55,538 nt of DNA. Source: Carbonactinospora thermoautotrophica (GTDB taxonomy: Bacteria; Actinomycetota; Actinomycetes; Streptomycetales; Carbonactinosporaceae). Below the pieces are notes generated by a model. That model ran no database searches and was not told the origin of the DNA. It was given only the letters and a program-made list of their open reading frames with translations. Both the position numbers and the translations under genes were made by a program. Shown here in pieces: positions 1 to 55,538 of this stretch. The stretch is from assembly GCF_001543895.1 (NCBI RefSeq), contig NZ_JYIJ01000008.1, forward strand, positions 1-55,538. The letters run 5' to 3'. Position 1 is the stretch's first letter, and the number at the start of each line of letters is the position of its first letter.

Positions 1-114
1 GCGGCCGCCGTGCGCGCCGCCGCCGCCATCGCGGTACAGCTCGGCCGACCCGTGCGCGCCACCGCCACCGACCCGGACGGCACCACCTGGCCGCTGATCA
101 TCCACCCGGACGGC
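1..114 (+). repeat. 114-bp exact direct repeat, copy 1
   Basis: Identical to 397-510 (offset 396 bp, exactly 132 codons) and to 55029-55142 and 55425-55538 at the other window end. It encodes the helix and WPLIIHPDG strand of the duplicated domain. The window begins exactly at the first base of this repeat. Confidence 0.9.
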
Positions 115-582
115 GCCGTCACCGCAACCCGCCCCGCCGCCACGACACCGGCCCCGCCGCACCCGGCCGAGGCCACCGTGCCACCCGACTCGCCCCAGCA
201 CACCGGCCCGGCCCCTGCCACGGGCACCCCATCCGACCCCCCGCCGTCCCCCGCGGAACCGGGCGGCCAGCACTCCGAGAAGCTGGATCTCGCCCAGGTA
301 CCCGCCTGGCCCGTCGTGACCATCGCCCTCACCGCGACCGGGCAGGCCTACGTCAACCGCGTGCCTGTGCCCTACCCTCCCGGCGCCGACCCCAGAGCGG
401 CCGCCGTGCGCGCCGCCGCCGCCATCGCGGTACAGCTCGGCCGACCCGTGCGCGCCACCGCCACCGACCCGGACGGCACCACCTGGCCGCTGATCATCCA
501 CCCGGACGGCACCGCCACTGCCGCCGGCGACCCGACCAGGCCCGAGCCGGCCAAACGCCGCCCCTGGCGCAGACGACAGTGA
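1..582 (+). CDS. Duplicated-domain protein, C-terminal part (gene crosses the circular junction)
   Basis: This is the 3' part of a gene that starts at the GTG at 54906; joined through the terminal overlap the product is 234 residues. It has two copies of a roughly 68-residue domain: each starts with a strand like TIxLTATGxAYxN, continues into an Ala-rich helix (AAAVRAAAAIAVQLGRPVRA) and ends with TTWPLIIHPDG. A Pro/Ala-rich linker of about 65 residues separates them. In the second half of each copy the DNA is identical over 114 bp (1-114 and 397-510), so the duplication is recent or gene-converted. There is no signal peptide and no recognised family. It follows the T4SS hydrolase and lipoprotein genes on the same strand, so a transfer-associated role is inferred from position only. 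Confidence 0.75.
   Translation, partial: AAAVRAAAAIAVQLGRPVRATATDPDGTTWPLIIHPDGAVTATRPAATTPAPPHPAEATVPPDSPQHTGPAPATGTPSDPPPSPAEPGGQHSEKLDLAQVPAWPVVTIALTATGQAYVNRVPVPYPPGADPRAAAVRAAAAIAVQLGRPVRATATDPDGTTWPLIIHPDGTATAAGDPTRPEPAKRRPWRRRQ
397..510 (+). repeat. 114-bp exact direct repeat, copy 2
   Basis: Second copy of the repeat at 1-114. The flanking bases differ on both sides (position 396 and position 511). The window also ends exactly at the last base of this repeat (55538 matches 510), which is what an assembly path through a repeated node would produce. Confidence 0.9.
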
Positions 583-650
583 CACCTCAGAACGGACACC
601 TCAGAACTCGAGGTCAGATGCCCAGAGCGGACCTACGCCCGGGCCGAGGG

Positions 651-686
651 CTTCCGTACGAGTCGTACGAGTCGTACGATGGTGGC
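651..686 (+). promoter_or_regulatory. Leaderless promoter and repeated operator of the antitoxin gene
   Basis: Three overlapping copies of TCGTACGA-like half-sites occupy 655-679 (CGTACGAGT repeated every 9 bp). A TACGAT hexamer at 675-680 lies six bases before the ATG at 687, and CTTCCG at 651-656 is about 18 bp upstream of it, so a leaderless transcript is likely. The repeats sit on the promoter, as expected for autoregulation by a Phd-type antitoxin. That assignment is inference. Confidence 0.55.
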
Positions 687-968
687 ATGGCCTCCATCCA
701 GCACGAGCCGGTTCCCGTCACTCAGGCCCGTACTCACCTGCCTGAGCTGGTCAACCGCGCCTACTACAAGGGTGAGATCACCGCGATCAAGCGCGGTTCT
801 CGTGGCAAGCCCATTGCCGCCGTTGTGCCGTGGGCGCTGGTCGAGCTGCTGGAGGCACTGGAGGACCGCATCGACGCCCGCGACGCGGAGAAGGTACTGG
901 CCCGCATCAAGCGCGGCGAGGAGGCCACCGTGCCCGCCGACGCCGTGTGGAAGGACCTGGGCCTCTAA
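687..968 (+). CDS. Phd/YefM-family antitoxin
   Basis: 93-residue protein starting MASIQHEPVPVTQARTHLPE. The segment VTQARTHLPELVNRAYYKGEITAIKRGSRGKPIAAVVP matches the Phd/YefM fold: a short strand, a helix with a conserved Arg, then a strand with a Gly-Lys-Pro-Ile-Ala type motif. The acidic, helical C-terminal tail would bind and neutralise the toxin. The ATG at 687 is preferred over the upstream in-frame extension because a promoter-like TACGAT ends only six bases before it. A RelE-like toxin gene follows after 95 bp on the same strand. Antitoxins of this family normally repress their own promoter, and repeated half-sites are present there. Confidence 0.85.
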   Translation: MASIQHEPVPVTQARTHLPELVNRAYYKGEITAIKRGSRGKPIAAVVPWALVELLEALEDRIDARDAEKVLARIKRGEEATVPADAVWKDLGL

Positions 969-1063
969 CACCCCCGTCCTCCACAGGCCGTTCGAGCTGG
1001 TCTTTCCACAACCCGCGCGGTAGCGCGCGCCACTAAGGCAGGGCCCCGCGCATACTCGCCCCC

Positions 1064-1330
1064 ATGCCCCAGTACAAGGTCGAGATCGCCGAGAGCGCCA
1101 TCAAACAACTGCGTCGCATCGACAAGCCCCACCTGGCCCGGATCCGCGCGGCGATCGACCAACTCGCGACCGACCCCCGCCCGAACGGCTGCAAGCTGCT
1201 TAAGGACAAACCCGGCTGTTGGAGGATCAGGGTCGGGGACTACCGCATCATCTACACGATCGAGGACGACCGCCTGGTCGTGACCGTGATCAAGGTCGGC
1301 AGCCGCGGCGACGTGTACGACCGGCTGTGA
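1064..1330 (+). CDS. RelE/ParE-family toxin
   Basis: 88-residue protein with the typical RelE/ParE size and layout: an N-terminal strand (YKVEIAESAIKQLRRI), two helices, then the core strands WRIRVGDYRIIYTIEDDRLVVTVIKVGSRGDVYDRL. The Arg in RVGDYRIIY and the C-terminal Arg/Tyr are usual active-site positions of RelE-type mRNA interferases; whether this member cleaves mRNA or poisons gyrase cannot be told from sequence. It pairs with the Phd-like antitoxin at 687-968. The 95-bp gap is long for a toxin-antitoxin operon, and a TATACT-like hexamer (CATACT, 1051-1056) lies seven bases before the ATG, suggesting a separate leaderless promoter. Confidence 0.85.
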   Translation: MPQYKVEIAESAIKQLRRIDKPHLARIRAAIDQLATDPRPNGCKLLKDKPGCWRIRVGDYRIIYTIEDDRLVVTVIKVGSRGDVYDRL

Positions 1331-1539
1331 AGCGGATCGGGCTGGTGGCGGCCTCGGCCATGTCTGCTGGCGATGCGGTGGGACGACGCGCTGACCGTTG
1401 GTCGCGAAGCATGGACCGTTGGTAAGGGCAGGCGCTGCGCGGTGCTGGTGGTCGCCGACGAGCCTCTGGTGTCCGTCGTCGTCTCGGTATGCTCGTTTCG
1501 CTTCACGAAAGGAATCTTCTGTGAAGGGAACCGCACCGG
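1331..1539. other. Intergenic region upstream of the recombinase gene
   Basis: No convincing gene. It contains an imperfect inverted repeat, CGTTTCG-CTTCA-CGAAAGG at 1494-1512. The 15-bp stretch TCGCTTCACGAAAGG (1498-1512) recurs 88 bp downstream at 1586-1600 inside the start of the recombinase ORF. Confidence 0.5.
1494..1512. promoter_or_regulatory. Inverted repeat upstream of recombinase, possible core or operator site
   Basis: Seven-base arms CGTTTCG and CGAAAGG (one mismatch) flank CTTCA. A second copy, CGAATCG-CTTCA-CGAAAGG, lies at 1582-1600, and related CGAAA/TTTCG motifs occur downstream of the gene at 2784-2825. Such sites may bind the recombinase; no tRNA-derived attachment core was seen. 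Confidence 0.3.
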
Positions 1540-2694
1540 ATGGGTAGCGCGCGCCCCGGTCAGGCCGGGCAGGATCGCCCTCGAATCGCTTCACGAAAGG
1601 TCGTGCCGCTGGCGCGGGCCGGGGCAGAGGCGCCCGACTCGCTCACCGCCTGGACCGACACCTACGTCGCGCTCGCCGTGGTCGGGGTGCGCTCGGTCGA
1701 GGTGGAGAAAAAGATCCGCATGCACCTGGGCCGGTTCCGGGAGTACTTCGAGCGCACATACGGGCATGAGCGGATCACCGCGGTGACCAGCCGCGACGTG
1801 GCCGGCTGGCGGGATCAGCTGGCGGCCGCGCCGCCGGCCGGGCGCGGCCTGGCGCCGGCCACGGTGAACCTGCACCTGGCGCACCTGCGCGGGTTCTTCA
1901 CCTGGGTGGCCGCGCACGACCCGGCCGCGCTGCCGCACGGCAACCCGACCAAGGGCGTGCGGGACCTGCCGCTGCCCGCCCTCGAACCCCGCGCGCTGGA
2001 CCCGGCCCAGGTGCGCACGCTGAAGAACGTCACCGACCGGGTGGAGCGGTTCCGCCAGCTCAAGGGCCGCCGGGCCGTCGCCCGGGCCCGCCGCGAGGGC
2101 CGCCCGCCGGCGGTGCACCGCCACGCCCGCCCCTACCGGGACCGCGCCATCGTGTTCACCGCCCTGTCCACCGGGCTGCGCCGCGCCGAGCTGGTCGGCC
2201 TGGACCTGGCCCAGCTCCACCCCGCCGAGCCGGACAAGCTGCGCACCGCGAAGCGGGCCCGGCTGGTCGACGTGCGCGGCAAGGGCGGCACCACCCGCAC
2301 CCTGTACCTGTCCGCGGACGCCCGCGCCGCGCTAGCCGACTACCTCGAGCACGAACGCCCCGGCGACGCAGACCCCCAGTCCACCGCGTTGTTCCTCGCC
2401 GCAGCCTCCATCGCCAGCCGCCGCCCGGGCGGGCGCCTGTCGCCCCGGTCGATCAACTACCTGTTCGAGCGCCTCGGCGCCTGGCACGACGGTGAACACC
2501 CCGACGAGCAGCGCAAGCTCGGCAAGCTCCGCCCCCACGACCTGCGCCACACCTTCGGCTTCGCCCTCGCCCAGGCCACCGGGGCGGACGAGTACGAGCT
2601 GCAGCGGCGCCTGGGCCACCAGTCCGACCGCTACATCCACCGCTACACCAACCCGCCCGAACACATCGCCGCCGGCTACGTCGAGGACCTGTAG
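1540..2694 (+). CDS. Tyrosine recombinase (phage-integrase family)
   Basis: 384-residue protein. Residues about 45-150 form a SAM-like N-terminal core-binding domain (TYVALAVVGVRSVEVEKKIRMHLGRF...). The catalytic domain has the family residues: Arg in STGLRRAELVGLD (about residue 214), HDLRHTFG with the HxxR motif (about 331-337), LGHQ (about 357) and the nucleophile Tyr in RYIHRYTNP (Y369). It would cut and rejoin DNA through a 3'-phosphotyrosine link, either to integrate the element or resolve multimers. The ATG at 1540 has GAAGGG upstream. No excisionase gene is evident next to it. The presence of parA argues for a replicating plasmid, so dimer resolution is as likely as chromosomal integration. 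Confidence 0.9.
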   Translation: MGSARPGQAGQDRPRIASRKVVPLARAGAEAPDSLTAWTDTYVALAVVGVRSVEVEKKIRMHLGRFREYFERTYGHERITAVTSRDVAGWRDQLAAAPPAGRGLAPATVNLHLAHLRGFFTWVAAHDPAALPHGNPTKGVRDLPLPALEPRALDPAQVRTLKNVTDRVERFRQLKGRRAVARARREGRPPAVHRHARPYRDRAIVFTALSTGLRRAELVGLDLAQLHPAEPDKLRTAKRARLVDVRGKGGTTRTLYLSADARAALADYLEHERPGDADPQSTALFLAAASIASRRPGGRLSPRSINYLFERLGAWHDGEHPDEQRKLGKLRPHDLRHTFGFALAQATGADEYELQRRLGHQSDRYIHRYTNPPEHIAAGYVEDL

Positions 2695-2783
2695 CGCCCC
2701 GCAGCCGGCCCTGCGCAGCCCTGCCGCGCCAGGCGCTCGCGCTGCTCAGGCGAGCACAACCGTTACGCCAGATGGGTGTATCT

Positions 2784-2825
2784 AAGACGAAATCTGAGAC
2801 GAAATCACAAACAGAGATCGTTTCG
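2784..2825. repeat. Short direct and inverted repeats downstream of the recombinase
   Basis: AGACGAAATC occurs at 2785-2794 and 2797-2806 (12-bp spacing), followed by an inverted TTTCG at 2821-2825 within GATCGTTTCG. The stretch is more AT-rich than its surroundings. It may be a recombinase binding or crossover site. That is inference. Confidence 0.3.
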
Positions 2826-2882
2826 GGTGTTAGATTCACCGCCGCGCCTATCCGAAAGGCACCAAACGGACACGGGGGAGCG

Positions 2883-3074
2883 ATGGGCGACGTCTGCGAC
2901 AGCGTGCGCGAGCACCGGCATGACGGGCTGAGGACAGCCCGGACACACATCCGGCACGGGGCACGGACTCCGTGTCGTGGCCGCGCTCACGGTTGTTTGT
3001 CCTGCAAGCTCGCCGCCGGGCGTCGGCGGCACGTAGCGCGGCCCGACGCCTGGGACGACTCCGTGGGCAGCTAA
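2883..3074 (+). CDS. Possible small protein of unknown function
   Basis: A 63-codon frame starting at an ATG preceded by a good GGGGGAGCG ribosome site. The product is Arg- and Cys-containing (TPCRGRAHGCLSCKLAAG) with no recognised domain. It lies in the otherwise empty 2695-3177 stretch between the recombinase and the WXG100-like genes. Low confidence: high GC makes chance frames of this size common. Confidence 0.25.
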   Translation: MGDVCDSVREHRHDGLRTARTHIRHGARTPCRGRAHGCLSCKLAAGRRRHVARPDAWDDSVGS

Positions 3075-3177
3075 GTGCGCTGCCCGCGTCTGAGATCCCG
3101 CCCTATCAGCTCATCCCGTACGCCGAGAGGCCATCACATCCACGGGATCACCCACCGGAACAACGAGGGGAGGGGCG

Positions 3178-3558
3178 TTGCTGCCTGACGCGCAATTCGG
3201 CGTGGACTTCCACGTCGAGATCCCGTCTGTGCAGAGGCTGGAGCAGCAGATCACGGACCTGGCCGACAAGCTCTCGGGTACTGCGGACAAGCTGGCCGCA
3301 GCGGCAGAGGCCGCCTCGCGCGCCAACGCCGGCGGGCAGTACAGCCAGGGCTGGCCGGTCCTGGCCAGAGTGGTCGACGTGCTGACCGGATCCCGGGGGT
3401 ATGCGGCGTGGCTGCGACGGGTGAGTGAGGAGCTCCACGGCACGGCCACCCATATCCGGGTCCAGCGCGCGAACTACGAGGAGGGCGACAACGACATCAC
3501 CGCCAGCATGAACGCCGTCGCCGAACAGCTCGCTCACCCTGATCAGGAAGGAAGGTAG
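3178..3558 (+). CDS. EspC/WXG100-like small helical protein
   Basis: 126 residues from a TTG start with a strong GGGGAGG site four bases upstream. The body is two long amphipathic helices (EQQITDLADKLSGTADKLAAAAEAA and AWLRRVSEELHGTATHIRVQRANYEEGDND). The end of helix two carries Y-E-E-G-D, matching the YxxxD/E signal of type VII secretion (ESX) substrates, though other helical proteins can match it by chance. It is first of three small helical genes (3178-4653) closed by a terminator. No EccC-type ATPase or other ESX machinery is in this window, so secretion would have to use host machinery. Family assignment is moderate; function unknown. Confidence 0.6.
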   Translation: MLPDAQFGVDFHVEIPSVQRLEQQITDLADKLSGTADKLAAAAEAASRANAGGQYSQGWPVLARVVDVLTGSRGYAAWLRRVSEELHGTATHIRVQRANYEEGDNDITASMNAVAEQLAHPDQEGR

Positions 3559-3564
3559 GGCGCG

Positions 3565-4314
3565 ATGAGCCTGAACGTCGACGGCCTCACCATCTGGACG
3601 GCGGCCGAGACCCCGGACGGCCTGGCCGCGGCCGTGCAGGAGCTGGCCGATGAGGTGGCGCAGGCGGCCCGGCAGATGGACGAGGTGTACAAGAGCCTGG
3701 AGAGCTGCGCCAACCGGTCGACGGAGTACTGGCGGGGCACTGCCGCGGATAACACCCGCGCGCAGCTGGAGTGGGTGACCAGTTGGTTCCTGCCCGAGCT
3801 CCAGCGCTGCGACGCGATCACCGAGGGGCTGCGCACCTTCGCCACCCAGCTGCCGGACGTGGCTAGTAAGGCCAAGGCGATCCTCGCCGAGCTCGACGAC
3901 CCGCGCCGCAACCTCCACAGCCTCACCATCAGCCCCTCCGGCAGCGTCAGCTCCAACCAGATGTTTTTCGGCTCGGAGGACCCGGAGGTCAAAGCGGCGA
4001 TGGCCGAGTGCGATGCGGCGATCGCGGCCATGCAGCAGCGGGTCAACGCGGTGACGGCCCAGGCCGTGGACATCAGCGACGCCCTGTACCAGGCGGTGGA
4101 ACCCCCGGACTGGCCGACAGACAGCAACCCCGCGCTCGACGGATACTCCCTCGCCAATCTCGACGCCGAGGGGCAGGCCCGCGCCGACCTTGACCGCCGC
4201 ACCCGTAAAGCTCCTCCGCCCGCGCCCCAGGCCTTGCCCACCGAGCAGAAGAAAGAGGAGGAGAAGGGCCCGCTGGCGCACCTCTTGGACACCCTCACCC
4301 GGATCGTCGACTGA
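3565..4314 (+). CDS. WXG100-like helical protein with WRG motif
   Basis: 249 residues starting MSLNVDGLTIWTAAETPDG. The N-terminal 100 residues form a helical hairpin with W-R-G at the turn (TEYWRGTAADNTRAQLEW), the hallmark of WXG100/ESAT-6-like proteins. Helices continue to about residue 190, followed by a charged Pro/Glu/Lys tail (APQALPTEQKKEEEKGPLAHLLDTLTRIVD). It starts six bases after its upstream neighbour's stop, so the two are co-transcribed. Longer WXG-type proteins often carry a toxin C-terminus, but none is apparent here. A partner role in a heterodimer with the flanking small proteins is possible. Confidence 0.6.
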   Translation: MSLNVDGLTIWTAAETPDGLAAAVQELADEVAQAARQMDEVYKSLESCANRSTEYWRGTAADNTRAQLEWVTSWFLPELQRCDAITEGLRTFATQLPDVASKAKAILAELDDPRRNLHSLTISPSGSVSSNQMFFGSEDPEVKAAMAECDAAIAAMQQRVNAVTAQAVDISDALYQAVEPPDWPTDSNPALDGYSLANLDAEGQARADLDRRTRKAPPPAPQALPTEQKKEEEKGPLAHLLDTLTRIVD

Positions 4315-4338
4315 GTCTGAGTCCCTGGAGGGGGAACG

Positions 4339-4653
4339 ATGGATGTCCTCCGTCCTGGCCACGTCCACGAGGACCCGGTGAGGAAGGCCGCGCGGTTGGA
4401 GCGGTTGGAGGCCACGGCGCAGGAGCTGGCCGCCACGGCGCAGCGGCTGAGGACCGTGGCGGACACCGGCGTCGCCCAGATACGGGAGGCCGCAGCGGGG
4501 CTACCCGACGGCTTTCAGCTCACCGCCGCGATGCTGAGCGCCGCCGAGGCGATCCACGGCCGGCTGATGGCGGTGGCCGACCACATGAGCGCGGCGGCCC
4601 AGGAGCTGGCCCAAGCCGCCGCGCGGGTCACCCAGCCCGCTGACGGGCAGTAG
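4339..4653 (+). CDS. Small coiled-coil protein, third gene of the WXG100-like cluster
   Basis: 104 residues with GGAGGGGG ahead of the ATG. After a short N-terminus the protein is almost entirely Ala-rich heptad-like helix (ARLERLEATAQELAATAQRLRTVAD... HMSAAAQELAQAAARV), compatible with an ESX-type helical hairpin or a plain coiled coil. No W-x-G motif is present. Its 24-bp spacing from the preceding gene and the hairpin terminator immediately downstream place it as the last gene of a three-gene operon. Confidence 0.6.
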   Translation: MDVLRPGHVHEDPVRKAARLERLEATAQELAATAQRLRTVADTGVAQIREAAAGLPDGFQLTAAMLSAAEAIHGRLMAVADHMSAAAQELAQAAARVTQPADGQ

Positions 4654-4657
4654 TCAG

Positions 4658-4707
4658 GCTCCCGCGCGGCCCGTCCTGCGCGCACGCGCCAGCGGCCGCG
4701 CGGGAGC
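4658..4707 (+). terminator. Hairpin terminator of the WXG100-like operon
   Basis: Perfect 14-bp stem GCTCCCGCGCGGCC (4658-4671) with GGCCGCGCGGGAGC (4694-4707) around a 22-nt loop, beginning five bases after the last stop codon. There is no T-tract, as is common in actinobacteria. Confidence 0.7.
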
Positions 4708-4826
4708 ATCCTCGTTGCGCTGAGAATCAGGACAAGGGGTAGGGCCGCCACGGGGGAGTGGTAGCGACATGGCGGATGACCAGGAGCGGCTGCTGTTCGA
4801 GGAACCGGACCTGGACGGAGGCGAGG

Positions 4827-5213
4827 ATGAACCGTTACGGGGTGATGGCCAAGCAGCACTGGGAGCGGTGGCTGCCCCAGCGCTACCAGCAGATTCCGCC
4901 GGCGGAGCGGGAGAGCTTCTTCACCCGGCTGGGGGAGGAGGTCGAGGTCGAGATCGCGGAGTTGTGGCCGGAGCTGGCGGGGGAGGATCCGCCGGGGGAG
5001 AGCTACCAGGACAAGCAGGGCCGGTTGAACATGGCCCGCAAGCAGGCCGAGGAGAGGGTGCTGGCGGAGCGGGTGCTGCTGGCGCCGGAGACACCGGAGG
5101 TGCTGGAGGAGACGCCGGCGCCGGGCGGGGAGGAGATTCCGCTGGTCGCGCGGCCGGGCACGCCGGAGTGGGAGCGGATCGTGGCCGAGAAGGAGGCGCT
5201 GGGCCTGGAGTAG
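4827..5213 (+). CDS. TnpV-like small protein, coupled to the giant methylase-helicase gene
   Basis: 128 residues starting MNRYGVMAKQHWERWLPQRYQQI. The layout (short YG-x-M start, basic helix, acidic middle, then a KQGRLNMARKQAEERVL helix) resembles TnpV-type proteins found beside mobile-element helicases. The ATG at 4827 has GGAGGCGAGG just upstream. Its stop overlaps the GTG start of the 10.7-kb gene (TAGTG at 5211-5215), so the two are translationally coupled and probably act together. The reading frame of the giant gene is open across this whole stretch back to 4769, but there it translates as low-complexity Gly/Ala, typical of a shadow frame. Confidence 0.6.
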   Translation: MNRYGVMAKQHWERWLPQRYQQIPPAERESFFTRLGEEVEVEIAELWPELAGEDPPGESYQDKQGRLNMARKQAEERVLAERVLLAPETPEVLEETPAPGGEEIPLVARPGTPEWERIVAEKEALGLE

Positions 5214-8200
5214 TGCGCTTCCGTCCGCGTGGCCAGGACGATCTGGCCCCGTCGGGGCAGGTCGCCCGCGTGCGGGCCAACCTCGCCGCGCTGCGGACGC
5301 TGCGCACCCTGCAGGCGGAGAACCGACCGGCCACGCCGGGGGAGCAGGCGGTGCTGGCCCGCTGGTCGGGCTGGGGCGCGGTGCCGCAGGTCTTCGACGA
5401 GAGCAACGCCACCTTCGCCTGGGCGCGTGAGGAGCTGGGCCGGTTGCTCTCCCCGCGTGAGTACGCCGCCGCCCGGCGCAACACCCTCAACGCCCACTAC
5501 ACCGCCGCCGACCTGGTCCGGGCGATCTGGGACGGGGTAGCCCGGCTGGGGTTCACCGGCGGATCGGTGCTGGAGCCCGGCTGCGGGTCGGGGAACTTCA
5601 TCGGCTTCGCCCCGTCCACCGCCCGCGTGGTGGGGGTGGAGGTGGAGCCGGTCACCGCCGGCATCGCCGCCGCCCTGTACCCGGACGCGCAGATCATCTG
5701 CGAGTCCTTCGCCGACACCAAGGTCGCTGGGGGCGCGTTCGACCTGGTGATCGGCAACGTGCCCTTCGGGAAGGTCTCGCTCACCGACCGGGAGCACAAC
5801 CCGAACGGGCACTCCATCCACAACCACTTCATCCTCAAGGGCCTGCGCCTGCTACGCCCCGGCGGCCTGCTGGCGGTGCTCACCAGCTACTACACCCTGG
5901 ACGCCGCCGATTCGGCCGCCCGGCGGGAGATGGCCGCGTTGGCCGACCTGGTCGGCGCGGTCCGGCTGCCGAGCGAGGCTCACCGGGAGGCCGCTGGCAC
6001 CGACGCGGTGACCGACTTGATCATCCTGCGTCGGCGGGAGGAGGGTCGGCTGCCGGCGGACGGGGTCGCGTGGCAACAGGTGCGCACGGTCGACGTGCCC
6101 GGCGGCCAGATCCAGATCAACGAGTACTTCCTCGCCCACCCGGAGGCGGTCCTCGGCGAACTCGACATCGGGCGTGGCCTGTATCGGGCTGACGAGCTGG
6201 TGGTGCGTGCCACCGGGCCGGTTGCCCCGGCCCTGGCCGAGGCGCTGGAACAGGTGGTCGCCCGCGCCCGCGAGCGTGGCCTGACGTTGAGCCCGCGCCC
6301 GGCCGAGGTGCCCGAGCCGGTCGTGGTGCCGGCCGCCGACCGTGAGGCGGTCCCGGACGGCTTCCTGCAGGCCCACCCGGACGGCACCTTCACCCGGCGG
6401 GTCGGGGGCCGGCCCGAACCGTATGAGGTGCCGGCCAGCCAGGCCGAGGAGCTGCGCCGGCTGCTCGGCCTGCGCGACACCGTGCGTGCCCTGCTGGCGG
6501 CCGAGGCCGCCTCGGCGGAGGACACCCCGCAGATCGCGCGGCTGCGGGCGGAGCTGAACGCCCGCTACGACGCCTACGTCGCCCGCTTCGGGCCGATCAA
6601 CCGGTTCTCCTGGCGGCGCACCGGACGCCGGGACGAGGAGACCGGCGAGGAGAAGATGGCGCGGGTCCGCCCGCCGCAGGGCGGGTTCCGCACCGACCCG
6701 TTCGCGCCGACCGTCTACGCGCTGGACTCCTTCGACCCGATCACCGGAACCGCGGCCAAGGCCACGATCTTCACCCAGCGCGTCATCGCCCCGCGGGCGC
6801 CGCGTACCCGCGCCGAGACCCCCGCCGACGCCCTGGCCATTTGCCTGGACACCTACGGGGAGGTCCGCCTTCCTGAGATCGCCCGCTTGCTCGGCGTGGA
6901 CGAGTCCACCGCCCGGGAGCAGTTGGGCACGCTGGTCTTCGACGAGCCCGGCACCGGCCGGCTGGTGCCCCGCGCGGAGTACCTGAGCGGCAACGTCCGC
7001 GCCAAGCTGGCCGAGGCCCAAGCCTGGGCCGCTGTGGACTCCCGCTACGCCCCCAACGTCGACGCGCTCCGCGAGGTCATCCCGCCCGACCTGACCCCGG
7101 AGGAGATCACCGCCCGGCTGGGCGCGACCTGGATCGACGCGACCTACGTCGAGCAGTTCCTCCAGGAGATCCTGGAGGACCCCACCGTCGAGGTCGAGCA
7201 CCCGGGCGGCGCGGTGTGGACGGTCCGCGGCGGGCGCAACGGCGTGTTGGCCCGCGAGACGTGGGGCACCCCCCGGGTGCCGGCCCCGGCCCTGGCCCAG
7301 GCGCTGCTGGAACAGCGGCCGATCCGCGTCTACGACAAGCAGCCCGACGGCAGCCAGGTGTTCAACCCCGAGGCCACCGAGGCCGCCCAGGCCAAGGCCC
7401 AGGAACTGAACCAGCGGTTCAGCGAGTGGGTATGGGAGGACCCGCAACGGGCGGCGGAGCTGGCGCGGGTCTACAACGAACGGTTCAACGCGATCGTCCT
7501 GCGCACCTACGACGGCTCCGAGCTGTCGCTGCCCGGCCTGGCCGCCCACTTCACGCCGCGACCCCACCAGCGGGCGGCGGTGGCCCGGATCATCAACGAG
7601 CCGGCGGTCCTGCTGGCGCACGAGGTCGGCGCCGGCAAGACCGCGGAGATGGTCATGGGCGCGATGGAGCTGCGCCGGCTCGGCCTGGCCCGCAAGCCGG
7701 CGATCATCGTGCCCAACCACATGCTGGAGCAGGTCTCCCGCGAGTTCCTGGAGCTGTACCCGCAGGCCCGCATCCTGGTCGCTACCAAGGAGGACCTGAC
7801 CCGCGACCGGCGGCGGGAGTTCGTCGCCCGATGCGCGTCCGGCGACTGGGACGCGGTGGTGATGACCCACTCCTCGTTCGAGCGCATCGGCATGTCGAAG
7901 GAGGCCCAGGAGGCCTACCTGCGGCGGGAGATCAAAGCCTTCGAGGAGATGCTGGAGCGGTCCCGAGCAGACCGCGGGCTGACGGTCAAGCGGATGGAAG
8001 CCGCGCTGGCCCGGGCCGAGGAGTCGCTGAAGAAGAAGCTCGACAAGATCAAGGACGTCGGGGTCACGTTCGAGGCGACGGGCATCGACTACCTGTTCGT
8101 CGACGAGGCCCACCTGTTCAAGAACCTGCGCAACCCCTCCAACATCCCGGAGATGCAGATCGAGGGGTCCGGCCGCGCCAGCGACCTGGACATGAAGATC

Positions 8201-11200
8201 GACTACCTGCGGCGGCGCAACGGACGCCGGGTGGTCACCTTCGCCACGGCCACGCCGATCGCCAACTCCATGGCCGAGGCGTACGTGATGCAAAAGTACC
8301 TGCGCCCGGACCTGCTCGCCGACGCCGGCTTCGACTACTTCGACTCCTGGGCCGCGACGTTCGGCGAGATCGTCACCCAGATCGAGGTGGCCCCCGCGGG
8401 CGGGTTCCGCCTGCACTCGCGGTTCGCGAAGTTCAGCAACGTGCCCGAGCTGCTGCGCATGTTCCACGTCGTGGCGGACATCAAGACCGCCGACGATCTG
8501 AACCTGCCCCGCCCGGCCCTGGCCGGAGACGGCCCGGAAACGGTCGTGGTCGAACCGTCCCCGGAACTGCTGGAGTTCGTCGCCGAGCTGGGCCGGCGAG
8601 CCGAACAGGTGCGCGGCCGCCGCCCGCTGGCCGGCGACGACAACATGCTCAAGATCACAACCGAGGGTCGGCTGGCCGCCCTGGACCTGCGCCTGGTCGG
8701 GCGGGACAGCAGCACGCCGAGCAAGATCGACGTCGCCGCCGACAAGATCGCTGAGATCTGGGCCGCGCACCGCGACGACGTGTACCACGGCCCGGACGGG
8801 CAGCCCGAACCGATCCGCGGCTCCCTGCAGATCGTCTTCTGCGACCTGGGCACCCCCAAGGACGACAGCGACTGGAACGTCTACGACGAGCTACGCGACC
8901 AGCTCGTAGCCCGCGGCTTACCCCGAGAGTCGATCCGCTTCGTCCACGAGGCGAAGAACGACCGGGAGAAGGGCGAGCTGTTCGCCGCCTGCCGGGCCGG
9001 GCGGGTCGCGGTCCTGATCGGCTCCACCGAGCGGATGGGAGTCGGCACCAACGTCCAGCGCCGCGCGGTCGCTTTGCACCACCTGGACTGCCCGTGGCGG
9101 CCGGCGGATCTCGCCCAGCGCGACGGGCGCATCCTGCGCCAGGGCAACGCCAACCGTGAGGTCCGCATCATCCGCTACGTCACCGAACGGTCCTTCGACG
9201 CCTACCTGTGGCAGACCATCGAACGCAAGGCGCGGTTCATCAGCCAGGTCATGCGCGGCCGGCTGGACGTCCGTGAGATCGAGGACATCAGCGACACCGC
9301 GCTGGACGCCAACGTGGTCAAGGCGTTGGCCACCGGGGACCCGCTGGTGCTCGAACACGCCGAGGCCACCGAACAGGTCGCCCGCCTGGAACGGCTGGAA
9401 CGCGCCTGGCGGCGCTCCCAGGAATCACTGCGGTGGACTATCTCGTCCAACGAGGCCGAGGTCACCCGGCTTACCGCCGAGATCGAGGCGATCGACGCCG
9501 CGCTGGCCCGCCGCCAAGACACCCGCGGTGACGCCTTCGCCATGCGGCTGGAGGGGGCGACGTTCACCAAGCGCGCTGAGGCCGGTGAACGCCTCATCGC
9601 CATCATCACTCGCGAAACCGCCGGCGTGCTGGAACCGGGCACCAGCCGGGACCCCGTCGAGATCGGCAGCCTGGGCGGGTTCCCGGTGACCCTGACCGCC
9701 CGACGCACCACCGACGGCATCGTGGTCGCCGTCCTGCGCCTGGAAGGCGTGCCCGAAAGCGAAACGTGGTTCGAGCGGCGAGAGCTACGCGAGCTGGACC
9801 GGGTCGGCGCGATCCAACGCCTGGAGAACCGGCTGTTCGCCCTGGAGCGCCGCCGTACCCAGGCCCAGACGCGGATCGAGCAGCTCTGGGGGGAAACCCA
9901 ACGAGCCCAGCAGAACCTCGGCAAGCCCTTCGCCCAGGCCGAGCAGCTCGCCGCCGCCCGGGCACGCCTCCAACGGATCACCGAGGCAATGGGGAAACAA
10001 GCCAAACCGGAGGTCGGGCAGGCGGGCAATGCTGGCGACAGCGACCTGGTGGCGGCCGCGATCCACGACGCGGCAGCCATGGCCGGCATCGTGCCAGGCG
10101 CGCCAGGGGTCACGGTCCAGACCGGATCCGGGACGGTCAGCGACTTCCTGGAGGCCGTGTCCCAGGCCGCGTCCGCCAGCCAGAAAGAGGCTGACAGGCC
10201 TGCGGACGCCACGCCAGGCGAGCCGACACCCGGCCCGTACCGGAGCCGAGCAGAGTCACGCGCCGGCGAAGAGACGATCCGGCAGGCCTTCGAGCGCTGG
10301 CGCGAGCTCGTCCCCGACCCGGCGACACCGGCCGAACGGACCCTGGTCGAAACCGGCACCACGGTGCTCGAGGAGGCCGCCCGTCGCCGGCGAGAACGAC
10401 TCGCCCGCGGCCGGGACGAGGACGCCGACCTGGACGTGGGCCTGTACCGGGCGCTGCGCACCGCCGCCCACGCGCTGGCCCAGCAGGCAGACCAGCCGCA
10501 AGACCGGATCGACGCCGCCACCCGCATCGCCGAAGCCACCGACACCCACATCAAACGCACCGACGCGACCCTCGCCGACGTCGACAGCTACGTGCAGTGG
10601 GCGCGCAGCCCCGAACCTCCCCTGGATGCGCCGGCCAGCATCTTCGAGATCCCCGCGACGGCGCCGGCCACGCCGGCAAGGGACACAGACTCTGAGGTCA
10701 CGGACGCTTCTCGGCCCCAGGACACCACCGGCGTGGACGCCCCACACGCTGGTGAACCGACACCCGCAGGCGAGGCACTCGCCATCACCGACGCAGAGCA
10801 GAGCACCGAGCCACGGCCCGAATCGTCTGCCCCGACACCTGTGCAGGCCGCCCCCGAGCCGCCAGCCGCCGTGGTCGAGGAGCCCGACGCGGCCTCCCCG
10901 GCCCTGATCGAGGTCCACGTCGACGGGCGTACCTACCAGCTCCAGACCACCACGGACGGCACACGGCAGGTGGTCTTCGACGGCGAGACCGCGCTCGGCA
11001 GCGTGCGCGAAACCGACGACGGCTGGGTACCCGCCGCCTACGGCACGGTGCGCCTGCCTCAGCATCCGCGTCCCACCCGCGACGAGGCGGTCGCCGACCT
11101 CGTCCACGCCACCCGGCCCCAGGCGGCCGCCAGCCCGGCAGAGCAGCGGGAACGCATCATCGACCAGGCCGAGCGGGAGGACCCCAGGCCGCGCGAGGAG

Positions 11201-14200
11201 CAGCCGGCCGAACAGGAAACGCCGCAGGCCGAGCCTGATCCGCAGGATGCAGCACCGCTGATCGTCATCGAGCACCACCAGGACGGCACCCTCGTCCATG
11301 GCACGACCAGGAACGACATCGAGGTGCGCCGTGCCCTGGCCACCCACGGGTTCAAGTGGTCACGCCGGCTTAACGCCTGGTACCTGCCTCGGACATGGCG
11401 AGTGGACACCCGTGCCTGGCGTGTCGTCCAACTACGACGCGAACTGGACCGGCTCGGCCGCCAGTACACCGTGCAGACCGAACCCGCTGTGCCGGAGGCT
11501 CAGCCGAGCCGTGCGGCACCCGAGCCCCACCGTGCCAGCGCGGACCGCATCGACCAGCAGGCCGCCGCACCCCCGGACGAGCCGCAGGACCCAGCTTCAG
11601 CCGAGGCGACACGATCCGACGCGGTATCCGCCCCGGAACCGGAGCAGGCTGAGCCCGCCGAGCCGTACCGGTCCAGCGAGGACCTCCTCGCCGGCGAGGA
11701 TGCGGTACAGCAGTCGGTGTGGTTCTGGCAGCAGACCGCGACCGACCGTGCCCTGACCGCACCCGCGGACAGCCTCAGCCCAGAGGAGCGCATCAGCCCG
11801 TGGCGGCTGGAACGCGAAAAGCTCCATTCGAACTGGTCCTGGGTTGAGAGGTACATCTCCCCGGCGACTCGCGGCACTCACCGCGACCTGATCGGCTCCT
11901 ACACGCGGTTGGCCGCCTGCGCGGAGCGCCTGGCGCGGGCGGTCGACGAGGCGGACCGCTGGGTCGACCCGGCGGACCGGCAGATCCTGCACGCTGTGAT
12001 CGACCGGGCCCGGCAGCATGCGGCCCGCCTGCAGGCCACCATCGACCGCGCGGACGAGGTGGCCGCGCACCTGGCCGCTACCCGCGCCGCGGCCCGCGCA
12101 AAAGTCGCGGCCGAGTACGGGTACGAGGTCAGCCCAGCGCAGGAGCAGCCGCAGCTCGACGCACCAGGCCACGAGGACAGGACTCTGGAGCAGAACCAGC
12201 CCGAACACGAGCCCGATCACGGCACGCCGGCCAGCACACCGGCATCCGAGACCACCGAGGAGAACCGACAGGAGAGCCTGTTCGACCTGGAGTCGGGCTC
12301 AGAGCCGGCAACAGCCGACACGGCCCCAGCACAGCATGAGCAGCCGATCGATGCCGTCTCCGCCGAGCCCACGCCGGACGCGGGGGCCGACCTTTCTCCC
12401 GCTTCCGCCCCCGGCAACCACGACCAGGACCAGGCCGACGTCACGGTGCCCCAGGGCGGGGCTGCGGATGAACTACGAGCGGACCGGCTCGACATGGAGG
12501 AGCGGGCCACTACCGACGCCGGCGAGCGCTCCGCGCTCGATTCCGGCACGCCCGACTTTCCGAGCGAGGCTGACACGGGCCCGGCTGCTGAGGCCACCCC
12601 CGACGAGACGCCCCAGAGCAGGGATGCGGATGACCCGCAGCCGGCCCTCCTGAGCGGGCGCGGCTCGGAGGAGCAGCAGGCGGTGCCAGATCCCCCGCCA
12701 GGCCCGCTGACCGAGGCGGACATTCGCCACGTGTTGGGCCAGGTCATCAACCCCGACGACCTGGTGATGCTGGCGCAGGCCCTCGGTGACCGGGACGCGG
12801 AGCGCCGGTGGATCTCGGCCATGGCCGGCCGGTTGTTGGGATGGTACACGTGGCGCGGAGAGGATGAGCCCGACCCCGGGGCCCGGGAGGAGACCGAGAC
12901 CAGCCGGCGCGGTGTGCGCCACCGGGTCTACGCGTCGCCTGGCCCGCGGGAGGGGCTGATCCCGTGGACTGAGGTGGTCGCCCGCCTCCGTACCGGGCTC
13001 ACCAGGGATCGGATCCGCGCGCTGTTCGAGGCGCACATCGCCTACCTGGACCACCAGGACGACTGGGCCATGGCGCTCGAGGAGCCGGACGCCTGGACGC
13101 GCATCGACCGCCAGCTGGAGGCGGCGCGGTCCGAGGCCGCCCGCGCGATCCTCGACGCTTCGACGGCCCCACCGCCCGGGCGCCGGTCCAGGACATCCCC
13201 ACGATCGGCAGGCCCCGACGCCGAGACCCTGTTCGCCGACGAGAGCGAACCGGTGACGCTGCCGCCGCGCCCGCCGCGGCCACGCAAGGCGTTGCCACAG
13301 CTCCAGCCCGGCGACATCCTCCCCCACCCCGGGTACGGGTTCGGGCCGTTCACGGTCCGTCAGATCCACTGGCATCCCGACCACGTACGCCTCGAAGGAG
13401 ACGTCCGGTACGGCAGCACGCCGCCCTGGCACGTCCGCCCGCGGCGGGTGACGTTCAACATCCACTTCCAGGGTGATCCGCAGGAGACGACGGTCGAACT
13501 CGCTCCCGTCTCCCGCCGCCGTGCGGCCGAGCCCGTCCCTCAGACGACCGCTGCTCAGCTTGAAGCCGGGACCGAGGCCCAAGCCCAGGCCTCCCTCGCT
13601 GGTGAGGCCGCGCTGGATGATCCCACGCCGGGTCAGGACGTGGCCGAAGCTGAGGACGCCACCGTGCCCTCGCTCAACGGCCCGAGCAACGCCGAACGTG
13701 TGTCGGACGACGGAGCCGCACGGCCTGAGCACGCCCAGGACGACGAACGCGCCGACGCGGCTGTCCCGGCGCTGACCGAATCCGTACCCGAGCCGGAGCA
13801 AGGCGTCACCAGCACCGAGCCCGCCGCCGCGACGGCTTCCCCAGCGGAGGCTGCAACAGCCGAACCGTCCCCGCAGACGCCCGTGGAGTCGGACATGGAG
13901 CTGGAGCCGCAGACGACCGGCGAGGAGCTCGCGCCCGAGGTCAACGTCTCAGATGCGGTGCCCACCGAGGTCCGACTCCTGGAGATCGGGGACTGGATCC
14001 GAGACGATCGGGGCCGGGCGCGGCGCGTCGTCGACATCGAGGTCGGCGAGGCCCCGGGCGCGGGCATGGGCCTGTACCTGGAACCGAACGACGGCATCCC
14101 CACGCCGTGGTGGTTCTGGTCCAGCCGGGACCGCGTGCTCCGGCTCGCCCGGCCCCTGGATGAGGACGCGGTCGAACGCCCGGCGCAGCACGGCCTGGAG

Positions 14201-15928
14201 GCTCCTGTCAAGGTGCCCGCCCCCGGCGCCGACCAGGGTGAGGAGGTCACCGTCGGCGGGGATGAGCCCGACCGGCAAGACCAGGACGACCCGCTCGACC
14301 AGGCGTTCGCTGGCGTGGTCGCGGCATTGCGGGAGCACGCGGCACCACCAGCGGACGCGCAGGACCAGGACGCGCCGGCCGCGACCTTCGAGGAGGTCCT
14401 CGCCGCGCTGCGGAGGCTGCAGGGTGAACTCGCCAGCGCCGTCCCCGACCACGAGGCGGCGATCCCGGCTCAGAGCGCCACCGTGGCCACCGACCCGGGA
14501 ATGGCGCACGCCCTGCACGAGGTGGACGACGCCTACGACCAGGCGGCCTCCCAGATCGGGCGATACGTGGACGCCCCGGAGTGGCAGCGGATCCAGGCCA
14601 TTCGCGACGCGGCCCGGCACCTGTGGGCCACGATCCGCGACGCGGCGGGCAGCTACTACCGGGAGATCGCTGCCGACGTCCGGGTCCGCGGCTTCTACAC
14701 CACCGTGGCCGCCCGGTCCAGCCGGGCGATCTCCCACCTGGCGTGGCGGCTCGCGGCCCGGATGAGCCGCGACGGGCAGCGCGACACCCTGGCGTGGCGG
14801 GCCGTGCGGCGGCTGCACCACGCCGCCGACCGCTACGCCACACGGCTGCTGTTCCGCGCGGACCTGGACCGGTTCGAGGACGTGGTGGGCGCACTGCGCA
14901 GCCTGCGCGACGGCCTGCAGGAGACCGCGCCCCGCGCCGAGCCGGCGCGCAGCGGCCTCCGGGGCGCGGCCGGCGCGGTGGGGGACAGCCTGCGCCGTCT
15001 GCAGGACGCCTACACCACGGCACGCACGCGGATCACCGCGACCCTCGGCCCGGAGTGGGACCGCATCACGGCCCTGTGGCGGGAGGCCAGCGGCCTGTGG
15101 GACGCCGGCGGGCGTCCCTTCGCCCGGACGGTCCTGGCCCGGACCTGCGACCTGATTGAGGACCTGTCAGACGACATGGCGGCCAGCCTGGCGCTGAACA
15201 GGCAGCGCAACACCCGCACCTGGCGGGCGTTGATCCGGCTGAGCCGGGCGGCCGAGGACCTCGGCGCCCGGCTACGCGGATACCTCCAGCCGGGCAAATG
15301 GCTCGACCAGGACGCGGCGGAGACCGACCGCCAGGTGCAGCGCCCGGCCAACGCACTGGACCCGCACCCCCAGGCCCAGGCCGCCACGACGACCCCGGCC
15401 GGGGCCGAGCCGGCGGCCGACCAAGTGCCCCAGGTGTCCTACGTCTACGCCCACCAGGGGGTGACGGCACGCGCCCGGCACGGCAGCACCGTGGTACAGA
15501 TCGGGGACCAACACCACCCGGTCACCGCTCCCATCAACTCCCTCGACGCGTTCTCCACGCAGCTGGTGGCCGTGGTCCGCAACGCGCGGCCGGTCCAGCA
15601 GGAACCTCGCGCCTACTGGCTGCACTACCAGGCGGGATCGGTCACCGTCGCCTACCAGGGCGGGGAGACCGCGTACCTGCGCGACGGGAAGCACTCGCGG
15701 TGGCAGCGGATCACAGTCCCGATCACAGACCTGGACGCGGCCGCGTTCGCCGCCGCCGCCCGGGCGGCCATCGCCACACGCCCACACACCACAGGCGGCC
15801 TGATCCCGTACGGTGAGCCCGCACGGCCGGTCCTCCCCGCCCAAGCCCCCGCCCGTGCGGCTGCACCACCATCCCAGCCCATCCCGCCGGCGCGTCGGCC
15901 CGACCGAGGCTCCGCACTCGGCAGGTAG
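5213..15928 (+). CDS. Giant adenine-methyltransferase/SNF2-like helicase fusion (3571 aa)
   Basis: Domains in order: an N-terminal class I methyltransferase with SAM motif LEPGCGSGNF (about 119-130) and an NPPF-like NVPFG (about 182), the catalytic motif of N6-adenine methylases; two winged-helix-like linkers; an SF2/SNF2-type helicase with Walker A HEVGAGKTAEM (about 803), VDEAHLF (about 963), FATATPIANS and the C-terminal motif DLAQRDGRILRQGN (about 1299); coiled coil to about 1600; then 2000 residues of Pro/Glu/Ala linkers joining small domains. These include a DUF3560-like stretch (ATHGFKWSRRLNAWYLPR, about 2040-2070) and a tandem helical duplication (about 3102-3216 and 3265-3360). Methylase-helicase fusions of this type occur on plasmids, integrative elements and phage P1 (DarB, antirestriction). 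The GTG at 5213 is chosen because it overlaps the upstream stop. DNA protection during transfer is an inference. Confidence 0.9.
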   Translation: MRFRPRGQDDLAPSGQVARVRANLAALRTLRTLQAENRPATPGEQAVLARWSGWGAVPQVFDESNATFAWAREELGRLLSPREYAAARRNTLNAHYTAADLVRAIWDGVARLGFTGGSVLEPGCGSGNFIGFAPSTARVVGVEVEPVTAGIAAALYPDAQIICESFADTKVAGGAFDLVIGNVPFGKVSLTDREHNPNGHSIHNHFILKGLRLLRPGGLLAVLTSYYTLDAADSAARREMAALADLVGAVRLPSEAHREAAGTDAVTDLIILRRREEGRLPADGVAWQQVRTVDVPGGQIQINEYFLAHPEAVLGELDIGRGLYRADELVVRATGPVAPALAEALEQVVARARERGLTLSPRPAEVPEPVVVPAADREAVPDGFLQAHPDGTFTRRVGGRPEPYEVPASQAEELRRLLGLRDTVRALLAAEAASAEDTPQIARLRAELNARYDAYVARFGPINRFSWRRTGRRDEETGEEKMARVRPPQGGFRTDPFAPTVYALDSFDPITGTAAKATIFTQRVIAPRAPRTRAETPADALAICLDTYGEVRLPEIARLLGVDESTAREQLGTLVFDEPGTGRLVPRAEYLSGNVRAKLAEAQAWAAVDSRYAPNVDALREVIPPDLTPEEITARLGATWIDATYVEQFLQEILEDPTVEVEHPGGAVWTVRGGRNGVLARETWGTPRVPAPALAQALLEQRPIRVYDKQPDGSQVFNPEATEAAQAKAQELNQRFSEWVWEDPQRAAELARVYNERFNAIVLRTYDGSELSLPGLAAHFTPRPHQRAAVARIINEPAVLLAHEVGAGKTAEMVMGAMELRRLGLARKPAIIVPNHMLEQVSREFLELYPQARILVATKEDLTRDRRREFVARCASGDWDAVVMTHSSFERIGMSKEAQEAYLRREIKAFEEMLERSRADRGLTVKRMEAALARAEESLKKKLDKIKDVGVTFEATGIDYLFVDEAHLFKNLRNPSNIPEMQIEGSGRASDLDMKIDYLRRRNGRRVVTFATATPIANSMAEAYVMQKYLRPDLLADAGFDYFDSWAATFGEIVTQIEVAPAGGFRLHSRFAKFSNVPELLRMFHVVADIKTADDLNLPRPALAGDGPETVVVEPSPELLEFVAELGRRAEQVRGRRPLAGDDNMLKITTEGRLAALDLRLVGRDSSTPSKIDVAADKIAEIWAAHRDDVYHGPDGQPEPIRGSLQIVFCDLGTPKDDSDWNVYDELRDQLVARGLPRESIRFVHEAKNDREKGELFAACRAGRVAVLIGSTERMGVGTNVQRRAVALHHLDCPWRPADLAQRDGRILRQGNANREVRIIRYVTERSFDAYLWQTIERKARFISQVMRGRLDVREIEDISDTALDANVVKALATGDPLVLEHAEATEQVARLERLERAWRRSQESLRWTISSNEAEVTRLTAEIEAIDAALARRQDTRGDAFAMRLEGATFTKRAEAGERLIAIITRETAGVLEPGTSRDPVEIGSLGGFPVTLTARRTTDGIVVAVLRLEGVPESETWFERRELRELDRVGAIQRLENRLFALERRRTQAQTRIEQLWGETQRAQQNLGKPFAQAEQLAAARARLQRITEAMGKQAKPEVGQAGNAGDSDLVAAAIHDAAAMAGIVPGAPGVTVQTGSGTVSDFLEAVSQAASASQKEADRPADATPGEPTPGPYRSRAESRAGEETIRQAFERWRELVPDPATPAERTLVETGTTVLEEAARRRRERLARGRDEDADLDVGLYRALRTAAHALAQQADQPQDRIDAATRIAEATDTHIKRTDATLADVDSYVQWARSPEPPLDAPASIFEIPATAPATPARDTDSEVTDASRPQDTTGVDAPHAGEPTPAGEALAITDAEQSTEPRPESSAPTPVQAAPEPPAAVVEEPDAASPALIEVHVDGRTYQLQTTTDGTRQVVFDGETALGSVRETDDGWVPAAYGTVRLPQHPRPTRDEAVADLVHATRPQAAASPAEQRERIIDQAEREDPRPREEQPAEQETPQAEPDPQDAAPLIVIEHHQDGTLVHGTTRNDIEVRRALATHGFKWSRRLNAWYLPRTWRVDTRAWRVVQLRRELDRLGRQYTVQTEPAVPEAQPSRAAPEPHRASADRIDQQAAAPPDEPQDPASAEATRSDAVSAPEPEQAEPAEPYRSSEDLLAGEDAVQQSVWFWQQTATDRALTAPADSLSPEERISPWRLEREKLHSNWSWVERYISPATRGTHRDLIGSYTRLAACAERLARAVDEADRWVDPADRQILHAVIDRARQHAARLQATIDRADEVAAHLAATRAAARAKVAAEYGYEVSPAQEQPQLDAPGHEDRTLEQNQPEHEPDHGTPASTPASETTEENRQESLFDLESGSEPATADTAPAQHEQPIDAVSAEPTPDAGADLSPASAPGNHDQDQADVTVPQGGAADELRADRLDMEERATTDAGERSALDSGTPDFPSEADTGPAAEATPDETPQSRDADDPQPALLSGRGSEEQQAVPDPPPGPLTEADIRHVLGQVINPDDLVMLAQALGDRDAERRWISAMAGRLLGWYTWRGEDEPDPGAREETETSRRGVRHRVYASPGPREGLIPWTEVVARLRTGLTRDRIRALFEAHIAYLDHQDDWAMALEEPDAWTRIDRQLEAARSEAARAILDASTAPPPGRRSRTSPRSAGPDAETLFADESEPVTLPPRPPRPRKALPQLQPGDILPHPGYGFGPFTVRQIHWHPDHVRLEGDVRYGSTPPWHVRPRRVTFNIHFQGDPQETTVELAPVSRRRAAEPVPQTTAAQLEAGTEAQAQASLAGEAALDDPTPGQDVAEAEDATVPSLNGPSNAERVSDDGAARPEHAQDDERADAAVPALTESVPEPEQGVTSTEPAAATASPAEAATAEPSPQTPVESDMELEPQTTGEELAPEVNVSDAVPTEVRLLEIGDWIRDDRGRARRVVDIEVGEAPGAGMGLYLEPNDGIPTPWWFWSSRDRVLRLARPLDEDAVERPAQHGLEAPVKVPAPGADQGEEVTVGGDEPDRQDQDDPLDQAFAGVVAALREHAAPPADAQDQDAPAATFEEVLAALRRLQGELASAVPDHEAAIPAQSATVATDPGMAHALHEVDDAYDQAASQIGRYVDAPEWQRIQAIRDAARHLWATIRDAAGSYYREIAADVRVRGFYTTVAARSSRAISHLAWRLAARMSRDGQRDTLAWRAVRRLHHAADRYATRLLFRADLDRFEDVVGALRSLRDGLQETAPRAEPARSGLRGAAGAVGDSLRRLQDAYTTARTRITATLGPEWDRITALWREASGLWDAGGRPFARTVLARTCDLIEDLSDDMAASLALNRQRNTRTWRALIRLSRAAEDLGARLRGYLQPGKWLDQDAAETDRQVQRPANALDPHPQAQAATTTPAGAEPAADQVPQVSYVYAHQGVTARARHGSTVVQIGDQHHPVTAPINSLDAFSTQLVAVVRNARPVQQEPRAYWLHYQAGSVTVAYQGGETAYLRDGKHSRWQRITVPITDLDAAAFAAAARAAIATRPHTTGGLIPYGEPARPVLPAQAPARAAAPPSQPIPPARRPDRGSALGR
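12269..12283 (+). other. QESLF, candidate sliding-clamp binding motif inside the giant protein
   Basis: Codons 2353-2357 encode Q-E-S-L-F in an acidic disordered linker (NRQESLFDLESG). This fits the bacterial beta-clamp binding consensus QxxLF / Q-L-[SD]-L-F. The match is short, so chance cannot be excluded. Confidence 0.35.
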
Positions 15929-15960
15929 CGCCGGCAGGCGCAGCACCGCCCCGGGAAGAC

Positions 15961-15979
15961 GCGGGGGCGCTGCCCCCGC
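15961..15979 (+). terminator. Hairpin terminator after the giant gene
   Basis: GCGGGGGC (15961-15968) pairs with GCCCCCGC (15972-15979) across a three-base loop, 33 bases after the stop codon. Confidence 0.6.
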
Positions 15980-16022
15980 ACCCCCGGCCCTCGCTCGGAG
16001 ATGGAGGAGACAGACCAACCAA

Positions 16023-16173
16023 GGGGGCATCTCCTCGCTCGGGCACCCCAGGGCTACGGCGGAACCCCCGGCGGCGCAAGGGCCAAGCCTCGCTGCGCTC
16101 GGTGCTACGCAGCCCTTGCACCGCCGGGGAACCCGCCGCAGGGCAGAGCCTGCCCGAGCGAGGAGATGCCCCC
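16023..16173. repeat. 151-nt imperfect hairpin/cruciform
   Basis: Outer arms are a perfect 23-bp inverted repeat (16023-16045 with 16151-16173). Inner arms 16066-16083 and 16112-16129 pair at 17 of 18 positions (CCCCGGCGGCGCAAGGGC against its near complement). The segments between them also partly pair, giving one long stem around a loop near 16084-16111. It is too large for an ordinary terminator and could be a single-strand or double-strand replication origin or a transfer structure. Confidence 0.75.
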
Positions 16174-16280
16174 CACCACCGGGCCCGTGCGCGGCCACTG
16201 CCGCGCCGCACAAGCCCCGCTACTGCCCCAGGCCGGTGTTGTTACCTGCTCACCCCAGGTGGCAGAACCGCGTGTTTTGA

Positions 16281-16358
16281 CCAGATAGATGGTCCGGATA
16301 CCGACACCAGGCGGAGAAGCCGGATATCAGAACCGGATACCAAGACCGGATATCAAAG
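16281..16358 (+). repeat. Phased 13-bp iteron array
   Basis: Units begin every 13 bp at 16281, 16294, 16307, 16320, 16333 and 16346. Four are strong (CCGGATACC, CCGGATATCA, CCGGATACCA, CCGGATATCA); 16281 (CCAGATAGAT) is weaker and 16307 (CCAGGCGGAG) is degenerate. Consensus is CCGGATAYCARAN. Direct repeats upstream of parA are typical of type Ib partition centromeres bound by ribbon-helix-helix ParB analogues, and also of iteron origins. Confidence 0.75.
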
Positions 16359-16466
16359 ACAGAGATCCTCAATAGGCGTTCGAAACACCCGTTGCCAACC
16401 GCCGTCTCTCCTGGACGGGTCAACCTGCGGTGTACAACGCATGAGATACCCCGGTGAACAGACCAG

Positions 16467-16504
16467 CTGTTGTCAACAGGTGATCAAGACCGCTGTTGAG
16501 ACAG
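16467..16504. promoter_or_regulatory. Palindromic operator pair upstream of parA
   Basis: CTGTTG-T-CAACAG (16467-16479) is a perfect palindrome; CTGTTGAGACAG (16493-16504) is an imperfect one, 26 bp downstream. They lie about 220-260 bp before parA and are candidate regulator sites. Confidence 0.4.
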
Positions 16505-16726
16505 GCTGCTGGCCCAAGCCGTGCTCTACGGGGAGCTGTACCAGCCGGACACACCGTAAATGCACAGCAGGCTGTGTCTCCTGCGCTACGGTGGCGCCGG
16601 CTCCCACCGCCTGCGGGACCGTGCGAGGTAACCGGCGCCTGTAACCGCCACCACCCGCCATCGTGAGAACACACCACCCCGCAGCGGCGGGATCCGCCAC
16701 AACCTGACAGCGAAGGGAAGATCGGG

Positions 16727-17911
16727 ATGACGGAACTCGCCCCCGACAAACTGGTCACGCCGGAGATACGCGCTGCGCTCGTCGCCGCGCGAGCCTGCGC
16801 TCCCATCACCCGCAAGGGCGGGGTCGGCAAGACGTACTCCGCAGCACAGTTGATGGGCATGGCTGCCCGGGCAGGCATGAAGGTGCTCGGCGTGGAACTG
16901 GACAGCCAGGACACGCTCGGCTTGTCTCTCGGGCTGCGGGACAAGAACCGCACCCGCAACGAGGGCGACGATGGGGCCAGTCTGCGTACTGCCCTCATCA
17001 CCGGCACCCAGCCCCTCGTGCTGCGTGGGGTACGCGAGTACGAGAATGGCGGCCGGCTCGACATCATCCCCAGCGGTGAGAGCATCGACGCGGCCCTCAC
17101 CGCCCTGTCCGTCCTCGGCTACGCGGAGCGGACCCCCTACCAGGCCAGGCTCGCCGAGATCATCGCCCCACTGGCCGGCGAGTACAACTACGACCTGATC
17201 GTCTTCGACTGCGATCCCAAGCAGAAGGTCGCCCGCGAGCTGGTATACGTCGCCGCCCGCTACGCCTGGGCGCCCGTCGACGTCGACCCCTCCAGCTACA
17301 TCGACGGCGTACGTGCTGTGGGCAGAGAACTCAAGAGCCTCCGTGCGCTCAACCCCACGCTCCGATTCCTGGGAGTGCTGCCGTTCGCAGTGCCGTTCGC
17401 CTCGATCCGGGCGGACCTGAAGGCCCGCGAGCGTGCCCAGAACGGCGAGGAACTCCCTGTCACCAACCACCTGGCGAAGATGCGCACCGAGGTCAACGAC
17501 ATCCTGCGCACCGAGCGCGTCGACCCCACGGCGCCAGACAGCGAACTTCTCTTCGCCGAGGACCACGCCTACGGGCTGCCGGTCGTCTTCCAGTCCGCGA
17601 TCCGGGAAGGATCGATCGCCGCGTCGCGAGCCCGCGAAGCGGGGAAGCTGCTGTTCGAGGTGGTCGCCGAGCGGCAGCAGCTCGCCGCGGAACGGGAGGC
17701 TGGTCCCAGCGTGCAGGAGCTGCTGCTCCGCCAGGCCGCCGGCGAGGACGTGTCCGCGGAGCTGGAGGCTATGCGCGCCCGCGCCGACGCCCTGCGCGCT
17801 CTACCAGGGTCGGCAGAGAACATGTTCTTGGACTACCAGCCCTGGTTCTCGGAGATGTTGCGTCTGATGCTGGAGGTTGAGCGCGCCGAGCAAGCAGGGG
17901 GTAGCGCATGA
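16727..17911 (+). CDS. parA: ParA-family partition ATPase
   Basis: 394-residue protein with the deviant Walker A motif KGGVGKT (residues about 29-35), a Walker A' region (KVLGVELDSQDTLGLSLGL) and the switch II motif VFDCDPKQK (about 158-166). ParA dimers bind the nucleoid non-specifically and position plasmid copies through ATP hydrolysis stimulated by a centromere-bound partner. The protein is longer than ParF-type Walker ATPases (about 210 residues) because of an extended C-terminal helical region (EREAGPSVQELLLRQAAGEDVSAELEAMRARADAL). The Asn usual before KGG is Arg here. GAAGGGAAG precedes the ATG. The next gene starts four bases before this one ends, so they form an operon with the 13-bp repeats upstream. 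Confidence 0.9.
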   Translation: MTELAPDKLVTPEIRAALVAARACAPITRKGGVGKTYSAAQLMGMAARAGMKVLGVELDSQDTLGLSLGLRDKNRTRNEGDDGASLRTALITGTQPLVLRGVREYENGGRLDIIPSGESIDAALTALSVLGYAERTPYQARLAEIIAPLAGEYNYDLIVFDCDPKQKVARELVYVAARYAWAPVDVDPSSYIDGVRAVGRELKSLRALNPTLRFLGVLPFAVPFASIRADLKARERAQNGEELPVTNHLAKMRTEVNDILRTERVDPTAPDSELLFAEDHAYGLPVVFQSAIREGSIAASRAREAGKLLFEVVAERQQLAAEREAGPSVQELLLRQAAGEDVSAELEAMRARADALRALPGSAENMFLDYQPWFSEMLRLMLEVERAEQAGGSA

Positions 17912-18822
17912 CCGACTTCCAGGCCGAGGTCGCAGGACTCGTCGACCTGGTGAAGAACAACAAGCCCGGGGCGTTCCCGGCTGTGTCACCTCTCCGGCCG
18001 AACCCGGCGCCGCAGCCCAAACAGAACGAACCAGCCGGTGACACCGCCACCAACCAGGCACCCCCGCCGGGCGGCAAGCCCACACAGCCGGAGGAGACCT
18101 CTCCGTCTTCGCCTCCTGCGGACGAGCAGGACAAGCGGGAGGAACCACGTACCAGGGCGAACCGTCGTCCGGCAGGTCGAGGTAAGAAGACCACCACTGC
18201 GGCGAAGCCGACCGCGAGCTCCACAACCGGTAACCGGCCGTGGAGCATCAAGCTGGACCGTGATGTCTCCGCGCTGCTCGCTCCGGCCTCCCGCGCTTGG
18301 TCCACCACGCTGACGGAGCTGATTCTCACCGCAGCCGAGCAGTACCACGACCAGGCAGCGGAACTACCCGATGCGCCGGACTACACGCCGACCACGGGTA
18401 GCCGCCTGTTCCCACGGACCGTACGGCAGCCCAAGCGACGCCAGACCCACCACGCCTACCTGTCAGCGGTCGAAAAGGACACTCTCGACCAGCTCGCTCA
18501 CACCGCCGGCCTGGACCGGTCCACGTTCTGCAGTCGCACCCTGCGCGCGCTCTTGGGCAAGCGCGTGTTCCTGCCCGCCCATCAGCTCACCCAGCTCGCC
18601 ACGGCAGCCCCGAACCCGGGGGAAACCCTGCTGGCACGGGTGCGCCAGCTCACCGAATCCCACCTGGCCACGATCCCAGAGGATCGGCACCAGCCGTGGG
18701 CTGAATTCCCACCCGACTGGATCGGGGAGGAACTCGCCCAGGAGCTGGACCAGGCGCAGGCACGGCTACGGGCCTACACCTGGACCGAGGTCGTCCTGAC
18801 CGCCCTCAACTCGACACGCTGA
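17908..18822 (+). CDS. ParB-analogue with ribbon-helix-helix-like segments
   Basis: 304 residues; the ATG overlaps the parA stop (ATGA). Residues about 25-105 are a Pro/Gln/Glu/Lys-rich disordered arm. Two segments have the pattern of ribbon-helix-helix DNA-binding folds: PWSIKLDRDVSALLAPASRAWSTTLTELILTAAEQY (about 110-145) and HHAYLSAVEKDTLDQLAHTAGLDRSTFCSRTLRALLGK (about 180-216). Its position directly after parA and the repeats upstream make it the likely centromere-binding partner; its flexible N-terminal arm could stimulate the ParA ATPase. No ParB/Spo0J-type ParB-N domain is seen. The two-fold RHH in one chain is inferred from pattern only. Confidence 0.65.
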   Translation: MTDFQAEVAGLVDLVKNNKPGAFPAVSPLRPNPAPQPKQNEPAGDTATNQAPPPGGKPTQPEETSPSSPPADEQDKREEPRTRANRRPAGRGKKTTTAAKPTASSTTGNRPWSIKLDRDVSALLAPASRAWSTTLTELILTAAEQYHDQAAELPDAPDYTPTTGSRLFPRTVRQPKRRQTHHAYLSAVEKDTLDQLAHTAGLDRSTFCSRTLRALLGKRVFLPAHQLTQLATAAPNPGETLLARVRQLTESHLATIPEDRHQPWAEFPPDWIGEELAQELDQAQARLRAYTWTEVVLTALNSTR

Positions 18823-19553
18823 CCTCCAGCAGAAACCAGCGGGCGACCCGGATCTCGATCGTGTTCCGGCCCCGGCCAGCTGGCCGGGGCCGGCGCGGCG
18901 CCGCTCACGGTCCCGCCCACAGCAGCACGCCGCCGAGCGTCAGCATGGCAGCGGTGCGACCCGGGCCTTACCAATCTCGACCCCCAGGTCGAGTTCGGTG
19001 TCAGCCGGGCGCAGGCGTACCGGCTCGTCGACATCTCTCGGACTGCGGGCGCCATCAGCGCGACGGTGGCCGCGCTGGAGGTCGCGTCTCCCGCGGGAGA
19101 CACCAACACGGCTCTAGATCTGGGCTTGTCGGGTCGGGCGTTGCGGGACATCCGCAGCCGGGTGGAGGAGGTCATCGAGCTGGTCACACAGCGCCTGACC
19201 GCGGCCGCCGGTGCCGGCCCGCTGTCGCAGGCGGCCGTCCGCGCCATCGTGCGCCAAGTGGTGGCGGAGGTCCGCCTGCGACAGGGGCCGGCACCGCGCG
19301 ATCGGCGGTTCCTGCTGGCGATGCGCCTCTGGAGGCGGTGGAGGGGCGGTGCCTGGTGGAACGGCTGGTAGCCGGGGCCGAGGGCCTGGGGCAGCTGATG
19401 CTCGAGCTCTCCCCTGGATACCGGTCTGATGAGCAAGCCGTCGACGATCTCGCCGTGTTCTGCGAGAAGATCGGCTGTGTCCTGGACGACGCCCTGGTCT
19501 ACCGTCGCTTCGCGTTTACCGGTGACCGGCGCGCGCTGTGGGGCATCGTCTAA
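18823..19553 (+). pseudogene. Truncated, probably frameshifted gene remnant
   Basis: One frame, open from 18823 to a stop at 19371, has protein-like sequence from about 18961 (TNLDPQVEFGVSRAQAYRLVDISRTAGAISATVAALEV... LSGRALRDIRSRVEEVIELVTQRL) but no start codon upstream of the HTH-like FGVSRAQAYRLVD segment. A second frame carries plausible protein from about 19320 to 19553 (VERLVAGAEGLGQLMLELSPGYRSDEQAVDDLAVFCEKIGCVLDDALVYRRFAFTGDRRALWGIV). It could be a C-terminal continuation after a frameshift, or a separate 65-residue gene from the GTG at 19356 (GGAGGG nine bases upstream). The first frame resembles HTH proteins of actinobacterial mobile elements. A start lost at the 5' end is the simplest reading. 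Confidence 0.5.
18866..18893. terminator. 28-bp perfect palindrome after the par operon
   Basis: A perfect 14-bp by 14-bp palindrome of CCGG/GGCC blocks centred on AG/CT at 18879/18880, 44 bases after the parB-like stop. It probably acts as a bidirectional terminator. Confidence 0.5.
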
Positions 19554-19778
19554 AGCCGCTGCGGCGCGTCCTTACGCGAAGATAACAGGCCGAAGCGTCC
19601 CCACCATCACCCCTCCGGAGTCCTACACCTGCCAACAGTGCCGCACCGCAGACGGCCGCGTTCCACACCGGATCGGTGGGGTGTGCGAGATCGAGTGGGG
19701 TGAATGTGGAGCGGGCCCGAGACGGTGGGGTGTCTCGGACCCGGGTGGAGGTGGTCGTGGGGTGGTGGCCTGGGCCTG

Positions 19779-21107
19779 TTATCCGGCGTGGCGGGCGGCG
19801 CGCTCGCGGCGGGCCCGGGCGAGGGCGGCGGCGTGGATACGTCGGGCCTCGGCGGCTCGGGCGGCGCGACGCTGCTCGTCGGGGTCGAGGGCGATGCCGA
19901 GTTCGGCGAGGTGGGCGCGGAAGGCCTCTTCGGGTTCGCGCAGCCACCCGCCGGTCGCCTGGGCGGTGGCGGGGGCCTGGGGTTGGGTGTGGCGGGCGTC
20001 CAAGGCGGCGTGCAGGGCCTGGTAAGCGGCGGCCCGCGCGGCCGCGCGGCGGCGCTGCAGTTCGGGATTGTTGGCGGCCGCGGTGAGCACAGCCCGGCGG
20101 GCGCGGACGGCGGCTGCCTTGGCCCGCAGCTCCGGACTGGGCTCGACGGGTCGCTGGTCGAACGGGGTGCGGGCGTTGACCAGCCGCCACAAGCGGTGGG
20201 CGACCACGCCGGCGAGGGAGTCCGCCGAGCGGGTCTGGACGGTGATCTCCTCGACCAGCTCGGCCTCGGTCGCGCGGCGCAGGGCCTCGACCAGCAGTGG
20301 CACCAGCCGGCGCTGCGCGGGCAGGTCCAGCACGCGGTCGCGGCCGCGTTGGCGGGCCCACCACGGCCTGGCGCGGCGCAGTACCCGCCACGCGGCGGCC
20401 TCCAGGCGGGCCTTCTCCTGCGAACTGATTTCCCCTTGGCCCCTCGGCGCGCTCGCTCGCGTCCATCCCACGGCTACAGGCGCACTAAGGGGGGAGGAGC
20501 CCTCTATGGAAATGGACACGCTGGAAGTCATCCACAGGCCGGGTTCGGCGCCGCGCTCGTTGTCCTGGCTGTCGGTCTCGGGCTGAGGCTGGTCGACGTC
20601 CTCCGGCACGGTCGGTGGGCGATCCGCCCGGGTGCATGGGCGGGGCCCGTACAGGTCCTCGTCGGTGATGAGGTCCAACTGCAGGGCGAGCTCGGTGGGC
20701 AGGTCACCCGGGTCGTCACGGATCCACGGGGGGACGGCCAGGGCGTAGCGGGCGCGTCGGCCGGCGGCCGCGGCCTGGACGAGCACCAACAGGCCGGCGT
20801 CGACCAGCCGGCGCCGGTCGGTGCGCCAGGTGCGAGTCGACACGTGGTGCGCGGCCGCGTACGTGCCGGCCAGCTCGACATCGTCGGGCAACCGGCCGTC
20901 ACGGCGGTTGGCGAACCACGACACGTGCTTCGCGGCGCGTAAGGCGTAGTCATCGATCACGCCCCGGCGGTGGAGCAGTGCCACCAGCCGGTACCACGCG
21001 CGCCGTGCGGGCGGATTCGGTTGTGCATCTGCGGCCAGCGCCGCACGCTTCGGCGTGTCGGCAGAAGGCAATACTGGGCTGGCCGCCGGACCAGGTGATA
21101 TTGTCAA
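19779..21107 (-). CDS. Winged-helix DNA-binding protein, candidate replication initiator
   Basis: 442 residues from a TTG start with GGAG eight bases upstream. Residues about 35-130 form a helix-turn-helix/winged-helix region (RRAWYRLVALLHRRGVIDDYALRAAKHVSWFANRRDGRLP ... AAHHVSTRTWRTDRRRLVDAGLLVLVQAAAAGRRARYALAVP). A Ser/Pro linker follows, then an Arg-rich helical C-terminal half with long Ala/Arg coils. This domain order is seen in replication proteins of some actinobacterial plasmids. No HUH or polymerase motif is present elsewhere for replication, so this is the best candidate. A transcriptional regulator is the alternative. It stands alone on the minus strand, convergent with the par side. 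Confidence 0.5.
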   Translation of the reverse strand: MTISPGPAASPVLPSADTPKRAALAADAQPNPPARRAWYRLVALLHRRGVIDDYALRAAKHVSWFANRRDGRLPDDVELAGTYAAAHHVSTRTWRTDRRRLVDAGLLVLVQAAAAGRRARYALAVPPWIRDDPGDLPTELALQLDLITDEDLYGPRPCTRADRPPTVPEDVDQPQPETDSQDNERGAEPGLWMTSSVSISIEGSSPLSAPVAVGWTRASAPRGQGEISSQEKARLEAAAWRVLRRARPWWARQRGRDRVLDLPAQRRLVPLLVEALRRATEAELVEEITVQTRSADSLAGVVAHRLWRLVNARTPFDQRPVEPSPELRAKAAAVRARRAVLTAAANNPELQRRRAAARAAAYQALHAALDARHTQPQAPATAQATGGWLREPEEAFRAHLAELGIALDPDEQRRAARAAEARRIHAAALARARRERAARHAG

Positions 21108-21246
21108 CGGCGGTACTCCAGTGATCGAGGCACGCGAAGGCCCCCTGCGGTCCCCCGTTTCGTAGGGACTTCGGTGACTCCGGTCCTGGACCCTCAGCCA
21201 GCGGTTGGCAGCCTGGAGGCTGAGGACTATGAACTTGTCGACTGCG

Positions 21247-21277
21247 TGAGCGCCTCGGATACAGACCGGGGCGCTCA
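21247..21277. terminator. Hairpin, probable terminator
   Basis: TGAGCGCC (21247-21254) pairs with GGCGCTCA (21270-21277) across 15 bases; the plus strand continues GTCGTTATTC. Confidence 0.4.
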
Positions 21278-21497
21278 GTCGTTATTCACGCTGCTCTAGG
21301 CGCCTCCCACGATCTTTCGAGCTGATGTCAGCGAAACAGACTGTCACGATCACGCCGCAGATGCCCAACAGCGTGTCGGCGTGTCGCGTTTAGATCTCGC
21401 TGGACGTGGAACCCTGGCTGGTTTTCGCCATCGACCTCCTGGGCGTCCAACGAGCCATGGGGCCTCCCGGTTGCTGTACGGCGAGCACCCAGGGTTC

Positions 21498-21617
21498 TCC
21501 GAGGGCAAGCCGACCCGGAGCGCAGGCGCCGCCAAGGCGCCGAGCACCGGAAGCGGCGCGGCAGCCGGCGCCCGGCACCACGACGGCGAGCCAGGAGGCC
21601 ATGGCGCCGTATACGGC
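21498..21617 (-). repeat. Dispersed inverted repeat, copy A (about 120 bp)
   Basis: Its reverse complement matches 40063-40180 at roughly 80-85 percent by eye. It begins with the palindrome GCCGTATACGGC (21606-21617) and includes the invariant block GGCGCCGGCTGCCGCGCC. Both copies lie in gene-poor module borders. Confidence 0.7.
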
Positions 21618-21664
21618 CTGTACCGGGCGTGTTCGTCTTCCTGATCTCCATAGCCGGCTTTCTG

Positions 21665-22291
21665 TCACTGCCAGGCCGCCTCCTTCCGAGAGCGGTCTTG
21701 TACAACCACACCGCAGGCGTCTGCACGCGGGGAGTCGACCAGGTAGTCGGCTGTCGACGGCGCGCCGACGACCACCCAGCCAGGGGGCAGCTCGGTCCGT
21801 CGTGCTGGCCTCTGGAAGAGGGCTCCGCTGTCGCGATGCGCGACCGTGCGTACGTGCGTGAACCCCTGACGGCGGTAGTAGGCATGCAGGCGGGAGTTGG
21901 TGGTCCAGCAATCCAGGCGCAGCCATTGCGCACCCTCAGCGGCGGCTCTGCTGCCCGCCCAATCAAGCAGTGTCGCGCCGATGCCGAGGCCTGCGGCCGC
22001 GCGCGAGACCGTGAGCTTGCTGACGTAGCGGGCGGGTTCGGTGAGTTCGTCTGGAGTCCAGAGCTCTGGGTCCGCGTAGCCGTTGATCGTGATCGTGGCG
22101 ATCGGGTCCTCGCAGTAGTCGCGGTGGACCATGAACACCTCGCCGGCCTGGACGGTGGCCAGGATGTGGTCTGCCGGGTACGGCTTCGCCCACTGGTCGG
22201 TGCCGTAGCGCTCGCGCAGCCACGCTGCGGTTTCCGCCCGCCAGCGGAGGATCGTCTGTACGTCGCTTGGTTCGGCAGGCCGGATGATCAC
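21665..22291 (-). CDS. GNAT-family N-acetyltransferase
   Basis: 208 residues starting MIIRPAEPSDVQTILRWRAETAAWL, the typical GNAT beginning. The acetyl-CoA binding segment is YVSKLTVSRAAAGLGIGATLLDWAGSRAAAEGAQWLRLDCWTTNSRLHAYYRRQGF (about 88-142), with the R/Q-x-x-G-x-G/A loop represented by AAAGLGIG. The C-terminal 45 residues beyond the domain are probably unstructured. The ATG overlaps the stop of the GntR gene (ATGA at 22288-22291), so the two are one operon. GNAT genes often accompany KorA/TraR-like regulators in actinobacterial conjugative elements. The substrate is unknown; protein or small-molecule acetylation are both possible. Confidence 0.85.
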   Translation of the reverse strand: MIIRPAEPSDVQTILRWRAETAAWLRERYGTDQWAKPYPADHILATVQAGEVFMVHRDYCEDPIATITINGYADPELWTPDELTEPARYVSKLTVSRAAAGLGIGATLLDWAGSRAAAEGAQWLRLDCWTTNSRLHAYYRRQGFTHVRTVAHRDSGALFQRPARRTELPPGWVVVGAPSTADYLVDSPRADACGVVVQDRSRKEAAWQ

Positions 22292-23073
22292 GACTTCTCC
22301 CGTTCGCGGTACAGGGCTTGGAGGTCACCCAGCTCATAGACGACCCGGTTACGGTCGCCGGCGAAGATCGTCTCTGTGATGCGTACCGGACGCTCCGTGG
22401 TGTAGGCGGTCCGCACGTTGACCAGCACGGGAACACCAGCGCTGACCTGGAAAAATGACGCCTCATCGGGATTGGGCATGCGGGCGATCAGCTCGTCGAG
22501 GAAACCCACCTCGTGGTAGCCCAGTTCGGCCAGGACCCGGATCGTGCCACGGGCGATGTCCCCGGGGCTCATCAGCTCGGTCCCTTGAGCGATGTCCATC
22601 GGGTAGTACGAGTCCTGGATGCTCCACGGCGTCCCGTCGACGCTGCGCAGACATCGGCGCAGCACCACGGCGTCACCCTCGTTGACCCACAGCCGTTCGG
22701 CGACACCCGGTGACGCCTGAACGATGCGCATCTCGAACCGCTGGCTTGGCGTCCGACCGGCCTCCCGCACGTCCGTGACGTAGGCGTCGGTGGTACTGGA
22801 CGCGCGCCGCTCGGCAGCTTCCGACCGGGTCGCCCAGTACGTGAGAACCGCGTGGTCACGCACAAACGTCCCGCGCCCCGGCGTGCTTTCGATCAGCCCC
22901 TCATTGAGGAGCATCCCCAGGGCCAGGCGCACCGTGTTGCGGCTGACCCGGTACTTCCGCCCCAGCTCCTGCTCGGTGGGGAGCTGGGTGCCTGGGGTGA
23001 GCTCGCCGCTGGTGATCGCAGCACGTAGCTCGTCGGCGATCCGGCGGTAGAGCGGGGCCGGTCTGGGTGTCAC
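22288..23073 (-). CDS. GntR/HutC-family repressor (KorA/TraR-like)
   Basis: 261 residues from a GTG start with GAGGAGG upstream. Residues 5-72 are a GntR winged helix (PLYRRIADELRAAITSGELTPGTQLPTEQELGRKYRVSRNTVRLALGMLLNEGLIESTPGRGTFV); residues about 95-255 are a UTRA ligand-binding domain. In Streptomyces plasmids such as pIJ101, pSN22 and pSAM2, GntR-type KorA/TraR/KorSA proteins repress the transfer operon. This gene is divergent from the WhiB-spd-tra operon, and paired GTTGGTACRAATC sites lie between them, which fits that role. The regulator's ligand is unknown. Confidence 0.85.
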   Translation of the reverse strand: MTPRPAPLYRRIADELRAAITSGELTPGTQLPTEQELGRKYRVSRNTVRLALGMLLNEGLIESTPGRGTFVRDHAVLTYWATRSEAAERRASSTTDAYVTDVREAGRTPSQRFEMRIVQASPGVAERLWVNEGDAVVLRRCLRSVDGTPWSIQDSYYPMDIAQGTELMSPGDIARGTIRVLAELGYHEVGFLDELIARMPNPDEASFFQVSAGVPVLVNVRTAYTTERPVRITETIFAGDRNRVVYELGDLQALYREREKS

Positions 23074-23087
23074 TCAGTCCTCCTCGC

Positions 23088-23172
23088 GATTCGTACCAAC
23101 AAATCTAACGAACCCTATTGACGAGAGGAACAGGGCACGCCCAAGCTAGATCCAGAAAGGTTGGTACAAATC
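23088..23172. promoter_or_regulatory. Divergent operators between repressor and transfer operon
   Basis: GTTGGTACAAATC on the plus strand (23160-23172) and GTTGGTACGAATC on the minus strand (23100-23088) match at 12 of 13 positions in opposite orientation. Each contains a TACRAAT hexamer that could be an extended -10 element, so both promoters could be bound by the GntR repressor at once. Alternatively the conservation is of the promoters themselves. Confidence 0.55.
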
Positions 23173-23196
23173 CAACAGCAAGGACTGTTGGGTTTG
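23167..23196 (+). promoter_or_regulatory. Hairpin at the start of the transfer-operon leader
   Basis: CAAATCCAACAG (23167-23178) and CTGTTGGGTTTG (23185-23196) form a 12-bp stem with one G-T-type mismatch and a six-base loop, overlapping the plus-strand operator. Confidence 0.5.
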
Positions 23197-23537
23197 TAGG
23201 CCGAAGAGATGGCCCTGGAAACCGTGGCCTCGCTGGCTGCAGGTCCGGGCTTGCCGACCGGTGCTTGAGAACTCCACAGCGGGCCGAAGTCCTCCCCGGT
23301 GAGTACGTGCCCCTGCGCTTCTGGGGGCACCGCTGCCTCCGGGTGAGGCAGAGAGAAGTCCTAACGCCAGCCATGTCTGCTGGTCGTCCGGGGCGCGCCG
23401 GGGCCTGGAGGTTCTGGTGCGTCTCCGGTCCACCCGCAGGAGGTGGGCTGGCTCTGGCCCACATGGCGCGGCCCCGGTGTGTCGGCACCGGGGCCGCGTA
23501 GCAAGGGCCGTTTCCGTGCGAAGGGAGCTACGACCCG
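23197..23537 (+). other. Long untranslated leader of the transfer operon
   Basis: About 340 bp without a convincing gene between the putative promoter and the WhiB gene, ending in a strong hairpin (23468-23497). The length and position suggest transcriptional attenuation. Confidence 0.45.
23468..23497 (+). terminator. Hairpin (terminator or attenuator) before the WhiB gene
   Basis: Perfect 12-bp stem GCGGCCCCGGTG / CACCGGGGCCGC around TGTCGG, 40 bp before the ATG at 23538. Confidence 0.6.
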
Positions 23538-23984
23538 ATGCCGATTGTTGCAGGTCAGGACCGGTCCAGGGAGGTGAAAGTCCTCGCCGGACAGGTCCGC
23601 GTGTTGGTCAACACGATCGAGACGGCGGCCGCAGCGGCCGCGAACCGGGCCCGCGAACGCGGCGCTGACGAGGCCCAGGTCGCCCGCGCGGCCGAGCAGG
23701 CGCGGGCCCGCGCAGTGCAGAGGATGTCTCGCGCGGTGGACCGGGGTGCGGCGTGCGCCGGCATGGACACCGAGGACTTCTTCCCGATCTCCGGGCACGC
23801 GACGCGGGCGCGGATGGAGGCCGCGGACGCGCTGGCCGTTTGCGAGGCGTGCCAGGTGCGGGCGCGGTGCCTGGCGCTGGCGGTGCTGACGCCGGCGGGC
23901 CGCTACGGGATCTGGGGCGGCCTGGTCGAGGGCGAGATCAGACAGCTGCGCGCCGCGCTGGCCGCCGAGGGGGTGGCGGGGTGA
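23538..23984 (+). CDS. WhiB-like iron-sulfur regulator
   Basis: 148 residues. The C-terminal half has the four cysteines of Wbl proteins (C73, C102, C105, C111; ...CEACQVRARC) and the signature GIWGG (about 124-128). AACAGMDTEDFFP matches the usual start of the domain. The N-terminal 70 residues are an Ala/Arg-rich helical extension not present in minimal WhiB proteins. Wbl proteins bind a [4Fe-4S] cluster and usually act with sigma factor region 4. As first gene of the spd-tra operon it may regulate transfer genes or host genes in response to redox state. GAAGGGAG lies upstream of the ATG. Confidence 0.88.
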   Translation: MPIVAGQDRSREVKVLAGQVRVLVNTIETAAAAAANRARERGADEAQVARAAEQARARAVQRMSRAVDRGAACAGMDTEDFFPISGHATRARMEAADALAVCEACQVRARCLALAVLTPAGRYGIWGGLVEGEIRQLRAALAAEGVAG

Positions 23985-24163
23985 CCGTGCTGCTCTTTGC
24001 GTCCGTCCTGGCCACGGCCGGATTCGTGTGGGAGCTGTACCGGCGGGACGGGCAGCGAGCGCACTGGCGAATCGAGCGCGACCAGGCCGGGCCGTGGTGC
24101 GACGGCAGCGGGGGCCGGTTCCCGGACTACCTACCCTCCTGGCTGACCGGAGGTGGCCGGTGA
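23981..24163 (+). CDS. Small single-pass membrane protein
   Basis: 60 residues from a GTG overlapping the WhiB stop (GTGA). Residues 1-17 (VTVLLFASVLATAGFVWEL) form one transmembrane helix; the rest is a charged cytoplasmic tail (YRRDGQRAHWRIERDQAGPWCDGSGG). It overlaps the next gene (GTGA at 24160-24163). It has no recognised family and belongs to the spread-type membrane genes by position. Confidence 0.65.
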   Translation: MTVLLFASVLATAGFVWELYRRDGQRAHWRIERDQAGPWCDGSGGRFPDYLPSWLTGGGR

Positions 24164-25857
24164 GCACGGTAGTCGAGAACTTGAAGACCGCGCTCGGGTA
24201 CGGCGCGGACCACCCCGGTTACGTGCTCGCCGCAGCGGCGGTCACGCTGCTCGCGCTGGTCGTCCTGGCGGTTCTCACCCGCCTTGTCCAGGCCCTCGGC
24301 AGGGTCGGCGCCCAGGCCGACACTCAGGTCGACCAGGAGGCCGGAGAGCAAGCCAGCGAGCAGGCCGAGGCCAGCGGAAAGACCCGCCTGGAGGACGTGG
24401 TCACGTTCGTGGCGGCGCTCGTGGCCACGAGCGTGTCGCTGGAGGGCATGTGGGAGGTCTTCAGCGACAAGCTGCCGAGCGTCCCCGTCTGGCTGCGGGT
24501 CGTGTTGTTCGGCTTCATCGAGCTGGCCATGCTCGCCAGTGCTCTGAGGGCTCGCCGCAACATCCGGGAGACCGAGGACGGTGACCCGGGGATCGACGCC
24601 GTCGCGGTGCGGGTGCTCACCGTGGTCACCGCGGTCTTGTCCTGCCTGGACGCCGACAGTCTCGTGGAGGGCCTGCTGCGGCTGGCCGCCCCGGCGATCG
24701 CCTCGTTCCTGTGGGAGCGGTTCCTGGCGATCGAGCGGCGCCGGGTCACCGGCCGGGAGCGGCGGATCCACTGGCGGATCAGCCTGGAACGGATCGCCGT
24801 GTGGTTGGGGTTGGCCGACGCCAGCGAGCGCACCGCGGGCGAGGTGGACGCGCACCGCCGGCTGACCCGGCTGGCGCGGGCCGCCAAGCGGGTGCGGACG
24901 CTGAACGAGGCGCGCGTGACGGGCCGGCGCCTGCGCAAGGCGCTGAAGGAGTTGGACCGGGCGATGGAAGACGCGGTCGAGTACGCCGGCCTGGCGACCG
25001 ACCCGACCCGCCAGCAGCAGCTGATGGACTACATCGGCGCGCTCTACGGCGCCGCTGAGCTGGCCGACCTGAACCCGCACGCGCCGTGGCGCCCGACCGA
25101 CCCGACCGTCGACCCGGGCGCGCTGCCCCGGCTGATCCCGGTTCCGGTGCCGGGCGGGTCGGTGTCGACCGACCCGACCCAGACTCCGACCGAGACAGAG
25201 TCAATCGCAGAGTCGACCCAGACCGGCACCCCGACCGGTGAGTCGACCGGGGACGGCGAGGCGGCCGGCCGGGGGTCGACCGTAGCGGCGGTCGGGTCGG
25301 TCGGGTCGACGGAGGAACCGGCGATTGAGCCGGTGCTGCCGTTGCTGCCCTACGCCTCGACCGTGGTGCGTCTGGACGGGTCGACCGAGACCCCGGCTGC
25401 GGAGGTGATCCCGTGGGACGGGTCGGGTCGACCGGCCGCGCGGGTCGAGGACGCAGGGTCGGCCGACCCGACCCAGAACCCGACCGAACCGGAGTCGACC
25501 GAAACTCCGACCGAGGGGTCGACCAACGCGGTGTCGGTCGAGGGGGTCACGGTCGAGCCGACCCTGACCGAGTCGATCCGACCGGTCGCGCGGGCGGTGG
25601 CGGCCGGGTCGACCCGGTCCCGGCGCGGTGTGCGGGCCCGGGTGCCCGTCCCGCCGTCGGCCCGGTCGCGGCGGATCCGGCGCAGCGATGAGGAGCTGCT
25701 GGCCGCGGCGCGGAAGCTCGCCGAGCAGCGGGGCGTGCCCGCGCACGAGCTGAGCGCGGAGGCGATCCGCATCGGGTTGCGGATCAAGGCCGGTAGGGCG
25801 CGGGAGCTGCGCGACCGGCTGCGCGCCGAGCCGGGTCAGGCGGGGGAGGCCGCTTGA
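24160..25857 (+). CDS. SpdB-like polytopic membrane protein with C-terminal DNA-binding-like domain
   Basis: 565 residues. An N-terminal helix (HPGYVLAAAAVTLLALVVLAVLTRLV) is followed by a cytoplasmic loop and two or three further membrane segments (WLRVVLFGFIELAMLASALRA; VAVRVLTVVTAVLSCLDADSLVEGLLRLAAPAIASFLWERF). A charged helical region, a roughly 170-residue Thr/Ser/Pro/Glu-rich linker and a C-terminal helix-turn-helix-like segment (DEELLAAARKLAEQRGVPAHELSAEAIRIGLRIKAGRARELRDRL) complete it. This matches the layout of SpdB/DUF2637-type proteins that spread plasmids between compartments of the recipient mycelium. The linker DNA is packed with GTCGACC motifs. Start GTG 24160 overlaps the upstream stop. 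Confidence 0.7.
   Translation: MSTVVENLKTALGYGADHPGYVLAAAAVTLLALVVLAVLTRLVQALGRVGAQADTQVDQEAGEQASEQAEASGKTRLEDVVTFVAALVATSVSLEGMWEVFSDKLPSVPVWLRVVLFGFIELAMLASALRARRNIRETEDGDPGIDAVAVRVLTVVTAVLSCLDADSLVEGLLRLAAPAIASFLWERFLAIERRRVTGRERRIHWRISLERIAVWLGLADASERTAGEVDAHRRLTRLARAAKRVRTLNEARVTGRRLRKALKELDRAMEDAVEYAGLATDPTRQQQLMDYIGALYGAAELADLNPHAPWRPTDPTVDPGALPRLIPVPVPGGSVSTDPTQTPTETESIAESTQTGTPTGESTGDGEAAGRGSTVAAVGSVGSTEEPAIEPVLPLLPYASTVVRLDGSTETPAAEVIPWDGSGRPAARVEDAGSADPTQNPTEPESTETPTEGSTNAVSVEGVTVEPTLTESIRPVARAVAAGSTRSRRGVRARVPVPPSARSRRIRRSDEELLAAARKLAEQRGVPAHELSAEAIRIGLRIKAGRARELRDRLRAEPGQAGEAA
25105..25615 (+). repeat. Cluster of GTCGACC/GGGTCGACC motifs inside the spdB-like gene
   Basis: About ten GTCGACC occurrences in 510 bp, many as GGGTCGACC or with neighbouring GACCCGACC. 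They encode Ser-Thr in the linker. Ser codons in this linker are almost all TCG, while AGC is common elsewhere in the same gene. A DNA-level function such as a TraB recognition cluster is possible. Confidence 0.5.
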
Positions 25858-26186
25858 TGGCAAACCCGCAGGTCAACACCGATATCCGGGCTGCGGTGCT
25901 GGAGCGCGCCCAGGGCCAGTGTGAGTGCGGCGGGTCCTGCGGGCGCACTCACTACACGCATCGGCCCGGGTCCCGGGTCCAGGGTCGGTGCCACCGGGTC
26001 GACCTGCCCGGCGCCCGCCTGGTGGTGCTCCCGGTGACGGACGTGCCGCTCGCGGAGGCGGCGCGGCTGGGAGCCGACCAGCTCGGGGCGCTGTGCCCTC
26101 AGTGCGCGGCCCTGGTCCTGCGGGCCCGCAGGAGGGCCCGCGCGCGGCGGGTTGCCGCCCAGAACCCGACCGAAGCCCTGTTCTAA
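25857..26186 (+). CDS. HNH/zinc-ribbon-like small protein
   Basis: 109 residues; the ATG overlaps the preceding stop (TGATG) and follows GGGGGAGG. Cysteines occur as CECGGSCGRTHYTHRPGSRVQGRCHRVD and later LGALCPQCAAL, a spacing like the metal-binding scaffold of HNH nucleases. The His pair THYTH sits where the first catalytic His would be expected. A complete HNH active site is not clear, so nuclease activity is uncertain. It is co-transcribed with the spd genes. Confidence 0.6.
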   Translation: MANPQVNTDIRAAVLERAQGQCECGGSCGRTHYTHRPGSRVQGRCHRVDLPGARLVVLPVTDVPLAEAARLGADQLGALCPQCAALVLRARRRARARRVAAQNPTEALF

Positions 26187-26202
26187 GCCGGCGGTTGGCC
26201 CT

Positions 26203-26233
26203 GACCCCCTCCGGCGTGGGCTGGGAGGGGGTC
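26203..26233 (+). terminator. Intercistronic hairpin
   Basis: GACCCCCTCC (26203-26212) pairs with GGAGGGGGTC (26224-26233) around an 11-base loop, 17 bases after the upstream stop. Confidence 0.5.
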
Positions 26234-26278
26234 GGGGGGAGCCGCCAGGACGCCCGAAGCAGTGGAGGACGACATCTG

Positions 26279-26542
26279 ATGGCCGGCTACCGGATCAAAC
26301 GAGGTGCTGGGCCCACCCGAGCCCAGCTGCGGGCCGAACGGCGCCGGGCGCGGCTGGCCGAGCGGATGGCGGCCGCGCGGACCCCGAGTGAGCGCATCGC
26401 CGCGGCTGCCGAGCACCTGCGCGGCGTGGTCACGACGGTCTCGGCGCCGGCGGCGGAACGGGCCGCCGACCAGGCGGTCCAGGTGCTGTGCGGCCTGGCC
26501 GAGGAGCTGCTGGCCGCCACGACGAGGAGGAGGGGAACGTGA
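26279..26542 (+). CDS. Small basic helical protein of the transfer operon
   Basis: 87 residues, GTGGAGGA upstream of the ATG. The N-terminal 40 residues are strongly basic (YRIKRGAGPTRAQLRAERRRARLAERMAAAR) and could bind nucleic acid; the rest is an Ala-rich helix pair. Family unknown. Its stop overlaps the next start (GTGA). Confidence 0.6.
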   Translation: MAGYRIKRGAGPTRAQLRAERRRARLAERMAAARTPSERIAAAAEHLRGVVTTVSAPAAERAADQAVQVLCGLAEELLAATTRRRGT

Positions 26543-27018
26543 CGTCGACCGAGCCCCCGGTGACTACGCAGAGTGAGGCCGCACACCGCACACCGCACTC
26601 GGGTGCGGGCGCGGAGCGCGCCGCCAACGCGTCCCCGCGCGCGCGTGCGCGCGTGAAGGACACCGAGCAGACCGCACTCACCCAGCGTGACCGCTGGTCC
26701 GGACTGCTAGGCCGGCTGGTGGGCTGGTTGGCGGGGGAGTTGACCCCGCCGACGGTGTGGGCGGACCCGCCGGCGAGCCTGCGGGAGATCTCCCGCTACG
26801 CCCACCACGGGGCCTGGACCACCGAGACCGGGGCCTGGCGCACGGCCGGGGTGTGGTGGTGCCGGCTGGTCGCCATCCCGGTGTCCACCCTCGCCTACTA
26901 CACCGCCTGGATCGCCCAGCGCCCCTCGCGGACCGTCGTGGTCACGGTCCTGTACGTCGTCGCCGCCCACACCACGCCCGGCCGCGTACTGCTGCCGTGG
27001 CCGGCCTGGCTGCCCTGA
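26539..27018 (+). CDS. Spd-like membrane protein
   Basis: 159 residues from a GTG overlapping the upstream stop. The first 50 residues are disordered. RYAHHGAWTTETGAWRTAGVWWCRLVAIPVSTLAYYTAWIAQRPSRTVVVTVLYVVAAHTTP holds two membrane helices (about 98-120 and 128-142). It sits between other small membrane genes of the spread cluster. No enzymatic motif is visible. Confidence 0.65.
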   Translation: MTSTEPPVTTQSEAAHRTPHSGAGAERAANASPRARARVKDTEQTALTQRDRWSGLLGRLVGWLAGELTPPTVWADPPASLREISRYAHHGAWTTETGAWRTAGVWWCRLVAIPVSTLAYYTAWIAQRPSRTVVVTVLYVVAAHTTPGRVLLPWPAWLP

Positions 27019-27050
27019 TCCACCACCACCCATCGGAGAGGAGTGAGGAG

Positions 27051-27497
27051 TTGTCTGGTCTAGCAAGCGCCGCGGCGGTCGCGGTCGTGTGCCTGTTCGT
27101 CGCCGGCGTGCTGCACAAGCGCCGCAAGGCACCCAAGACGGTCGGGGTGCTGATGCTGCTGGCCGGGTTCGGCGTCAGCGGTCTGGTGGGCCAGCTGCTG
27201 CACCGGCTGGGCGCGGCGTTCGGCCACGTCGCGGCGGTCGGCACCGCGCGGCTGTTCGGCGTCGCGGTCCCCGCCGCGGTGCTCATCGCCGCCGGGGTGT
27301 GGCTGTTCTTCGACCTGCACCCCAAGGAGGGCAAGCCGAGCAAGGCGCTGCCGGTGCTGGCGTTTGTGTTCCCGACCTTGTTGAGCGTGCTCGGCGGGGT
27401 CTACGTCGGCCTGGGTGGGCAGGTGCTCACCACGATCGGCACCGGGGTGAGCGAGCTGGCCACCACCGTGTTCACCACTACCGGCGGGGGGCGGTGA
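27051..27497 (+). CDS. Four-helix membrane protein of the spread cluster
   Basis: 148 residues from a TTG start close behind GAGGAGTGAGGAG. Four hydrophobic segments: LASAAAVAVVCLFVAGVL, VGVLMLLAGFGVSGLVGQLL, LFGVAVPAAVLIAAGVWLFF and LPVLAFVFPTLLSVLGGVYVGL. A Gly/Thr-rich C-terminus follows. It resembles small Spd integral membrane proteins in size and position. The next gene starts four bases after its stop. Confidence 0.65.
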   Translation: MSGLASAAAVAVVCLFVAGVLHKRRKAPKTVGVLMLLAGFGVSGLVGQLLHRLGAAFGHVAAVGTARLFGVAVPAAVLIAAGVWLFFDLHPKEGKPSKALPVLAFVFPTLLSVLGGVYVGLGGQVLTTIGTGVSELATTVFTTTGGGR

Positions 27498-27500
27498 CCG

Positions 27501-28421
27501 ATGGACCTGTTCACGCTGGTGGTCCTGATGTGGGTGGCCCGGCTCACCGCCACCGACATCGCGTACGCGGTGCGCGGCAAGACCCCACCCCGGGTGAAGC
27601 TGCGCATCGCGCGGATGCAGGCCGAAGCCGTCGCCGCTGGCCAGCGGCCGTGCCGCTACGGGGCGCGTGACTACTTCGTCGACCTGTGGCACGACGCCTG
27701 GGAGGACGCCCGCGCCGCCCGCGAGGAACGCCGCGCGAAGAAGCAGGCCGCGAAGCGGGCCGAGCTCGCCACGGTCACCGTCGAGCCGGCGAAGGCAGAC
27801 GAGCCGGCCAAGCCGGCCGAGGCGAAGACACCGGCCGAACCCCAGCCTGTCGACACCCCGGCTCCCGCGCCTGCCACAGCGAAGCCGCAAGCCGCTCCGG
27901 CCCCGCAGCGGGCCGGCGAGACGAAGCCGCCGGCCGACCCTGAGCCGGCGGCCGAGCCCGCGACCGAGCCGGCCAAGACGCCTGAGCCGGCTCCCACACC
28001 CCAACCCGCCGCTGTGGCGGGCCCTCAGACCCCGGCGACCGGGCAGAGCCCGGCGCCGGAGACGGCGCCGGCGGACGGGCCGCTGGCGACCGTGACCCCG
28101 ATCCACCGCATCAAGGAGGACACCGTGACCGTGATCAACGGCGAGACCCACACCCTGGCCGCGGCCAAGCAGTACGCGGCCGAGATGACCCGGGCCGCGG
28201 GCGCGGCGGTCACCTCGATCGAGCAGTCCATCGCCCACCTGCAGGCCCGGGAGGTCACCGGCCCGGTCCTGGACCGGCTGGCCGAGGCGCAGGACATCGC
28301 CAGCCAGCTGCAGGCGAAGTTCATCGAGGTGAGCAACGCCCTGTCCGCCCAGGACGTGGTGGCCGAGGCCTACGCCGCGGCCCCGCACGCCGGGGACAAG
28401 CAGTTCCTCACCCAGGAGTAA
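27501..28421 (+). CDS. Membrane-anchored Pro/Ala-rich coiled-coil protein
   Basis: 306 residues. A short hydrophobic N-terminus (MDLFTLVVLMWVARLTATDIAYAV) precedes a basic helix (ARDYFVDLWHDAWEDARAAREERRAKKQAAKRAEL), then a 130-residue Pro/Ala/Glu/Lys linker and a C-terminal helical domain (NGETHTLAAAKQYAAEMTRAAGAAVTSIEQSIAHLQAREVTGPVLDRLAEAQDIASQLQAKFIEVSNALSAQDVV). Such layouts are found next to traB in actinobacterial plasmids. The long linker could span a septal wall or tether DNA. Function is inferred only from context. Confidence 0.65.
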   Translation: MDLFTLVVLMWVARLTATDIAYAVRGKTPPRVKLRIARMQAEAVAAGQRPCRYGARDYFVDLWHDAWEDARAAREERRAKKQAAKRAELATVTVEPAKADEPAKPAEAKTPAEPQPVDTPAPAPATAKPQAAPAPQRAGETKPPADPEPAAEPATEPAKTPEPAPTPQPAAVAGPQTPATGQSPAPETAPADGPLATVTPIHRIKEDTVTVINGETHTLAAAKQYAAEMTRAAGAAVTSIEQSIAHLQAREVTGPVLDRLAEAQDIASQLQAKFIEVSNALSAQDVVAEAYAAAPHAGDKQFLTQE

Positions 28422-28428
28422 CCGGGTC

Positions 28429-28463
28429 GCGCCGGCCGGGGGCCGCCACCCCCCGGCCGGCGC
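28429..28463 (+). terminator. Intercistronic hairpin before traB-like gene
   Basis: 13-bp stem GCGCCGGCCGGGG / CCCCGGCCGGCGC around a nine-base loop. Confidence 0.55.
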
Positions 28464-28493
28464 CCATCCCCTTGTGCGAGAGGAGGAGTATCC

Positions 28494-30521
28494 ATGGTCC
28501 ACCCGGCCCAGCCCGCTGACGAGCAGGCCCGCGAGGACCAGCCCGGCGCGGGCCAGCACACTCCCCCCGCCCCTGCCCCGGGTGGGAGGTGGGCCGCGCG
28601 GCGGCGGGGGCGGATGCGCCACCGGCTGCGCCGCCAGCTCATGCCGCACTACGCGGTGGGTGGGCTGCTGCTGGCCGGGGAGGCCGCGCACCTGGCCGGG
28701 CTCGCGACCGGAGACCCGGCAGCGGTGGCCGGGATGGTGGGCGCGTCGACGGCCGGGGGCGCGCTGGTGGCCGGTGCGATGCTGCGCGAGCGCATCCCCG
28801 CCGACCGGAAGCGGTGGGCGGCCGCCTGCGCGGCGGGTGGGTGCGCGTGGCTGGCCACGGCCGCCGGCGCCGGCGTCACCTGGGACACCGCCGCGCTGCT
28901 GCTCGCCGGCGGCTACGCCCTGGCGTTGCCGCACTGGCGCCGACACCGCATCCCCCACCCGGGCGCGGTGCCGCTCGCCGATCCCGCAGCGGTCGAGGAC
29001 GCCACGTCGATCCCGCAGTTGTGGCGGGCCAACGTGGGCGCCCCGGACGGGCCGCTGCCCGGCTCGTACCTGACCGACCAGGCCGAGATCCCGTACGGGG
29101 AGGCGTACACCGCACAGCTGCGCCCGGGCCGCCAAGACATCGGCAGTGTGCTCGCCCGCCTGAACCTGATCGCCAGCGGGCTGCTGCTGACCGGCCCCGA
29201 GGACCTGGTGGTGGACCGGCACCCGTCCGGGGACTCCTCCAAGGTGCTGCTCAAGGTGCTCACGCACTCCCCGATCCGGGAAACCGTCTGGTTCACCGGC
29301 CCGGACTACGACCCGGAAACCGGCACCATCGGGCTGGGCCCCTTCGCGGACGGGCAGGACGAGGCGCGCTGGCGGCTGTACAGCGAGGATTCCATGTGGG
29401 GCGGGGTAATCATCGGCGGCCCCGGTTCGGGCAAGTCGATGCTCAGCGAGAACATCGCGATCTCCGCCGCCGCCACCGGGTGCACGGTCATCCTCTACGG
29501 GGATCCGCAAGAGGGCGCCTCCTCCCCGGCGCTGGCCCGCTACGCCCACTGGCCCGCGCTGGGGACCGACCAGATCCTGGACATGCTGCGCGCGCTGGAG
29601 CGCGCCTGCCAGTGGCGGGCCAAGGAGAACGCCGCCTACGGGCTGCGTGGCTTCACGCCCAGCCTCGCACGCCCGGGCATCCTCGTGATCATCGACGAGT
29701 GCCACCGGGTGTTCAGGATCGAAGAGGCGCGTGAGCTGGCCGACTGGCTCGCCCGGGAGGGCCGCAAGGTCGGCATCGCCTTGCTGGTCCTGTCCCAGTA
29801 CGCGGGCCTGGAGACCTTCGGCGGCAAGGAATCGCTGCGCGCCAGCATCATGGCCGGCAACACCGTGGTGCTGCGCACCGCGAGCAAGACCACCCGCAAC
29901 ATCCTGGCCGGCCTAGAGGGCATCGACCCCGCCACCCTGCCGGCGATCCCCGGCTACGCCTACCAGGTCGACACCACCGGCAAGGGCCGCACCGCCCCGT
30001 TCCGCAGCCGCCGCGTCAAGGACCCCGAAGGCTGGCTGGCCCGCACCCCGCAGGCCGACCTGGACGCGCTGGTGGTCAACGCCCTCGGCCCCGTCTACAC
30101 CGAGCGCGGCGCCCGCGCCGAGGCCGCCCTGGAGACGCTGCGCGCCGAGGTCGAGGCCCTCAAGGCCGGCGCGATCACCCTGTCCGCCACCGGGCCCACG
30201 AGACCTCCCGCACCCGCCCGTGACCACGCCCGCCCGGCCGGCTCCAGCTCTAGCGCCGGGCTGGGCGCGGTCGTCGCCTTCCCCACCTTCCCCGCACCGG
30301 CCGGGCGCGAGCGCGACGGCGCGCAGGTCACCCAGGCGCAGGCCGCCGTGCTCGCGGCCATCGCCGCCGGGCACACCACCCCGGCCGCGATCCGCGCGGC
30401 CACCGGGTGGGGCGAGACCTACGTGCGCCGGCTGCTCGGCGAACTGCTCGACAAAGGCCTGATCACCAAGCCCGCGTCCGGCCGATACGCGCTCGTCGAG
30501 CAGGACCAGGCCACCGGCTGA
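28494..30521 (+). CDS. traB: FtsK/SpoIIIE-type conjugal DNA translocase (TraB-like)
   Basis: 675 residues with GAGAGGAGGAG upstream. Membrane helices lie at about 50-150 (HYAVGGLLLAGEAAHLAGL; AACAAGGCAWLATAAGAGVTW; AALLLAGGYALAL). The motor has Walker A GGPGSGKS (about 308-315) and Walker B ILVIIDECH (about 396-404), followed by LLVLSQYAGLETFGG, and the C-terminus ends in a winged helix (TQAQAAVLAAIAAGHTTPAAIRAATGWGETYVRRLLGELLDKGLITK) like the gamma domain that reads recognition sequences in TraB. TraB of mycelial actinomycetes forms a hexameric pore moving double-stranded plasmid DNA without a relaxase. The surrounding WhiB/spd genes and the divergent GntR repressor support this. The plasmid also has a relaxase-T4SS set, so a second role is possible. 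Confidence 0.8.
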   Translation: MVHPAQPADEQAREDQPGAGQHTPPAPAPGGRWAARRRGRMRHRLRRQLMPHYAVGGLLLAGEAAHLAGLATGDPAAVAGMVGASTAGGALVAGAMLRERIPADRKRWAAACAAGGCAWLATAAGAGVTWDTAALLLAGGYALALPHWRRHRIPHPGAVPLADPAAVEDATSIPQLWRANVGAPDGPLPGSYLTDQAEIPYGEAYTAQLRPGRQDIGSVLARLNLIASGLLLTGPEDLVVDRHPSGDSSKVLLKVLTHSPIRETVWFTGPDYDPETGTIGLGPFADGQDEARWRLYSEDSMWGGVIIGGPGSGKSMLSENIAISAAATGCTVILYGDPQEGASSPALARYAHWPALGTDQILDMLRALERACQWRAKENAAYGLRGFTPSLARPGILVIIDECHRVFRIEEARELADWLAREGRKVGIALLVLSQYAGLETFGGKESLRASIMAGNTVVLRTASKTTRNILAGLEGIDPATLPAIPGYAYQVDTTGKGRTAPFRSRRVKDPEGWLARTPQADLDALVVNALGPVYTERGARAEAALETLRAEVEALKAGAITLSATGPTRPPAPARDHARPAGSSSSAGLGAVVAFPTFPAPAGRERDGAQVTQAQAAVLAAIAAGHTTPAAIRAATGWGETYVRRLLGELLDKGLITKPASGRYALVEQDQATG

Positions 30522-30543
30522 GCCGGCGTTGCCCGCGGCTCCC

Positions 30544-30560
30544 GGCCCCGCGCCGGGGCC
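30544..30560 (+). terminator. Hairpin after traB-like gene
   Basis: GGCCCCG (30544-30550) pairs with CGGGGCC (30554-30560) around CGC, 22 bases after the stop. Confidence 0.5.
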
Positions 30561-30596
30561 AAGGAGAGCGCCGGACAACCACCGGGCTCGCTGTGC

Positions 30597-30640
30597 CCGG
30601 GGGCGCGGCCCAAGCCGCCAAGCCAACGCCGCGCCCCCGG
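30597..30640 (+). repeat. Spacer hairpin type 1, copy 1
   Basis: 13-bp stem CCGGGGGCGCGGC / GCCGCGCCCCCGG with an 18-base loop. The stem and loop (AGCCGCCAAGCCAA) closely match the hairpin at 32190-32232. Confidence 0.65.
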
Positions 30641-30679
30641 CCCTCAACACCAGCCTCAAGACCAGTGGAGGTACCACCA

Positions 30680-31063
30680 GTGTCCACCACCCTCACCCGG
30701 CCGGCCCCGATCGCCGAGCAGCTGCGCGTCGTCGCCGAGCATGTCCGCACCGCGCGGGAGCATCTGCGCCTCGCCGAGGCCGGGTCGGTCGTCGCCGCGC
30801 ATGACTGCCGGGTCGACCTCGCCGTGCTCCTGGTCGACGTGGACGCGCTCACGGCCCGGATCACCCAGGTCCTGGCGCTGCGCGCCACCGCCGAGCAGCG
30901 GCTCACCGAGCTGACCGCCGCCGCCCGCGCCGCGCTGGCCAGCGGCGACCCGGCGTACCTGACCGCCGTGCTGGACAAGTGGGGCGTGGAGCGCCCGGCC
31001 GACCCGCGGCCGCTCGCCGTCCTCGCCCAGCCGCTCGACCCGCACCAGGTCGCGGGGCGGTGA
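30680..31063 (+). CDS. Small helical protein of unknown function
   Basis: 127 residues from a GTG with GGAGGT upstream. The first 100 residues are mostly alpha-helical with charged heptads (IAEQLRVVAEHVRTAREHLRLAE... ITQVLALRATAEQRLTELTAAARAALASGD). No family recognised. The stop overlaps the next start (TGATG). Confidence 0.55.
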   Translation: MSTTLTRPAPIAEQLRVVAEHVRTAREHLRLAEAGSVVAAHDCRVDLAVLLVDVDALTARITQVLALRATAEQRLTELTAAARAALASGDPAYLTAVLDKWGVERPADPRPLAVLAQPLDPHQVAGR

Positions 31064-31449
31064 TGGGCATGCGCATCACCGGCCACGTGCCCAACGACCA
31101 CCCCGCCGCGCGGCTGCTGCTCGCCGCGCGGGAGCTCGCGGCGCTCGAGCTCGCCGGCGAGGCCCTGGTCCCGGTGCTTGCCGTGACCGCCGACGCGGTG
31201 ACCGAGCTCGCCCAGGCCGCCCGCGCCTGGACCGAGCGGGAGGCCCGCCGGCAGAGCGAGTCCGGTCGGCTCTACGGCATCTCGGCGTGGGCGAACGCCC
31301 CGACGGGGCGGCTGTTCAACGCCCGCGTCGCCGCGGACCGGTTCGCCGCCCACCTGCGCGAGGCCTGCGAGCTGCTCACCAAGGAGTTCGCGGCGAGCCG
31401 GACGGCCGAGACCGGGGAGCAGCCGGCTGAGGACGGGGGCCAGGGATGA
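31063..31449 (+). CDS. Small helical protein of unknown function
   Basis: 128 residues, ATG overlapping the upstream stop. It begins MGMRITGHVPNDHPAARLLLAARELAALELAGEALVP and is largely helical, with a charged disordered tail. No motif is diagnostic. It is in a tightly overlapping group (30680-32183) downstream of the translocase, and its last four bases overlap the next ATG. Confidence 0.55.
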   Translation: MGMRITGHVPNDHPAARLLLAARELAALELAGEALVPVLAVTADAVTELAQAARAWTEREARRQSESGRLYGISAWANAPTGRLFNARVAADRFAAHLREACELLTKEFAASRTAETGEQPAEDGGQG

Positions 31450-32183
31450 GGCTCACCTCCTGGCAGGACCTGCAACTCGACACTCGGCCCCTCGACGGGG
31501 CCACCGGCGACCCCTACGGCCTGTTGTGCGATGTCTGCGGGGACCGCTACCCGCAGGTGCGCCACATCTCTCGCGGGGAGGAGATGTGCGGGCGGTGCGC
31601 GCGAGGTCTCGGCCAGCCGGAGGAGTTCGAGCTGCTGCCCGAGGTGCCGGTCACCGAGGAACTGATCACCGAGGCCTTCCACGTCGTCGTGCGTGGCGTG
31701 GACGCGGTGCACGCATGGCTGTGGGCCGGCCCGACCAGCCGGCACCGCGAGGCTCGGCTGCAGGCCCTGCGCACCCTCCGCGCCCGCGTCGAGGCCAACC
31801 AGCCCACCATCCTCCCCGGCACCGCCGCCGGCGGGGGCGACCGCCCCAGCGGCGATGCCGCCCCGCTGGTCGAGCCCGCCGCTGGCGCGGCGTCCCCTGT
31901 GCTCACGGTGGAGGGCGCGTTCGCCGTGCTGTGGGCCGCTCGCCGCACGCACCGCATGGGGCACCGGGTCGGGGATGGGCCGATCTGCGCCCCGTGCGGG
32001 GTGCGCTGGCCGTGCGCGCGGGTGTCCCTGATGGATCACCTGCTGTTCGTCCCTGGCGTCGTCCCACACCCGCCGGCTGTCGCGGCCCTGCTGCCCGCGC
32101 TGCTCGCACCCGGCGCACCCCAGCCGGTGGGCCTGGCGGTGAGCGCGACACAGCCGACCAGGACGAGGAGCCAACAGCCCTGA
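31446..32183 (+). CDS. Zinc-ribbon-containing protein of the transfer operon
   Basis: 245 residues, ATGA overlap with the preceding gene. Residues about 28-55 carry a four-Cys ribbon (LLCDVCGDRYPQVRHISRGEEMCGRCARG), and a second Cys cluster occurs near 175-190 (GPICAPCGVRWPCARVS). Between them lies an acidic helical region. Paired CxxC ribbons suggest nucleic-acid or protein binding. No enzymatic domain is seen. Confidence 0.6.
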   Translation: MRLTSWQDLQLDTRPLDGATGDPYGLLCDVCGDRYPQVRHISRGEEMCGRCARGLGQPEEFELLPEVPVTEELITEAFHVVVRGVDAVHAWLWAGPTSRHREARLQALRTLRARVEANQPTILPGTAAGGGDRPSGDAAPLVEPAAGAASPVLTVEGAFAVLWAARRTHRMGHRVGDGPICAPCGVRWPCARVSLMDHLLFVPGVVPHPPAVAALLPALLAPGAPQPVGLAVSATQPTRTRSQQP

Positions 32184-32189
32184 CCCGGT

Positions 32190-32232
32190 GCGGGGCGCGG
32201 CCTCAGCCGCCACGCCACCGGCCGCGCCCCGC
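32190..32232 (+). repeat. Spacer hairpin type 1, copy 2
   Basis: Perfect 13-bp stem GCGGGGCGCGGCC / GGCCGCGCCCCGC, 17-base loop (TCAGCCGCCACGCCACC), homologous to the hairpin at 30597-30640. Confidence 0.65.
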
Positions 32233-32284
32233 GCTGGAACTCCCCACCCGTTCACGTATGACCCGGAAGGAGACAGCACCCATC

Positions 32285-33130
32285 ATGACCGTGCCCGAGA
32301 TCCCCACCGCTAACGGCACCGCGGCCGCCGTGGACGAGCCCCGGGCGTTAGCCCGGTTCGCGACCCGGGGCGGAGGTGTGGTCACCGTCTACCTCGTCCG
32401 CAGACAGTTGCCGGACTACGAGCATCACATGGAGAGCGCGTACTGGCGGTGTGACTGCGGCAACGGCAGCGACCTGGAGCCGCTGTGGCGCGCCAAGCGT
32501 CTGGCGCACGAGCACGCCGAGGACTGCCGCGCTATCCCCGCCGACCTGGACACCCCACCGGCCACGTACGCGGCCGGCATGCTCGGCGACATCCACGACC
32601 GGCTGGGTGAGACGGTCCGGGATCTGTGGGGGATCAACCAGGGCGTCGGCGCCCTGGTCGAAGCGGTCAAGGGCGACCCCGAGGAGCGCGTCTGCGAGCG
32701 GCTGGTCCGCCAGATCGACGAGACACGGGTGGAGACCCGCAACGCCGACGCCAAGGCCGGGCTTTTGTTGGCGTTGGCCGGGCTGACGGTCACCAACCCC
32801 GACAAGCTCCCCGGCGGGGCGTTCGCCGCGGTCGGCCACGCGCTCGCCTACGCGGCGATCCTCCTCCTGCTGTGGGCGGTCCTGCCCCGCCTCGGGCCAC
32901 GCCGCCGCCCGTTCGGGGCCCGCACTGACTTCCCCGGCTGGGCCCGCCGCGCCACCGCCGGCGACGTGGAGTTCGACGTCCGCGCCGGCTTCGACAGCCC
33001 GCTCACGCTGGCCGAGCGGCTGCACACCCTCGCCCGGGTCGCGGTGCGCAAGTACCGGCTCATCCAGGCCGCCGTCGTCCTGCTCGCTGCGGCGGCTGGC
33101 CTGTACGGGCTGGCCGGCCTCACCCACTGA
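32285..33130 (+). CDS. PycTM-like two-TM protein
   Basis: 281 residues, GAAGGAGA upstream of the ATG. The N-terminal 100 residues are soluble with a small Cys pair (WRCDCGNGSDLEP). The C-terminal half matches the PycTM/DUF5706 pattern: a helix ending TRVETRNADAKAGLLLALAGLTVTN, a first membrane helix pair (AAVGHALAYAAILLLLWAVLPRL), a cytoplasmic insert, and a last helix KYRLIQAAVVLLAAAAGLYGLAG. PycTM proteins are membrane effectors of Pycsar cyclic-nucleotide immunity, but related proteins are also common in actinobacterial transfer clusters without a cyclase, and none is present here. A spread or membrane role is therefore at least as likely as defence. Confidence 0.6.
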   Translation: MTVPEIPTANGTAAAVDEPRALARFATRGGGVVTVYLVRRQLPDYEHHMESAYWRCDCGNGSDLEPLWRAKRLAHEHAEDCRAIPADLDTPPATYAAGMLGDIHDRLGETVRDLWGINQGVGALVEAVKGDPEERVCERLVRQIDETRVETRNADAKAGLLLALAGLTVTNPDKLPGGAFAAVGHALAYAAILLLLWAVLPRLGPRRRPFGARTDFPGWARRATAGDVEFDVRAGFDSPLTLAERLHTLARVAVRKYRLIQAAVVLLAAAAGLYGLAGLTH

Positions 33131-33147
33131 CACCCCACCATCAGGCG

Positions 33148-33180
33148 GTGGGGCCGGGCGTTCGCAGTACTCGGCCCCAC
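33148..33180 (+). repeat. Spacer hairpin type 2, copy 1
   Basis: GTGGGGCCG (33148-33156) pairs with CGGCCCCAC (33172-33180). The hairpin and about 50 bases downstream resemble 33959-34045. Confidence 0.6.
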
Positions 33181-33283
33181 CCGGCCGCGCGCGGAGTCGC
33201 CGTCTCCCGCGCCGCCTGGGGATCCGACTGCTGGGGGCGGCCACCAGGCCACCCATCACAGACACCCAGATCAGGAGCAGATC

Positions 33284-33562
33284 ATGCCTTACCACTACGT
33301 GATCACGCTGATGTACCCCGGTGGTGAGTTCCTCAGCATGAGCGGCATCATTACGCCTCCGCATGGAGTGGACCGGATGCGGGTGTACATGGACCTGCTC
33401 GCCCAGGCACAGCAGCAGAGCGGCCGCTCGGACGGGGTGGTCGTGTTCTGGAGCCTGGAGCCCAACGCGCTGCAGACCCTGCCCGCCCCGATGACCACTC
33501 CGGCTGTGCCGGCTGCCTCGGCTGAGGAGGCGTCAGCGGCCACCACGCGGGGGAACCGGTGA
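33284..33562 (+). CDS. Small conserved-type hypothetical protein
   Basis: 92 residues starting MPYHYVITLMYPGGEFLSMSGIITPP. The first 65 residues look like a compact alpha/beta fold (YVITLMYP... VDRMRVYMDLLAQAQQQSG... GVVVFWSLEPNAL), the rest is a Pro/Ala tail. AGGAG lies about nine bases upstream of the ATG. The stop overlaps the next ATG (TGATG). Unrecognised function. Confidence 0.6.
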   Translation: MPYHYVITLMYPGGEFLSMSGIITPPHGVDRMRVYMDLLAQAQQQSGRSDGVVVFWSLEPNALQTLPAPMTTPAVPAASAEEASAATTRGNR

Positions 33563-33924
33563 TGCCCACCCCGTCCCGCATCCAGCACCGCCCCGGCGTG
33601 CCCCTGCCCGAGGGTGCCGTCTACGTCGGCCAGGGCACCCGCTGGGCATCCCCAATCACCTGGCCGCCCGGGGTGACACCCACCAACGAGCAGCGCGAGG
33701 CCGTCGTCCGCGCCTACACCCAGTGGCTGTCCCAACAGCCGAACCTGCTCGCCGCCGCCCGCGAGGAGCTGGCCGGCCGCGACCTGGCCTGCGACTGCCC
33801 GCTCGGCGTGCCCTGCCACGCCGACTACCTGCTCCACGTCGCCAACAGCGCGCCGTTGGACCGCCCATCCGTGGCGCTGCGGCTCCTCGCGGACGTCTTG
33901 GAGCGGATCGAGGGCACCAGCTGA
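33562..33924 (+). CDS. DUF4326 protein
   Basis: 120 residues. VYVGQGTRWASPITWPP near the start and LAGRDLACDCPLGVPCHADYLLHVANS near the end are the two conserved blocks of DUF4326, including the C-x-C-x(5)-C-H pattern. The biochemical function of DUF4326 is not established; the Cys/His cluster suggests metal binding. It is co-transcribed with the preceding gene and is the last medium-sized gene of the spd-tra operon. Confidence 0.8.
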   Translation: MPTPSRIQHRPGVPLPEGAVYVGQGTRWASPITWPPGVTPTNEQREAVVRAYTQWLSQQPNLLAAAREELAGRDLACDCPLGVPCHADYLLHVANSAPLDRPSVALRLLADVLERIEGTS

Positions 33925-33958
33925 CCAGCCCCACCCGCTGCCCTCCTACGCCTGAACC

Positions 33959-33992
33959 GGTGGGACCGGGCGCGCCAACGCCCGGCCCCACC
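33959..33992 (+). repeat. Spacer hairpin type 2, copy 2
   Basis: GGTGGGACCGGGCG pairs with CGCCCGGCCCCACC (one A-C mismatch) around six bases; homologous to 33148-33180 and its downstream flank. Confidence 0.6.
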
Positions 33993-34075
33993 CGGCGGCG
34001 CCGGGACTCGCCCTCCCGGGCCGCCTACGAGATCCCAACCCGTTCACATGCGCCTGCGAAAGGACGGAATCTCGC

Positions 34076-34258
34076 ATGCCCAGCGTACGCACCGCCACCA
34101 GCACCGAGACCACCCCGGATGGCAAGCGGCGGGAAACCACCGTCGCCCTCGCCGCGGCCGGCCGGACCGGCCGGTTCCTCATCGGGCGGATCACCGGCAC
34201 CCGCCGGGATGAGCTGACCGCCGTCGCGGATGCCGCCGGCGTGCTGCGCCAGGGGTGA
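34076..34258 (+). CDS. Small hypothetical protein
   Basis: 60 residues with AAGGACGG before the ATG: MPSVRTATSTETTPDGKRRETTVALAAAGRTGRFLIGRITG followed by a short helix. It may form a small beta-sheet domain. Unknown function. Its stop overlaps the GTG of a 44-codon gene. Confidence 0.5.
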   Translation: MPSVRTATSTETTPDGKRRETTVALAAAGRTGRFLIGRITGTRRDELTAVADAAGVLRQG

Positions 34259-34389
34259 CCGCCGTGGCACTGCTGGCGAAAGTCGCAGGGCTGCTGAAAC
34301 CCAAGTGCGGCACCTGCGGCGGCACCGGTGATATGCAGACCGGCCTGACGGTCCGCATGTGCCTGACTTGCGGCGGCAACGGCTCCTAG
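34255..34389 (+). CDS. 44-residue DnaJ-type CxxCGGxG zinc mini-protein
   Basis: Starts at a GTG overlapping the preceding stop (GTGA). The product has two CxxCGGxG modules, KCGTCGGTG and MCLTCGGNGS, the motif of the DnaJ zinc domain, separated by a short beta-like stretch. With exactly four cysteines it could bind one zinc. It is the last gene before the operon terminator. Confidence 0.6.
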   Translation: MTAVALLAKVAGLLKPKCGTCGGTGDMQTGLTVRMCLTCGGNGS

Positions 34390-34398
34390 CAGCACTTT

Positions 34399-34436
34399 CG
34401 AAGGCCCCCCGGTCCGCCCGGACCGGGGGGCCTTCG
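34399..34436 (+). terminator. Strong terminator of the spd-tra operon
   Basis: 17-bp perfect stem CGAAGGCCCCCCGGTCC / GGACCGGGGGGCCTTCG around GCCC, ten bases after the last stop codon. Confidence 0.85.
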
Positions 34437-34447
34437 CATGCCCGGCG

Positions 34448-34540
34448 TGGTCACCAGCCCGGACCCCAAATATATTTCTTTTCTTTTCAAATCTTTTCTT
34501 TTCTTTTTCTTTCTTTTCTTCTTTGGGTAGGGTGGCGGCC
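34448..34540 (+). promoter_or_regulatory. Promoter and pyrimidine-rich leader
   Basis: TGGTCA (34448-34453) and TATATT (34471-34476) are separated by 17 bp. From about 34477 to 34525 the plus strand is nearly pure pyrimidine (TTTTCTT repeats), ending in GGGTAGGG as a ribosome site before the ATG at 34541. The base composition is extreme for this plasmid. Confidence 0.65.
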
Positions 34541-35624
34541 ATGACGGAGACTCCTCAGAGCGGCACCGGCGCCGAGGAGGCGCCGCGGGTGTGCAAGCGG
34601 CCGGGGTGCTCGAACCTGGTGCCGGCGCGGGAGCCGGGGCAGCGCGGCCGGCCGCCGGTGTTCTGTTCGCCGGAGTGTGCGACGCGGTACCACAACGCCC
34701 GCCGCTACGCCGAGCCGCAGCCGGGCGGGCCGGGTGAGTCCGCCGGGCCGGGCGGGCGGGAGGAGCCGCAGGCGCAGGATCCGCTGACCCAGCTGACCCG
34801 GATCGCCCGCCAGCTGGGGCCGCTGGTGCAGCAGGTGGTCGCGCAGTACCAGCAGGTGGCCCCGGACACCGTGCGCGCCCAACTGGCCACCGCCGAGGCC
34901 GAGCGCCGCCGCGCGGAGGCCCGCGCGGCCGACGCGGAGGCCCGCGCGGAGCAGGCGGAGGAGGAGGCGGCCGCGGCGTGGGAGGCCGCCGACGCCGCCC
35001 GGGAGGCCCAGCAGGCCGCCGAGCGCGCCGCCGAGCAGGCCCGCGCCGAGGCCGAGGCCGAGGTCGTGCGGGTCCGCGAGCAGGCCCAGGCCGCCGGCCG
35101 CGGAGCGGGAGCGCGCCGAACGGGCCGAGGCCGCCGCGGCCGCGGCCGCCGCGGAGGCCGAGCAGGCCCGGGCCGAGCTCGCCGCGGAGCGGGAGCGGGC
35201 CGAGCGCGCCATCGCCGCCGCCCAGGCCGACGCCGAGGCCCAGATCACCACCGAACGGGCCGCCGCCGAGCAGCGGGTCCGCGACGCCGAGGCCCGCGCC
35301 CGCGAGGCCGAGGCCACCGCCCAGATCCGGATCCAGGCCGAGCAGGACAAGGCCGCCGCCGCCCGCGCCGCCGCCCAGGAGGTGCACGACGCGCTCACCC
35401 GCCAGCTGGAGGCCCTGCGCCGCGACCTGGACGCCGAACGCCACCGCGCTGAGCAGCTCGCCGGGCACCTAGAGCGCGCCAACACCCGCGCCCAAGCCCT
35501 GGAGGACCGACTCGACGCCCTACGCCGCGACCTGGACACCGAACGCGCCGCCCGCGCCGCCGCCGAACGCGACCGCGACCAGCTACGCCGCCAGCTCCAC
35601 CAGCCAGGCCAGCACGAGGACTAG
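34541..35624 (+). pseudogene. Zinc-finger/coiled-coil protein gene with a +1 frameshift
   Basis: Residues 15-55 form a zinc finger (CKRPGCSNLVPAREPGQRGRPPVFCSPECATRYHNARR). The rest is a long Ala/Glu/Arg coiled coil. The first frame is coherent from 34541 to about 35095 (REQAQAAG) and then turns into Gly/Arg noise. The coiled coil continues perfectly in the frame one base later from about 35100 (AERERAERAEAAAAAA... EVHDALTRQLEALRRDLDAERHRAEQL) to the stop at 35624. Corrected, the product is about 360 residues. The shift lies in a very GC-rich CCGGCCGCGG stretch, so a sequencing or assembly indel is as likely as a true mutation. Similar zinc-finger coiled-coil proteins occur on actinobacterial conjugative plasmids. 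Confidence 0.7.
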
Positions 35625-36063
35625 CACGAGGAGCACCGAGAGGAGCAGCGCTGACCCGCACCACCCCACGCGAGCCCCGGGCCACATGGCCTCCCCGTAG
35701 CTTCCAGCAAAAACAACGAGAACGCTGGTCAGAGCTCGGTGGAGGGTCTTCGAGCGCAGCCTGAAGGGGGCCGCTGACCTGCGTTGACTTTGTTTCTTGC
35801 GGCAGAACTACCGGGACCTTGAGCGAGAGCGTCTGTGTCTCCAGCAAAGCGAACCGCTCGTGATCAAGAGCGCCTTCAATCTTCTGGGCTGAGCGGACGA
35901 TCTATGCCCTCGACGCACGCAACGGCGCCAGCGGGTGCCGCTCAACACCCGGCGCGGCCGACATATCGCAAACAGTCTGAGAAGGCGCGACTCTTTTACG
36001 CGGCTTCTGACCGAGAGGTCAGGGCGCGATCATTTCGGATGTTGCGGTATCACGCCTGTGGGC
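35625..36063. other. Gene-free interval before the Gabija-like genes
   Basis: About 440 bp of lower GC with no convincing ORF, tRNA or terminator. The genes on either side converge here. Confidence 0.4.
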
Positions 36064-37728
36064 TCAGATGATGTCGATGGGGAAGGGCTTGGAGTAGCGG
36101 GTGAAAGGCGCGACGAGGGGGTGAGGCTGCGGGGGAAGGAGGATAACGACGATGTTGCGTGCGCGGGTCATAGACACGTACAGGATTCGTGAGGCCTCGT
36201 CGTAGGGCTCGCAGGCGCCGCGCCCGTACCAGTCGTTGGAGGTGTAGGAGAGTATGGTCGCGTCGGCTTCCCGGCCCTTGGTCTGGCTGAAGTTCATCAG
36301 CTGAATGTGTCCGGTGTCCCCACCGTCGAGTTCGACGAAGCTCGCGTCGCGCGCGGCGGCGACGGCACGTTCGAGTTGACCGAGTGGGTCGACGACGTGA
36401 AGCCGTGCACGGGCGGCGAGTGCGGTGAAGGCACGGCTGGCTCGGTTCCATGTCCGTCGTCCGGAAGTGAAGCCGAGAACGTTCCACGCCTGGGTGGCCG
36501 TGACGACCGCCTCCTCAAGCGGTTCGGCAGCTTCATCGAGACCCAACTTGATTTTGGTGAGCCGGTCTACCAGGGCATTGGGCAGGTGGAGGCCGGCGTG
36601 CAACGCCCACGCGAGGTCCGGCGGCTTGCTGCCCCGGTGGTTCGCGGTAAGTACGGTCGCTAGTCCGGTGAGCACCTCGGACCAATCAGCCACGCCTGCG
36701 CTGTAGCGCACCATGGTGAGGAGCGCGGCGAGGGTCTCACCGTAGGCTTCCGAGAAGCCAACGGGGACGTGGTCGACGCCGCGGTCTGTGAGAGCGGCGG
36801 ACAGTCCAGCCGCGTCGCTGTTCGTCTTCGCGTACACGCCGATGGTGGTGTGACCGTCGGCCTGAAGACGGCGGATCTCAGCGTCGATGACGGCGGCGCG
36901 CTCGGCGTCGGTATCCGGGACGTCCCGGTAGACGAGAAGCCGGCCGGCGTCGACGGCGGCACGTACGGCCGGTGTGGTGAAGCGCCGCCAGCGGATGTCG
37001 GCGGCAGCGTTGGGCAGGACCTGGGTGGGGTCGCGATAGGAGCCCTGCTGGAGGGTGACCTCGACGCATCCGGGGCGTGCGCGGGCGGCGTCAAGCCGTG
37101 CCTCGCTGACCCCATCTTTGAACTGGTAGATCATCTGGTTGGGGTCGGCGAGCAGCAGCAGCCGGGCGTTTCTCCCTAGTGCCTGTAGTAGCCGCCACTC
37201 CTCCTCGTCGGTGTCTTGGAACTCGTCGCAGATGACCAACGACCAGCGGGAACGTATCAGGCTGGCGATGGGGCCGGGGGTTTCCAGCAGCGTCAGAGCG
37301 CGCGGCAGGAGGTCGCTGTAGGTGAGCGTGTAGTCGGTGGGACTGGGGGTTGCGAGCTTGGTGCGGGCCTCTCCGCGCAAGACGGGAACTCCTGGGAGCC
37401 CGGTGTAGCGACCGAAGGCACACAACAGTCGGAAGGCCAGGCCGTGGAAGGTGAGGATCTCCACCGCATCTTCCATGCCCGTGAGGACATTCCCGGCGCG
37501 GGACCGGATCTGCGCGACGGCCGTACGCGAGAACGTGACGAAGAGGACCCGGCGGCCGGGCAGCGGCTTGCTGCTGGTGCCATGGGCGGTGAGCTCACGG
37601 CGAGCGGCCCACAAGGCGGTGGTGGTCTTGCCGACGCCAGCGCCCCCGAACACTAGCATCGTCGGTGCGGTGGCGTCGGCGACCTGCCGCTGCTCGGCGG
37701 TCAGCTGCTCGAACGTCACGCCGCTCAC
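36064..37728 (-). CDS. UvrD/Rep-like helicase, Gabija GajB-like
   Basis: 554 residues from a GTG at 37728 (VSGVTFEQLTAEQRQVAD); the frame extends upstream to 37881 but that part overlaps the nuclease gene and looks like shadow. SF1 helicase motifs: Q-motif-like start, Walker A GGAGVGKTTT (about 26-33), TFHGLAFRLL, Walker B CDEFQDTDE (about 165), motif III LLADPNQMIYQF, motif V-like SQTKGREADATILSY and motif VI YVSMTRAR (about 519). Together with the upstream OLD-family nuclease it forms a Gabija-type pair. In characterised Gabija, GajB senses or processes single-stranded DNA ends and activates GajA. Start uncertain. Confidence 0.8.
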   Translation of the reverse strand: MSGVTFEQLTAEQRQVADATAPTMLVFGGAGVGKTTTALWAARRELTAHGTSSKPLPGRRVLFVTFSRTAVAQIRSRAGNVLTGMEDAVEILTFHGLAFRLLCAFGRYTGLPGVPVLRGEARTKLATPSPTDYTLTYSDLLPRALTLLETPGPIASLIRSRWSLVICDEFQDTDEEEWRLLQALGRNARLLLLADPNQMIYQFKDGVSEARLDAARARPGCVEVTLQQGSYRDPTQVLPNAAADIRWRRFTTPAVRAAVDAGRLLVYRDVPDTDAERAAVIDAEIRRLQADGHTTIGVYAKTNSDAAGLSAALTDRGVDHVPVGFSEAYGETLAALLTMVRYSAGVADWSEVLTGLATVLTANHRGSKPPDLAWALHAGLHLPNALVDRLTKIKLGLDEAAEPLEEAVVTATQAWNVLGFTSGRRTWNRASRAFTALAARARLHVVDPLGQLERAVAAARDASFVELDGGDTGHIQLMNFSQTKGREADATILSYTSNDWYGRGACEPYDEASRILYVSMTRARNIVVILLPPQPHPLVAPFTRYSKPFPIDII

Positions 37729-37777
37729 CGCGAACCGTCCGGATGCGCCGGGGTACGGAGCGGGTTGAGTGGCTGGT

Positions 37778-39520
37778 TCACAGCTGGACCACCGACTCGT
37801 CTCGGATGCCGCGGGCGCAGTCGACCGCAGCGGCCAGAGCCTTGGCGGCAAGGCTAGGCAAGACTCCCTGCGGGAGCGCATCCACGAACTGGGCGTGCAG
37901 TCCGTTGTTGCTCTTCAACGCCTTCACGGCGTGCTTGCGCAGGGTGTCGCCTGTGGCGTGCTGCCAGCCGGCTGGCAATGGAAGCGAGTACGACGCGTTC
38001 AGGGTAGTCAGCGTGGAGACCACGTCCGTGTCAGGCACTCCATCGAGCAGGGCGTGTTCGATCGCGTACCCGCGAGGGAGCCGCACGACGGCGTGCGCTG
38101 CCTCTTGCGCGGCCGCCAGTCGCTTCTCCGCCTGTTCCTCGTCCTTGTCGTAGTCGATCATGGCGACGACACGGAAGCCGAGGTCACGAGCTAACGCCGC
38201 GATATGCGGCACCTTGCCGATGCCGCCCTCGTCACCCGCGTCGATCAGCCGGATCCCGTACGCCTCCGGTGGCGATACTCCCTGTTCGGTGTCCAGACGC
38301 TCTGCGAGCGCCGCGTAGGCGGCCGGATCATGCTTTCCTTCGGTGACGATTAAGGCCCGCGCCGTCATGGCCGGCAGCAGTTGTCGGTGTAGCTCCTGGG
38401 CCGCCACCCGCTCGGCCCGAGACATCGGCGGCTTCCCGTAGTAGACCTGTCGACGAGGCGTTCCACCGGCGGGATTACGGGTCAGACGCACGAGATCGCC
38501 GATCTCGAAACTGCGCGCGACCTCCGGACGGCGAGTGGACAACCACACTTGCCCGGCCCCTCGGCGAAGCAGGGTGGCCAGCCGTTGCCCGCTAGTGGCA
38601 TCGAGCATGTCACCGAAGTCGTCGACCGCGACTACAGCGCCGTTGACCTTGGCTGCGGCGAGTGCTTCGGCCGCTGCCACCTGCGCGGTGGTCGTCGACC
38701 CGTGCCGCGCCAGCGGCAGGTGAGGGGCCGAGTCAGCGAGATCGAGCGCGGCGGTGAGGTTGCGCAACAACCCGGACAGAGATCCCTCATCTGGCAGGAA
38801 ACGTACAACTTCAGTGGCCGGTGCGGAGATCCTGAGGCGGTCGCGGATCGGACGCAGCACCGTCTCCAAGCCGTCCAGCACTACTGGTGTCTGCGACAGC
38901 TCCGCTGACAGGTCGATGATTCCCTCGATCATCCGGCGCAGCGCTTTGCTCACCTCGGCCGGCCGCTCGGCGTCCAGCAGCGCCCGGAAGTCGCCGCGTG
39001 GGGCCAGGTTGAGCGGGCGCCCCCCAGCCAGCGCGATGAACGGCAACACGGCGCGGTCGGCGCGAGCAACCCGCCGCAGGTCGTCAGTATCCGGATCAGA
39101 GGACTTGGCCCAGTAGAGGACCTGCTCGCCGCGCTCCTCATCACGGTCCCACCTGCCCCGGTAGGCCAGCCGCACCACGGGCACGGCATCCGCGGGCAGC
39201 TTGGACGGATCGTCGCTGCCCTCGATTAGGGTCGCCGAGGCCGGGGACCAGAACTCCAACTGATCAAGGAAACGTTGTTGCAGCTGGCCCAGATCCCCCA
39301 GTGTCACCTCGATATGGATATCCCGACTCGTGTCACCGCCGTGGAAGTCGAACTCCTCCAGGACACGGGACGCGTCGAAATTCAGCACCCGCGCCAGAGC
39401 GGTGAGCAGATCGGTTCGTCCAGCCCGTGGCTCCCCCACGAGCAGGACATGACCACGAGGCACAACCTCGACCTGATCGAAGCCGCGAAAGTGCTCGATA
39501 ACACAACGCAGCACCCGCAT
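37778..39520 (-). CDS. OLD-family ATPase-TOPRIM nuclease, Gabija GajA-like
   Basis: 580 residues, close to the usual GajA length. It starts MRVLRCVIEHFRGFDQVEVVPRGHVLLVGEPRAGRTD, the RecF/OLD type ABC-ATPase N-terminus, but the P-loop reads GEPRAGRT: the usual Lys is Arg (residue 35). A Walker B-like VVAVDDFGDML lies near 296. The C-terminal TOPRIM domain has the acidic residues in ALIVTEGKHDPAAYAAL (about 397) and VVAMIDYDKDEEQ (about 455), needed for metal-dependent DNA cleavage. It is first in the operon and ends about 50 bases before the helicase start. GCGGAG precedes the ATG. The predicted role is anti-phage nuclease. The altered P-loop may mean weak or absent ATP hydrolysis. Confidence 0.82.
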   Translation of the reverse strand: MRVLRCVIEHFRGFDQVEVVPRGHVLLVGEPRAGRTDLLTALARVLNFDASRVLEEFDFHGGDTSRDIHIEVTLGDLGQLQQRFLDQLEFWSPASATLIEGSDDPSKLPADAVPVVRLAYRGRWDRDEERGEQVLYWAKSSDPDTDDLRRVARADRAVLPFIALAGGRPLNLAPRGDFRALLDAERPAEVSKALRRMIEGIIDLSAELSQTPVVLDGLETVLRPIRDRLRISAPATEVVRFLPDEGSLSGLLRNLTAALDLADSAPHLPLARHGSTTTAQVAAAEALAAAKVNGAVVAVDDFGDMLDATSGQRLATLLRRGAGQVWLSTRRPEVARSFEIGDLVRLTRNPAGGTPRRQVYYGKPPMSRAERVAAQELHRQLLPAMTARALIVTEGKHDPAAYAALAERLDTEQGVSPPEAYGIRLIDAGDEGGIGKVPHIAALARDLGFRVVAMIDYDKDEEQAEKRLAAAQEAAHAVVRLPRGYAIEHALLDGVPDTDVVSTLTTLNASYSLPLPAGWQHATGDTLRKHAVKALKSNNGLHAQFVDALPQGVLPSLAAKALAAAVDCARGIRDESVVQL

Positions 39521-39637
39521 CGTTTTCTCCGCTCACACGACCGGTCGGGGTTCGCGGCTCGCCGAGGGCGAAGGCCGAACACTCCCGGTGATGTTGCCAC
39601 ATGATCGCTCCCGGGGGTCGGCTTTGCGGAAAGGTGA

Positions 39638-39796
39638 TCAGCGGCGGCGGCGATCGCTGCGGCGTTGCCCGGGGTGGGGCCGGTCGGCACGAAGCCGTCC
39701 CGGTACGGGGAGGGCCAGGTATTGGCGTACTTCGACGCCGTGGTCGAGGTGCCGGTCGACCAGGAGGACGCGCAGCAGGCCCGGGGGAGGGGGTGA
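39638..39796 (+). pseudogene. Possible gene remnant (3' end only)
   Basis: Frame reading AAIAAALPGVGPVGTKPSRYGEGQ then VLAYFDAVVEVPVDQEDAQQARGRG and a stop. The composition looks like a real protein end, but an in-frame stop at 39635 precedes it and the only possible start is the TTG at 39665. Low confidence. Confidence 0.3.
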
Positions 39797-40062
39797 CGAG
39801 ACCCCGCTGCGCGCACTGGAGGCCTCCGGCCGGTGGGGTTGCCTGATGAACGCCCGCTCCACCTGGGCCCGTACCGGCCGCTGGCTGCCTCTATGCGGCG
39901 GCCACCGCACCTGCGCCCGACGCTCTGGCCGCGCTGGAGGTCCTGCGCCGGTTGAGCGCGCCCCGCCGCTGAGTGACATCCCGCCTCGTGGTGTCTCGCA
40001 CAACCGGAAGGCCCCCGATCCCGGGGCCTGTCCGTTGCCGCTGGGTTGTTCTCCCGTTGGCC

Positions 40063-40180
40063 GCCGTATACGGCGCCATTGCCTCCTGGCCCGTCGTCGT
40101 GGTAGGGGGCGCCGGCTGCCGCGCCGCTTCCGGTCCTTGGGCGCTGCGCGCCCTGCGGTCCGGGTCGGCTTGCCCCCGAG
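40063..40180 (+). repeat. Dispersed inverted repeat, copy B (118 bp)
   Basis: Matches the reverse complement of 21498-21617, starting at the palindrome GCCGTATACGGC (40063-40074) and ending near TGCCCCCGAG. It lies between the Gabija-like operon and the mobilisation genes. Confidence 0.7.
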
Positions 40181-40292
40181 GATCCGCGGTTGCTCGAGGA
40201 GCGGCGGAGCGAGGCCCCGGACCGATTGGAGACCTTTCGTTGCCGTCACCGGATAGTCCCGTCGGATGCTCAGCCTGGCGGAGCAAGATATT

Positions 40293-40400
40293 CGATCAGC
40301 TAAGCTGATCGCCCTTTGGGGCTGGCCTGGAGGTTGTTCTCCCGCGCACACTGGCGTGTGTGTCCCCCGCCTGGCGGGGGTCGCTCCGCTGGGAAGGGGG
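40293..40400 (+). other. Candidate origin of transfer (oriT)
   Basis: Three nested inverted repeats lie directly before mobC and the relaxase gene: CGATCAGCT-A-AGCTGATCG (40293-40311), CACAC-TGGC-GTGTG near 40348-40361, and CCCCCGCC-T-GGCGGGGG near 40364-40380. oriT sites of relaxase systems are normally intergenic, next to mobC/mobA and rich in such repeats. No nic sequence could be identified by eye. Confidence 0.5.
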
Positions 40401-40408
40401 ATGTCCCG

Positions 40409-40819
40409 GTGACGGGGGACAGGACGCGGGAGGGCAGGCCGCGCCGCCGTGGCACGGGACGGCTGCGGCGGCAGCCCGGCGGCCGTCGGAACGTGGTTTT
40501 CGTGCGGCTGTCGGACGAGGAGAAGGAGAAGATCGCGGCGCGGGCCGAAGCGTTGGGGGTGAGCATCCAGCGACTGCTCGTGGAGTCCGCCCTGGCGGGG
40601 TCGGCGCAGACAGTGACCGAGCGCCGGGCGCTGGTGGCTGAGCTGCTGGGTGTGCGGCGGCTGGTGGCCGCGTTGGGCAACAACATCAATCAGCTGGCGC
40701 GGGTGGCGAACGCCACCGGGGCGGCGCCGCCGGAGCTGGCGGCGGCCGCGGCGGCGGTGGCCCGGGCGATGGCGCGCCTGGACGCGACGGTGGCGGGCGT
40801 GTCGGGGCGGCGCTCGTGA
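40409..40819 (+). CDS. mobC: MobC-like relaxosome accessory protein
   Basis: 136 residues from a GTG with GGGAAGGGGG upstream. A basic N-terminal arm is followed by a ribbon-helix-helix segment (NVVFVRLSDEEKEKIAARAEALGVSIQRLLVESAL) and the MobC signature LVAALGNNINQLARVANATG. MobC proteins bind oriT and help the relaxase open the DNA. It overlaps the relaxase start by four bases (GTGA), confirming a relaxosome operon. Confidence 0.88.
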   Translation: MTGDRTREGRPRRRGTGRLRRQPGGRRNVVFVRLSDEEKEKIAARAEALGVSIQRLLVESALAGSAQTVTERRALVAELLGVRRLVAALGNNINQLARVANATGAAPPELAAAAAAVARAMARLDATVAGVSGRRS

Positions 40820-42282
40820 TCGCGTTCATCGACCCGCAGCGGGGCAGCAAGCCGGTTGGCCTGGTGGCGTACCTGTTCGGGCCGGGCCGGTTCAACGAGC
40901 ACACCGACCCGCACATCGTGGCTGCCGCGGAGAGTCTGGGGGTGGCGGACGGGCAGCGGCTCACCGACCGGGAGGTGCGGGCGCTGGGGAAGGAGCTGGA
41001 CGCGCCGAAGCGCCTGTATGGCACGGAGTTTCCCGGCGGGTACGTGTGGCATTGCTCGCTGAGCATCCCGGCGGAGGACCGGACGTTGTCGGATGAGGAG
41101 TGGGCGGTGGTGGCCCGCGAGCTGGTCGACCGGCTGGGGTTCTCGGCGGCGTCGGGGAAGGCGCCGTGCCGGTGGGTCGCGGTCCGTCACGGCCTGTCGC
41201 GTGCCGGGAACGACCACATCCACCTGGTGGTGAACCTGATCCGCGAGGACGGCACCAAGGCCAGCATCTGGAACGACCGGCGCATCGCCAGCCGGGTGTG
41301 CGCGGAGTTCGAACGCCGGTACGGGCTGCGGATCGTCGAGGGACGCACCGGGGCGGGGATGCCGGGGGTGAGCCGCGCGGAGACCGAGGTCGCCCAGCGG
41401 GCGGGGCGGCCGGAGCCGGCGCGGCTGCGCCTGGCCCGGATCGTGCGCGGGTGCGCGGTGGCGGCCAAGACCGAGGCGGAGTTTGTGCGCCGGCTGCGCC
41501 GGGCCGGGGTCCTGGTGCGGCCGCGGTACGCCGCCGGCGGCCGGGACGCGGTGACCGGCTACTCGGTCGCGCTGCGCCCGACGGCGGGAGAGGACCCGAT
41601 CTGGTACGGCGGCGGCCGGCTCGCCCCGGACCTGACGCTCCCCCGGTTGCGCGAGCACTGGTCGGTCTCGGCGCAGGCCCAGCAGGAGGCGCTGGCTGAG
41701 TGGCGGGCCAGGCGCGGCACGGCCGCAGCGGGTCGGGAGGCCACCAGCTTCGACGCCACGATGTGGGAGCAGGCCGCTCGGGTGGTCGCCGGTGTGCGCG
41801 AGCGGTTGGCGGCGGTGCCGGTGGACGACTGGGCCGGGTGGGCCGGTGCGGCCCGCGAGGCGGCGGGCGTGTTCGCCGCGTGGTCGGCCCGGGTCGAGGC
41901 CGACCGGCCTGGGCCGCTGGCCCGCGCGGCGGACGCGCTGGCCCGCTCCGCCCAGAGTCGCGTCGGAGAGCCCCGGGCTCGGCGGCAGGGTGCGACGATG
42001 GATCTGCGCGGGGTCGCGATGGTGACGGCGCAGGCTTCCACGGCGGGCCAGGGCGCGGCCGGGCAGGTGCTGCTGTTGCGGCAGCTCACCCGCCTCATGC
42101 AGGCCCTGCACGACGCCCACGTGGCGCGCGGGCAGGCCCGGCAGGCGCAGGCCCTGGCGGCGGTCGCCCGGGAGGAGCTGGCCCGGCTGCACCGCGCCAC
42201 GACCACACCGGTATCCGCGTCGGCGCCGGCCGTGCCGCGGCCGCTGGAGCAGCGGTCCGGCCGCGACACAGGCCGCGGGTAG
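40816..42282 (+). CDS. MobA/VirD2-type relaxase
   Basis: 488 residues. The relaxase domain occupies the first 200: a Tyr in LVAYLFGPGRF (Y19) as the probable nucleophile, WHCSLSIPAEDRTLSDEEW, and the HUH-type metal site in WVAVRHGLSRAGNDHIHLVVNL (about 117-138). This matches Pfam Relaxase (MobA/VirD2, MOBP-like). The enzyme nicks one strand at oriT and is carried with it through a T4SS. The C-terminal half is helical, with no primase or helicase domain. A relaxase is unexpected beside a TraB-type translocase. Start at the GTG overlapping the mobC stop. Confidence 0.88.
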   Translation: MIAFIDPQRGSKPVGLVAYLFGPGRFNEHTDPHIVAAAESLGVADGQRLTDREVRALGKELDAPKRLYGTEFPGGYVWHCSLSIPAEDRTLSDEEWAVVARELVDRLGFSAASGKAPCRWVAVRHGLSRAGNDHIHLVVNLIREDGTKASIWNDRRIASRVCAEFERRYGLRIVEGRTGAGMPGVSRAETEVAQRAGRPEPARLRLARIVRGCAVAAKTEAEFVRRLRRAGVLVRPRYAAGGRDAVTGYSVALRPTAGEDPIWYGGGRLAPDLTLPRLREHWSVSAQAQQEALAEWRARRGTAAAGREATSFDATMWEQAARVVAGVRERLAAVPVDDWAGWAGAAREAAGVFAAWSARVEADRPGPLARAADALARSAQSRVGEPRARRQGATMDLRGVAMVTAQASTAGQGAAGQVLLLRQLTRLMQALHDAHVARGQARQAQALAAVAREELARLHRATTTPVSASAPAVPRPLEQRSGRDTGRG

Positions 42283-42310
42283 CTGGCAGGTTCACGGGGA
42301 GGGATGACGG

Positions 42311-43930
42311 GTGAGCGAGCCGACCGACGAGGTGTCCCAGGCGCTCGCCGACGCGGTGCGGACCGCGGTGGTGGCGGCGGGCCAGCTGGCGGAGCTGGTG
42401 CTGCGGTACCGCGCCGAGCAGGCCTGGCAGGCCCAGCGGGCGAGCGAGGCGGAGGCGCGGCGGGTCGCCGAGCGGCTGCGGGCCGAGCGGAACGCGGCGA
42501 TGCCGGTCCTGCGCCAGCCGTGGACCGAGCGGTGGTGGCGGACGGCGACACCGGAGCAGATCGGCCAGGTGTGGCAGGTGGCGGCCGGCTGGGCGGGCGC
42601 GGGGGATCCGTACGCGCAGGCCACGCTGCGGCATCTGCGCGAGCAGATCGCTACCCGGTACGGCGTTCAGGTGCCCGACGTCGCGGTGGAGCCGCGCGGC
42701 CTGGTCGAGCTGCTGGCCGCCGGCCGCCAGGAGACAGCACGGACCGCCAGCCACAGGGAGGGCCCGGAGGAGTTCACCGAGTCCGGCCCCGCGTACCGGT
42801 ACCGGGTGCGTGACACCCGATTCCCGGCCGCCGCGCCGTGGGAGGGCACCGTCCAGGTACCGGACGGCACCCCGGTGGAGGTGGTCGCGGCGAACCAGCT
42901 CAAGGCCGTCCACGCGCAGCTTGAGAGCCGTCACGACGGCCAACCGGCTTCGCTGGACACCTTCCTGATCGAGGTGTTCGCCGATGTCGGCGCGGACGCC
43001 GAGCCGCTGTGCGTGCTCACCGGGGACCGCGTGGACGCGGTGCTGGCCGAGGTGGCCGACCGGCACCGGCGCATCGTCGCCGGCGAGGAGACCGCCGCAC
43101 CCGAGCAGCTGCGGGAGGCGTTGCTGGCCGAGCGGTGGCGCGTGTGGGAGGAGACGCAGGCGGCCGAGGCCGCGCTGGCGCAGGCGCTGGGCGACGGCGC
43201 GGACGAGACCAGCCCGGAGGCCGCCCGGTGCCGGGAGCGGCTGGCCGATGCCCGGGAGCGGCTGGCGCAGCTGAACCTGCGGGTACGCATGGTCGAGGCC
43301 GATCTGCGGGGCGAGGACGGCAGGTTGGTCGCCCAGGTGGCCGCACTACGCCAGATGCTGGACGAGGAGTGGTGGGCCACCGCCAGCCCGCAGGAGGTGG
43401 GCGGCGTGTGGGAGTGGGTGGCGCAGCGGCGCGACGGCACGGCCAAGACGCAGGCGGACGCCCTGCTCCGGGCGGGGATCTGGCGCACGTACGGTGTCGA
43501 CATCCGCGGGCAGGCCTCGGGGGAGGACGTCGCCGCGGTGGTGGCCGACGCCCAGGCGGCGGCCGAGCGCGCCGCCGGCGAGGCGGACCGGCGGCGGCAC
43601 GATGCGCGAGAAGAGGACGCGGCCGCAGCCCGGGCAGAAGACGCCGCGACGCGGCTGGAGGACGCCGACGAGGCGCCCGAGGTGGTCGAGGGGCAGGCCA
43701 CCCTCGGCCGGGAGCTGCGGGCCGCAGCCGCCCAGGATCGGGCGGCGGCCGCCGCCTTGGACCAGGTCGCGGACCGGGAGGCGGCCGCGGCGGTCACGGT
43801 CGCGGCCGAGGGCTACCCGCGCACCCCCTCGACGCGGGTCGCGGCCGCCGTGCGGGCCGGCCGGCGTGCGGGCGGGAGGCCCCGGGCGGCTACGCGCCAG
43901 CCGGCGGCGGAACGGGCCCGCGGCCGCTGA
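42311..43930 (+). CDS. Coiled-coil mobilisation-associated protein with an internal duplication
   Basis: 539 residues from a GTG preceded by GGGGAGGG. It is mostly charged helix. Two Trp-rich modules are related: WTERWWRTATPEQIGQVWQVAAGW followed by ATRYGVQVPD (about 70-120), and LDEEWWATASPQEVGGVWEWVAQR followed by WRTYGVDIRGQ (about 352-403). Between them is a small alpha/beta part (YRYRVRDTRFPAAAPWEGTVQVPDGTPVEVVAANQLKAV). The gene lies 28 bases after the relaxase and is probably in the same operon. A terminator hairpin overlaps its stop. Function unknown, presumably in DNA processing or relaxosome anchoring. Confidence 0.65.
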   Translation: MSEPTDEVSQALADAVRTAVVAAGQLAELVLRYRAEQAWQAQRASEAEARRVAERLRAERNAAMPVLRQPWTERWWRTATPEQIGQVWQVAAGWAGAGDPYAQATLRHLREQIATRYGVQVPDVAVEPRGLVELLAAGRQETARTASHREGPEEFTESGPAYRYRVRDTRFPAAAPWEGTVQVPDGTPVEVVAANQLKAVHAQLESRHDGQPASLDTFLIEVFADVGADAEPLCVLTGDRVDAVLAEVADRHRRIVAGEETAAPEQLREALLAERWRVWEETQAAEAALAQALGDGADETSPEAARCRERLADARERLAQLNLRVRMVEADLRGEDGRLVAQVAALRQMLDEEWWATASPQEVGGVWEWVAQRRDGTAKTQADALLRAGIWRTYGVDIRGQASGEDVAAVVADAQAAAERAAGEADRRRHDAREEDAAAARAEDAATRLEDADEAPEVVEGQATLGRELRAAAAQDRAAAAALDQVADREAAAAVTVAAEGYPRTPSTRVAAAVRAGRRAGGRPRAATRQPAAERARGR

Positions 43931-43941
43931 ACGCGGCCGCG
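43919..43941. terminator. Terminator hairpin overlapping the stop codon
   Basis: CGCGGCCGC (43919-43927) pairs with GCGGCCGCG (43933-43941) around TGAAC, which contains the stop TGA. It separates the mobilisation operon from the convergent minus-strand genes. Confidence 0.6.
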
Positions 43942-44020
43942 CCCGGGACCCCTGGCCTGAGCTGAATTCCGTCTGATCGCAGGCCTGCTCAGGCGGCGGC
44001 TATGACGATCATTGACGCTC

Positions 44021-44833
44021 CTACCAGACGAACCTGTTCCCCTGGACCCCGGGGCGGTCCTGCCACATCTGATAGGTGAAGCGTGTCCCTGGCGGTTGCG
44101 TGGCGACGGCTACGACGTACGTGCCGGGTCGGTCGGGCCGGACGGTGTGCTTGCACGTGTTCGGGGCGCCCGGGCCCACGCTGACCGAGGGGCAGGCGCG
44201 GAGGAGGAGCTTGCGAACCGGCTTTCCGTCAGAGGCAGAGACCTCGACCAGCCATACGTACACGTCCACGCTCTTGGTCCGGTCCGCCTTGATATCGGCG
44301 GACATGACGACCCACCGGTCGTCGGTCAGCTCATGACACGGGCGCGCCCACACACCCTCCTTCATGTACCAGTAGCCCCCACCGTCGCCTGAACGGCAGT
44401 CCTTATGAGATCGCGGTGCCGGCAGGGCGACCTGCCGTGGCGGTACGGACATGCGCGGCGGCTCGGGAACCGGGGCGCGCGTCGTGGCTGAGGCGCTCGG
44501 AGTCGGTGTTGGTGAGGGCGACAGCGGCACAGAAGGGGTACCGCTTGGGGCGGGTGCCGCCACGGCTGGGATTGTCTGACTGGGCTGGGCCGCCTTCCCC
44601 TCGTCGGGCAGGGCAGGCAGGACAAGCGCCGCGATCGCCGCGATCCCCCCGACCGTGCCCATGATCTTGCTTGCGATGTCGACCCCGTGCGAGAACCGTG
44701 CCCACCATCCGCCGCCGTTCTGCCCGGCCGGTTGCTTGCTGGCTGACCGCTTGGCCAGGACCGAGAGCGTGAAGAAGAACAGGGCGCACACGATCAGTGT
44801 GACGGCGGTGACGATTAAGGGACCCGTCTTCAT
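44021..44833 (-). CDS. Membrane-anchored extracytoplasmic protein
   Basis: 270 residues from the ATG at 44833 (an in-frame TTG lies two codons upstream). Two N-terminal membrane segments (GPLIVTAVTLIVCALFFFTLSVLA and IMGTVGGIAAIAALVLPAL) precede a Ser/Thr/Pro linker (about 85-135) and a C-terminal beta-rich domain with three cysteines (DCRSGDGGGYWYMKEGVWARPCHEL; LLLRACPSV; NTCKHTV). The start lacks a clear ribosome site and has an AT-rich TATATC/CATACG stretch close upstream, so a leaderless transcript is likely. It ends the minus-strand T4SS block but may be separately transcribed. No family recognised. Confidence 0.65.
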   Translation of the reverse strand: MKTGPLIVTAVTLIVCALFFFTLSVLAKRSASKQPAGQNGGGWWARFSHGVDIASKIMGTVGGIAAIAALVLPALPDEGKAAQPSQTIPAVAAPAPSGTPSVPLSPSPTPTPSASATTRAPVPEPPRMSVPPRQVALPAPRSHKDCRSGDGGGYWYMKEGVWARPCHELTDDRWVVMSADIKADRTKSVDVYVWLVEVSASDGKPVRKLLLRACPSVSVGPGAPNTCKHTVRPDRPGTYVVAVATQPPGTRFTYQMWQDRPGVQGNRFVW

Positions 44834-44893
44834 GATCAAAGCGTATGGATATACCCTGCGGCTCGATAGAGCCGGCGCCGTTCCTAGCCGCCG

Positions 44894-45355
44894 CTACCCC
44901 TCTCCTTCAGATGAGGGGTCAGAGAACGCGGGGCCGAGCCACAGGTTCGGGTCGGATTCGGCGACGGGCAGCGGGTCGAGTTCGGTGTGCCGGTCGGGTT
45001 TGCAGGCGGCGAACACGCCGGTGTCGCGGTTCATCAGGGCGTGCAGGTGCGGGTCGGCGTGGTGCAGCCACCAGGCCGACATCGTGCCCTCGATCCGGGC
45101 CTTCTCCCACTCCTGCCACAGCGCGTTCAACCGGGAGACCGCTTCGGGGTGCTTCCACCATTGCGCGCACCAGGTGAGCGTGCCGCCGAGCCGGCGGCGG
45201 ATCAGCGGGGCCAGGTGGCCGCGCACCCAGGCGTCGAGGTTCGGGTACGCCAACTCCGCCCCGGTGCCGTGGCCACCGGTCTCGGCTCCGTCCAGCGGCT
45301 CGCCGGGCACCCAGCCGTCGTCGGCCAGCAGGTCGTCAGGCATCGGCTCAGGCAT
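44894..45355 (-). CDS. DUF4913 protein
   Basis: 153 residues; the ATG at 45355 overlaps the end of the VirD4 gene. The core HLAPLIRRRLGGTLTWCAQWWKHPEAVSRLNALWQEWEKARIEGTMSAWWLHHADPHLHALM matches the DUF4913 pattern (WC-x2-WW-x-H-P-E-A ... WW-x3-ADPHL). DUF4913 genes regularly accompany conjugation clusters in actinobacteria; their role is unknown. The start was set by the coupling with the upstream gene. Confidence 0.8.
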   Translation of the reverse strand: MPEPMPDDLLADDGWVPGEPLDGAETGGHGTGAELAYPNLDAWVRGHLAPLIRRRLGGTLTWCAQWWKHPEAVSRLNALWQEWEKARIEGTMSAWWLHHADPHLHALMNRDTGVFAACKPDRHTELDPLPVAESDPNLWLGPAFSDPSSEGEG

Positions 45356-47084
45356 CGACCGCCTCGACAGGCTCACCCGGGGGGCTGTAGCGCGCGAGGG
45401 ACTCCTCCACCTCGGCGGCGCGTGGCCCCCGGGTCCACGGCTCGGTCTCGATCAGGATGGGCCGGGTGCCGGAGGCGAGCACGATCGCCCGCCCCCGGGG
45501 GAGCGCGGCGAGGTCGGCGAGGTCGAGGATCCGCTCGGGCCGGGTGGACACGGTCGTCGAGCGCGACCGGCCGGCGCCGCGCTGCACGCTGATCGAGGTG
45601 GTTTCCGGCTCGAACTCACCCAGCACCCGCGACAGGTCCTCCAAAAACGCGGCGTCGAGCTGGCCGCCGCCGAAGACCCGGATGTTCGCAGCGTCGCGCA
45701 GCTTGCGCATCCCGTGGTCGCCCCACACCTCCACGCCCTGGGACCAGGACTGCAGGATGGTCATGAGGATGATGCCGCGGCTGCCGTAGTGGCTGTAGCG
45801 GTCGGGCAGGTCCCGCCACCGGACCCCGTTGGCCGCCTCGTCCAGCACGCCGAGGAACGGCACGGGCAGCCGGCCGCCGGGTGAGCGGGTCGACAGCTCC
45901 TCGGCGGCCTCGATGACGGCGACGTTCAGCGCGGCCACCACGGCCGCGCCCGAGCGGCCCTCCATGGACAGCGAGTACAGGGTGTCGGTGCCGCGCACGA
46001 ACTCCTCGGGCCGAAACTCCGGGGTGCGCCGGCCGCCGGGGGTGATCCACCGGGTGACCGCCGGGTTGACCAGCCAGGACACGGCCTTCTCGGCGGTGCC
46101 GTAGATGCCGTCACGCTGCTTGTCCGCGTAGTTGATGACGCCTTGCACGGCGTGGGCGGGCATGTGGTGGCCGGTGCGGCGCAGCACGTCGACCGGGGTG
46201 GCGTCGGTCGGGTCGCTCAGCCACTCGTGGACGATGGTGATCGGCTCACCGGCCGCGGCGGCGGCCAGCAGCATGTAGGCGAGCAGCTGCTCCCCCTTGG
46301 GGTCGAAGTAGGCGTCCTGCTTGGCGCCGACGGCGCGGGAGAAGTCAGCGAAGATCGCGGCGAGCCGCATTGCCTTGTCCACGTCGGTCACGTACGACAG
46401 GGGGTTCCACCACCAGGTGGGGTCCTCCCCGGCGATTTGGTGCGGGTCGAACACCCACACAGTGCCTGCGCGGTCGCGGATCAGCCGCGTGGCGTCCACC
46501 ACGTCGCGCTTGTTGGAGGTGACCAGCAGGCAGCCCGGGGCGGCCAGGATCGCCGGGATCGCGCGGGAGGTGGTCTTACCGGTGCGGGTGCCCCAGATGT
46601 CGAGGTGCATGTCCTCCCAGGAGCCGTAGATGCGCTGCCGGCTGGGCAGGGCCCGCCCGATCGGCACGCCGGGGCTGGTGGTGGGCGCGCCCAGGCGGCG
46701 CGCGGTCGCGGTCACGCCCGCTTCGGTCAGGTGGGCGATGTCGCGGGGGTCGGCCAGGTGGCGGGCGGCGGCGTCCACCGAGACCCGGGAGCGGCGCAGG
46801 CGCGCCACGATCCGCCACACCCCCGCCGCGAGCGCCGCCGCGACGAGCAGCTCGGCGGCGGCAACCACGGTGGCGGTTGGGCCCGGCCAGGCGCGTTGGC
46901 CGACGGCGAGCTGGATCGCGAGGGTGAACGGGTTGGCGGGCGGGGCCGGTGCGTGGCCGAGGGCGGCGGCGACCGCCACCGCGACCCACACGCCGGCGAC
47001 GACGAGGAGGAGGAGCCCCAGGCCGGCCAGCGCCAGGTACGGGGTGATGTCGGAGGGGCCACGGCTGCGGCGGGTGACGCTCAT
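45348..47084 (-). CDS. VirD4/TraG-type coupling protein
   Basis: 578 residues from ATG 47084. Two N-terminal membrane segments (YLALAGLGLLLLVVAGVWVAVAVAAAL; VVAAAELLVAAALAAGVWRI) precede the motor: Walker A WGTRTGKTTSRA (about 163-174), Walker B-like FLGVLDEAANGVRWRDLP (about 410-425) and TraM-recognition-like ILMTILQSWSQGVEVWG. The protein links the relaxosome to the T4SS channel and pumps the transferred strand. It overlaps VirB4 (four bases at 47081-47084) and DUF4913. The frame is open back to 48605, but that part is antisense-like noise over the virB4 gene in another frame. Confidence 0.88.
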   Translation of the reverse strand: MSVTRRSRGPSDITPYLALAGLGLLLLVVAGVWVAVAVAAALGHAPAPPANPFTLAIQLAVGQRAWPGPTATVVAAAELLVAAALAAGVWRIVARLRRSRVSVDAAARHLADPRDIAHLTEAGVTATARRLGAPTTSPGVPIGRALPSRQRIYGSWEDMHLDIWGTRTGKTTSRAIPAILAAPGCLLVTSNKRDVVDATRLIRDRAGTVWVFDPHQIAGEDPTWWWNPLSYVTDVDKAMRLAAIFADFSRAVGAKQDAYFDPKGEQLLAYMLLAAAAAGEPITIVHEWLSDPTDATPVDVLRRTGHHMPAHAVQGVINYADKQRDGIYGTAEKAVSWLVNPAVTRWITPGGRRTPEFRPEEFVRGTDTLYSLSMEGRSGAAVVAALNVAVIEAAEELSTRSPGGRLPVPFLGVLDEAANGVRWRDLPDRYSHYGSRGIILMTILQSWSQGVEVWGDHGMRKLRDAANIRVFGGGQLDAAFLEDLSRVLGEFEPETTSISVQRGAGRSRSTTVSTRPERILDLADLAALPRGRAIVLASGTRPILIETEPWTRGPRAAEVEESLARYSPPGEPVEAVDA

Positions 47085-48586
47085 GCCCTGACTCCCGCCG
47101 CCGTGGATCCCGCCGGTGCGGCTCCCTCTTGTGCCGCCGCGTGGCGCCACCGCTTGTTGGTGTCGTTGACGTCGCGCTCGGCGGCGGTGAGCTCGACCTT
47201 GACGGGGATGCCGGGCCGGCTGCCGACCTTGATCAGGAACTTGCCGCGGCCGGGGGGCTCGGCCTCGCGGTTGAGCATCGGGTCCCAGCTCGGGGGCGTG
47301 GACCAGTCGACGATCAGCCGCCGCTCCTTGTGGGAGAGGCGCACCACCTGGGTCAGCGACGCCATCTCCGCCTCGGGCAACCCACCGCACACGATCATTC
47401 CTGCGCGTTCGGCGAAGCCCTTGGCCTTGTGCCGGTCGGCCACCTCGGCCACGGCCAGCAGGTCGTCCATGGTGTGGGTGACCATGACCTGGCCGATGCC
47501 GCGCTGGCGGTTGAGCCGGGTGAGCGCGTCGACCCGGTCGACCAGGCCACGGCCGGCGCGCAGCACCCGCCACAGCTCGTCCAGGACGACGAAGAAGTGC
47601 CGCTGTGGGGCCAGGCCGGCGTCGGCGAGTGCGTGGGCGGCCTCGATCGCGCCGAACCCGTCCGACCAGCACGCCAGCAACGCGGCCGCGGCCAGGTCGG
47701 TGTCGGCCTCGTCGATGCCGGAGATGTCGATGCACACCCCGCCGGGGGAGTCCAGCCGGATGGGGGTGGTGGTGTGTCGGGCGAATGTCTCCCCCATCGG
47801 CCCATCCAACAAACCAAACAACGACCGGTGCAGCGGGTCGACCGCCGCCCGGTACCGCTCGTCGTTCCCGCGGTCCAGGGTGACCCGGCGCACCTCCTCG
47901 GGGCCTTCGTCCAGGACGCGGATCAGGTCGGGCAGGATCGGCACGCCGGCATGGCGCTCGTCCAGCACCCGCAAGGCGGCGGACAGGATCGTGCGTTCGT
48001 GGTCGCTGGGCGGCTGCCCGCCGCGCAGGATCGTCACCAGGGCGGCCAGCATGTTCAGCCGGCGGCCCTGCGCTTGGGCGAGCAGCCGGTCGCGGTCGGC
48101 GCCGGACAGCCGGGCTGCGGCCGCCGCGGTCTCCCCGGGGTCCAAGACGTTGAGGCTGCCCAGGCCCCGCCCCAGCTTGACGACCTGGCCGCCCATCGCG
48201 GCGATGAGGTCGACGTAGTCCGGCTTGAGGTCGCCCAGGATCAGCGGGTACACCCCGTACCCGGCCAGTCCCAGGACCAGGCGGCGCACGAACGTGGACT
48301 TGCCCAGGCCTGGGCGGCCGAGCACCAGCGCGGACGGATTGTGGATCAACTGGGCGCGTTGGAACCAGGAGATCGGGTCGCAGCACACCGTGGTGCCGTT
48401 GTCCAGGTGCCGGCCCACGGGCACCCCGATCATCGGCGTGCCCGAACCGACCCCGAACGGCCACAACCCGCACACCTGCACCGTGGTGCCGCGCCACTCC
48501 GGTGGCGCCTCCACATAAGAGGCGCGGCCGCCGCCGCGGCCGGGGTAGCCGCGCGGGCCCGGCCGCCGAGCAGATGCGTTGCGCAT
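47081..48586 (-). CDS. VirB4-like T4SS ATPase
   Basis: 501 residues, ATG 48586. Walker A LGRPGLGKSTF (about 88-98), DLKPDYVDLIAAMGGQVVKLGRG, and Walker B HFFVVLDELWRVLRAG (about 325-340) with GIGQVMVTHTMDDL following are typical of VirB4/TraC-type hexameric ATPases that drive T4SS assembly. It lacks the N-terminal VirB4 domain; the SCO6880-like protein just upstream may supply that part as a separate chain, as in other actinobacterial systems. It overlaps VirD4 by ATGA. Confidence 0.85.
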   Translation of the reverse strand: MRNASARRPGPRGYPGRGGGRASYVEAPPEWRGTTVQVCGLWPFGVGSGTPMIGVPVGRHLDNGTTVCCDPISWFQRAQLIHNPSALVLGRPGLGKSTFVRRLVLGLAGYGVYPLILGDLKPDYVDLIAAMGGQVVKLGRGLGSLNVLDPGETAAAAARLSGADRDRLLAQAQGRRLNMLAALVTILRGGQPPSDHERTILSAALRVLDERHAGVPILPDLIRVLDEGPEEVRRVTLDRGNDERYRAAVDPLHRSLFGLLDGPMGETFARHTTTPIRLDSPGGVCIDISGIDEADTDLAAAALLACWSDGFGAIEAAHALADAGLAPQRHFFVVLDELWRVLRAGRGLVDRVDALTRLNRQRGIGQVMVTHTMDDLLAVAEVADRHKAKGFAERAGMIVCGGLPEAEMASLTQVVRLSHKERRLIVDWSTPPSWDPMLNREAEPPGRGKFLIKVGSRPGIPVKVELTAAERDVNDTNKRWRHAAAQEGAAPAGSTAAGVRA

Positions 48587-48601
48587 GGTGGTACCCCCTT
48601 G

Positions 48602-50089
48602 TCACATGGCGTCGCGGACCACCTGCGGGACCCGCAGGTGGTCGGGCAACACGATGCCGATCGGCAGCGCCGCGGCGAACGCGGAGGCCTGCGCGCGGTA
48701 CATGCGCCGCAGCTGCACGCGGGCCGGCGGGGCGAGCACGTCGACCGCAGCCGCGGCCGCGGGCAGGTCGTCGGGGCTGCGGACGGTGGCGGTGACCAGC
48801 ATCGCGAACCGGACCAGGCCGGCGCCGGTCGCCTCCTCCCGCTCGGTTTGGCGGGCGGCCTCGATCGCAACGGTGTCGCGGGCGGAGGCGTGGGCGACCG
48901 CGGCCCGGAACACCGCGTCGCGGCGGTCACGCTGGACGATGCGGGCGGCGGTGGCCGGGTCGTGCGGCCGGTACAGCAGCGTGACCCGCTTGCGGGCGAT
49001 GTCGCGGTGCGGCTGCAACAGGCCGGTGAGCACCGAGGAGTACACCTCCCCGCGCGGCGCCTCCGACATGCCCCAGGTGATCGAGGCGGCGCCGTCGTGC
49101 CGGTAGTGGTCGACGTACTCCTCGTGCGACACCGGGCCGGCGTCCGCCCAGGTCAGCCCGGACCCGCCGTGGGCGCGGGCCTGCTCGATGAGCACCTGGG
49201 CGTTCGGGTCGTAGGCGATCCGCACCGCCTCGGCGAGCTGCTCGTGCGTCATCGGCCGGGCCTCGCCCGCGCCGGTCATGCCCAGCCCGGCGGACAGGCC
49301 AGGCAGCCGGGTGCCGATCTCTCGGGCCATCTCCTCGGGGCTGCGCCGCCGCGCACCGGGGCGCGGGGCGGCGGAGTAGGTGAGCGCGATCCGGGCCGAG
49401 ACCTGGGCCGAGCCGGTGGGGTAGGTGTCGACGATGTCGGTGAGCACCTGGCGGGCCAGCTCCGGCGCGGTGGGGGACAGCTGCGCGGACACCTCGCGCT
49501 CCAGGCGGATGCCGAGGTCTGGGGCGGTCTCGATCGTCACCGCCGCCTGGACGATCCCCGGCTCGTACGCCAGCGAGGCCAGCCACTGGCCCCAGTAGGC
49601 GACCCAGATGTCCACCTGCTCGGGGTCGACCAGGGCGGCGCCGTCCGGCGCGCACTCCAGCACCGCGGTGTAGTGGCCGGTGGACGGCACGACGATCATC
49701 CCGAAGGGCCGGCCGTAGGAGTCCTCGGCGTCGACGACGTAGCTGGCGGCCGCCAGCCCGGGCAGGCGGAACGTGCCGGCCGGGCCCAGCGGTCCGCCCC
49801 GGTACAGGTGCTGTCCGGCCGAGCGGCCATACCACCAGGCGATGCGGGCGGTGAGGCCTTGCAGCCCGTTGCGGCCGTGCCGGTCGCGGATGCCCAACGG
49901 GACCAAGACCAGCACCACCAGGCCGGCCACCAGCAGACCCGCCCACAGGGCAAACATCATCGTGATCGCCACGGCGACCATGCCGGTGAGCAGGATCAGC
50001 GTGCCGACCAGGCCCAGCCCGAGGATGCCCGGCGAGGTCGGCTTGCGCCAGTTGCCGTAGGTGCGCTCCACGCGCTCACCAGCTGCCAT
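48602..50089 (-). CDS. SCO6880-family membrane protein (PrgI/VirB4-N-like)
   Basis: 495 residues from ATG 50089 with AGGAG nine bases upstream. Two helices near residues 20-65 (LGLGLVGTLILLTGMVAVAITMMFALWAGLLVAGLVVLVLVPLGI) are followed by a large soluble region (FGMIVVPSTGHYTAVLECAPDGAALVDPEQVDIWVAYWGQWLASLAYEPGIVQAAVTIETAP...). This matches the SCO6880 family: a PrgI-like membrane unit joined to a VirB4 N-terminal-like domain. It probably complexes with the ATPase encoded next. The gene overlaps the end of the VirB6-like gene by 14 bases. Confidence 0.8.
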   Translation of the reverse strand: MAAGERVERTYGNWRKPTSPGILGLGLVGTLILLTGMVAVAITMMFALWAGLLVAGLVVLVLVPLGIRDRHGRNGLQGLTARIAWWYGRSAGQHLYRGGPLGPAGTFRLPGLAAASYVVDAEDSYGRPFGMIVVPSTGHYTAVLECAPDGAALVDPEQVDIWVAYWGQWLASLAYEPGIVQAAVTIETAPDLGIRLEREVSAQLSPTAPELARQVLTDIVDTYPTGSAQVSARIALTYSAAPRPGARRRSPEEMAREIGTRLPGLSAGLGMTGAGEARPMTHEQLAEAVRIAYDPNAQVLIEQARAHGGSGLTWADAGPVSHEEYVDHYRHDGAASITWGMSEAPRGEVYSSVLTGLLQPHRDIARKRVTLLYRPHDPATAARIVQRDRRDAVFRAAVAHASARDTVAIEAARQTEREEATGAGLVRFAMLVTATVRSPDDLPAAAAAVDVLAPPARVQLRRMYRAQASAFAAALPIGIVLPDHLRVPQVVRDAM

Positions 50090-51371
50090 CCGGACCACTC
50101 CTCCCCTCTCCCGTAGCGCTGCCCGCGGCCCCCTGGGCGGTCGTTCTCACCGCCTTGCCGGCCTCCAGGCCGGCCGCAGCGACCGCGCCGGCCGGACCGG
50201 CGGCCTTCGCCGCGCCCGCCGCCCCACCCGCACCGGTACCGGCACCGGGGGGCGCCCCGGTGCCCGCCGCAGCGGCACCGTGCGCGCCACCGGACCCGCC
50301 GGCCGCGGGAGCGCCGCCCTGTGGTCCGGGCTGTGGTCCGGGCTGTGGTCCGGGCTGTGGTCCGCCGCCGGTCAGCCGCGCGCCGGCCGGTGCGCGGGTC
50401 GGTGCCGGCCGCGGCGGCGGGGCGGCCGCGTAGCCGGCCCCGCCGAGGGCGGGCACCATGCGGGCCCCCATCGCCACCGCGCCGCTGGCGAGCATCCCGG
50501 CCGCTCCACCGCTTCCACCGCGGGTGGTCGCCGCCACCAGCGGGGTGAAGAACCGCATCAGCGCTGGCAGCGCGAGCCCCGCGAGGATGATCATCACGAT
50601 GCCGGAGAGTTGGGCGAGCGCGGAGTTCGGCGTGCCCAACGCCGTGAACGAGAACGCGTAGATCGTCGCCGCGACCGGTTTGTACAGCACGAACGCGATC
50701 AGCCAGCCGAGCATCCGTTTGAACCAGGCCCGGCCCTCGGCGGTGGACGAGATCGCGGCCCCCAGCTGCAAGGAGGCGGTCAGCAGGCCCAGCATCGCGA
50801 CGCGGGCCAGCATGAGCACGATCTGGAACAGGGAGCTGATGATCGCCAAGATCGCGATGATGATCATCAGGCCGGGTGTGAGGGTGACCGTCTGCAGGGA
50901 CGCCATCCGCGTCACCGCACCGCCGAAATCCGCGCTACCCAGCGCGCGGGTAATGATCCACTCTGAGTAGGCGTCGCCGGCCTGCGTTGCCAGTGCCACG
51001 CCGGTGACCGAGGCCCCGCTGACCACCACCAGCGTCAGCAGGCCCTCGGCGGCTCTCCGGGCCGGCTCTCCCCGTTGCTGCCAGGCCATCTGGCCGGCGG
51101 CGATGAGCAACCCGAGCACGGCCAGGAAGGCGACGTACCAGCGGGTGTGCTCCAGCAGGAAGGCGACCGGGCCGGACTCCGACAGCGTGGGGGTTTTGGT
51201 GGTGGTCCAGAACGACACCAGGATGCCGAGGATCCGCACCTCAGCGTCCTGAAACGCCCGGGCCATCTGGTCGATGACGCTGCCGGCCAGCGCTCCGGCC
51301 GCTGCGCCGCCGGCGTCGCAGGCCATCCCGATGACTGGGACGCTGCACACGCCTCCGGGGCTGTCCGGCAT
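50076..51371 (-). CDS. VirB6/TrbL-like polytopic T4SS protein
   Basis: 431 residues. About six membrane helices between residues 75 and 275 (WYVAFLAVLGLLIAAGQMAW; LLTLVVVSGASVTGVALATQA; GLMIIIAILAIISSLFQIVLMLARVAMLGLLTASLQLGAAI; MLGWLIAFVLYKPVAATIYAFSF; LSGIVMIILAGLALPALMRFF). The C-terminal 150 residues are Gly/Ala/Pro-rich and include GPQ-PGPQ repeats. VirB6-like proteins form the inner-membrane channel. Start ATG overlaps the stop of the upstream gene (ATGA at 51371). Confidence 0.8.
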   Translation of the reverse strand: MPDSPGGVCSVPVIGMACDAGGAAAGALAGSVIDQMARAFQDAEVRILGILVSFWTTTKTPTLSESGPVAFLLEHTRWYVAFLAVLGLLIAAGQMAWQQRGEPARRAAEGLLTLVVVSGASVTGVALATQAGDAYSEWIITRALGSADFGGAVTRMASLQTVTLTPGLMIIIAILAIISSLFQIVLMLARVAMLGLLTASLQLGAAISSTAEGRAWFKRMLGWLIAFVLYKPVAATIYAFSFTALGTPNSALAQLSGIVMIILAGLALPALMRFFTPLVAATTRGGSGGAAGMLASGAVAMGARMVPALGGAGYAAAPPPRPAPTRAPAGARLTGGGPQPGPQPGPQPGPQGGAPAAGGSGGAHGAAAAGTGAPPGAGTGAGGAAGAAKAAGPAGAVAAAGLEAGKAVRTTAQGAAGSATGEGRSGPDGSW

Positions 51372-52099
51372 CAGACCCCTCCCCAGACGACGAAGCCGGC
51401 CAGGCTCGGCACGTGCTGGGCGCTGGGGCTGACCGAGCCGTCCGGCTGCAGCTGAAGCTTCCAGTCACCGTCGGACCACACCACGGTGGCGGTGATGACC
51501 TGCAGGGACCCGGTGGGGAACCGGCTGACCAGCTGGATGACGGCCACCTGTGGGGTGTAGGTGACGAACTTGAAGCCGGCCACCTGGCCGTACTGGCCGG
51601 GCTGGTCGGAGTTGGCCGTCACCTGGGCCCGCAGCCGTACGTAGGTGTCGCGGCCGGGCCCGGGCATCACCTGCTGTGCGACCACGGTCCGCCAGTCGTC
51701 CGCAACCAGGTAGCGGATGCCGATCTGCCAGGCGGCCAGCAGCGCCCCGGTGGGGGTGTGCGCGTAGCAGCGGGCGACATCACCGTCGACGACCGCCGGC
51801 CCGGCAGTCGGGGAGGACGGCACGGCCACGGTGTGGAACACCGACCAGGTGACGCCGGCCGGCGCCGTGGTCGGGATGGTCTGGTCGGTGTCCGGCAGCC
51901 GGCAGTCACCCGTCCCCGCCGCCTCCGTGGCCGCGGGAGGGGGGGCCGGGCTGGTGGGCGTCGTCGAGGGCTGCCCGCCTCGCCCGGTGATGACCAGGAC
52001 CACGGCGAGCACCAGGACCAGCGCCACGAAGCCGGCGGCTAAGACGAACCCGGGACGGCGGAAGGGACTGGTCTGCTGGGTGGCGTCGCGGTTACTCAC
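51371..52099 (-). CDS. VirB8/TcpC-like bitopic T4SS protein
   Basis: 242 residues from a GTG at 52099 (VSNRDATQQTSPFRRP). One membrane helix (GFVLAAGFVALVLVLAVVLVIT, about 18-40) is followed by a Pro/Thr linker and an extracellular domain (WSVFHTVAVPSSPTAGPAVVDGDVARCYAHTPTGALLAAWQIGIRYL... WKLQLQPDGSVSPSAQHVPSLAGFVVWGGV) with the NTF2-like feel of VirB8/TcpC. Longer upstream frame is rejected as it reads as Arg/Gly noise. It is a core channel component by position and topology. Confidence 0.7.
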   Translation of the reverse strand: MSNRDATQQTSPFRRPGFVLAAGFVALVLVLAVVLVITGRGGQPSTTPTSPAPPPAATEAAGTGDCRLPDTDQTIPTTAPAGVTWSVFHTVAVPSSPTAGPAVVDGDVARCYAHTPTGALLAAWQIGIRYLVADDWRTVVAQQVMPGPGRDTYVRLRAQVTANSDQPGQYGQVAGFKFVTYTPQVAVIQLVSRFPTGSLQVITATVVWSDGDWKLQLQPDGSVSPSAQHVPSLAGFVVWGGV

Positions 52100-52110
52100 C
52101 GCCGATCCCC

Positions 52111-52413
52111 TCAGATGAGCGCGCCGACGATGCCTGAGGCGGCCCCGACGAGGATGCACGCGGACGCCACCCAGGCCAGGCCTGCCGCGTGCTGGCCCCC
52201 CTCGCCGCGGTGGTGGAGGACCGCCATGCGGCCGGCGACGATGAGCACGCCGACCACGCACAGGCCGGACACGACCCAGGCCACCCAGCGCAACAGGGTG
52301 AGCAGCTTGTCCGCGCCGGGCGGCGGTTCGCCGGCCCCGGGGTCCGGCACGGCGGCCAGCCAGGTTGCGACGTGGTGCGCGCCGTCCCCGGCCGCCATCA
52401 GCACCTCATGCAT
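52111..52413 (-). CDS. VirB2/TrbC-like small membrane protein
   Basis: 100 residues with two membrane helices (LLRWVAWVVSGLCVVGVLIVAGRMAV and GLAWVASACILVGAASGIVGALI) separated by a short polar loop (LHHRGEGGQHAA), the topology of VirB2/TrbC pilin-type subunits. No clear cleavable signal peptide. It is the second gene of the minus-strand T4SS operon and overlaps the preceding gene by eight bases. Confidence 0.7.
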   Translation of the reverse strand: MHEVLMAAGDGAHHVATWLAAVPDPGAGEPPPGADKLLTLLRWVAWVVSGLCVVGVLIVAGRMAVLHHRGEGGQHAAGLAWVASACILVGAASGIVGALI

Positions 52414-53065
52414 AGCTCCCTCCTCGGTCGTAAGCGATGTGATGGAGATCGGTTGCCAGGCGCGTGTACTCAGCCGGCAACGCGACGCGTGACGGGGGCT
52501 CTCCCAGGCGCAGCGCCTCCACCCACGGCAGCAGCCAGGTGCGGGGCACGCCGCCGGAGATCAGCCGTACCAGGTCGCGCAGGGGGCGCGGCAGGCGGCC
52601 GGGCGCGTCCGCGATGAGCACCAGGCCCAGCAGATGGATGCCGGGCGGCAGCGTGCCGGAGGCCCACTGTCGGGCGGCGGCCTGGGCGGCCCGCAGCCCC
52701 GCGGCGTGGGTGCGCGCGACCAGTACGACCCGGGCGGATCCCGGCGGGGGCGGTGCTGGCCAGGCCCGCGCGGCGTCGACGCCGCCGGGGATCGTGGCGG
52801 CGAGCGTGCTCACCCCGGCTCCCCCGTGGCAGCCGACCCACCACCACCACGGCCCGGTGTAGGAGGGCAGGGGGTTGAGCAGTCGTATCGGGAGCTGGCC
52901 CTCGGTCGGCGGGGGGACCGCGCCCGGCTGAGGACGGTCCGGGCCCGTGGTCGGCGCCGGCACGTAGGGCCGATCGGCGGGGGCCGGACTGGTCGCAGGG
53001 GCCAATCGCGTCGTCCAGGGGTTCGACACGTCCGCCACTGACACCCCTCGTGACGGAGAAATCAC
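52406..53065 (-). CDS. DUF6668-like degenerate P-loop protein
   Basis: Up to 219 residues; a GTG at 53065 gives the longest frame, but a GTG at 53038 has a better GAGGGG site. A Pro-rich N-terminus leads into WWWWVGCHGGAGVSTLAATIPGG (about 72-95), which resembles a ParA/MinD-like P-loop without the Lys, and a Rossmann-like order continues (ARVVLVARTHAAGLRAAQAAARQW; IHLLGLVLIADAPGRLP). Proteins like this start T4SS operons in actinobacteria. Possibly a regulatory or positioning ATPase relative. It is the first gene of the minus-strand T4SS operon. Confidence 0.65.
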   Translation of the reverse strand: MISPSRGVSVADVSNPWTTRLAPATSPAPADRPYVPAPTTGPDRPQPGAVPPPTEGQLPIRLLNPLPSYTGPWWWWVGCHGGAGVSTLAATIPGGVDAARAWPAPPPPGSARVVLVARTHAAGLRAAQAAARQWASGTLPPGIHLLGLVLIADAPGRLPRPLRDLVRLISGGVPRTWLLPWVEALRLGEPPSRVALPAEYTRLATDLHHIAYDRGGSYA

Positions 53066-53293
53066 TTAGCGTGTAAGCGAAATTGCGCAAAGATACTACG
53101 ACGTCGATCCCGGAACGACGTGTTTACGCCGGCCGCAGCCGGCTCGTGTCATGGGGGATCAGGGGGATTGCGTGCGTCGAGGACGTGTCTCCTGGTGCGG
53201 GGGGCGACCCGGAGGCGGTGATTCTCATCGCCGGGCCATGTCGCACCCCGTGCGGCGAGGTCCCGTGCCCGCACTGGCCGGGGAGTGGTCCTG
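53066..53293. promoter_or_regulatory. Divergent promoter region of the two T4SS operons
   Basis: About 230 bp between the minus-strand T4SS operon and the plus-strand hydrolase operon. The segment 53066-53115 is locally AT-rich (TTGCGCAA, TACTACG, AGCGTGTAAGC) and likely holds both promoters, but no clear -35/-10 pair could be assigned. Confidence 0.4.
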
Positions 53294-54274
53294 ATGGGCG
53301 GGGCCCAGCGGGCCGTGGTGGCCGCCGCCGGGGTCACCGCCTTCGTGCTGGGGATCGTGCTGTTAGTCGGCATGGGCTCCCAGCCCGCGTCCGGCGTGGG
53401 GTTGCGGCCGGGCACCGTGCCCGCCGCGTACCTGTCGTGGGTGCTCAAGGCGGGCTCGCTGTGCCCACAGGTCAGCGCGCCGCTGATCGCCGCGCAGATC
53501 GAGGCCGAGTCCGGCTGGCGGCCCGGCGCGGTCTCCCCCGCCGGCGCCCGGGGCATCGCCCAGTTCATGCCCGGCACCTGGCCGCACTGGGGCCGCGACG
53601 ACGACGGCAACGGGAGGGTCAGCCCCCACGACCCCGGCGACGCCATCATGGCGATGGGCCGCTACGACTGCGCCCTGGCCCGCCAGGTCGCCTCCGTGCC
53701 CGGCGACCCGACCGCGAACATGCTCGCCGCCTACAACGCCGGCCCTGGCGCGGTGCTCCTCTACGGAGGGGTGCCCCCGTTCGCGGAGACCCAGAGCTAC
53801 GTGCAGCGGATCAAGCGCCTGATCCCCACGTACGCGCAGGTCGAGCCCGGGCCCGGGGGATCCGCCACCTCGTTCGGCGCGGCGGTGGTCGCCGCGGCCG
53901 AGCGGTGGATCGACACCCCGTACGTGTGGGGCGGCGGTGACTACGACGGGCCGACCGGTTCACCGGTCGCCGGGTTCGACTGCTCCGGGTTGGTCCTGTA
54001 CGCGGTGTACCAGGCGTCCGGCGGGCGGATCCGGCTGCCGCACCTTGCAAATCTGCAGGCCCGGCTCGGCACCGCGGTGTCCCCGGACCAGCTGCGGCCC
54101 GGTGATGTGATCGCGTTCGCCCGGCCCGGCAGCAGGATCTACCACCACATCGGGATCTACGCCGGGAACGGCCAGATGATCCACGCCCCCTACCCCGGCG
54201 CCCGCGTCCGAGTGGAGTCCCTGAACAGCTCCTCCTGGCACAGCATGACGTGGTCGATCCGGAGGTTCGGATGA
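53294..54274 (+). CDS. Bifunctional SLT/NlpC-P60 cell-wall hydrolase (VirB1-like)
   Basis: 326 residues, GGGGAG eight bases before the ATG. One N-terminal membrane helix or signal anchor (AVVAAAGVTAFVLGIVLLVGM). Domain one is a soluble lytic transglycosylase with catalytic Glu in IEAESGWRPGAVSPAGARGIAQFMP (about 72-95) and AAYNAGPGAV. Domain two is NlpC/P60 with Cys in FDCSGLVLYAVYQ (about 230) and His in YHHIGIYAGNGQMIHAP. It cleaves glycan and peptide bonds to open the wall for the channel, as in VirB1-like proteins of Gram-positive T4SS. It is divergent from the main T4SS operon. Confidence 0.9.
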   Translation: MGGAQRAVVAAAGVTAFVLGIVLLVGMGSQPASGVGLRPGTVPAAYLSWVLKAGSLCPQVSAPLIAAQIEAESGWRPGAVSPAGARGIAQFMPGTWPHWGRDDDGNGRVSPHDPGDAIMAMGRYDCALARQVASVPGDPTANMLAAYNAGPGAVLLYGGVPPFAETQSYVQRIKRLIPTYAQVEPGPGGSATSFGAAVVAAAERWIDTPYVWGGGDYDGPTGSPVAGFDCSGLVLYAVYQASGGRIRLPHLANLQARLGTAVSPDQLRPGDVIAFARPGSRIYHHIGIYAGNGQMIHAPYPGARVRVESLNSSSWHSMTWSIRRFG

Positions 54275-54888
54275 GACACAGCTCGGGCCGGTGGCCAGCC
54301 GCCGTGGTAGCGGCCGGGGTGCTCCTGGCGGCGTCCGGCTGCGGAACTCGGCACGAGGCGACTCAGCCGGCGCGTCCGGTGGCCGAGCCGAGTGCCCTCA
54401 TCACCGTGCCCTCGGCCCAGCCACTGCCTCCCGGCAGGCCCGGGACACCCCCCGTGCCCCTGCCTGATCCCCAGAAGGTCGACGGAGCCGACCCGGACGC
54501 GGTGAGCCGGGCTGCCGTCACCGTCATGTGGACGATGGACACCACCATCGACACCAGCCAGTACCAGGCCGAGCTCCGCGCGGCCCCGTACCTGACCGCG
54601 GACTACGCCGCCCGGCTCCGCCAGTACCCGCCGGTGGCCGCCCCCGGCGCCCAATGGAACCAGTGGGCCGCCCACCGCGCCTACACCACGGTGCGACTCA
54701 CCCCCGGGTACGACGACCGGCCGCTCGACACCGCCACCACGGCCCACCGCCAGTGGAGCGTCACCGCAACCCCAATCGGTCGTGACGGGTGGCGGGGACA
54801 GCCGGTCACCGCCACCGTCTTCGTCACCCTCACTCGCACCGGCCCCGGCCAGCCCTGGCGCGTGGCCGCCGTCACCGTCGCACCCTAA
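54271..54888 (+). CDS. T4SS-associated lipoprotein
   Basis: 205 residues, ATG overlapping the hydrolase stop. The signal peptide ends in the lipobox LLAASGC (about 18-24), so the mature protein is lipid-anchored outside the membrane. A Pro-rich linker leads to a compact domain (SRAAVTVMWTMDTTIDTSQYQAELRAAPYLTADYAARLRQYPP... ATVFVTLTRTGPGQPWRVAAVTVAP) resembling extracellular channel domains of actinobacterial transfer clusters. A VirB7 or VirB8-partner role is inferred. Confidence 0.75.
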   Translation: MRHSSGRWPAAVVAAGVLLAASGCGTRHEATQPARPVAEPSALITVPSAQPLPPGRPGTPPVPLPDPQKVDGADPDAVSRAAVTVMWTMDTTIDTSQYQAELRAAPYLTADYAARLRQYPPVAAPGAQWNQWAAHRAYTTVRLTPGYDDRPLDTATTAHRQWSVTATPIGRDGWRGQPVTATVFVTLTRTGPGQPWRVAAVTVAP

Positions 54889-54905
54889 AGTCCGGGAGTC
54901 CAGCC

Positions 54906-55538
54906 GTGCCTGCCGCACCAGACCCCCACACGGACACCGCGCCCGACCTGACCATCCTCCTCACCGCCACCGGACGGGCCTACCTCAACGGCGCGAGGGT
55001 CCCGGTCACCGGCCACACCGACCCCCTGGCGGCCGCCGTGCGCGCCGCCGCCGCCATCGCGGTACAGCTCGGCCGACCCGTGCGCGCCACCGCCACCGAC
55101 CCGGACGGCACCACCTGGCCGCTGATCATCCACCCGGACGGCGCCGTCACCGCAACCCGCCCCGCCGCCACGACACCGGCCCCGCCGCACCCGGCCGAGG
55201 CCACCGTGCCACCCGACTCGCCCCAGCACACCGGCCCGGCCCCTGCCACGGGCACCCCATCCGACCCCCCGCCGTCCCCCGCGGAACCGGGCGGCCAGCA
55301 CTCCGAGAAGCTGGATCTCGCCCAGGTACCCGCCTGGCCCGTCGTGACCATCGCCCTCACCGCGACCGGGCAGGCCTACGTCAACCGCGTGCCTGTGCCC
55401 TACCCTCCCGGCGCCGACCCCAGAGCGGCCGCCGTGCGCGCCGCCGCCGCCATCGCGGTACAGCTCGGCCGACCCGTGCGCGCCACCGCCACCGACCCGG
55501 ACGGCACCACCTGGCCGCTGATCATCCACCCGGACGGC
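54906..55538 (+). CDS. Duplicated-domain protein, N-terminal part (continues at base 1 of the circle)
   Basis: Starts at a GTG with GGGAG upstream, 17 bases after the lipoprotein stop, reading PAAPDPHTDTAPDLTILLTATGRAYLNGARVPVTG. It runs off the window end; through the 510-bp overlap (55029-55538 equals 1-510) it continues to the stop at 582, giving 234 residues. The first domain copy is unique at its N-terminal half (VTGHTDPL) and identical to the second copy over the 38 residues encoded by the 114-bp repeat. It is third gene of the hydrolase-lipoprotein operon. Confidence 0.75.
   Translation, partial: MPAAPDPHTDTAPDLTILLTATGRAYLNGARVPVTGHTDPLAAAVRAAAAIAVQLGRPVRATATDPDGTTWPLIIHPDGAVTATRPAATTPAPPHPAEATVPPDSPQHTGPAPATGTPSDPPPSPAEPGGQHSEKLDLAQVPAWPVVTIALTATGQAYVNRVPVPYPPGADPRAAAVRAAAAIAVQLGRPVRATATDPDGTTWPLIIHPDG
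55029..55538 (+). repeat. Terminal overlap identical to bases 1-510
   Basis: The last 510 bases equal the first 510. With this overlap removed the circle is 55,028 bp. Both ends coincide with boundaries of the 114-bp internal repeat. Confidence 0.95.

Follow-up and report, generated by a model that had tools for sequence, protein, structure and literature searches.

A giant DarB-like protein of an actinobacterial conjugative plasmid with a shuffled tail and a recurrent T4SS-linked C-terminal helical domain

The dyad of an LPD36-methylase and an SNF2 helicase was described among the “polyvalent proteins” by Iyer et al. 2017, and that paper already reports actinomycete giants of up to 12,242 aa (PMC5512222). 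The prototype, DarB of phage P1, is carried by the virion and acts in cis to protect the injected DNA (PMC5512222). Conjugation systems also carry plasmid proteins across (PMC11288057). In Bartonella and the alphaproteobacteria, BID is a C-terminal helical domain with a positive tail whose genes are linked to T4SS; T4SS passengers typically have basic C-termini, and BID domains work also with foreign type IV coupling proteins (T4CPs) (PMC6509941).

The window, by which we mean the whole stretch of DNA analysed here, comprises 55,538 nucleotides of Carbonactinospora thermoautotrophica (NZ_JYIJ01000008.1), whose genome has 5.13 Mb in 19 contigs. The ends of the contig overlap exactly over 114 bp, so the plasmid is a circle of 55,424 bp. 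One gene at 5213-15928 (+) takes up 19% of this plasmid and runs as one open frame of 3,571 codons with zero internal stops, so the single 3,571-residue frame and the “fifth of the plasmid” given in the preliminary description are both borne out. The gene is also marked by its coding bias, which is strong at the third codon position (GC1/GC2/GC3 = 0.76/0.53/0.88, calculated on the 3,719-codon frame that an alternative in-frame ATG at 4769 would open). The stop of the preceding ORF (TAG) and the GTG start at 5213 overlap in TAGTG (window 5211-5215), suggesting translational coupling of the giant with the upstream 151-aa gene. A second plasmid contig in the same genome (C9, 100,465 bp) contains a 3,181-codon relative at C9:39176-48721 (locus L007, C9 contig 34000-53999). 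The chain of small domains was earlier called unusually long, which does not hold, since the protein's relatives exceed 7,000 codons (7,347 in one frame for the longest) and the literature goes further still. Stops in independent sequences had also been named as an outcome that would speak against the description: both copies in the host genome are intact, while some relatives are broken (one TAA in G004, a broken frame in L056, two stops in G138). Stops or frame breaks interrupt the giant's relatives in L054, L056 and L062. On some elements, then, the gene is open to decay.

The first ~1,600 residues are a DarB-like methylase plus SNF2 helicase in the textbook arrangement. The PHROG DarB-like antirestriction profile matches residues 9-1795 with 1,491 bits, which confirms the methylase-helicase front noticed earlier. 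An LPD36-like N-terminus, in which WSGWGA is the GXGU motif, and an N6-adenine-type methylase are located at 5237-6262 (+), as assigned by PHROG/Pfam and by a motif alignment of 27 family members. In this alignment GWGA (residues 53-56) is conserved, methylase motif I (VLEPGCGSGNF, residues 119-129) is intact, and motif IV is NVPFG (residues 182-186), that is, NVPF and not NPPF/Y in the window, the C9 copy and the great majority of the listed relatives. The TP motif position reads TA in the window protein. C-terminal to the methylase lies the SNF2/SF2 helicase (7550-9532, +), with intact motifs GAGKT, DEAH, TATP and QRDGRILRQ in the motif alignment and matches to Pfam SNF2/ResIII (SNF2-rel_dom above cut-off). 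The helicase motifs of the C9 giant are degenerate, with SGTMMTN for TATP and QAEGR for QRxGR, so its motor may be impaired although the protein is otherwise intact. Of 72,556 plasmid records, 1,279 contain the DarB-like core, 671 of these being typed conjugative; it also occurs in 80 phage records.

Besides the giant, the plasmid carries genes for a VirD4-type T4CP (45348-47117, -; Pfam TraG-D_C 96 bits, and homologues), a DUF4913 protein directly after it (44897-45451, -; Pfam 106 bits), a VirB4-like ATPase (47081-48586, -; 40% identity to a Streptosporangium T4SS ATPase), a SCO6880-family T4SS protein (48602-50098, -; NCBIfam NF042935, 568 bits), a MobA/VirD2-type relaxase (40816-42282, +; Pfam Relaxase) and an SLT-NlpC/P60 wall hydrolase. 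As predicted from these matches, they are a full actinobacterial conjugation set. Homology gives good support for classing the giant, encoded by a conjugative actinobacterial plasmid, with the DarB-like polyvalent proteins, and together with the plasmid's conjugation genes it also supports well a probable antirestriction role; the placement in the DarB-type family of plasmids and integrative elements in the preliminary description thus stands. A Gabija-like pair is located at window 36064-39520 (-), consisting of a GajB UvrD-type helicase (best PADLOC 168 bits) and a GajA OLD-TOPRIM nuclease (132 bits), so anti-phage defence accompanies the antirestriction-type giant on this plasmid.

The window protein shares with the LPD36-methylase-SNF2 polyvalent proteins the N-terminal GXGU domain, the methylase and the SNF2 helicase, and it is likewise a multi-domain single polypeptide on a conjugative element (PMC5512222). 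The front, the size and the kind of protein are therefore known, and the new part is the tail, namely its T4SS-linked C-terminal module and its shuffling between unrelated cores, which sets it apart from the described proteins. Neither the helical tandem with basic tail nor a module resembling the XPB damage-recognition domain matches a Pfam model, and we found no description of them in the part of PMC5512222 available to us.

The C-terminal helical tandem domain (CTD) consists of repeat 1 (residues 3103-3209, 14519-14839, +) and repeat 2 (residues 3262-3349, 14996-15259, +). Repeat 1 is defined by an alignment of 21 homologues, and its HMM finds repeat 2 at 9e-18, in agreement with the tandem helical duplication seen at first. 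The predicted model is all-helical with four helices per repeat and has high confidence in repeat 1 (AF2 pLDDT up to 97). The domain had no match in Pfam or in PDB sequences, 23 homologous tails gave no consistent Pfam match, and the fold search returned only generic helical bundles (designed bundles, 14-3-3 and similar), none of them informative. Homologues were found in Streptomycetales and on one Streptosporangium plasmid, in two settings: at the C-terminus of DarB-like giants or in small separate proteins. In nearly all giants carrying it, the stop follows 72-211 aa after the end of repeat 1; the exceptions are the window and C9 proteins, which have an added beta module, and G011, whose end is longer. 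The standalone CTD proteins (~280-800 codons) are encoded immediately downstream of SCO6880-VirB4-T4CP, as a rule with a single small DUF4913-like gene separating them from the T4CP gene, although the DUF4913 match of the small Streptomyces partner gene is weak. Purifying selection acts on these standalone genes (NG86 omega 0.32-0.38), and none of the 7 plasmids with a standalone CTD protein has a methylase-helicase core. By alignment and gene order, the helical tandem is a newly recognised recurrent domain tied to T4SS operons. Three Streptomyces plasmids (L066, L067, L069) also have FxLD lanthipeptide clusters, which begin within a few kb on the downstream side of the small T4SS-linked genes. 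On pSMg1-2 (Streptomyces sp. Mg1, L071 14419-17997), a 1,192-aa NUDIX protein encoded close to the T4SS ends in the terminal helical module that the neighbouring T4SS-linked protein, like the other standalone ones, also bears, which makes it a candidate further T4SS passenger.

Behind the CTD, the window protein ends in a basic tail (15836-15925, +) with net charge +4 in the last 30 residues, of low confidence and disordered-like in the model. The last 30 residues are basic in 38 of 39 CTD carriers, with a mean of +3.6 versus +0.2 in 361 control genes. The CTD thus has the traits of the BID type, i.e. a C-terminal place, a basic tail and a T4SS-linked gene, and it is also similar in its helical unit of about 100 aa and in being carried by several kinds of protein (PMC6509941). 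It differs from BID in phylum and has no sequence match (Pfam/PDB) and no fold match to it. BID folds as an antiparallel four-helix bundle with a hook, beside which the model of the CTD offers its four helices per repeat and only generic bundle matches. Membership in the BID family by sequence was rejected, as the 23 homologous tails had no consistent Pfam match and no PDB sequence match; BID is also absent from the fold-search lists for the helical domain, an absence which excludes nothing. We therefore call the CTD BID-like in the sense of analogy and do not claim homology.

To describe the gene neighbourhood, we summarized the 28 records with upstream DNA; in 21 of these the gene preceding the CTD gene is that of the T4CP or of its partner (DUF4913/h171). 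These 21 loci comprise 11 small standalone genes and 10 giants (seven Catenulispora-type loci, G011, L065 and L088), whereas 0 of 13 methylase-helicase genes lacking the CTD have such a neighbour, a count which leaves out L050, whose sequence runs off the contig before the tail is reached. The loci are phylogenetically related and the records not independent, so these counts give no clean statistic; several T4SS lineages are represented, with T4CPs about 25-35% identical. The window giant itself is not adjacent to the T4CP of its plasmid. Strict coevolution of the helical domain with the T4CP was rejected, because the domains are near-identical on the two resident plasmids while the T4CPs are 42% identical, and the grouping of CTDs into clades does not follow the T4SS types. 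In the helical domain the window and C9 proteins are nearest neighbours, 89% identical in repeat 1; set against the divergence of the T4CPs, this suggests that the partner of the CTD may not be the plasmid's own T4CP.

We place about even trust in the following reading, which builds on gene linkage and on analogy: the giant would be an antirestriction or establishment protein that is docked to the conjugation channel, and possibly sent through it, by its BID-like C-terminal module. The front would methylate adenine in the plasmid DNA while the SNF2 motor moves along the duplex, and the plasmid would thereby survive restriction when entering a new host. By analogy with phage P1 DarB (PMC5512222), methylase and motor would mark the plasmid DNA on entry, and the domain at residues 2008-2106 may help the motor to read DNA structure. 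The helical tandem with its basic tail would dock the giant at the plasmid's T4CP, where it would be held at the conjugation channel and may pass through with the DNA, like a BID domain with positive tail. Methylation, protection and the role of the 2008-2106 domain are what we infer; docking is suggested by gene linkage only, and delivery would lie one step further. Against delivery, a protein of ~390 kDa, with relatives twice as large, is difficult cargo for a T4SS. NVPF in motif IV and TA in place of the TP motif also speak against the reading, and the methylase activity is a putative one. More broadly, and only as a tentative suggestion, the helical domain with basic tail may be an undescribed portable T4SS signal of actinobacterial conjugative plasmids, carried by giants, by small adaptors and partly by NUDIX effectors, so that such plasmids would inject their own DNA-protecting enzyme together with the DNA.

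Linkage of the CTD to T4CP genes would also fit if the domain held the giant at the T4CP of the donor, where the DNA would be modified or remodelled before or during transfer and the strand would arrive methylated while the protein stays. The great size of the giants speaks for such a donor-side tether, and the standalone CTD proteins, which have no enzyme and occupy the same operon slot, resemble parts of the apparatus. However, P1 DarB, the closest characterised protein, acts on the injected DNA in cis and arrives in the virion (PMC5512222), and basic C-termini typify T4SS passengers (PMC6509941). We consider the tether rather doubtful.

The domain at residues 2008-2106 (11234-11530, +) is known from 13 distinct sequences, the window's included, and was defined by alignments and a model (AF2 pLDDT 80) whose predicted fold resembles the XPB damage-recognition/HARP type. 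Archaeal XPB damage-recognition domains lead both the Foldseek list (prob 1.00, E 0.015) and the VIA list (Z 6.6, 2.1 A over 58 residues), where a Z below 8 is no proof. T4 UvsW also occurs in the VIA list (Z 5.6), and phage HepA/SMARCA-like proteins appear in the viral fold list. The identity to the XPB domain is only ~14%, and the window's domain lies after the helicase, not before it. The preliminary description saw a DUF3560-like piece here by sequence resemblance. Such a piece exists and recurs in relatives, and the model of a viral DUF3560 protein aligns to it (2.2 A over 53 columns, E 0.11); the Pfam DUF3560 model, however, matches none of the 12 members searched, and the fold is closest to the XPB domain. 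As the fold scores are moderate, we call the domain XPB-damage-recognition/HARP-like and regard it as a putative member only.

Comparison with the C9 giant revealed how the tail is composed. The cores of the two giants are ~40% identical and the tail modules 70-89%; near residue 1680 the nucleotide identity rises from about 45-60% to 85-93% and the amino acid identity from 25-40% to 75-90%. The core tree rejects grouping the window and C9 copies together (delta lnL 852, p-AU 1.4e-9): the window core is placed near a Micromonospora plasmid, whereas that of C9 falls close to genomes of family f3 in the order, read as Catenulispora-like. For the two cores dN/dS was saturated and therefore unused. 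Different core clades with shared tail modules indicate that tail modules were exchanged between unrelated methylase-helicases, and by these comparisons the tail is a mosaic of modules.

The shared region starts with a helical PYRS-type module (residues 1680-1800, 10250-10612, +), and a second one follows at residues 2149-2310 (11657-12142, +). They were taken as repeats at first, and as copies of each other they were rejected (hhalign only 10%); both have remote kinship to a single helical module found in relatives (hhalign probability 62% and 81%, respectively), namely the one with which the standalone T4SS-linked proteins end. The WHPD/YGSTPPWH module (residues 2690-2755, 13280-13477, +) and the WWFW module (residues 2900-2972, 13910-14128, +) are present as described, the former elsewhere only in the C9 copy and the latter in the window only. 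The C-terminal beta-containing module (residues 3395-3520, 15395-15772, +) is common to the C9 copy only (78% identity); the pair of beta domains once proposed there is consistent with a predicted model of low to medium confidence. No tail module was found elsewhere in the host genome beyond the C9 copy, and Pfam, PHROGs and PADLOC had no reliable match past about residue 1800. The tail, described at first as uncharacterised, is a mosaic with at least one recurrent T4SS-tied domain and not simply filler.

The modules shared by the two giants track the shared plasmid backbone (window 19.7-33.1 kb versus C9 6.6-18.1 kb, 70-100% protein identity), not the T4SS, whose proteins are 37-42% identical between the plasmids. 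As judged from these blocks, the two co-resident plasmids are of mixed ancestry. Together with the predicted likeness of the 2008-2106 domain to a DNA-binding accessory fold, this would suit a tail made up of a string of modules that bind DNA or the host and are unrelated to secretion, its proximity to T4SS genes reflecting a general clustering of backbone genes. We regard such a chain as unlikely, since the CTD has a specific neighbourhood: in several T4SS lineages its gene comes right after T4CP/DUF4913, and in none of the 13 cores without CTD is this so. That the giant is instead a defence- or restriction-type factor guarding the resident plasmid or host from phage is very improbable: the Gabija pair on the same plasmid and weak partial matches to BrxHI, DrmD and mad2 speak for it, but these matches reach only 41-45 bits against family cut-offs of 610-1,100, far from the DarB-like PHROG score, and no partner genes of BREX, DISARM or MADS are seen beside the giant, so membership in these systems was rejected.

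In conclusion, whether and how giant polyvalent proteins of plasmids reach a new host becomes a directly testable question in actinobacteria through a T4CP-linked module of 110-250 residues. If the CTD is a delivery tag, as in the reading of a docked and possibly delivered giant, it would explain how incoming single-stranded DNA is immediately protected from restriction, and would offer a way to predict which plasmid proteins get injected. Besides, the mosaic tail indicates that such a module can move between unrelated enzyme cores.

Follow-up and report, generated by a model that had tools for sequence, protein, structure and literature searches.

The window, i.e. the whole stretch of 55,538 nucleotides that was analysed, probably encodes two separate and apparently intact DNA-transfer modules that evolved separately and may have split roles, module A being TraB/Spd-like and module B resembling an actinobacterial T4SS. 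The window is an entire contig (C8) whose ends overlap exactly over 510 bp, so that it likely closes into a circle of about 55,028 bp and probably represents a circular plasmid. The original prediction that two distinct transfer modules share one plasmid holds, since all parts that it named are there and both modules have open frames, none of the 40 window proteins examined containing an internal stop. Neither system was seen to carry an inactivating lesion. The two systems are of known kinds when taken singly; actinobacterial conjugation is usually divided between FtsK/TraB and relaxase/T4SS systems, and two surveys, for instance, treat these as separate element classes (PMC3218068, PMC9513070). 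Literature searches found no paper on the combination of TraB/Spd with a relaxase/T4SS.

Gene content of the two modules

The modules were first placed between 23538 and 53293, but both reach beyond this interval (Table 1): the KorA-like repressor is present just outside it, and the T4SS set continues past its end with the hydrolase and the conserved protein that follows.

Table 1. Features of the window. Fractions of loci are counts among 33 related T4SS loci with 10-kb flanks.
Feature	Position	Strand	Evidence
Tyrosine recombinase	1540-2694		
Candidate replication protein	19779..21107	-	no family match; function assigned from position only
GntR-UTRA repressor, KorA-like	22288..23073	-	PF00392 77.6 bits, PF07702 71.3 bits, above Pfam cut-off
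WhiB-type regulator	23538..23984	+	PF02467 52.9 bits (cut-off 23.6)
Spd-like membrane protein, start uncertain	24028..25857	+	four hydrophobic segments
Spd-like 4-TM membrane protein	26757..27497	+	hydropathy: four hydrophobic segments
Protein between Spd and TraB	27501..28421	+	one N-terminal hydrophobic segment; 67% on C9
TraB-like FtsK-type ATPase, 675 aa	28494..30521	+	C-terminal winged helix
Two-TM PycTM-domain protein, downstream of traB	32258..33130	+	PF18967 49.7 bits on longer ORF from 31526
Candidate oriT	40280..40394	+	GAGCAAG box; palindrome 40294-40310; GCACACTGGCGTGTG 40346-40360; C/G hairpin 40364-40380; TCGCTCCGCTGGGA 40381-40394
MobC/NikA-like relaxosome protein	40409..40819	+	PF21983 45 bits (cut-off 27), PF05713 28.2 (23.2), both on longer ORF from 40316; GTG start at 40409 inferred
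HUH relaxase (MobA/VirD2-like)	40816..42282	+	PF03432 48.3 bits (cut-off 24.6)
Coiled-coil-like protein after relaxase	42311..43930	+	matched in 2/33 loci
DUF4913 protein, T4SS-associated	44894..45376	-	PF16259 106.1 bits; 20/33 loci
VirD4 coupling protein	45348..47084	-	PF12696 96.5 bits (cut-off 22), PF02534 65.6 (20.1)
VirB4-like ATPase	47081..48586	-	under curated cut-offs; matched in 33/33 loci
SCO6880-family T4SS protein	48602..50098	-	NF042935 568 bits (cut-off 60)
VirB6-like multi-TM protein	50076..51371	-	five hydrophobic segments; 28/33 loci
VirB8-like protein	51371..52099	-	one TM helix and predicted NTF2-like domain; 20/33 loci by position
VirB2/pilin-like two-TM protein	52111..52413	-	PF18895 14.9 bits, below cut-off 26.6; 25/33 loci
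DUF6668 protein, T4SS-associated	52406..53065	-	PF20373 48.9 bits; 28/33 loci
SLT-NlpC/P60 cell-wall hydrolase (VirB1-like)	53285..54274	+	PF00877 81.1 bits, PF01464 47 bits, both over cut-off; 24/33 loci
Conserved T4SS-associated protein	54250..54888	+	lipoprotein-like start by eye; 27/33 loci

Members of the Streptomyces Tra/TraB class combine an FtsK/SpoIIIE-type motor with an N-terminal membrane anchor and a C-terminal winged helix, which recognizes the plasmid clt locus with its 8-bp TRS repeats, and they transfer double-stranded DNA without a relaxase. The translocase of module A had been described as FtsK/TraB-like. Between pIJ101 Tra and the profile of the ATPase family the alignment spans 422 columns and takes in the C-terminal winged helix (hhalign, 98.1% probability, E 1.3e-13), and the C-terminus of Tra also matches the ATPase itself in BLAST (32%, E 1.4e-4); in Pfam the FtsK_SpoIIIE score of 13.4 bits lies under the cut-off of 24. 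In a PDB profile search FtsK/SpoIIIE-type chains come out on top (E 3.2e-10), and the protein has a Walker A motif (GGPGSGKS at residue 308) as well as a Walker B motif. By these comparisons the ATPase is classed as an FtsK/SpoIIIE-type motor homologous to known Streptomyces Tra. None of its segments exceeds the hydropathy threshold for a TM segment, compared with one in pIJ101 Tra, and a search for clt/TRS repeats gave no convincing 8-mer cluster common to C8 and C9, a further contig of this genome.

The genes around the ATPase also recall pIJ101, which likewise combines an FtsK-like Tra carrying a C-terminal winged helix with a KorA-related GntR repressor (28.7% identity between KorA and the repressor of the window, E 1.7e-10) and Spd-type membrane proteins. 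However, neither a relaxase nor a T4SS is among the 9 annotated features of the 8.8-kb pIJ101, whereas the operon of the window, set against Tra, KorA, Spd and KilB of pIJ101, has a WhiB gene and belongs to a plasmid of 55 kb that also bears a T4SS. The Spd-like proteins match no family and are named by their anatomy. The first occupies the position of annotated DUF2637 proteins in two related loci (L033 and L038) and has no Pfam DUF2637 match; the second is 96% identical on C9 and gives a short match (E 1.8e-4) to a protein encoded two genes ahead of the TraB relative of Pseudonocardia plasmid pBCI2-2.

Module B is classed from its sequence as a SCO6880-type T4SS, an assignment carried by the SCO6880-family protein, VirB4 and VirD4 in one cluster, which is conserved among related loci, while the VirB8, VirB2 and VirB6 assignments are weak when taken singly. 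An AlphaFold2 model of the VirB8-like protein (pLDDT 84.6) retrieved NTF2-like proteins first in Foldseek and the VirB8-like OrfG (6zgn) at rank 29, none with E <= 0.001. The P-loop of VirD4 is a variant common to its close relatives. The relaxase has catalytic-type motifs, with HIH at 134 and an N-terminal Tyr within AYL at 18, and together with MobC and the candidate oriT it forms a predicted set for self-transfer. The oriT-like core is kept upstream of mobC/relaxase in all three related plasmids compared, namely Streptomyces sp. NBC_01431 unnamed2 (NZ_CP109498) and the plasmids of S. canus and S. europaeiscabiei, and the pairwise scores of the candidate oriT beat all 60 shuffles in each comparison. 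These plasmids share with the window the arrangement VirB4-VirD4-DUF4913 // large protein-relaxase-MobC, the MobC place being taken by MobC or an unnamed small protein, and two of the three, those read that far, have DUF6668 and SCO6880 upstream; unlike the window, no TraB-like protein was found on them. The place of the coiled-coil-like protein is filled by a large hypothetical protein in three related plasmids. A relative of the relaxase occurs in just 1 of the 33 T4SS neighbourhoods, so a relaxase of this type does not always accompany this kind of T4SS in its neighbourhood.

Occurrence of the modules apart and together

The two modules are separable, each being found without the other. SCO6880, the one T4SS marker checked for in the TraB-like plasmid records, is absent from 15 of the 17 examined, although one of these 15 (CP091383) carries an annotated TraM-recognition (VirD4-like) protein. 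Ten other genome stretches with TraB were compared and none matches VirD4, VirB4, SCO6880, VirB6, MobC or the relaxase; T4SS-associated relatives occur in two of them (SLT in G154; DUF4913 and NlpC in G136). Elsewhere, relatives of the ATPase stand with GntR genes, and also with WhiB and DUF2637 genes. Conversely, TraB was found on none of the five T4SS plasmids examined and in 0/33 T4SS neighbourhoods, whose 10-kb flanks are too short for a layout like that of the window, with ~18 kb from traB to SCO6880. The original statement that TraB systems normally work without a relaxase does not hold as a rule among large plasmids: of the 104 TraB-like plasmid records, 34 are typed as mobilizable, e.g. 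pSV2 with its MOBF relaxase. The other 70 are typed non-mobilizable and none conjugative; should the division of labour be real, typing that looks only at the relaxase or T4SS would overlook how these plasmids are kept in a colony.

The survey of co-occurrence that had been suggested shows that the pairing is not unique to the window, as it is also found on C9 and on two public plasmids, which makes four replicons. The 118.6-kb circle pBCI2-2 (NZ_CP012183) has, as the window does, a TraB-like ATPase with WhiB neighbours, a relaxase, a VirD4-like protein and SCO6880, but it differs in size and gene order, in its MobF-class (MOBF) relaxase and in an SsgA gene near TraB. Streptosporangium sp. NBC_01495 unnamed1 (NZ_CP109431) carries a TraB-like ATPase (183081-185105) and a SCO6880-type T4SS cluster (253218-263863) on one circle, which differs from the window in its 358 kb, in being typed non-mobilizable and in having no relaxase annotated in the 49 of 358 kb read (two stretches).

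Contig C9 (100,465 bp), for which no terminal overlap was found, combines close relatives of the window's TraB/Spd genes with a T4SS that has diverged. Its candidate rep (94.7% amino acid identity), Spd-like genes and TraB, a set common to both contigs, are 67-100% identical to those of the window at the amino acid level, whereas its GntR (35%) and WhiB (41%) are more distant. C9 also has relatives of MobC, the relaxase, DUF4913, VirD4, VirB4, SCO6880, VirB6, VirB2 and SLT, with 29-40% for the relaxase, VirD4, VirB4, SCO6880 and VirB6 and 52% for SLT. At E 1e-4 no C9 match was obtained for VirB8, DUF6668 or the protein at 54250-54888, and the oriT core is not shared. As judged from these identities, modules A and B have followed different histories on the two contigs. 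dN/dS is below 1 in 8 of the 9 shared genes or parts compared (TraB 0.45), and the ninth is identical.

Proposed roles and alternative readings

In the proposed mechanism, in which both modules would be expressed, the repressor-controlled operon of module A yields an FtsK-type pump that would bind double-stranded plasmid DNA via its winged helix and, with the Spd membrane proteins, move it between hyphae and/or across cross-walls. In module B, MobC and the relaxase would nick oriT, VirD4 would pass the strand to the SCO6880/VirB channel, and the cell-wall hydrolase would open the envelope, so that A would carry double-stranded and B single-stranded DNA. Module A would thereby serve spread and retention within the mycelium and module B cell-to-cell transfer, a division of labour that is plausible. 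This reading draws on properties of TraB/Spd described in PMC12857230 and PMC4170104, together with a host that is presumed to be mycelial because the genome has one SsgA-family gene. The plasmid and its companion C9 offer a natural system for separating primary transfer from intramycelial spread.

Module A may possibly serve mainly for maintenance, TraB refilling plasmid-free compartments across septa while the T4SS does all inter-colony transfer, which we regard as a tentative alternative. It would fit the block conserved between C8 and C9, where TraB/Spd is kept along with the candidate rep next to differing T4SSs, the SsgA-family septation/sporulation genes found close to TraB relatives on two other dual plasmids, and spreading as a stability function, as proposed in the portion of PMC4170104 available. 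On the other hand, the plasmid also has a ParA-like partition gene, the rep label is putative, and plasmids of Streptomyces use TraB for conjugative transfer (PMC12857230, PMC4170104). A related and equally tentative generalization is a dual-mode plasmid class of mycelial actinobacteria, in which replication-linked TraB/Spd functions would provide internal spreading and retention and an exchangeable relaxase-T4SS module cell-to-cell transfer; different T4SSs would then be plugged into one core, as on C8 and C9, and vertical and horizontal movement would depend on different machines.

Rather unlikely, in our view, is a plain mosaic, produced by fusion of or recombination between a TraB plasmid and a T4SS plasmid, leaving redundant systems that each suffice for conjugation, with no division of labour. 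The differing module histories on C8 and C9, the occurrence of either module alone elsewhere and the rise of the pairing with more than one class of relaxase (MOBF on pBCI2-2, HUH MobA/VirD2-like in the window) are consistent with it, but the open frames in both modules and the dN/dS values below 1 of the shared genes speak against it, and the four replicons with the pairing would fit mild selection to keep both, although chance would also account for them here.

TraB is unlikely to be a component of the T4SS, as had been considered at the outset, because the plasmid has its own VirD4, this VirD4 does not match the TraB family profile (0.5%) and the modules occur apart; VirB4 aligns with that profile over only 59 columns around Walker A (36%, E 3.8e-4). 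It is most improbable that the ATPase acts as an alternative coupling protein or T4SS accessory rather than a self-sufficient pump: TcpA of C. perfringens is a precedent for an FtsK-like T4SS coupling protein (PMC12857230), and in the PDB search the "DNA translocase coupling protein" 6o1w (E 1.6e-8) ranks not far under FtsK, but FtsK-type chains outscore it, the VirD4 is canonical, and relatives of the ATPase stand with GntR, WhiB and DUF2637 genes and lack SCO6880 in 15 of 17 plasmid records and all 10 genome stretches. A TcpA-type protein in place of VirD4 was also considered and set aside, VirD4 being present.

As for features of the integration type, the window has no tRNA, and no convincing att-like identity was found in the genome for 900-3560, the region of the tyrosine recombinase. 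The PycTM protein, whose start is inferred from the reading frame, is 83% identical on C9 and possibly belongs to the transfer operon; on an S. alfalfae plasmid, the second position behind the TraB relative is taken by a "Pycsar system effector family" gene.

Module A and its TraB-like ATPase

In a single-sequence search the 675-aa ATPase of the mycelial-type module (module A) reached 13.4 bits for FtsK_SpoIIIE, which is under the cut-off of 24. A family alignment of 15 members was used for comparison with Tra, VirD4 and VirB4. With Tra of pIJ101 it aligned over 422 columns (98.1%, E 1.3e-13), running from residue 174 of the window protein through the motor into the C-terminal winged helix, whereas no alignment was obtained with the window's own VirD4 (0.5%, E 0.12) and that with its VirB4 was confined to the Walker A region (59 columns, 36%, E 3.8e-4). 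By these profile comparisons the ATPase is a relative of Tra/TraB. In a PDB sequence search with the same alignment FtsK/SpoIIIE-type chains scored best; EccC ranked lower, as did a “DNA translocase coupling protein” (6o1w, E 1.6e-8). The repressor of the module matches KorA of pIJ101 (28.7%, E 1.7e-10). No N-terminal TM segment exceeded a simple hydropathy threshold in the window TraB, compared with one in pIJ101 Tra. One study names 8-bp repeats as the binding targets of TraB (PMC4170104); in the window, neither 8-mer clustering nor presumed motifs revealed a clt-like repeat cluster (clt/TRS). A literature search found no paper linking DUF2637 with plasmid transfer. The PycTM (“Pycsar effector”) domain protein encoded 3' of traB may belong to the transfer operon as a membrane protein and not be a defence effector, since it is conserved on C9, a second contig of the same genome (100,465 bp), and a gene annotated as Pycsar effector likewise stands after the TraB relative on a plasmid of S. 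alfalfae.

The original prediction had named inactivation of one of the two systems by mutation as a refuting case. This was rejected, as the 40 window proteins checked are free of internal stops and the P-loop of VirD4, although unusual, is common to the window and its close relatives. Starts and dN/dS are uncertain for window frames that overlap (26488-27018 with 26757-27497, and traB with 30407-31063).

Positions and content of features in the window
Feature	Position	Strand	Content
Toxin-antitoxin-like pair	579-1330	+	Resembles Phd/RelB antitoxin and RelE toxin (by eye)
Two small proteins	3178-4314	+	WXG100-like matches weak and below cut-off; 5' of DarB-like gene
DarB-like antirestriction protein	4769-15928	+	3719 aa; methyltransferase and helicase; phrog_10089, 1499 bits
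Candidate rep	19779-21107	-	
Inverted repeat	40063-40196 / 21482-21617		139 alignment columns, 84% identity
Module A, start	22288	-	GntR-UTRA repressor
Module A, rightward			WhiB, four-hydrophobic-segment protein, small proteins, 4-TM protein, 675-aa ATPase
4-TM protein	26757-27497	+	Spd-like
TraB-like ATPase	28494-30521	+	
PycTM domain protein	32258-33130	+	
Gabija-like pair	36064-39520	-	Between modules A and B; GajA relative (OLD-type TOPRIM ATPase, 132 bits), GajB relative (UvrD helicase, 168.5 bits)
Module B, first part	40280-43930	+	Intergenic element, MobC, relaxase, coiled-coil-like protein
Module B, second part	53065-44894	-	DUF4913, VirD4, VirB4, SCO6880, VirB6-like, VirB8-like, VirB2-like, DUF6668
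Module B, third part	53285-54888	Divergent	SLT-NlpC hydrolase (53285-54274), further conserved protein (54250-54888)

The relaxase module and its T4SS

The T4SS of the relaxase module (module B) is of the SCO6880 kind and, from its predicted genes, looks complete. SCO6880 scored 568 bits (cut-off 60), VirD4 96.5 and 65.6 bits, the relaxase 48.3 bits and MobC/NikA 28.2/45 bits. The nearest relative of the whole module, with its genes in the same order, lies on a Streptomyces plasmid of 58.9 kb. A scan of genomes for SCO6880 gave 33 loci, several of them cut by contig ends, with which the window proteins were compared at E 1e-5. VirB4 was matched in all 33, VirB6 and DUF6668 in 28 each, the further conserved protein in 27, VirB2 and VirD4 in 25 each, SLT in 24, and DUF4913 and VirB8 in 20 each. 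Relaxase and MobC were matched in only one of the 33, so that such clusters often stand without a nearby relaxase of the window's type. The VirB8-like protein has a predicted TM helix and an NTF2-like domain (pLDDT 84.6); Foldseek with this model returned mainly NTF2-like proteins, with a VirB8-like protein at rank 29 and no match at E ≤0.001.

The conserved element 5' of mobC is a good candidate for oriT. Its core (GCACACTG-CGTGTG, a C/G hairpin and TCGCT-CGCTGGGA) is common to the window and three related plasmids, where it lies 5' of mobC or of its place. In the final alignment of three sequences (window, NBC_01431 and S. europaeiscabiei) a GAGCAAG box and a palindrome precede the core, and the palindrome changes in sequence while keeping its palindromic form. 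The S. canus sequence matched by BLAST; as its core is one base longer, it was omitted from this alignment. The pairwise scores (38.1, 34.4 and 32.5 bits) exceeded the highest score among 60 shuffles in each case (27.0, 23.3 and 25.1), the shuffles moving two-base blocks and thus being a rough control. The whole region had no match in plasmid DNA, the core being visible only by pairwise comparison, and C9 does not share it.

Separate and joint occurrence of the modules

By tblastn, 104 plasmid records encode TraB-like proteins and 565 encode relatives of VirD4. Among the matches listed (60 of the 104 and 60 of the 565) a manual choice of 22 records, made up of 17 for TraB and five for VirD4, was checked for SCO6880 and TraB only. 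SCO6880 accompanied TraB in two of the 17; the five VirD4 records all held SCO6880 and none held TraB. One record, W13, matched TraB by tblastn but fell under the threshold of the later TraB comparison, and is counted as a TraB record. TraB may elsewhere occur together with other T4SS kinds or relaxases, since two TraB records without SCO6880 carry an annotated TraM-recognition protein (CP091383) or were typed with a MOBF relaxase (pSV2). Two reports describe four predicted plasmids with TraB-like genes (PMC8190616) and a large plasmid without an identified TraB homologue (PMC9195940).

In genome contigs, a first TraB scan matched its pattern in 51 stretches, with no true relative among them. 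A class-wide profile search gave matches in 56 of 118 genomes, of which the weaker look like FtsK/EccC background because their coverage is mainly of the motor region; a strong relative (at our own cut of 100 bits) was present in 8 of the 117 other genomes, and its surroundings were examined in six (G127, G154, G009, G113, G136 and G143, not G066 and G081). Besides the plasmid records, ten genome stretches with a TraB relative, from 10 genomes and including parts of contigs (9,000 of 11,136 bases in G056, 88,000 of 88,864 in G031, and 80 kb of chromosome-sized contigs in G154 and G143), had, at E 1e-6, no match to VirD4, VirB4, SCO6880, VirB6, MobC or relaxase. Partial counter-examples among them are G154, where an SLT relative precedes TraB by about 3 kb, and G136, with relatives of DUF4913 and NlpC. 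TraB was absent from all 33 T4SS neighbourhoods, with flanks of at most 10 kb, narrower than the window's own traB-T4SS arrangement. That the translocase is a standing component of the SCO6880-type T4SS is unlikely and was rejected, since the modules are found apart in records, stretches and neighbourhoods and TraB does not align with VirD4. It was one of the two refuting cases named in the original prediction.

As judged from sequence matches, the pairing of TraB with a T4SS recurs on C9, on pBCI2-2 of Pseudonocardia (a circle of 118.6 kb with TraB, a MobF relaxase, a VirD4-like protein and SCO6880) and on a Streptosporangium plasmid (TraB and a T4SS cluster). SsgA-family genes lie near TraB on both latter plasmids. 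The opposite is seen in Streptomyces sp. NBC_01136, where a TraB relative lies on one plasmid and SCO6880 on another. Between C9 and the window (contig C8) the candidate rep (94.7% identity), Spd-like proteins (67-96%), TraB (85.5%) and the protein after TraB (99.5-100%) are conserved, whereas GntR (35%), WhiB (41%), MobC (36%), relaxase (30%), VirD4 (40%), VirB4 (40%), SCO6880 (38%), VirB6 (29%), VirB2 (36%) and SLT (52%) are divergent, and C9 has no match to the window's VirB8, DUF6668 or further conserved protein. The divergent GntR/WhiB segment (window 22288-23984, C9 8848-10400) lies between the conserved candidate rep and Spd/TraB, as if regulation differed between two co-resident replicons sharing almost one pump. 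In the block shared with C9, dN/dS reaches at most 0.84; the candidate rep has 0.33, TraB 0.45 and the 4-TM protein 0.22. Taken in 300-base steps, identity in this block ranges between 76 and 100%, a variation suggestive of recombination between the replicons. Over about 600 bases (window 30423-31023), from the last part of traB into the gene after it, the two contigs are 100% identical, with 88% in the step before and 97% in that after.

Proposed working and the replicon

Modules A and B are each of a known kind. According to PMC12857230, TraB can be seen as a coupling protein that needs no other T4SS subunits, and Spd proteins are required for intramycelial transfer. In the window, TraB/Spd, controlled by the GntR repressor, would move plasmid DNA in double-stranded form from hypha to hypha or inside hyphae, and the T4SS would carry a relaxase-led single strand into another cell. 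The modules may instead duplicate each other's work, or module A may serve mainly for retention; a stability function is given as a possible role of spreading in PMC4170104. No description of both modules on one plasmid was found in the open-access literature, to which the search was largely limited, so that an earlier description is possible. The genome holds a single SsgA-family gene, which we take to be a sign of a mycelial, sporulating lineage.

The window is one of 19 contigs of a 5.13-Mb genome. It is likely a circular plasmid of ~55,028 bp, since it begins and ends with the same 510 bases; less probably, its ends mark a break at a repeat, because within this overlap at least 114 bases are directly repeated with 396-base spacing. 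Identity as an AICE was rejected, with no convincing att-like identity of 900-3560 in the genome. One copy of the inverted repeat lies beside the candidate rep and its duplicate upstream of the relaxase module, and a single strong copy is present on C9, close to the rep of that contig; from this layout the repeat may be a fusion point or an origin-like site. C9 also encodes a relative of the DarB-like protein, with ~40-55% identity.
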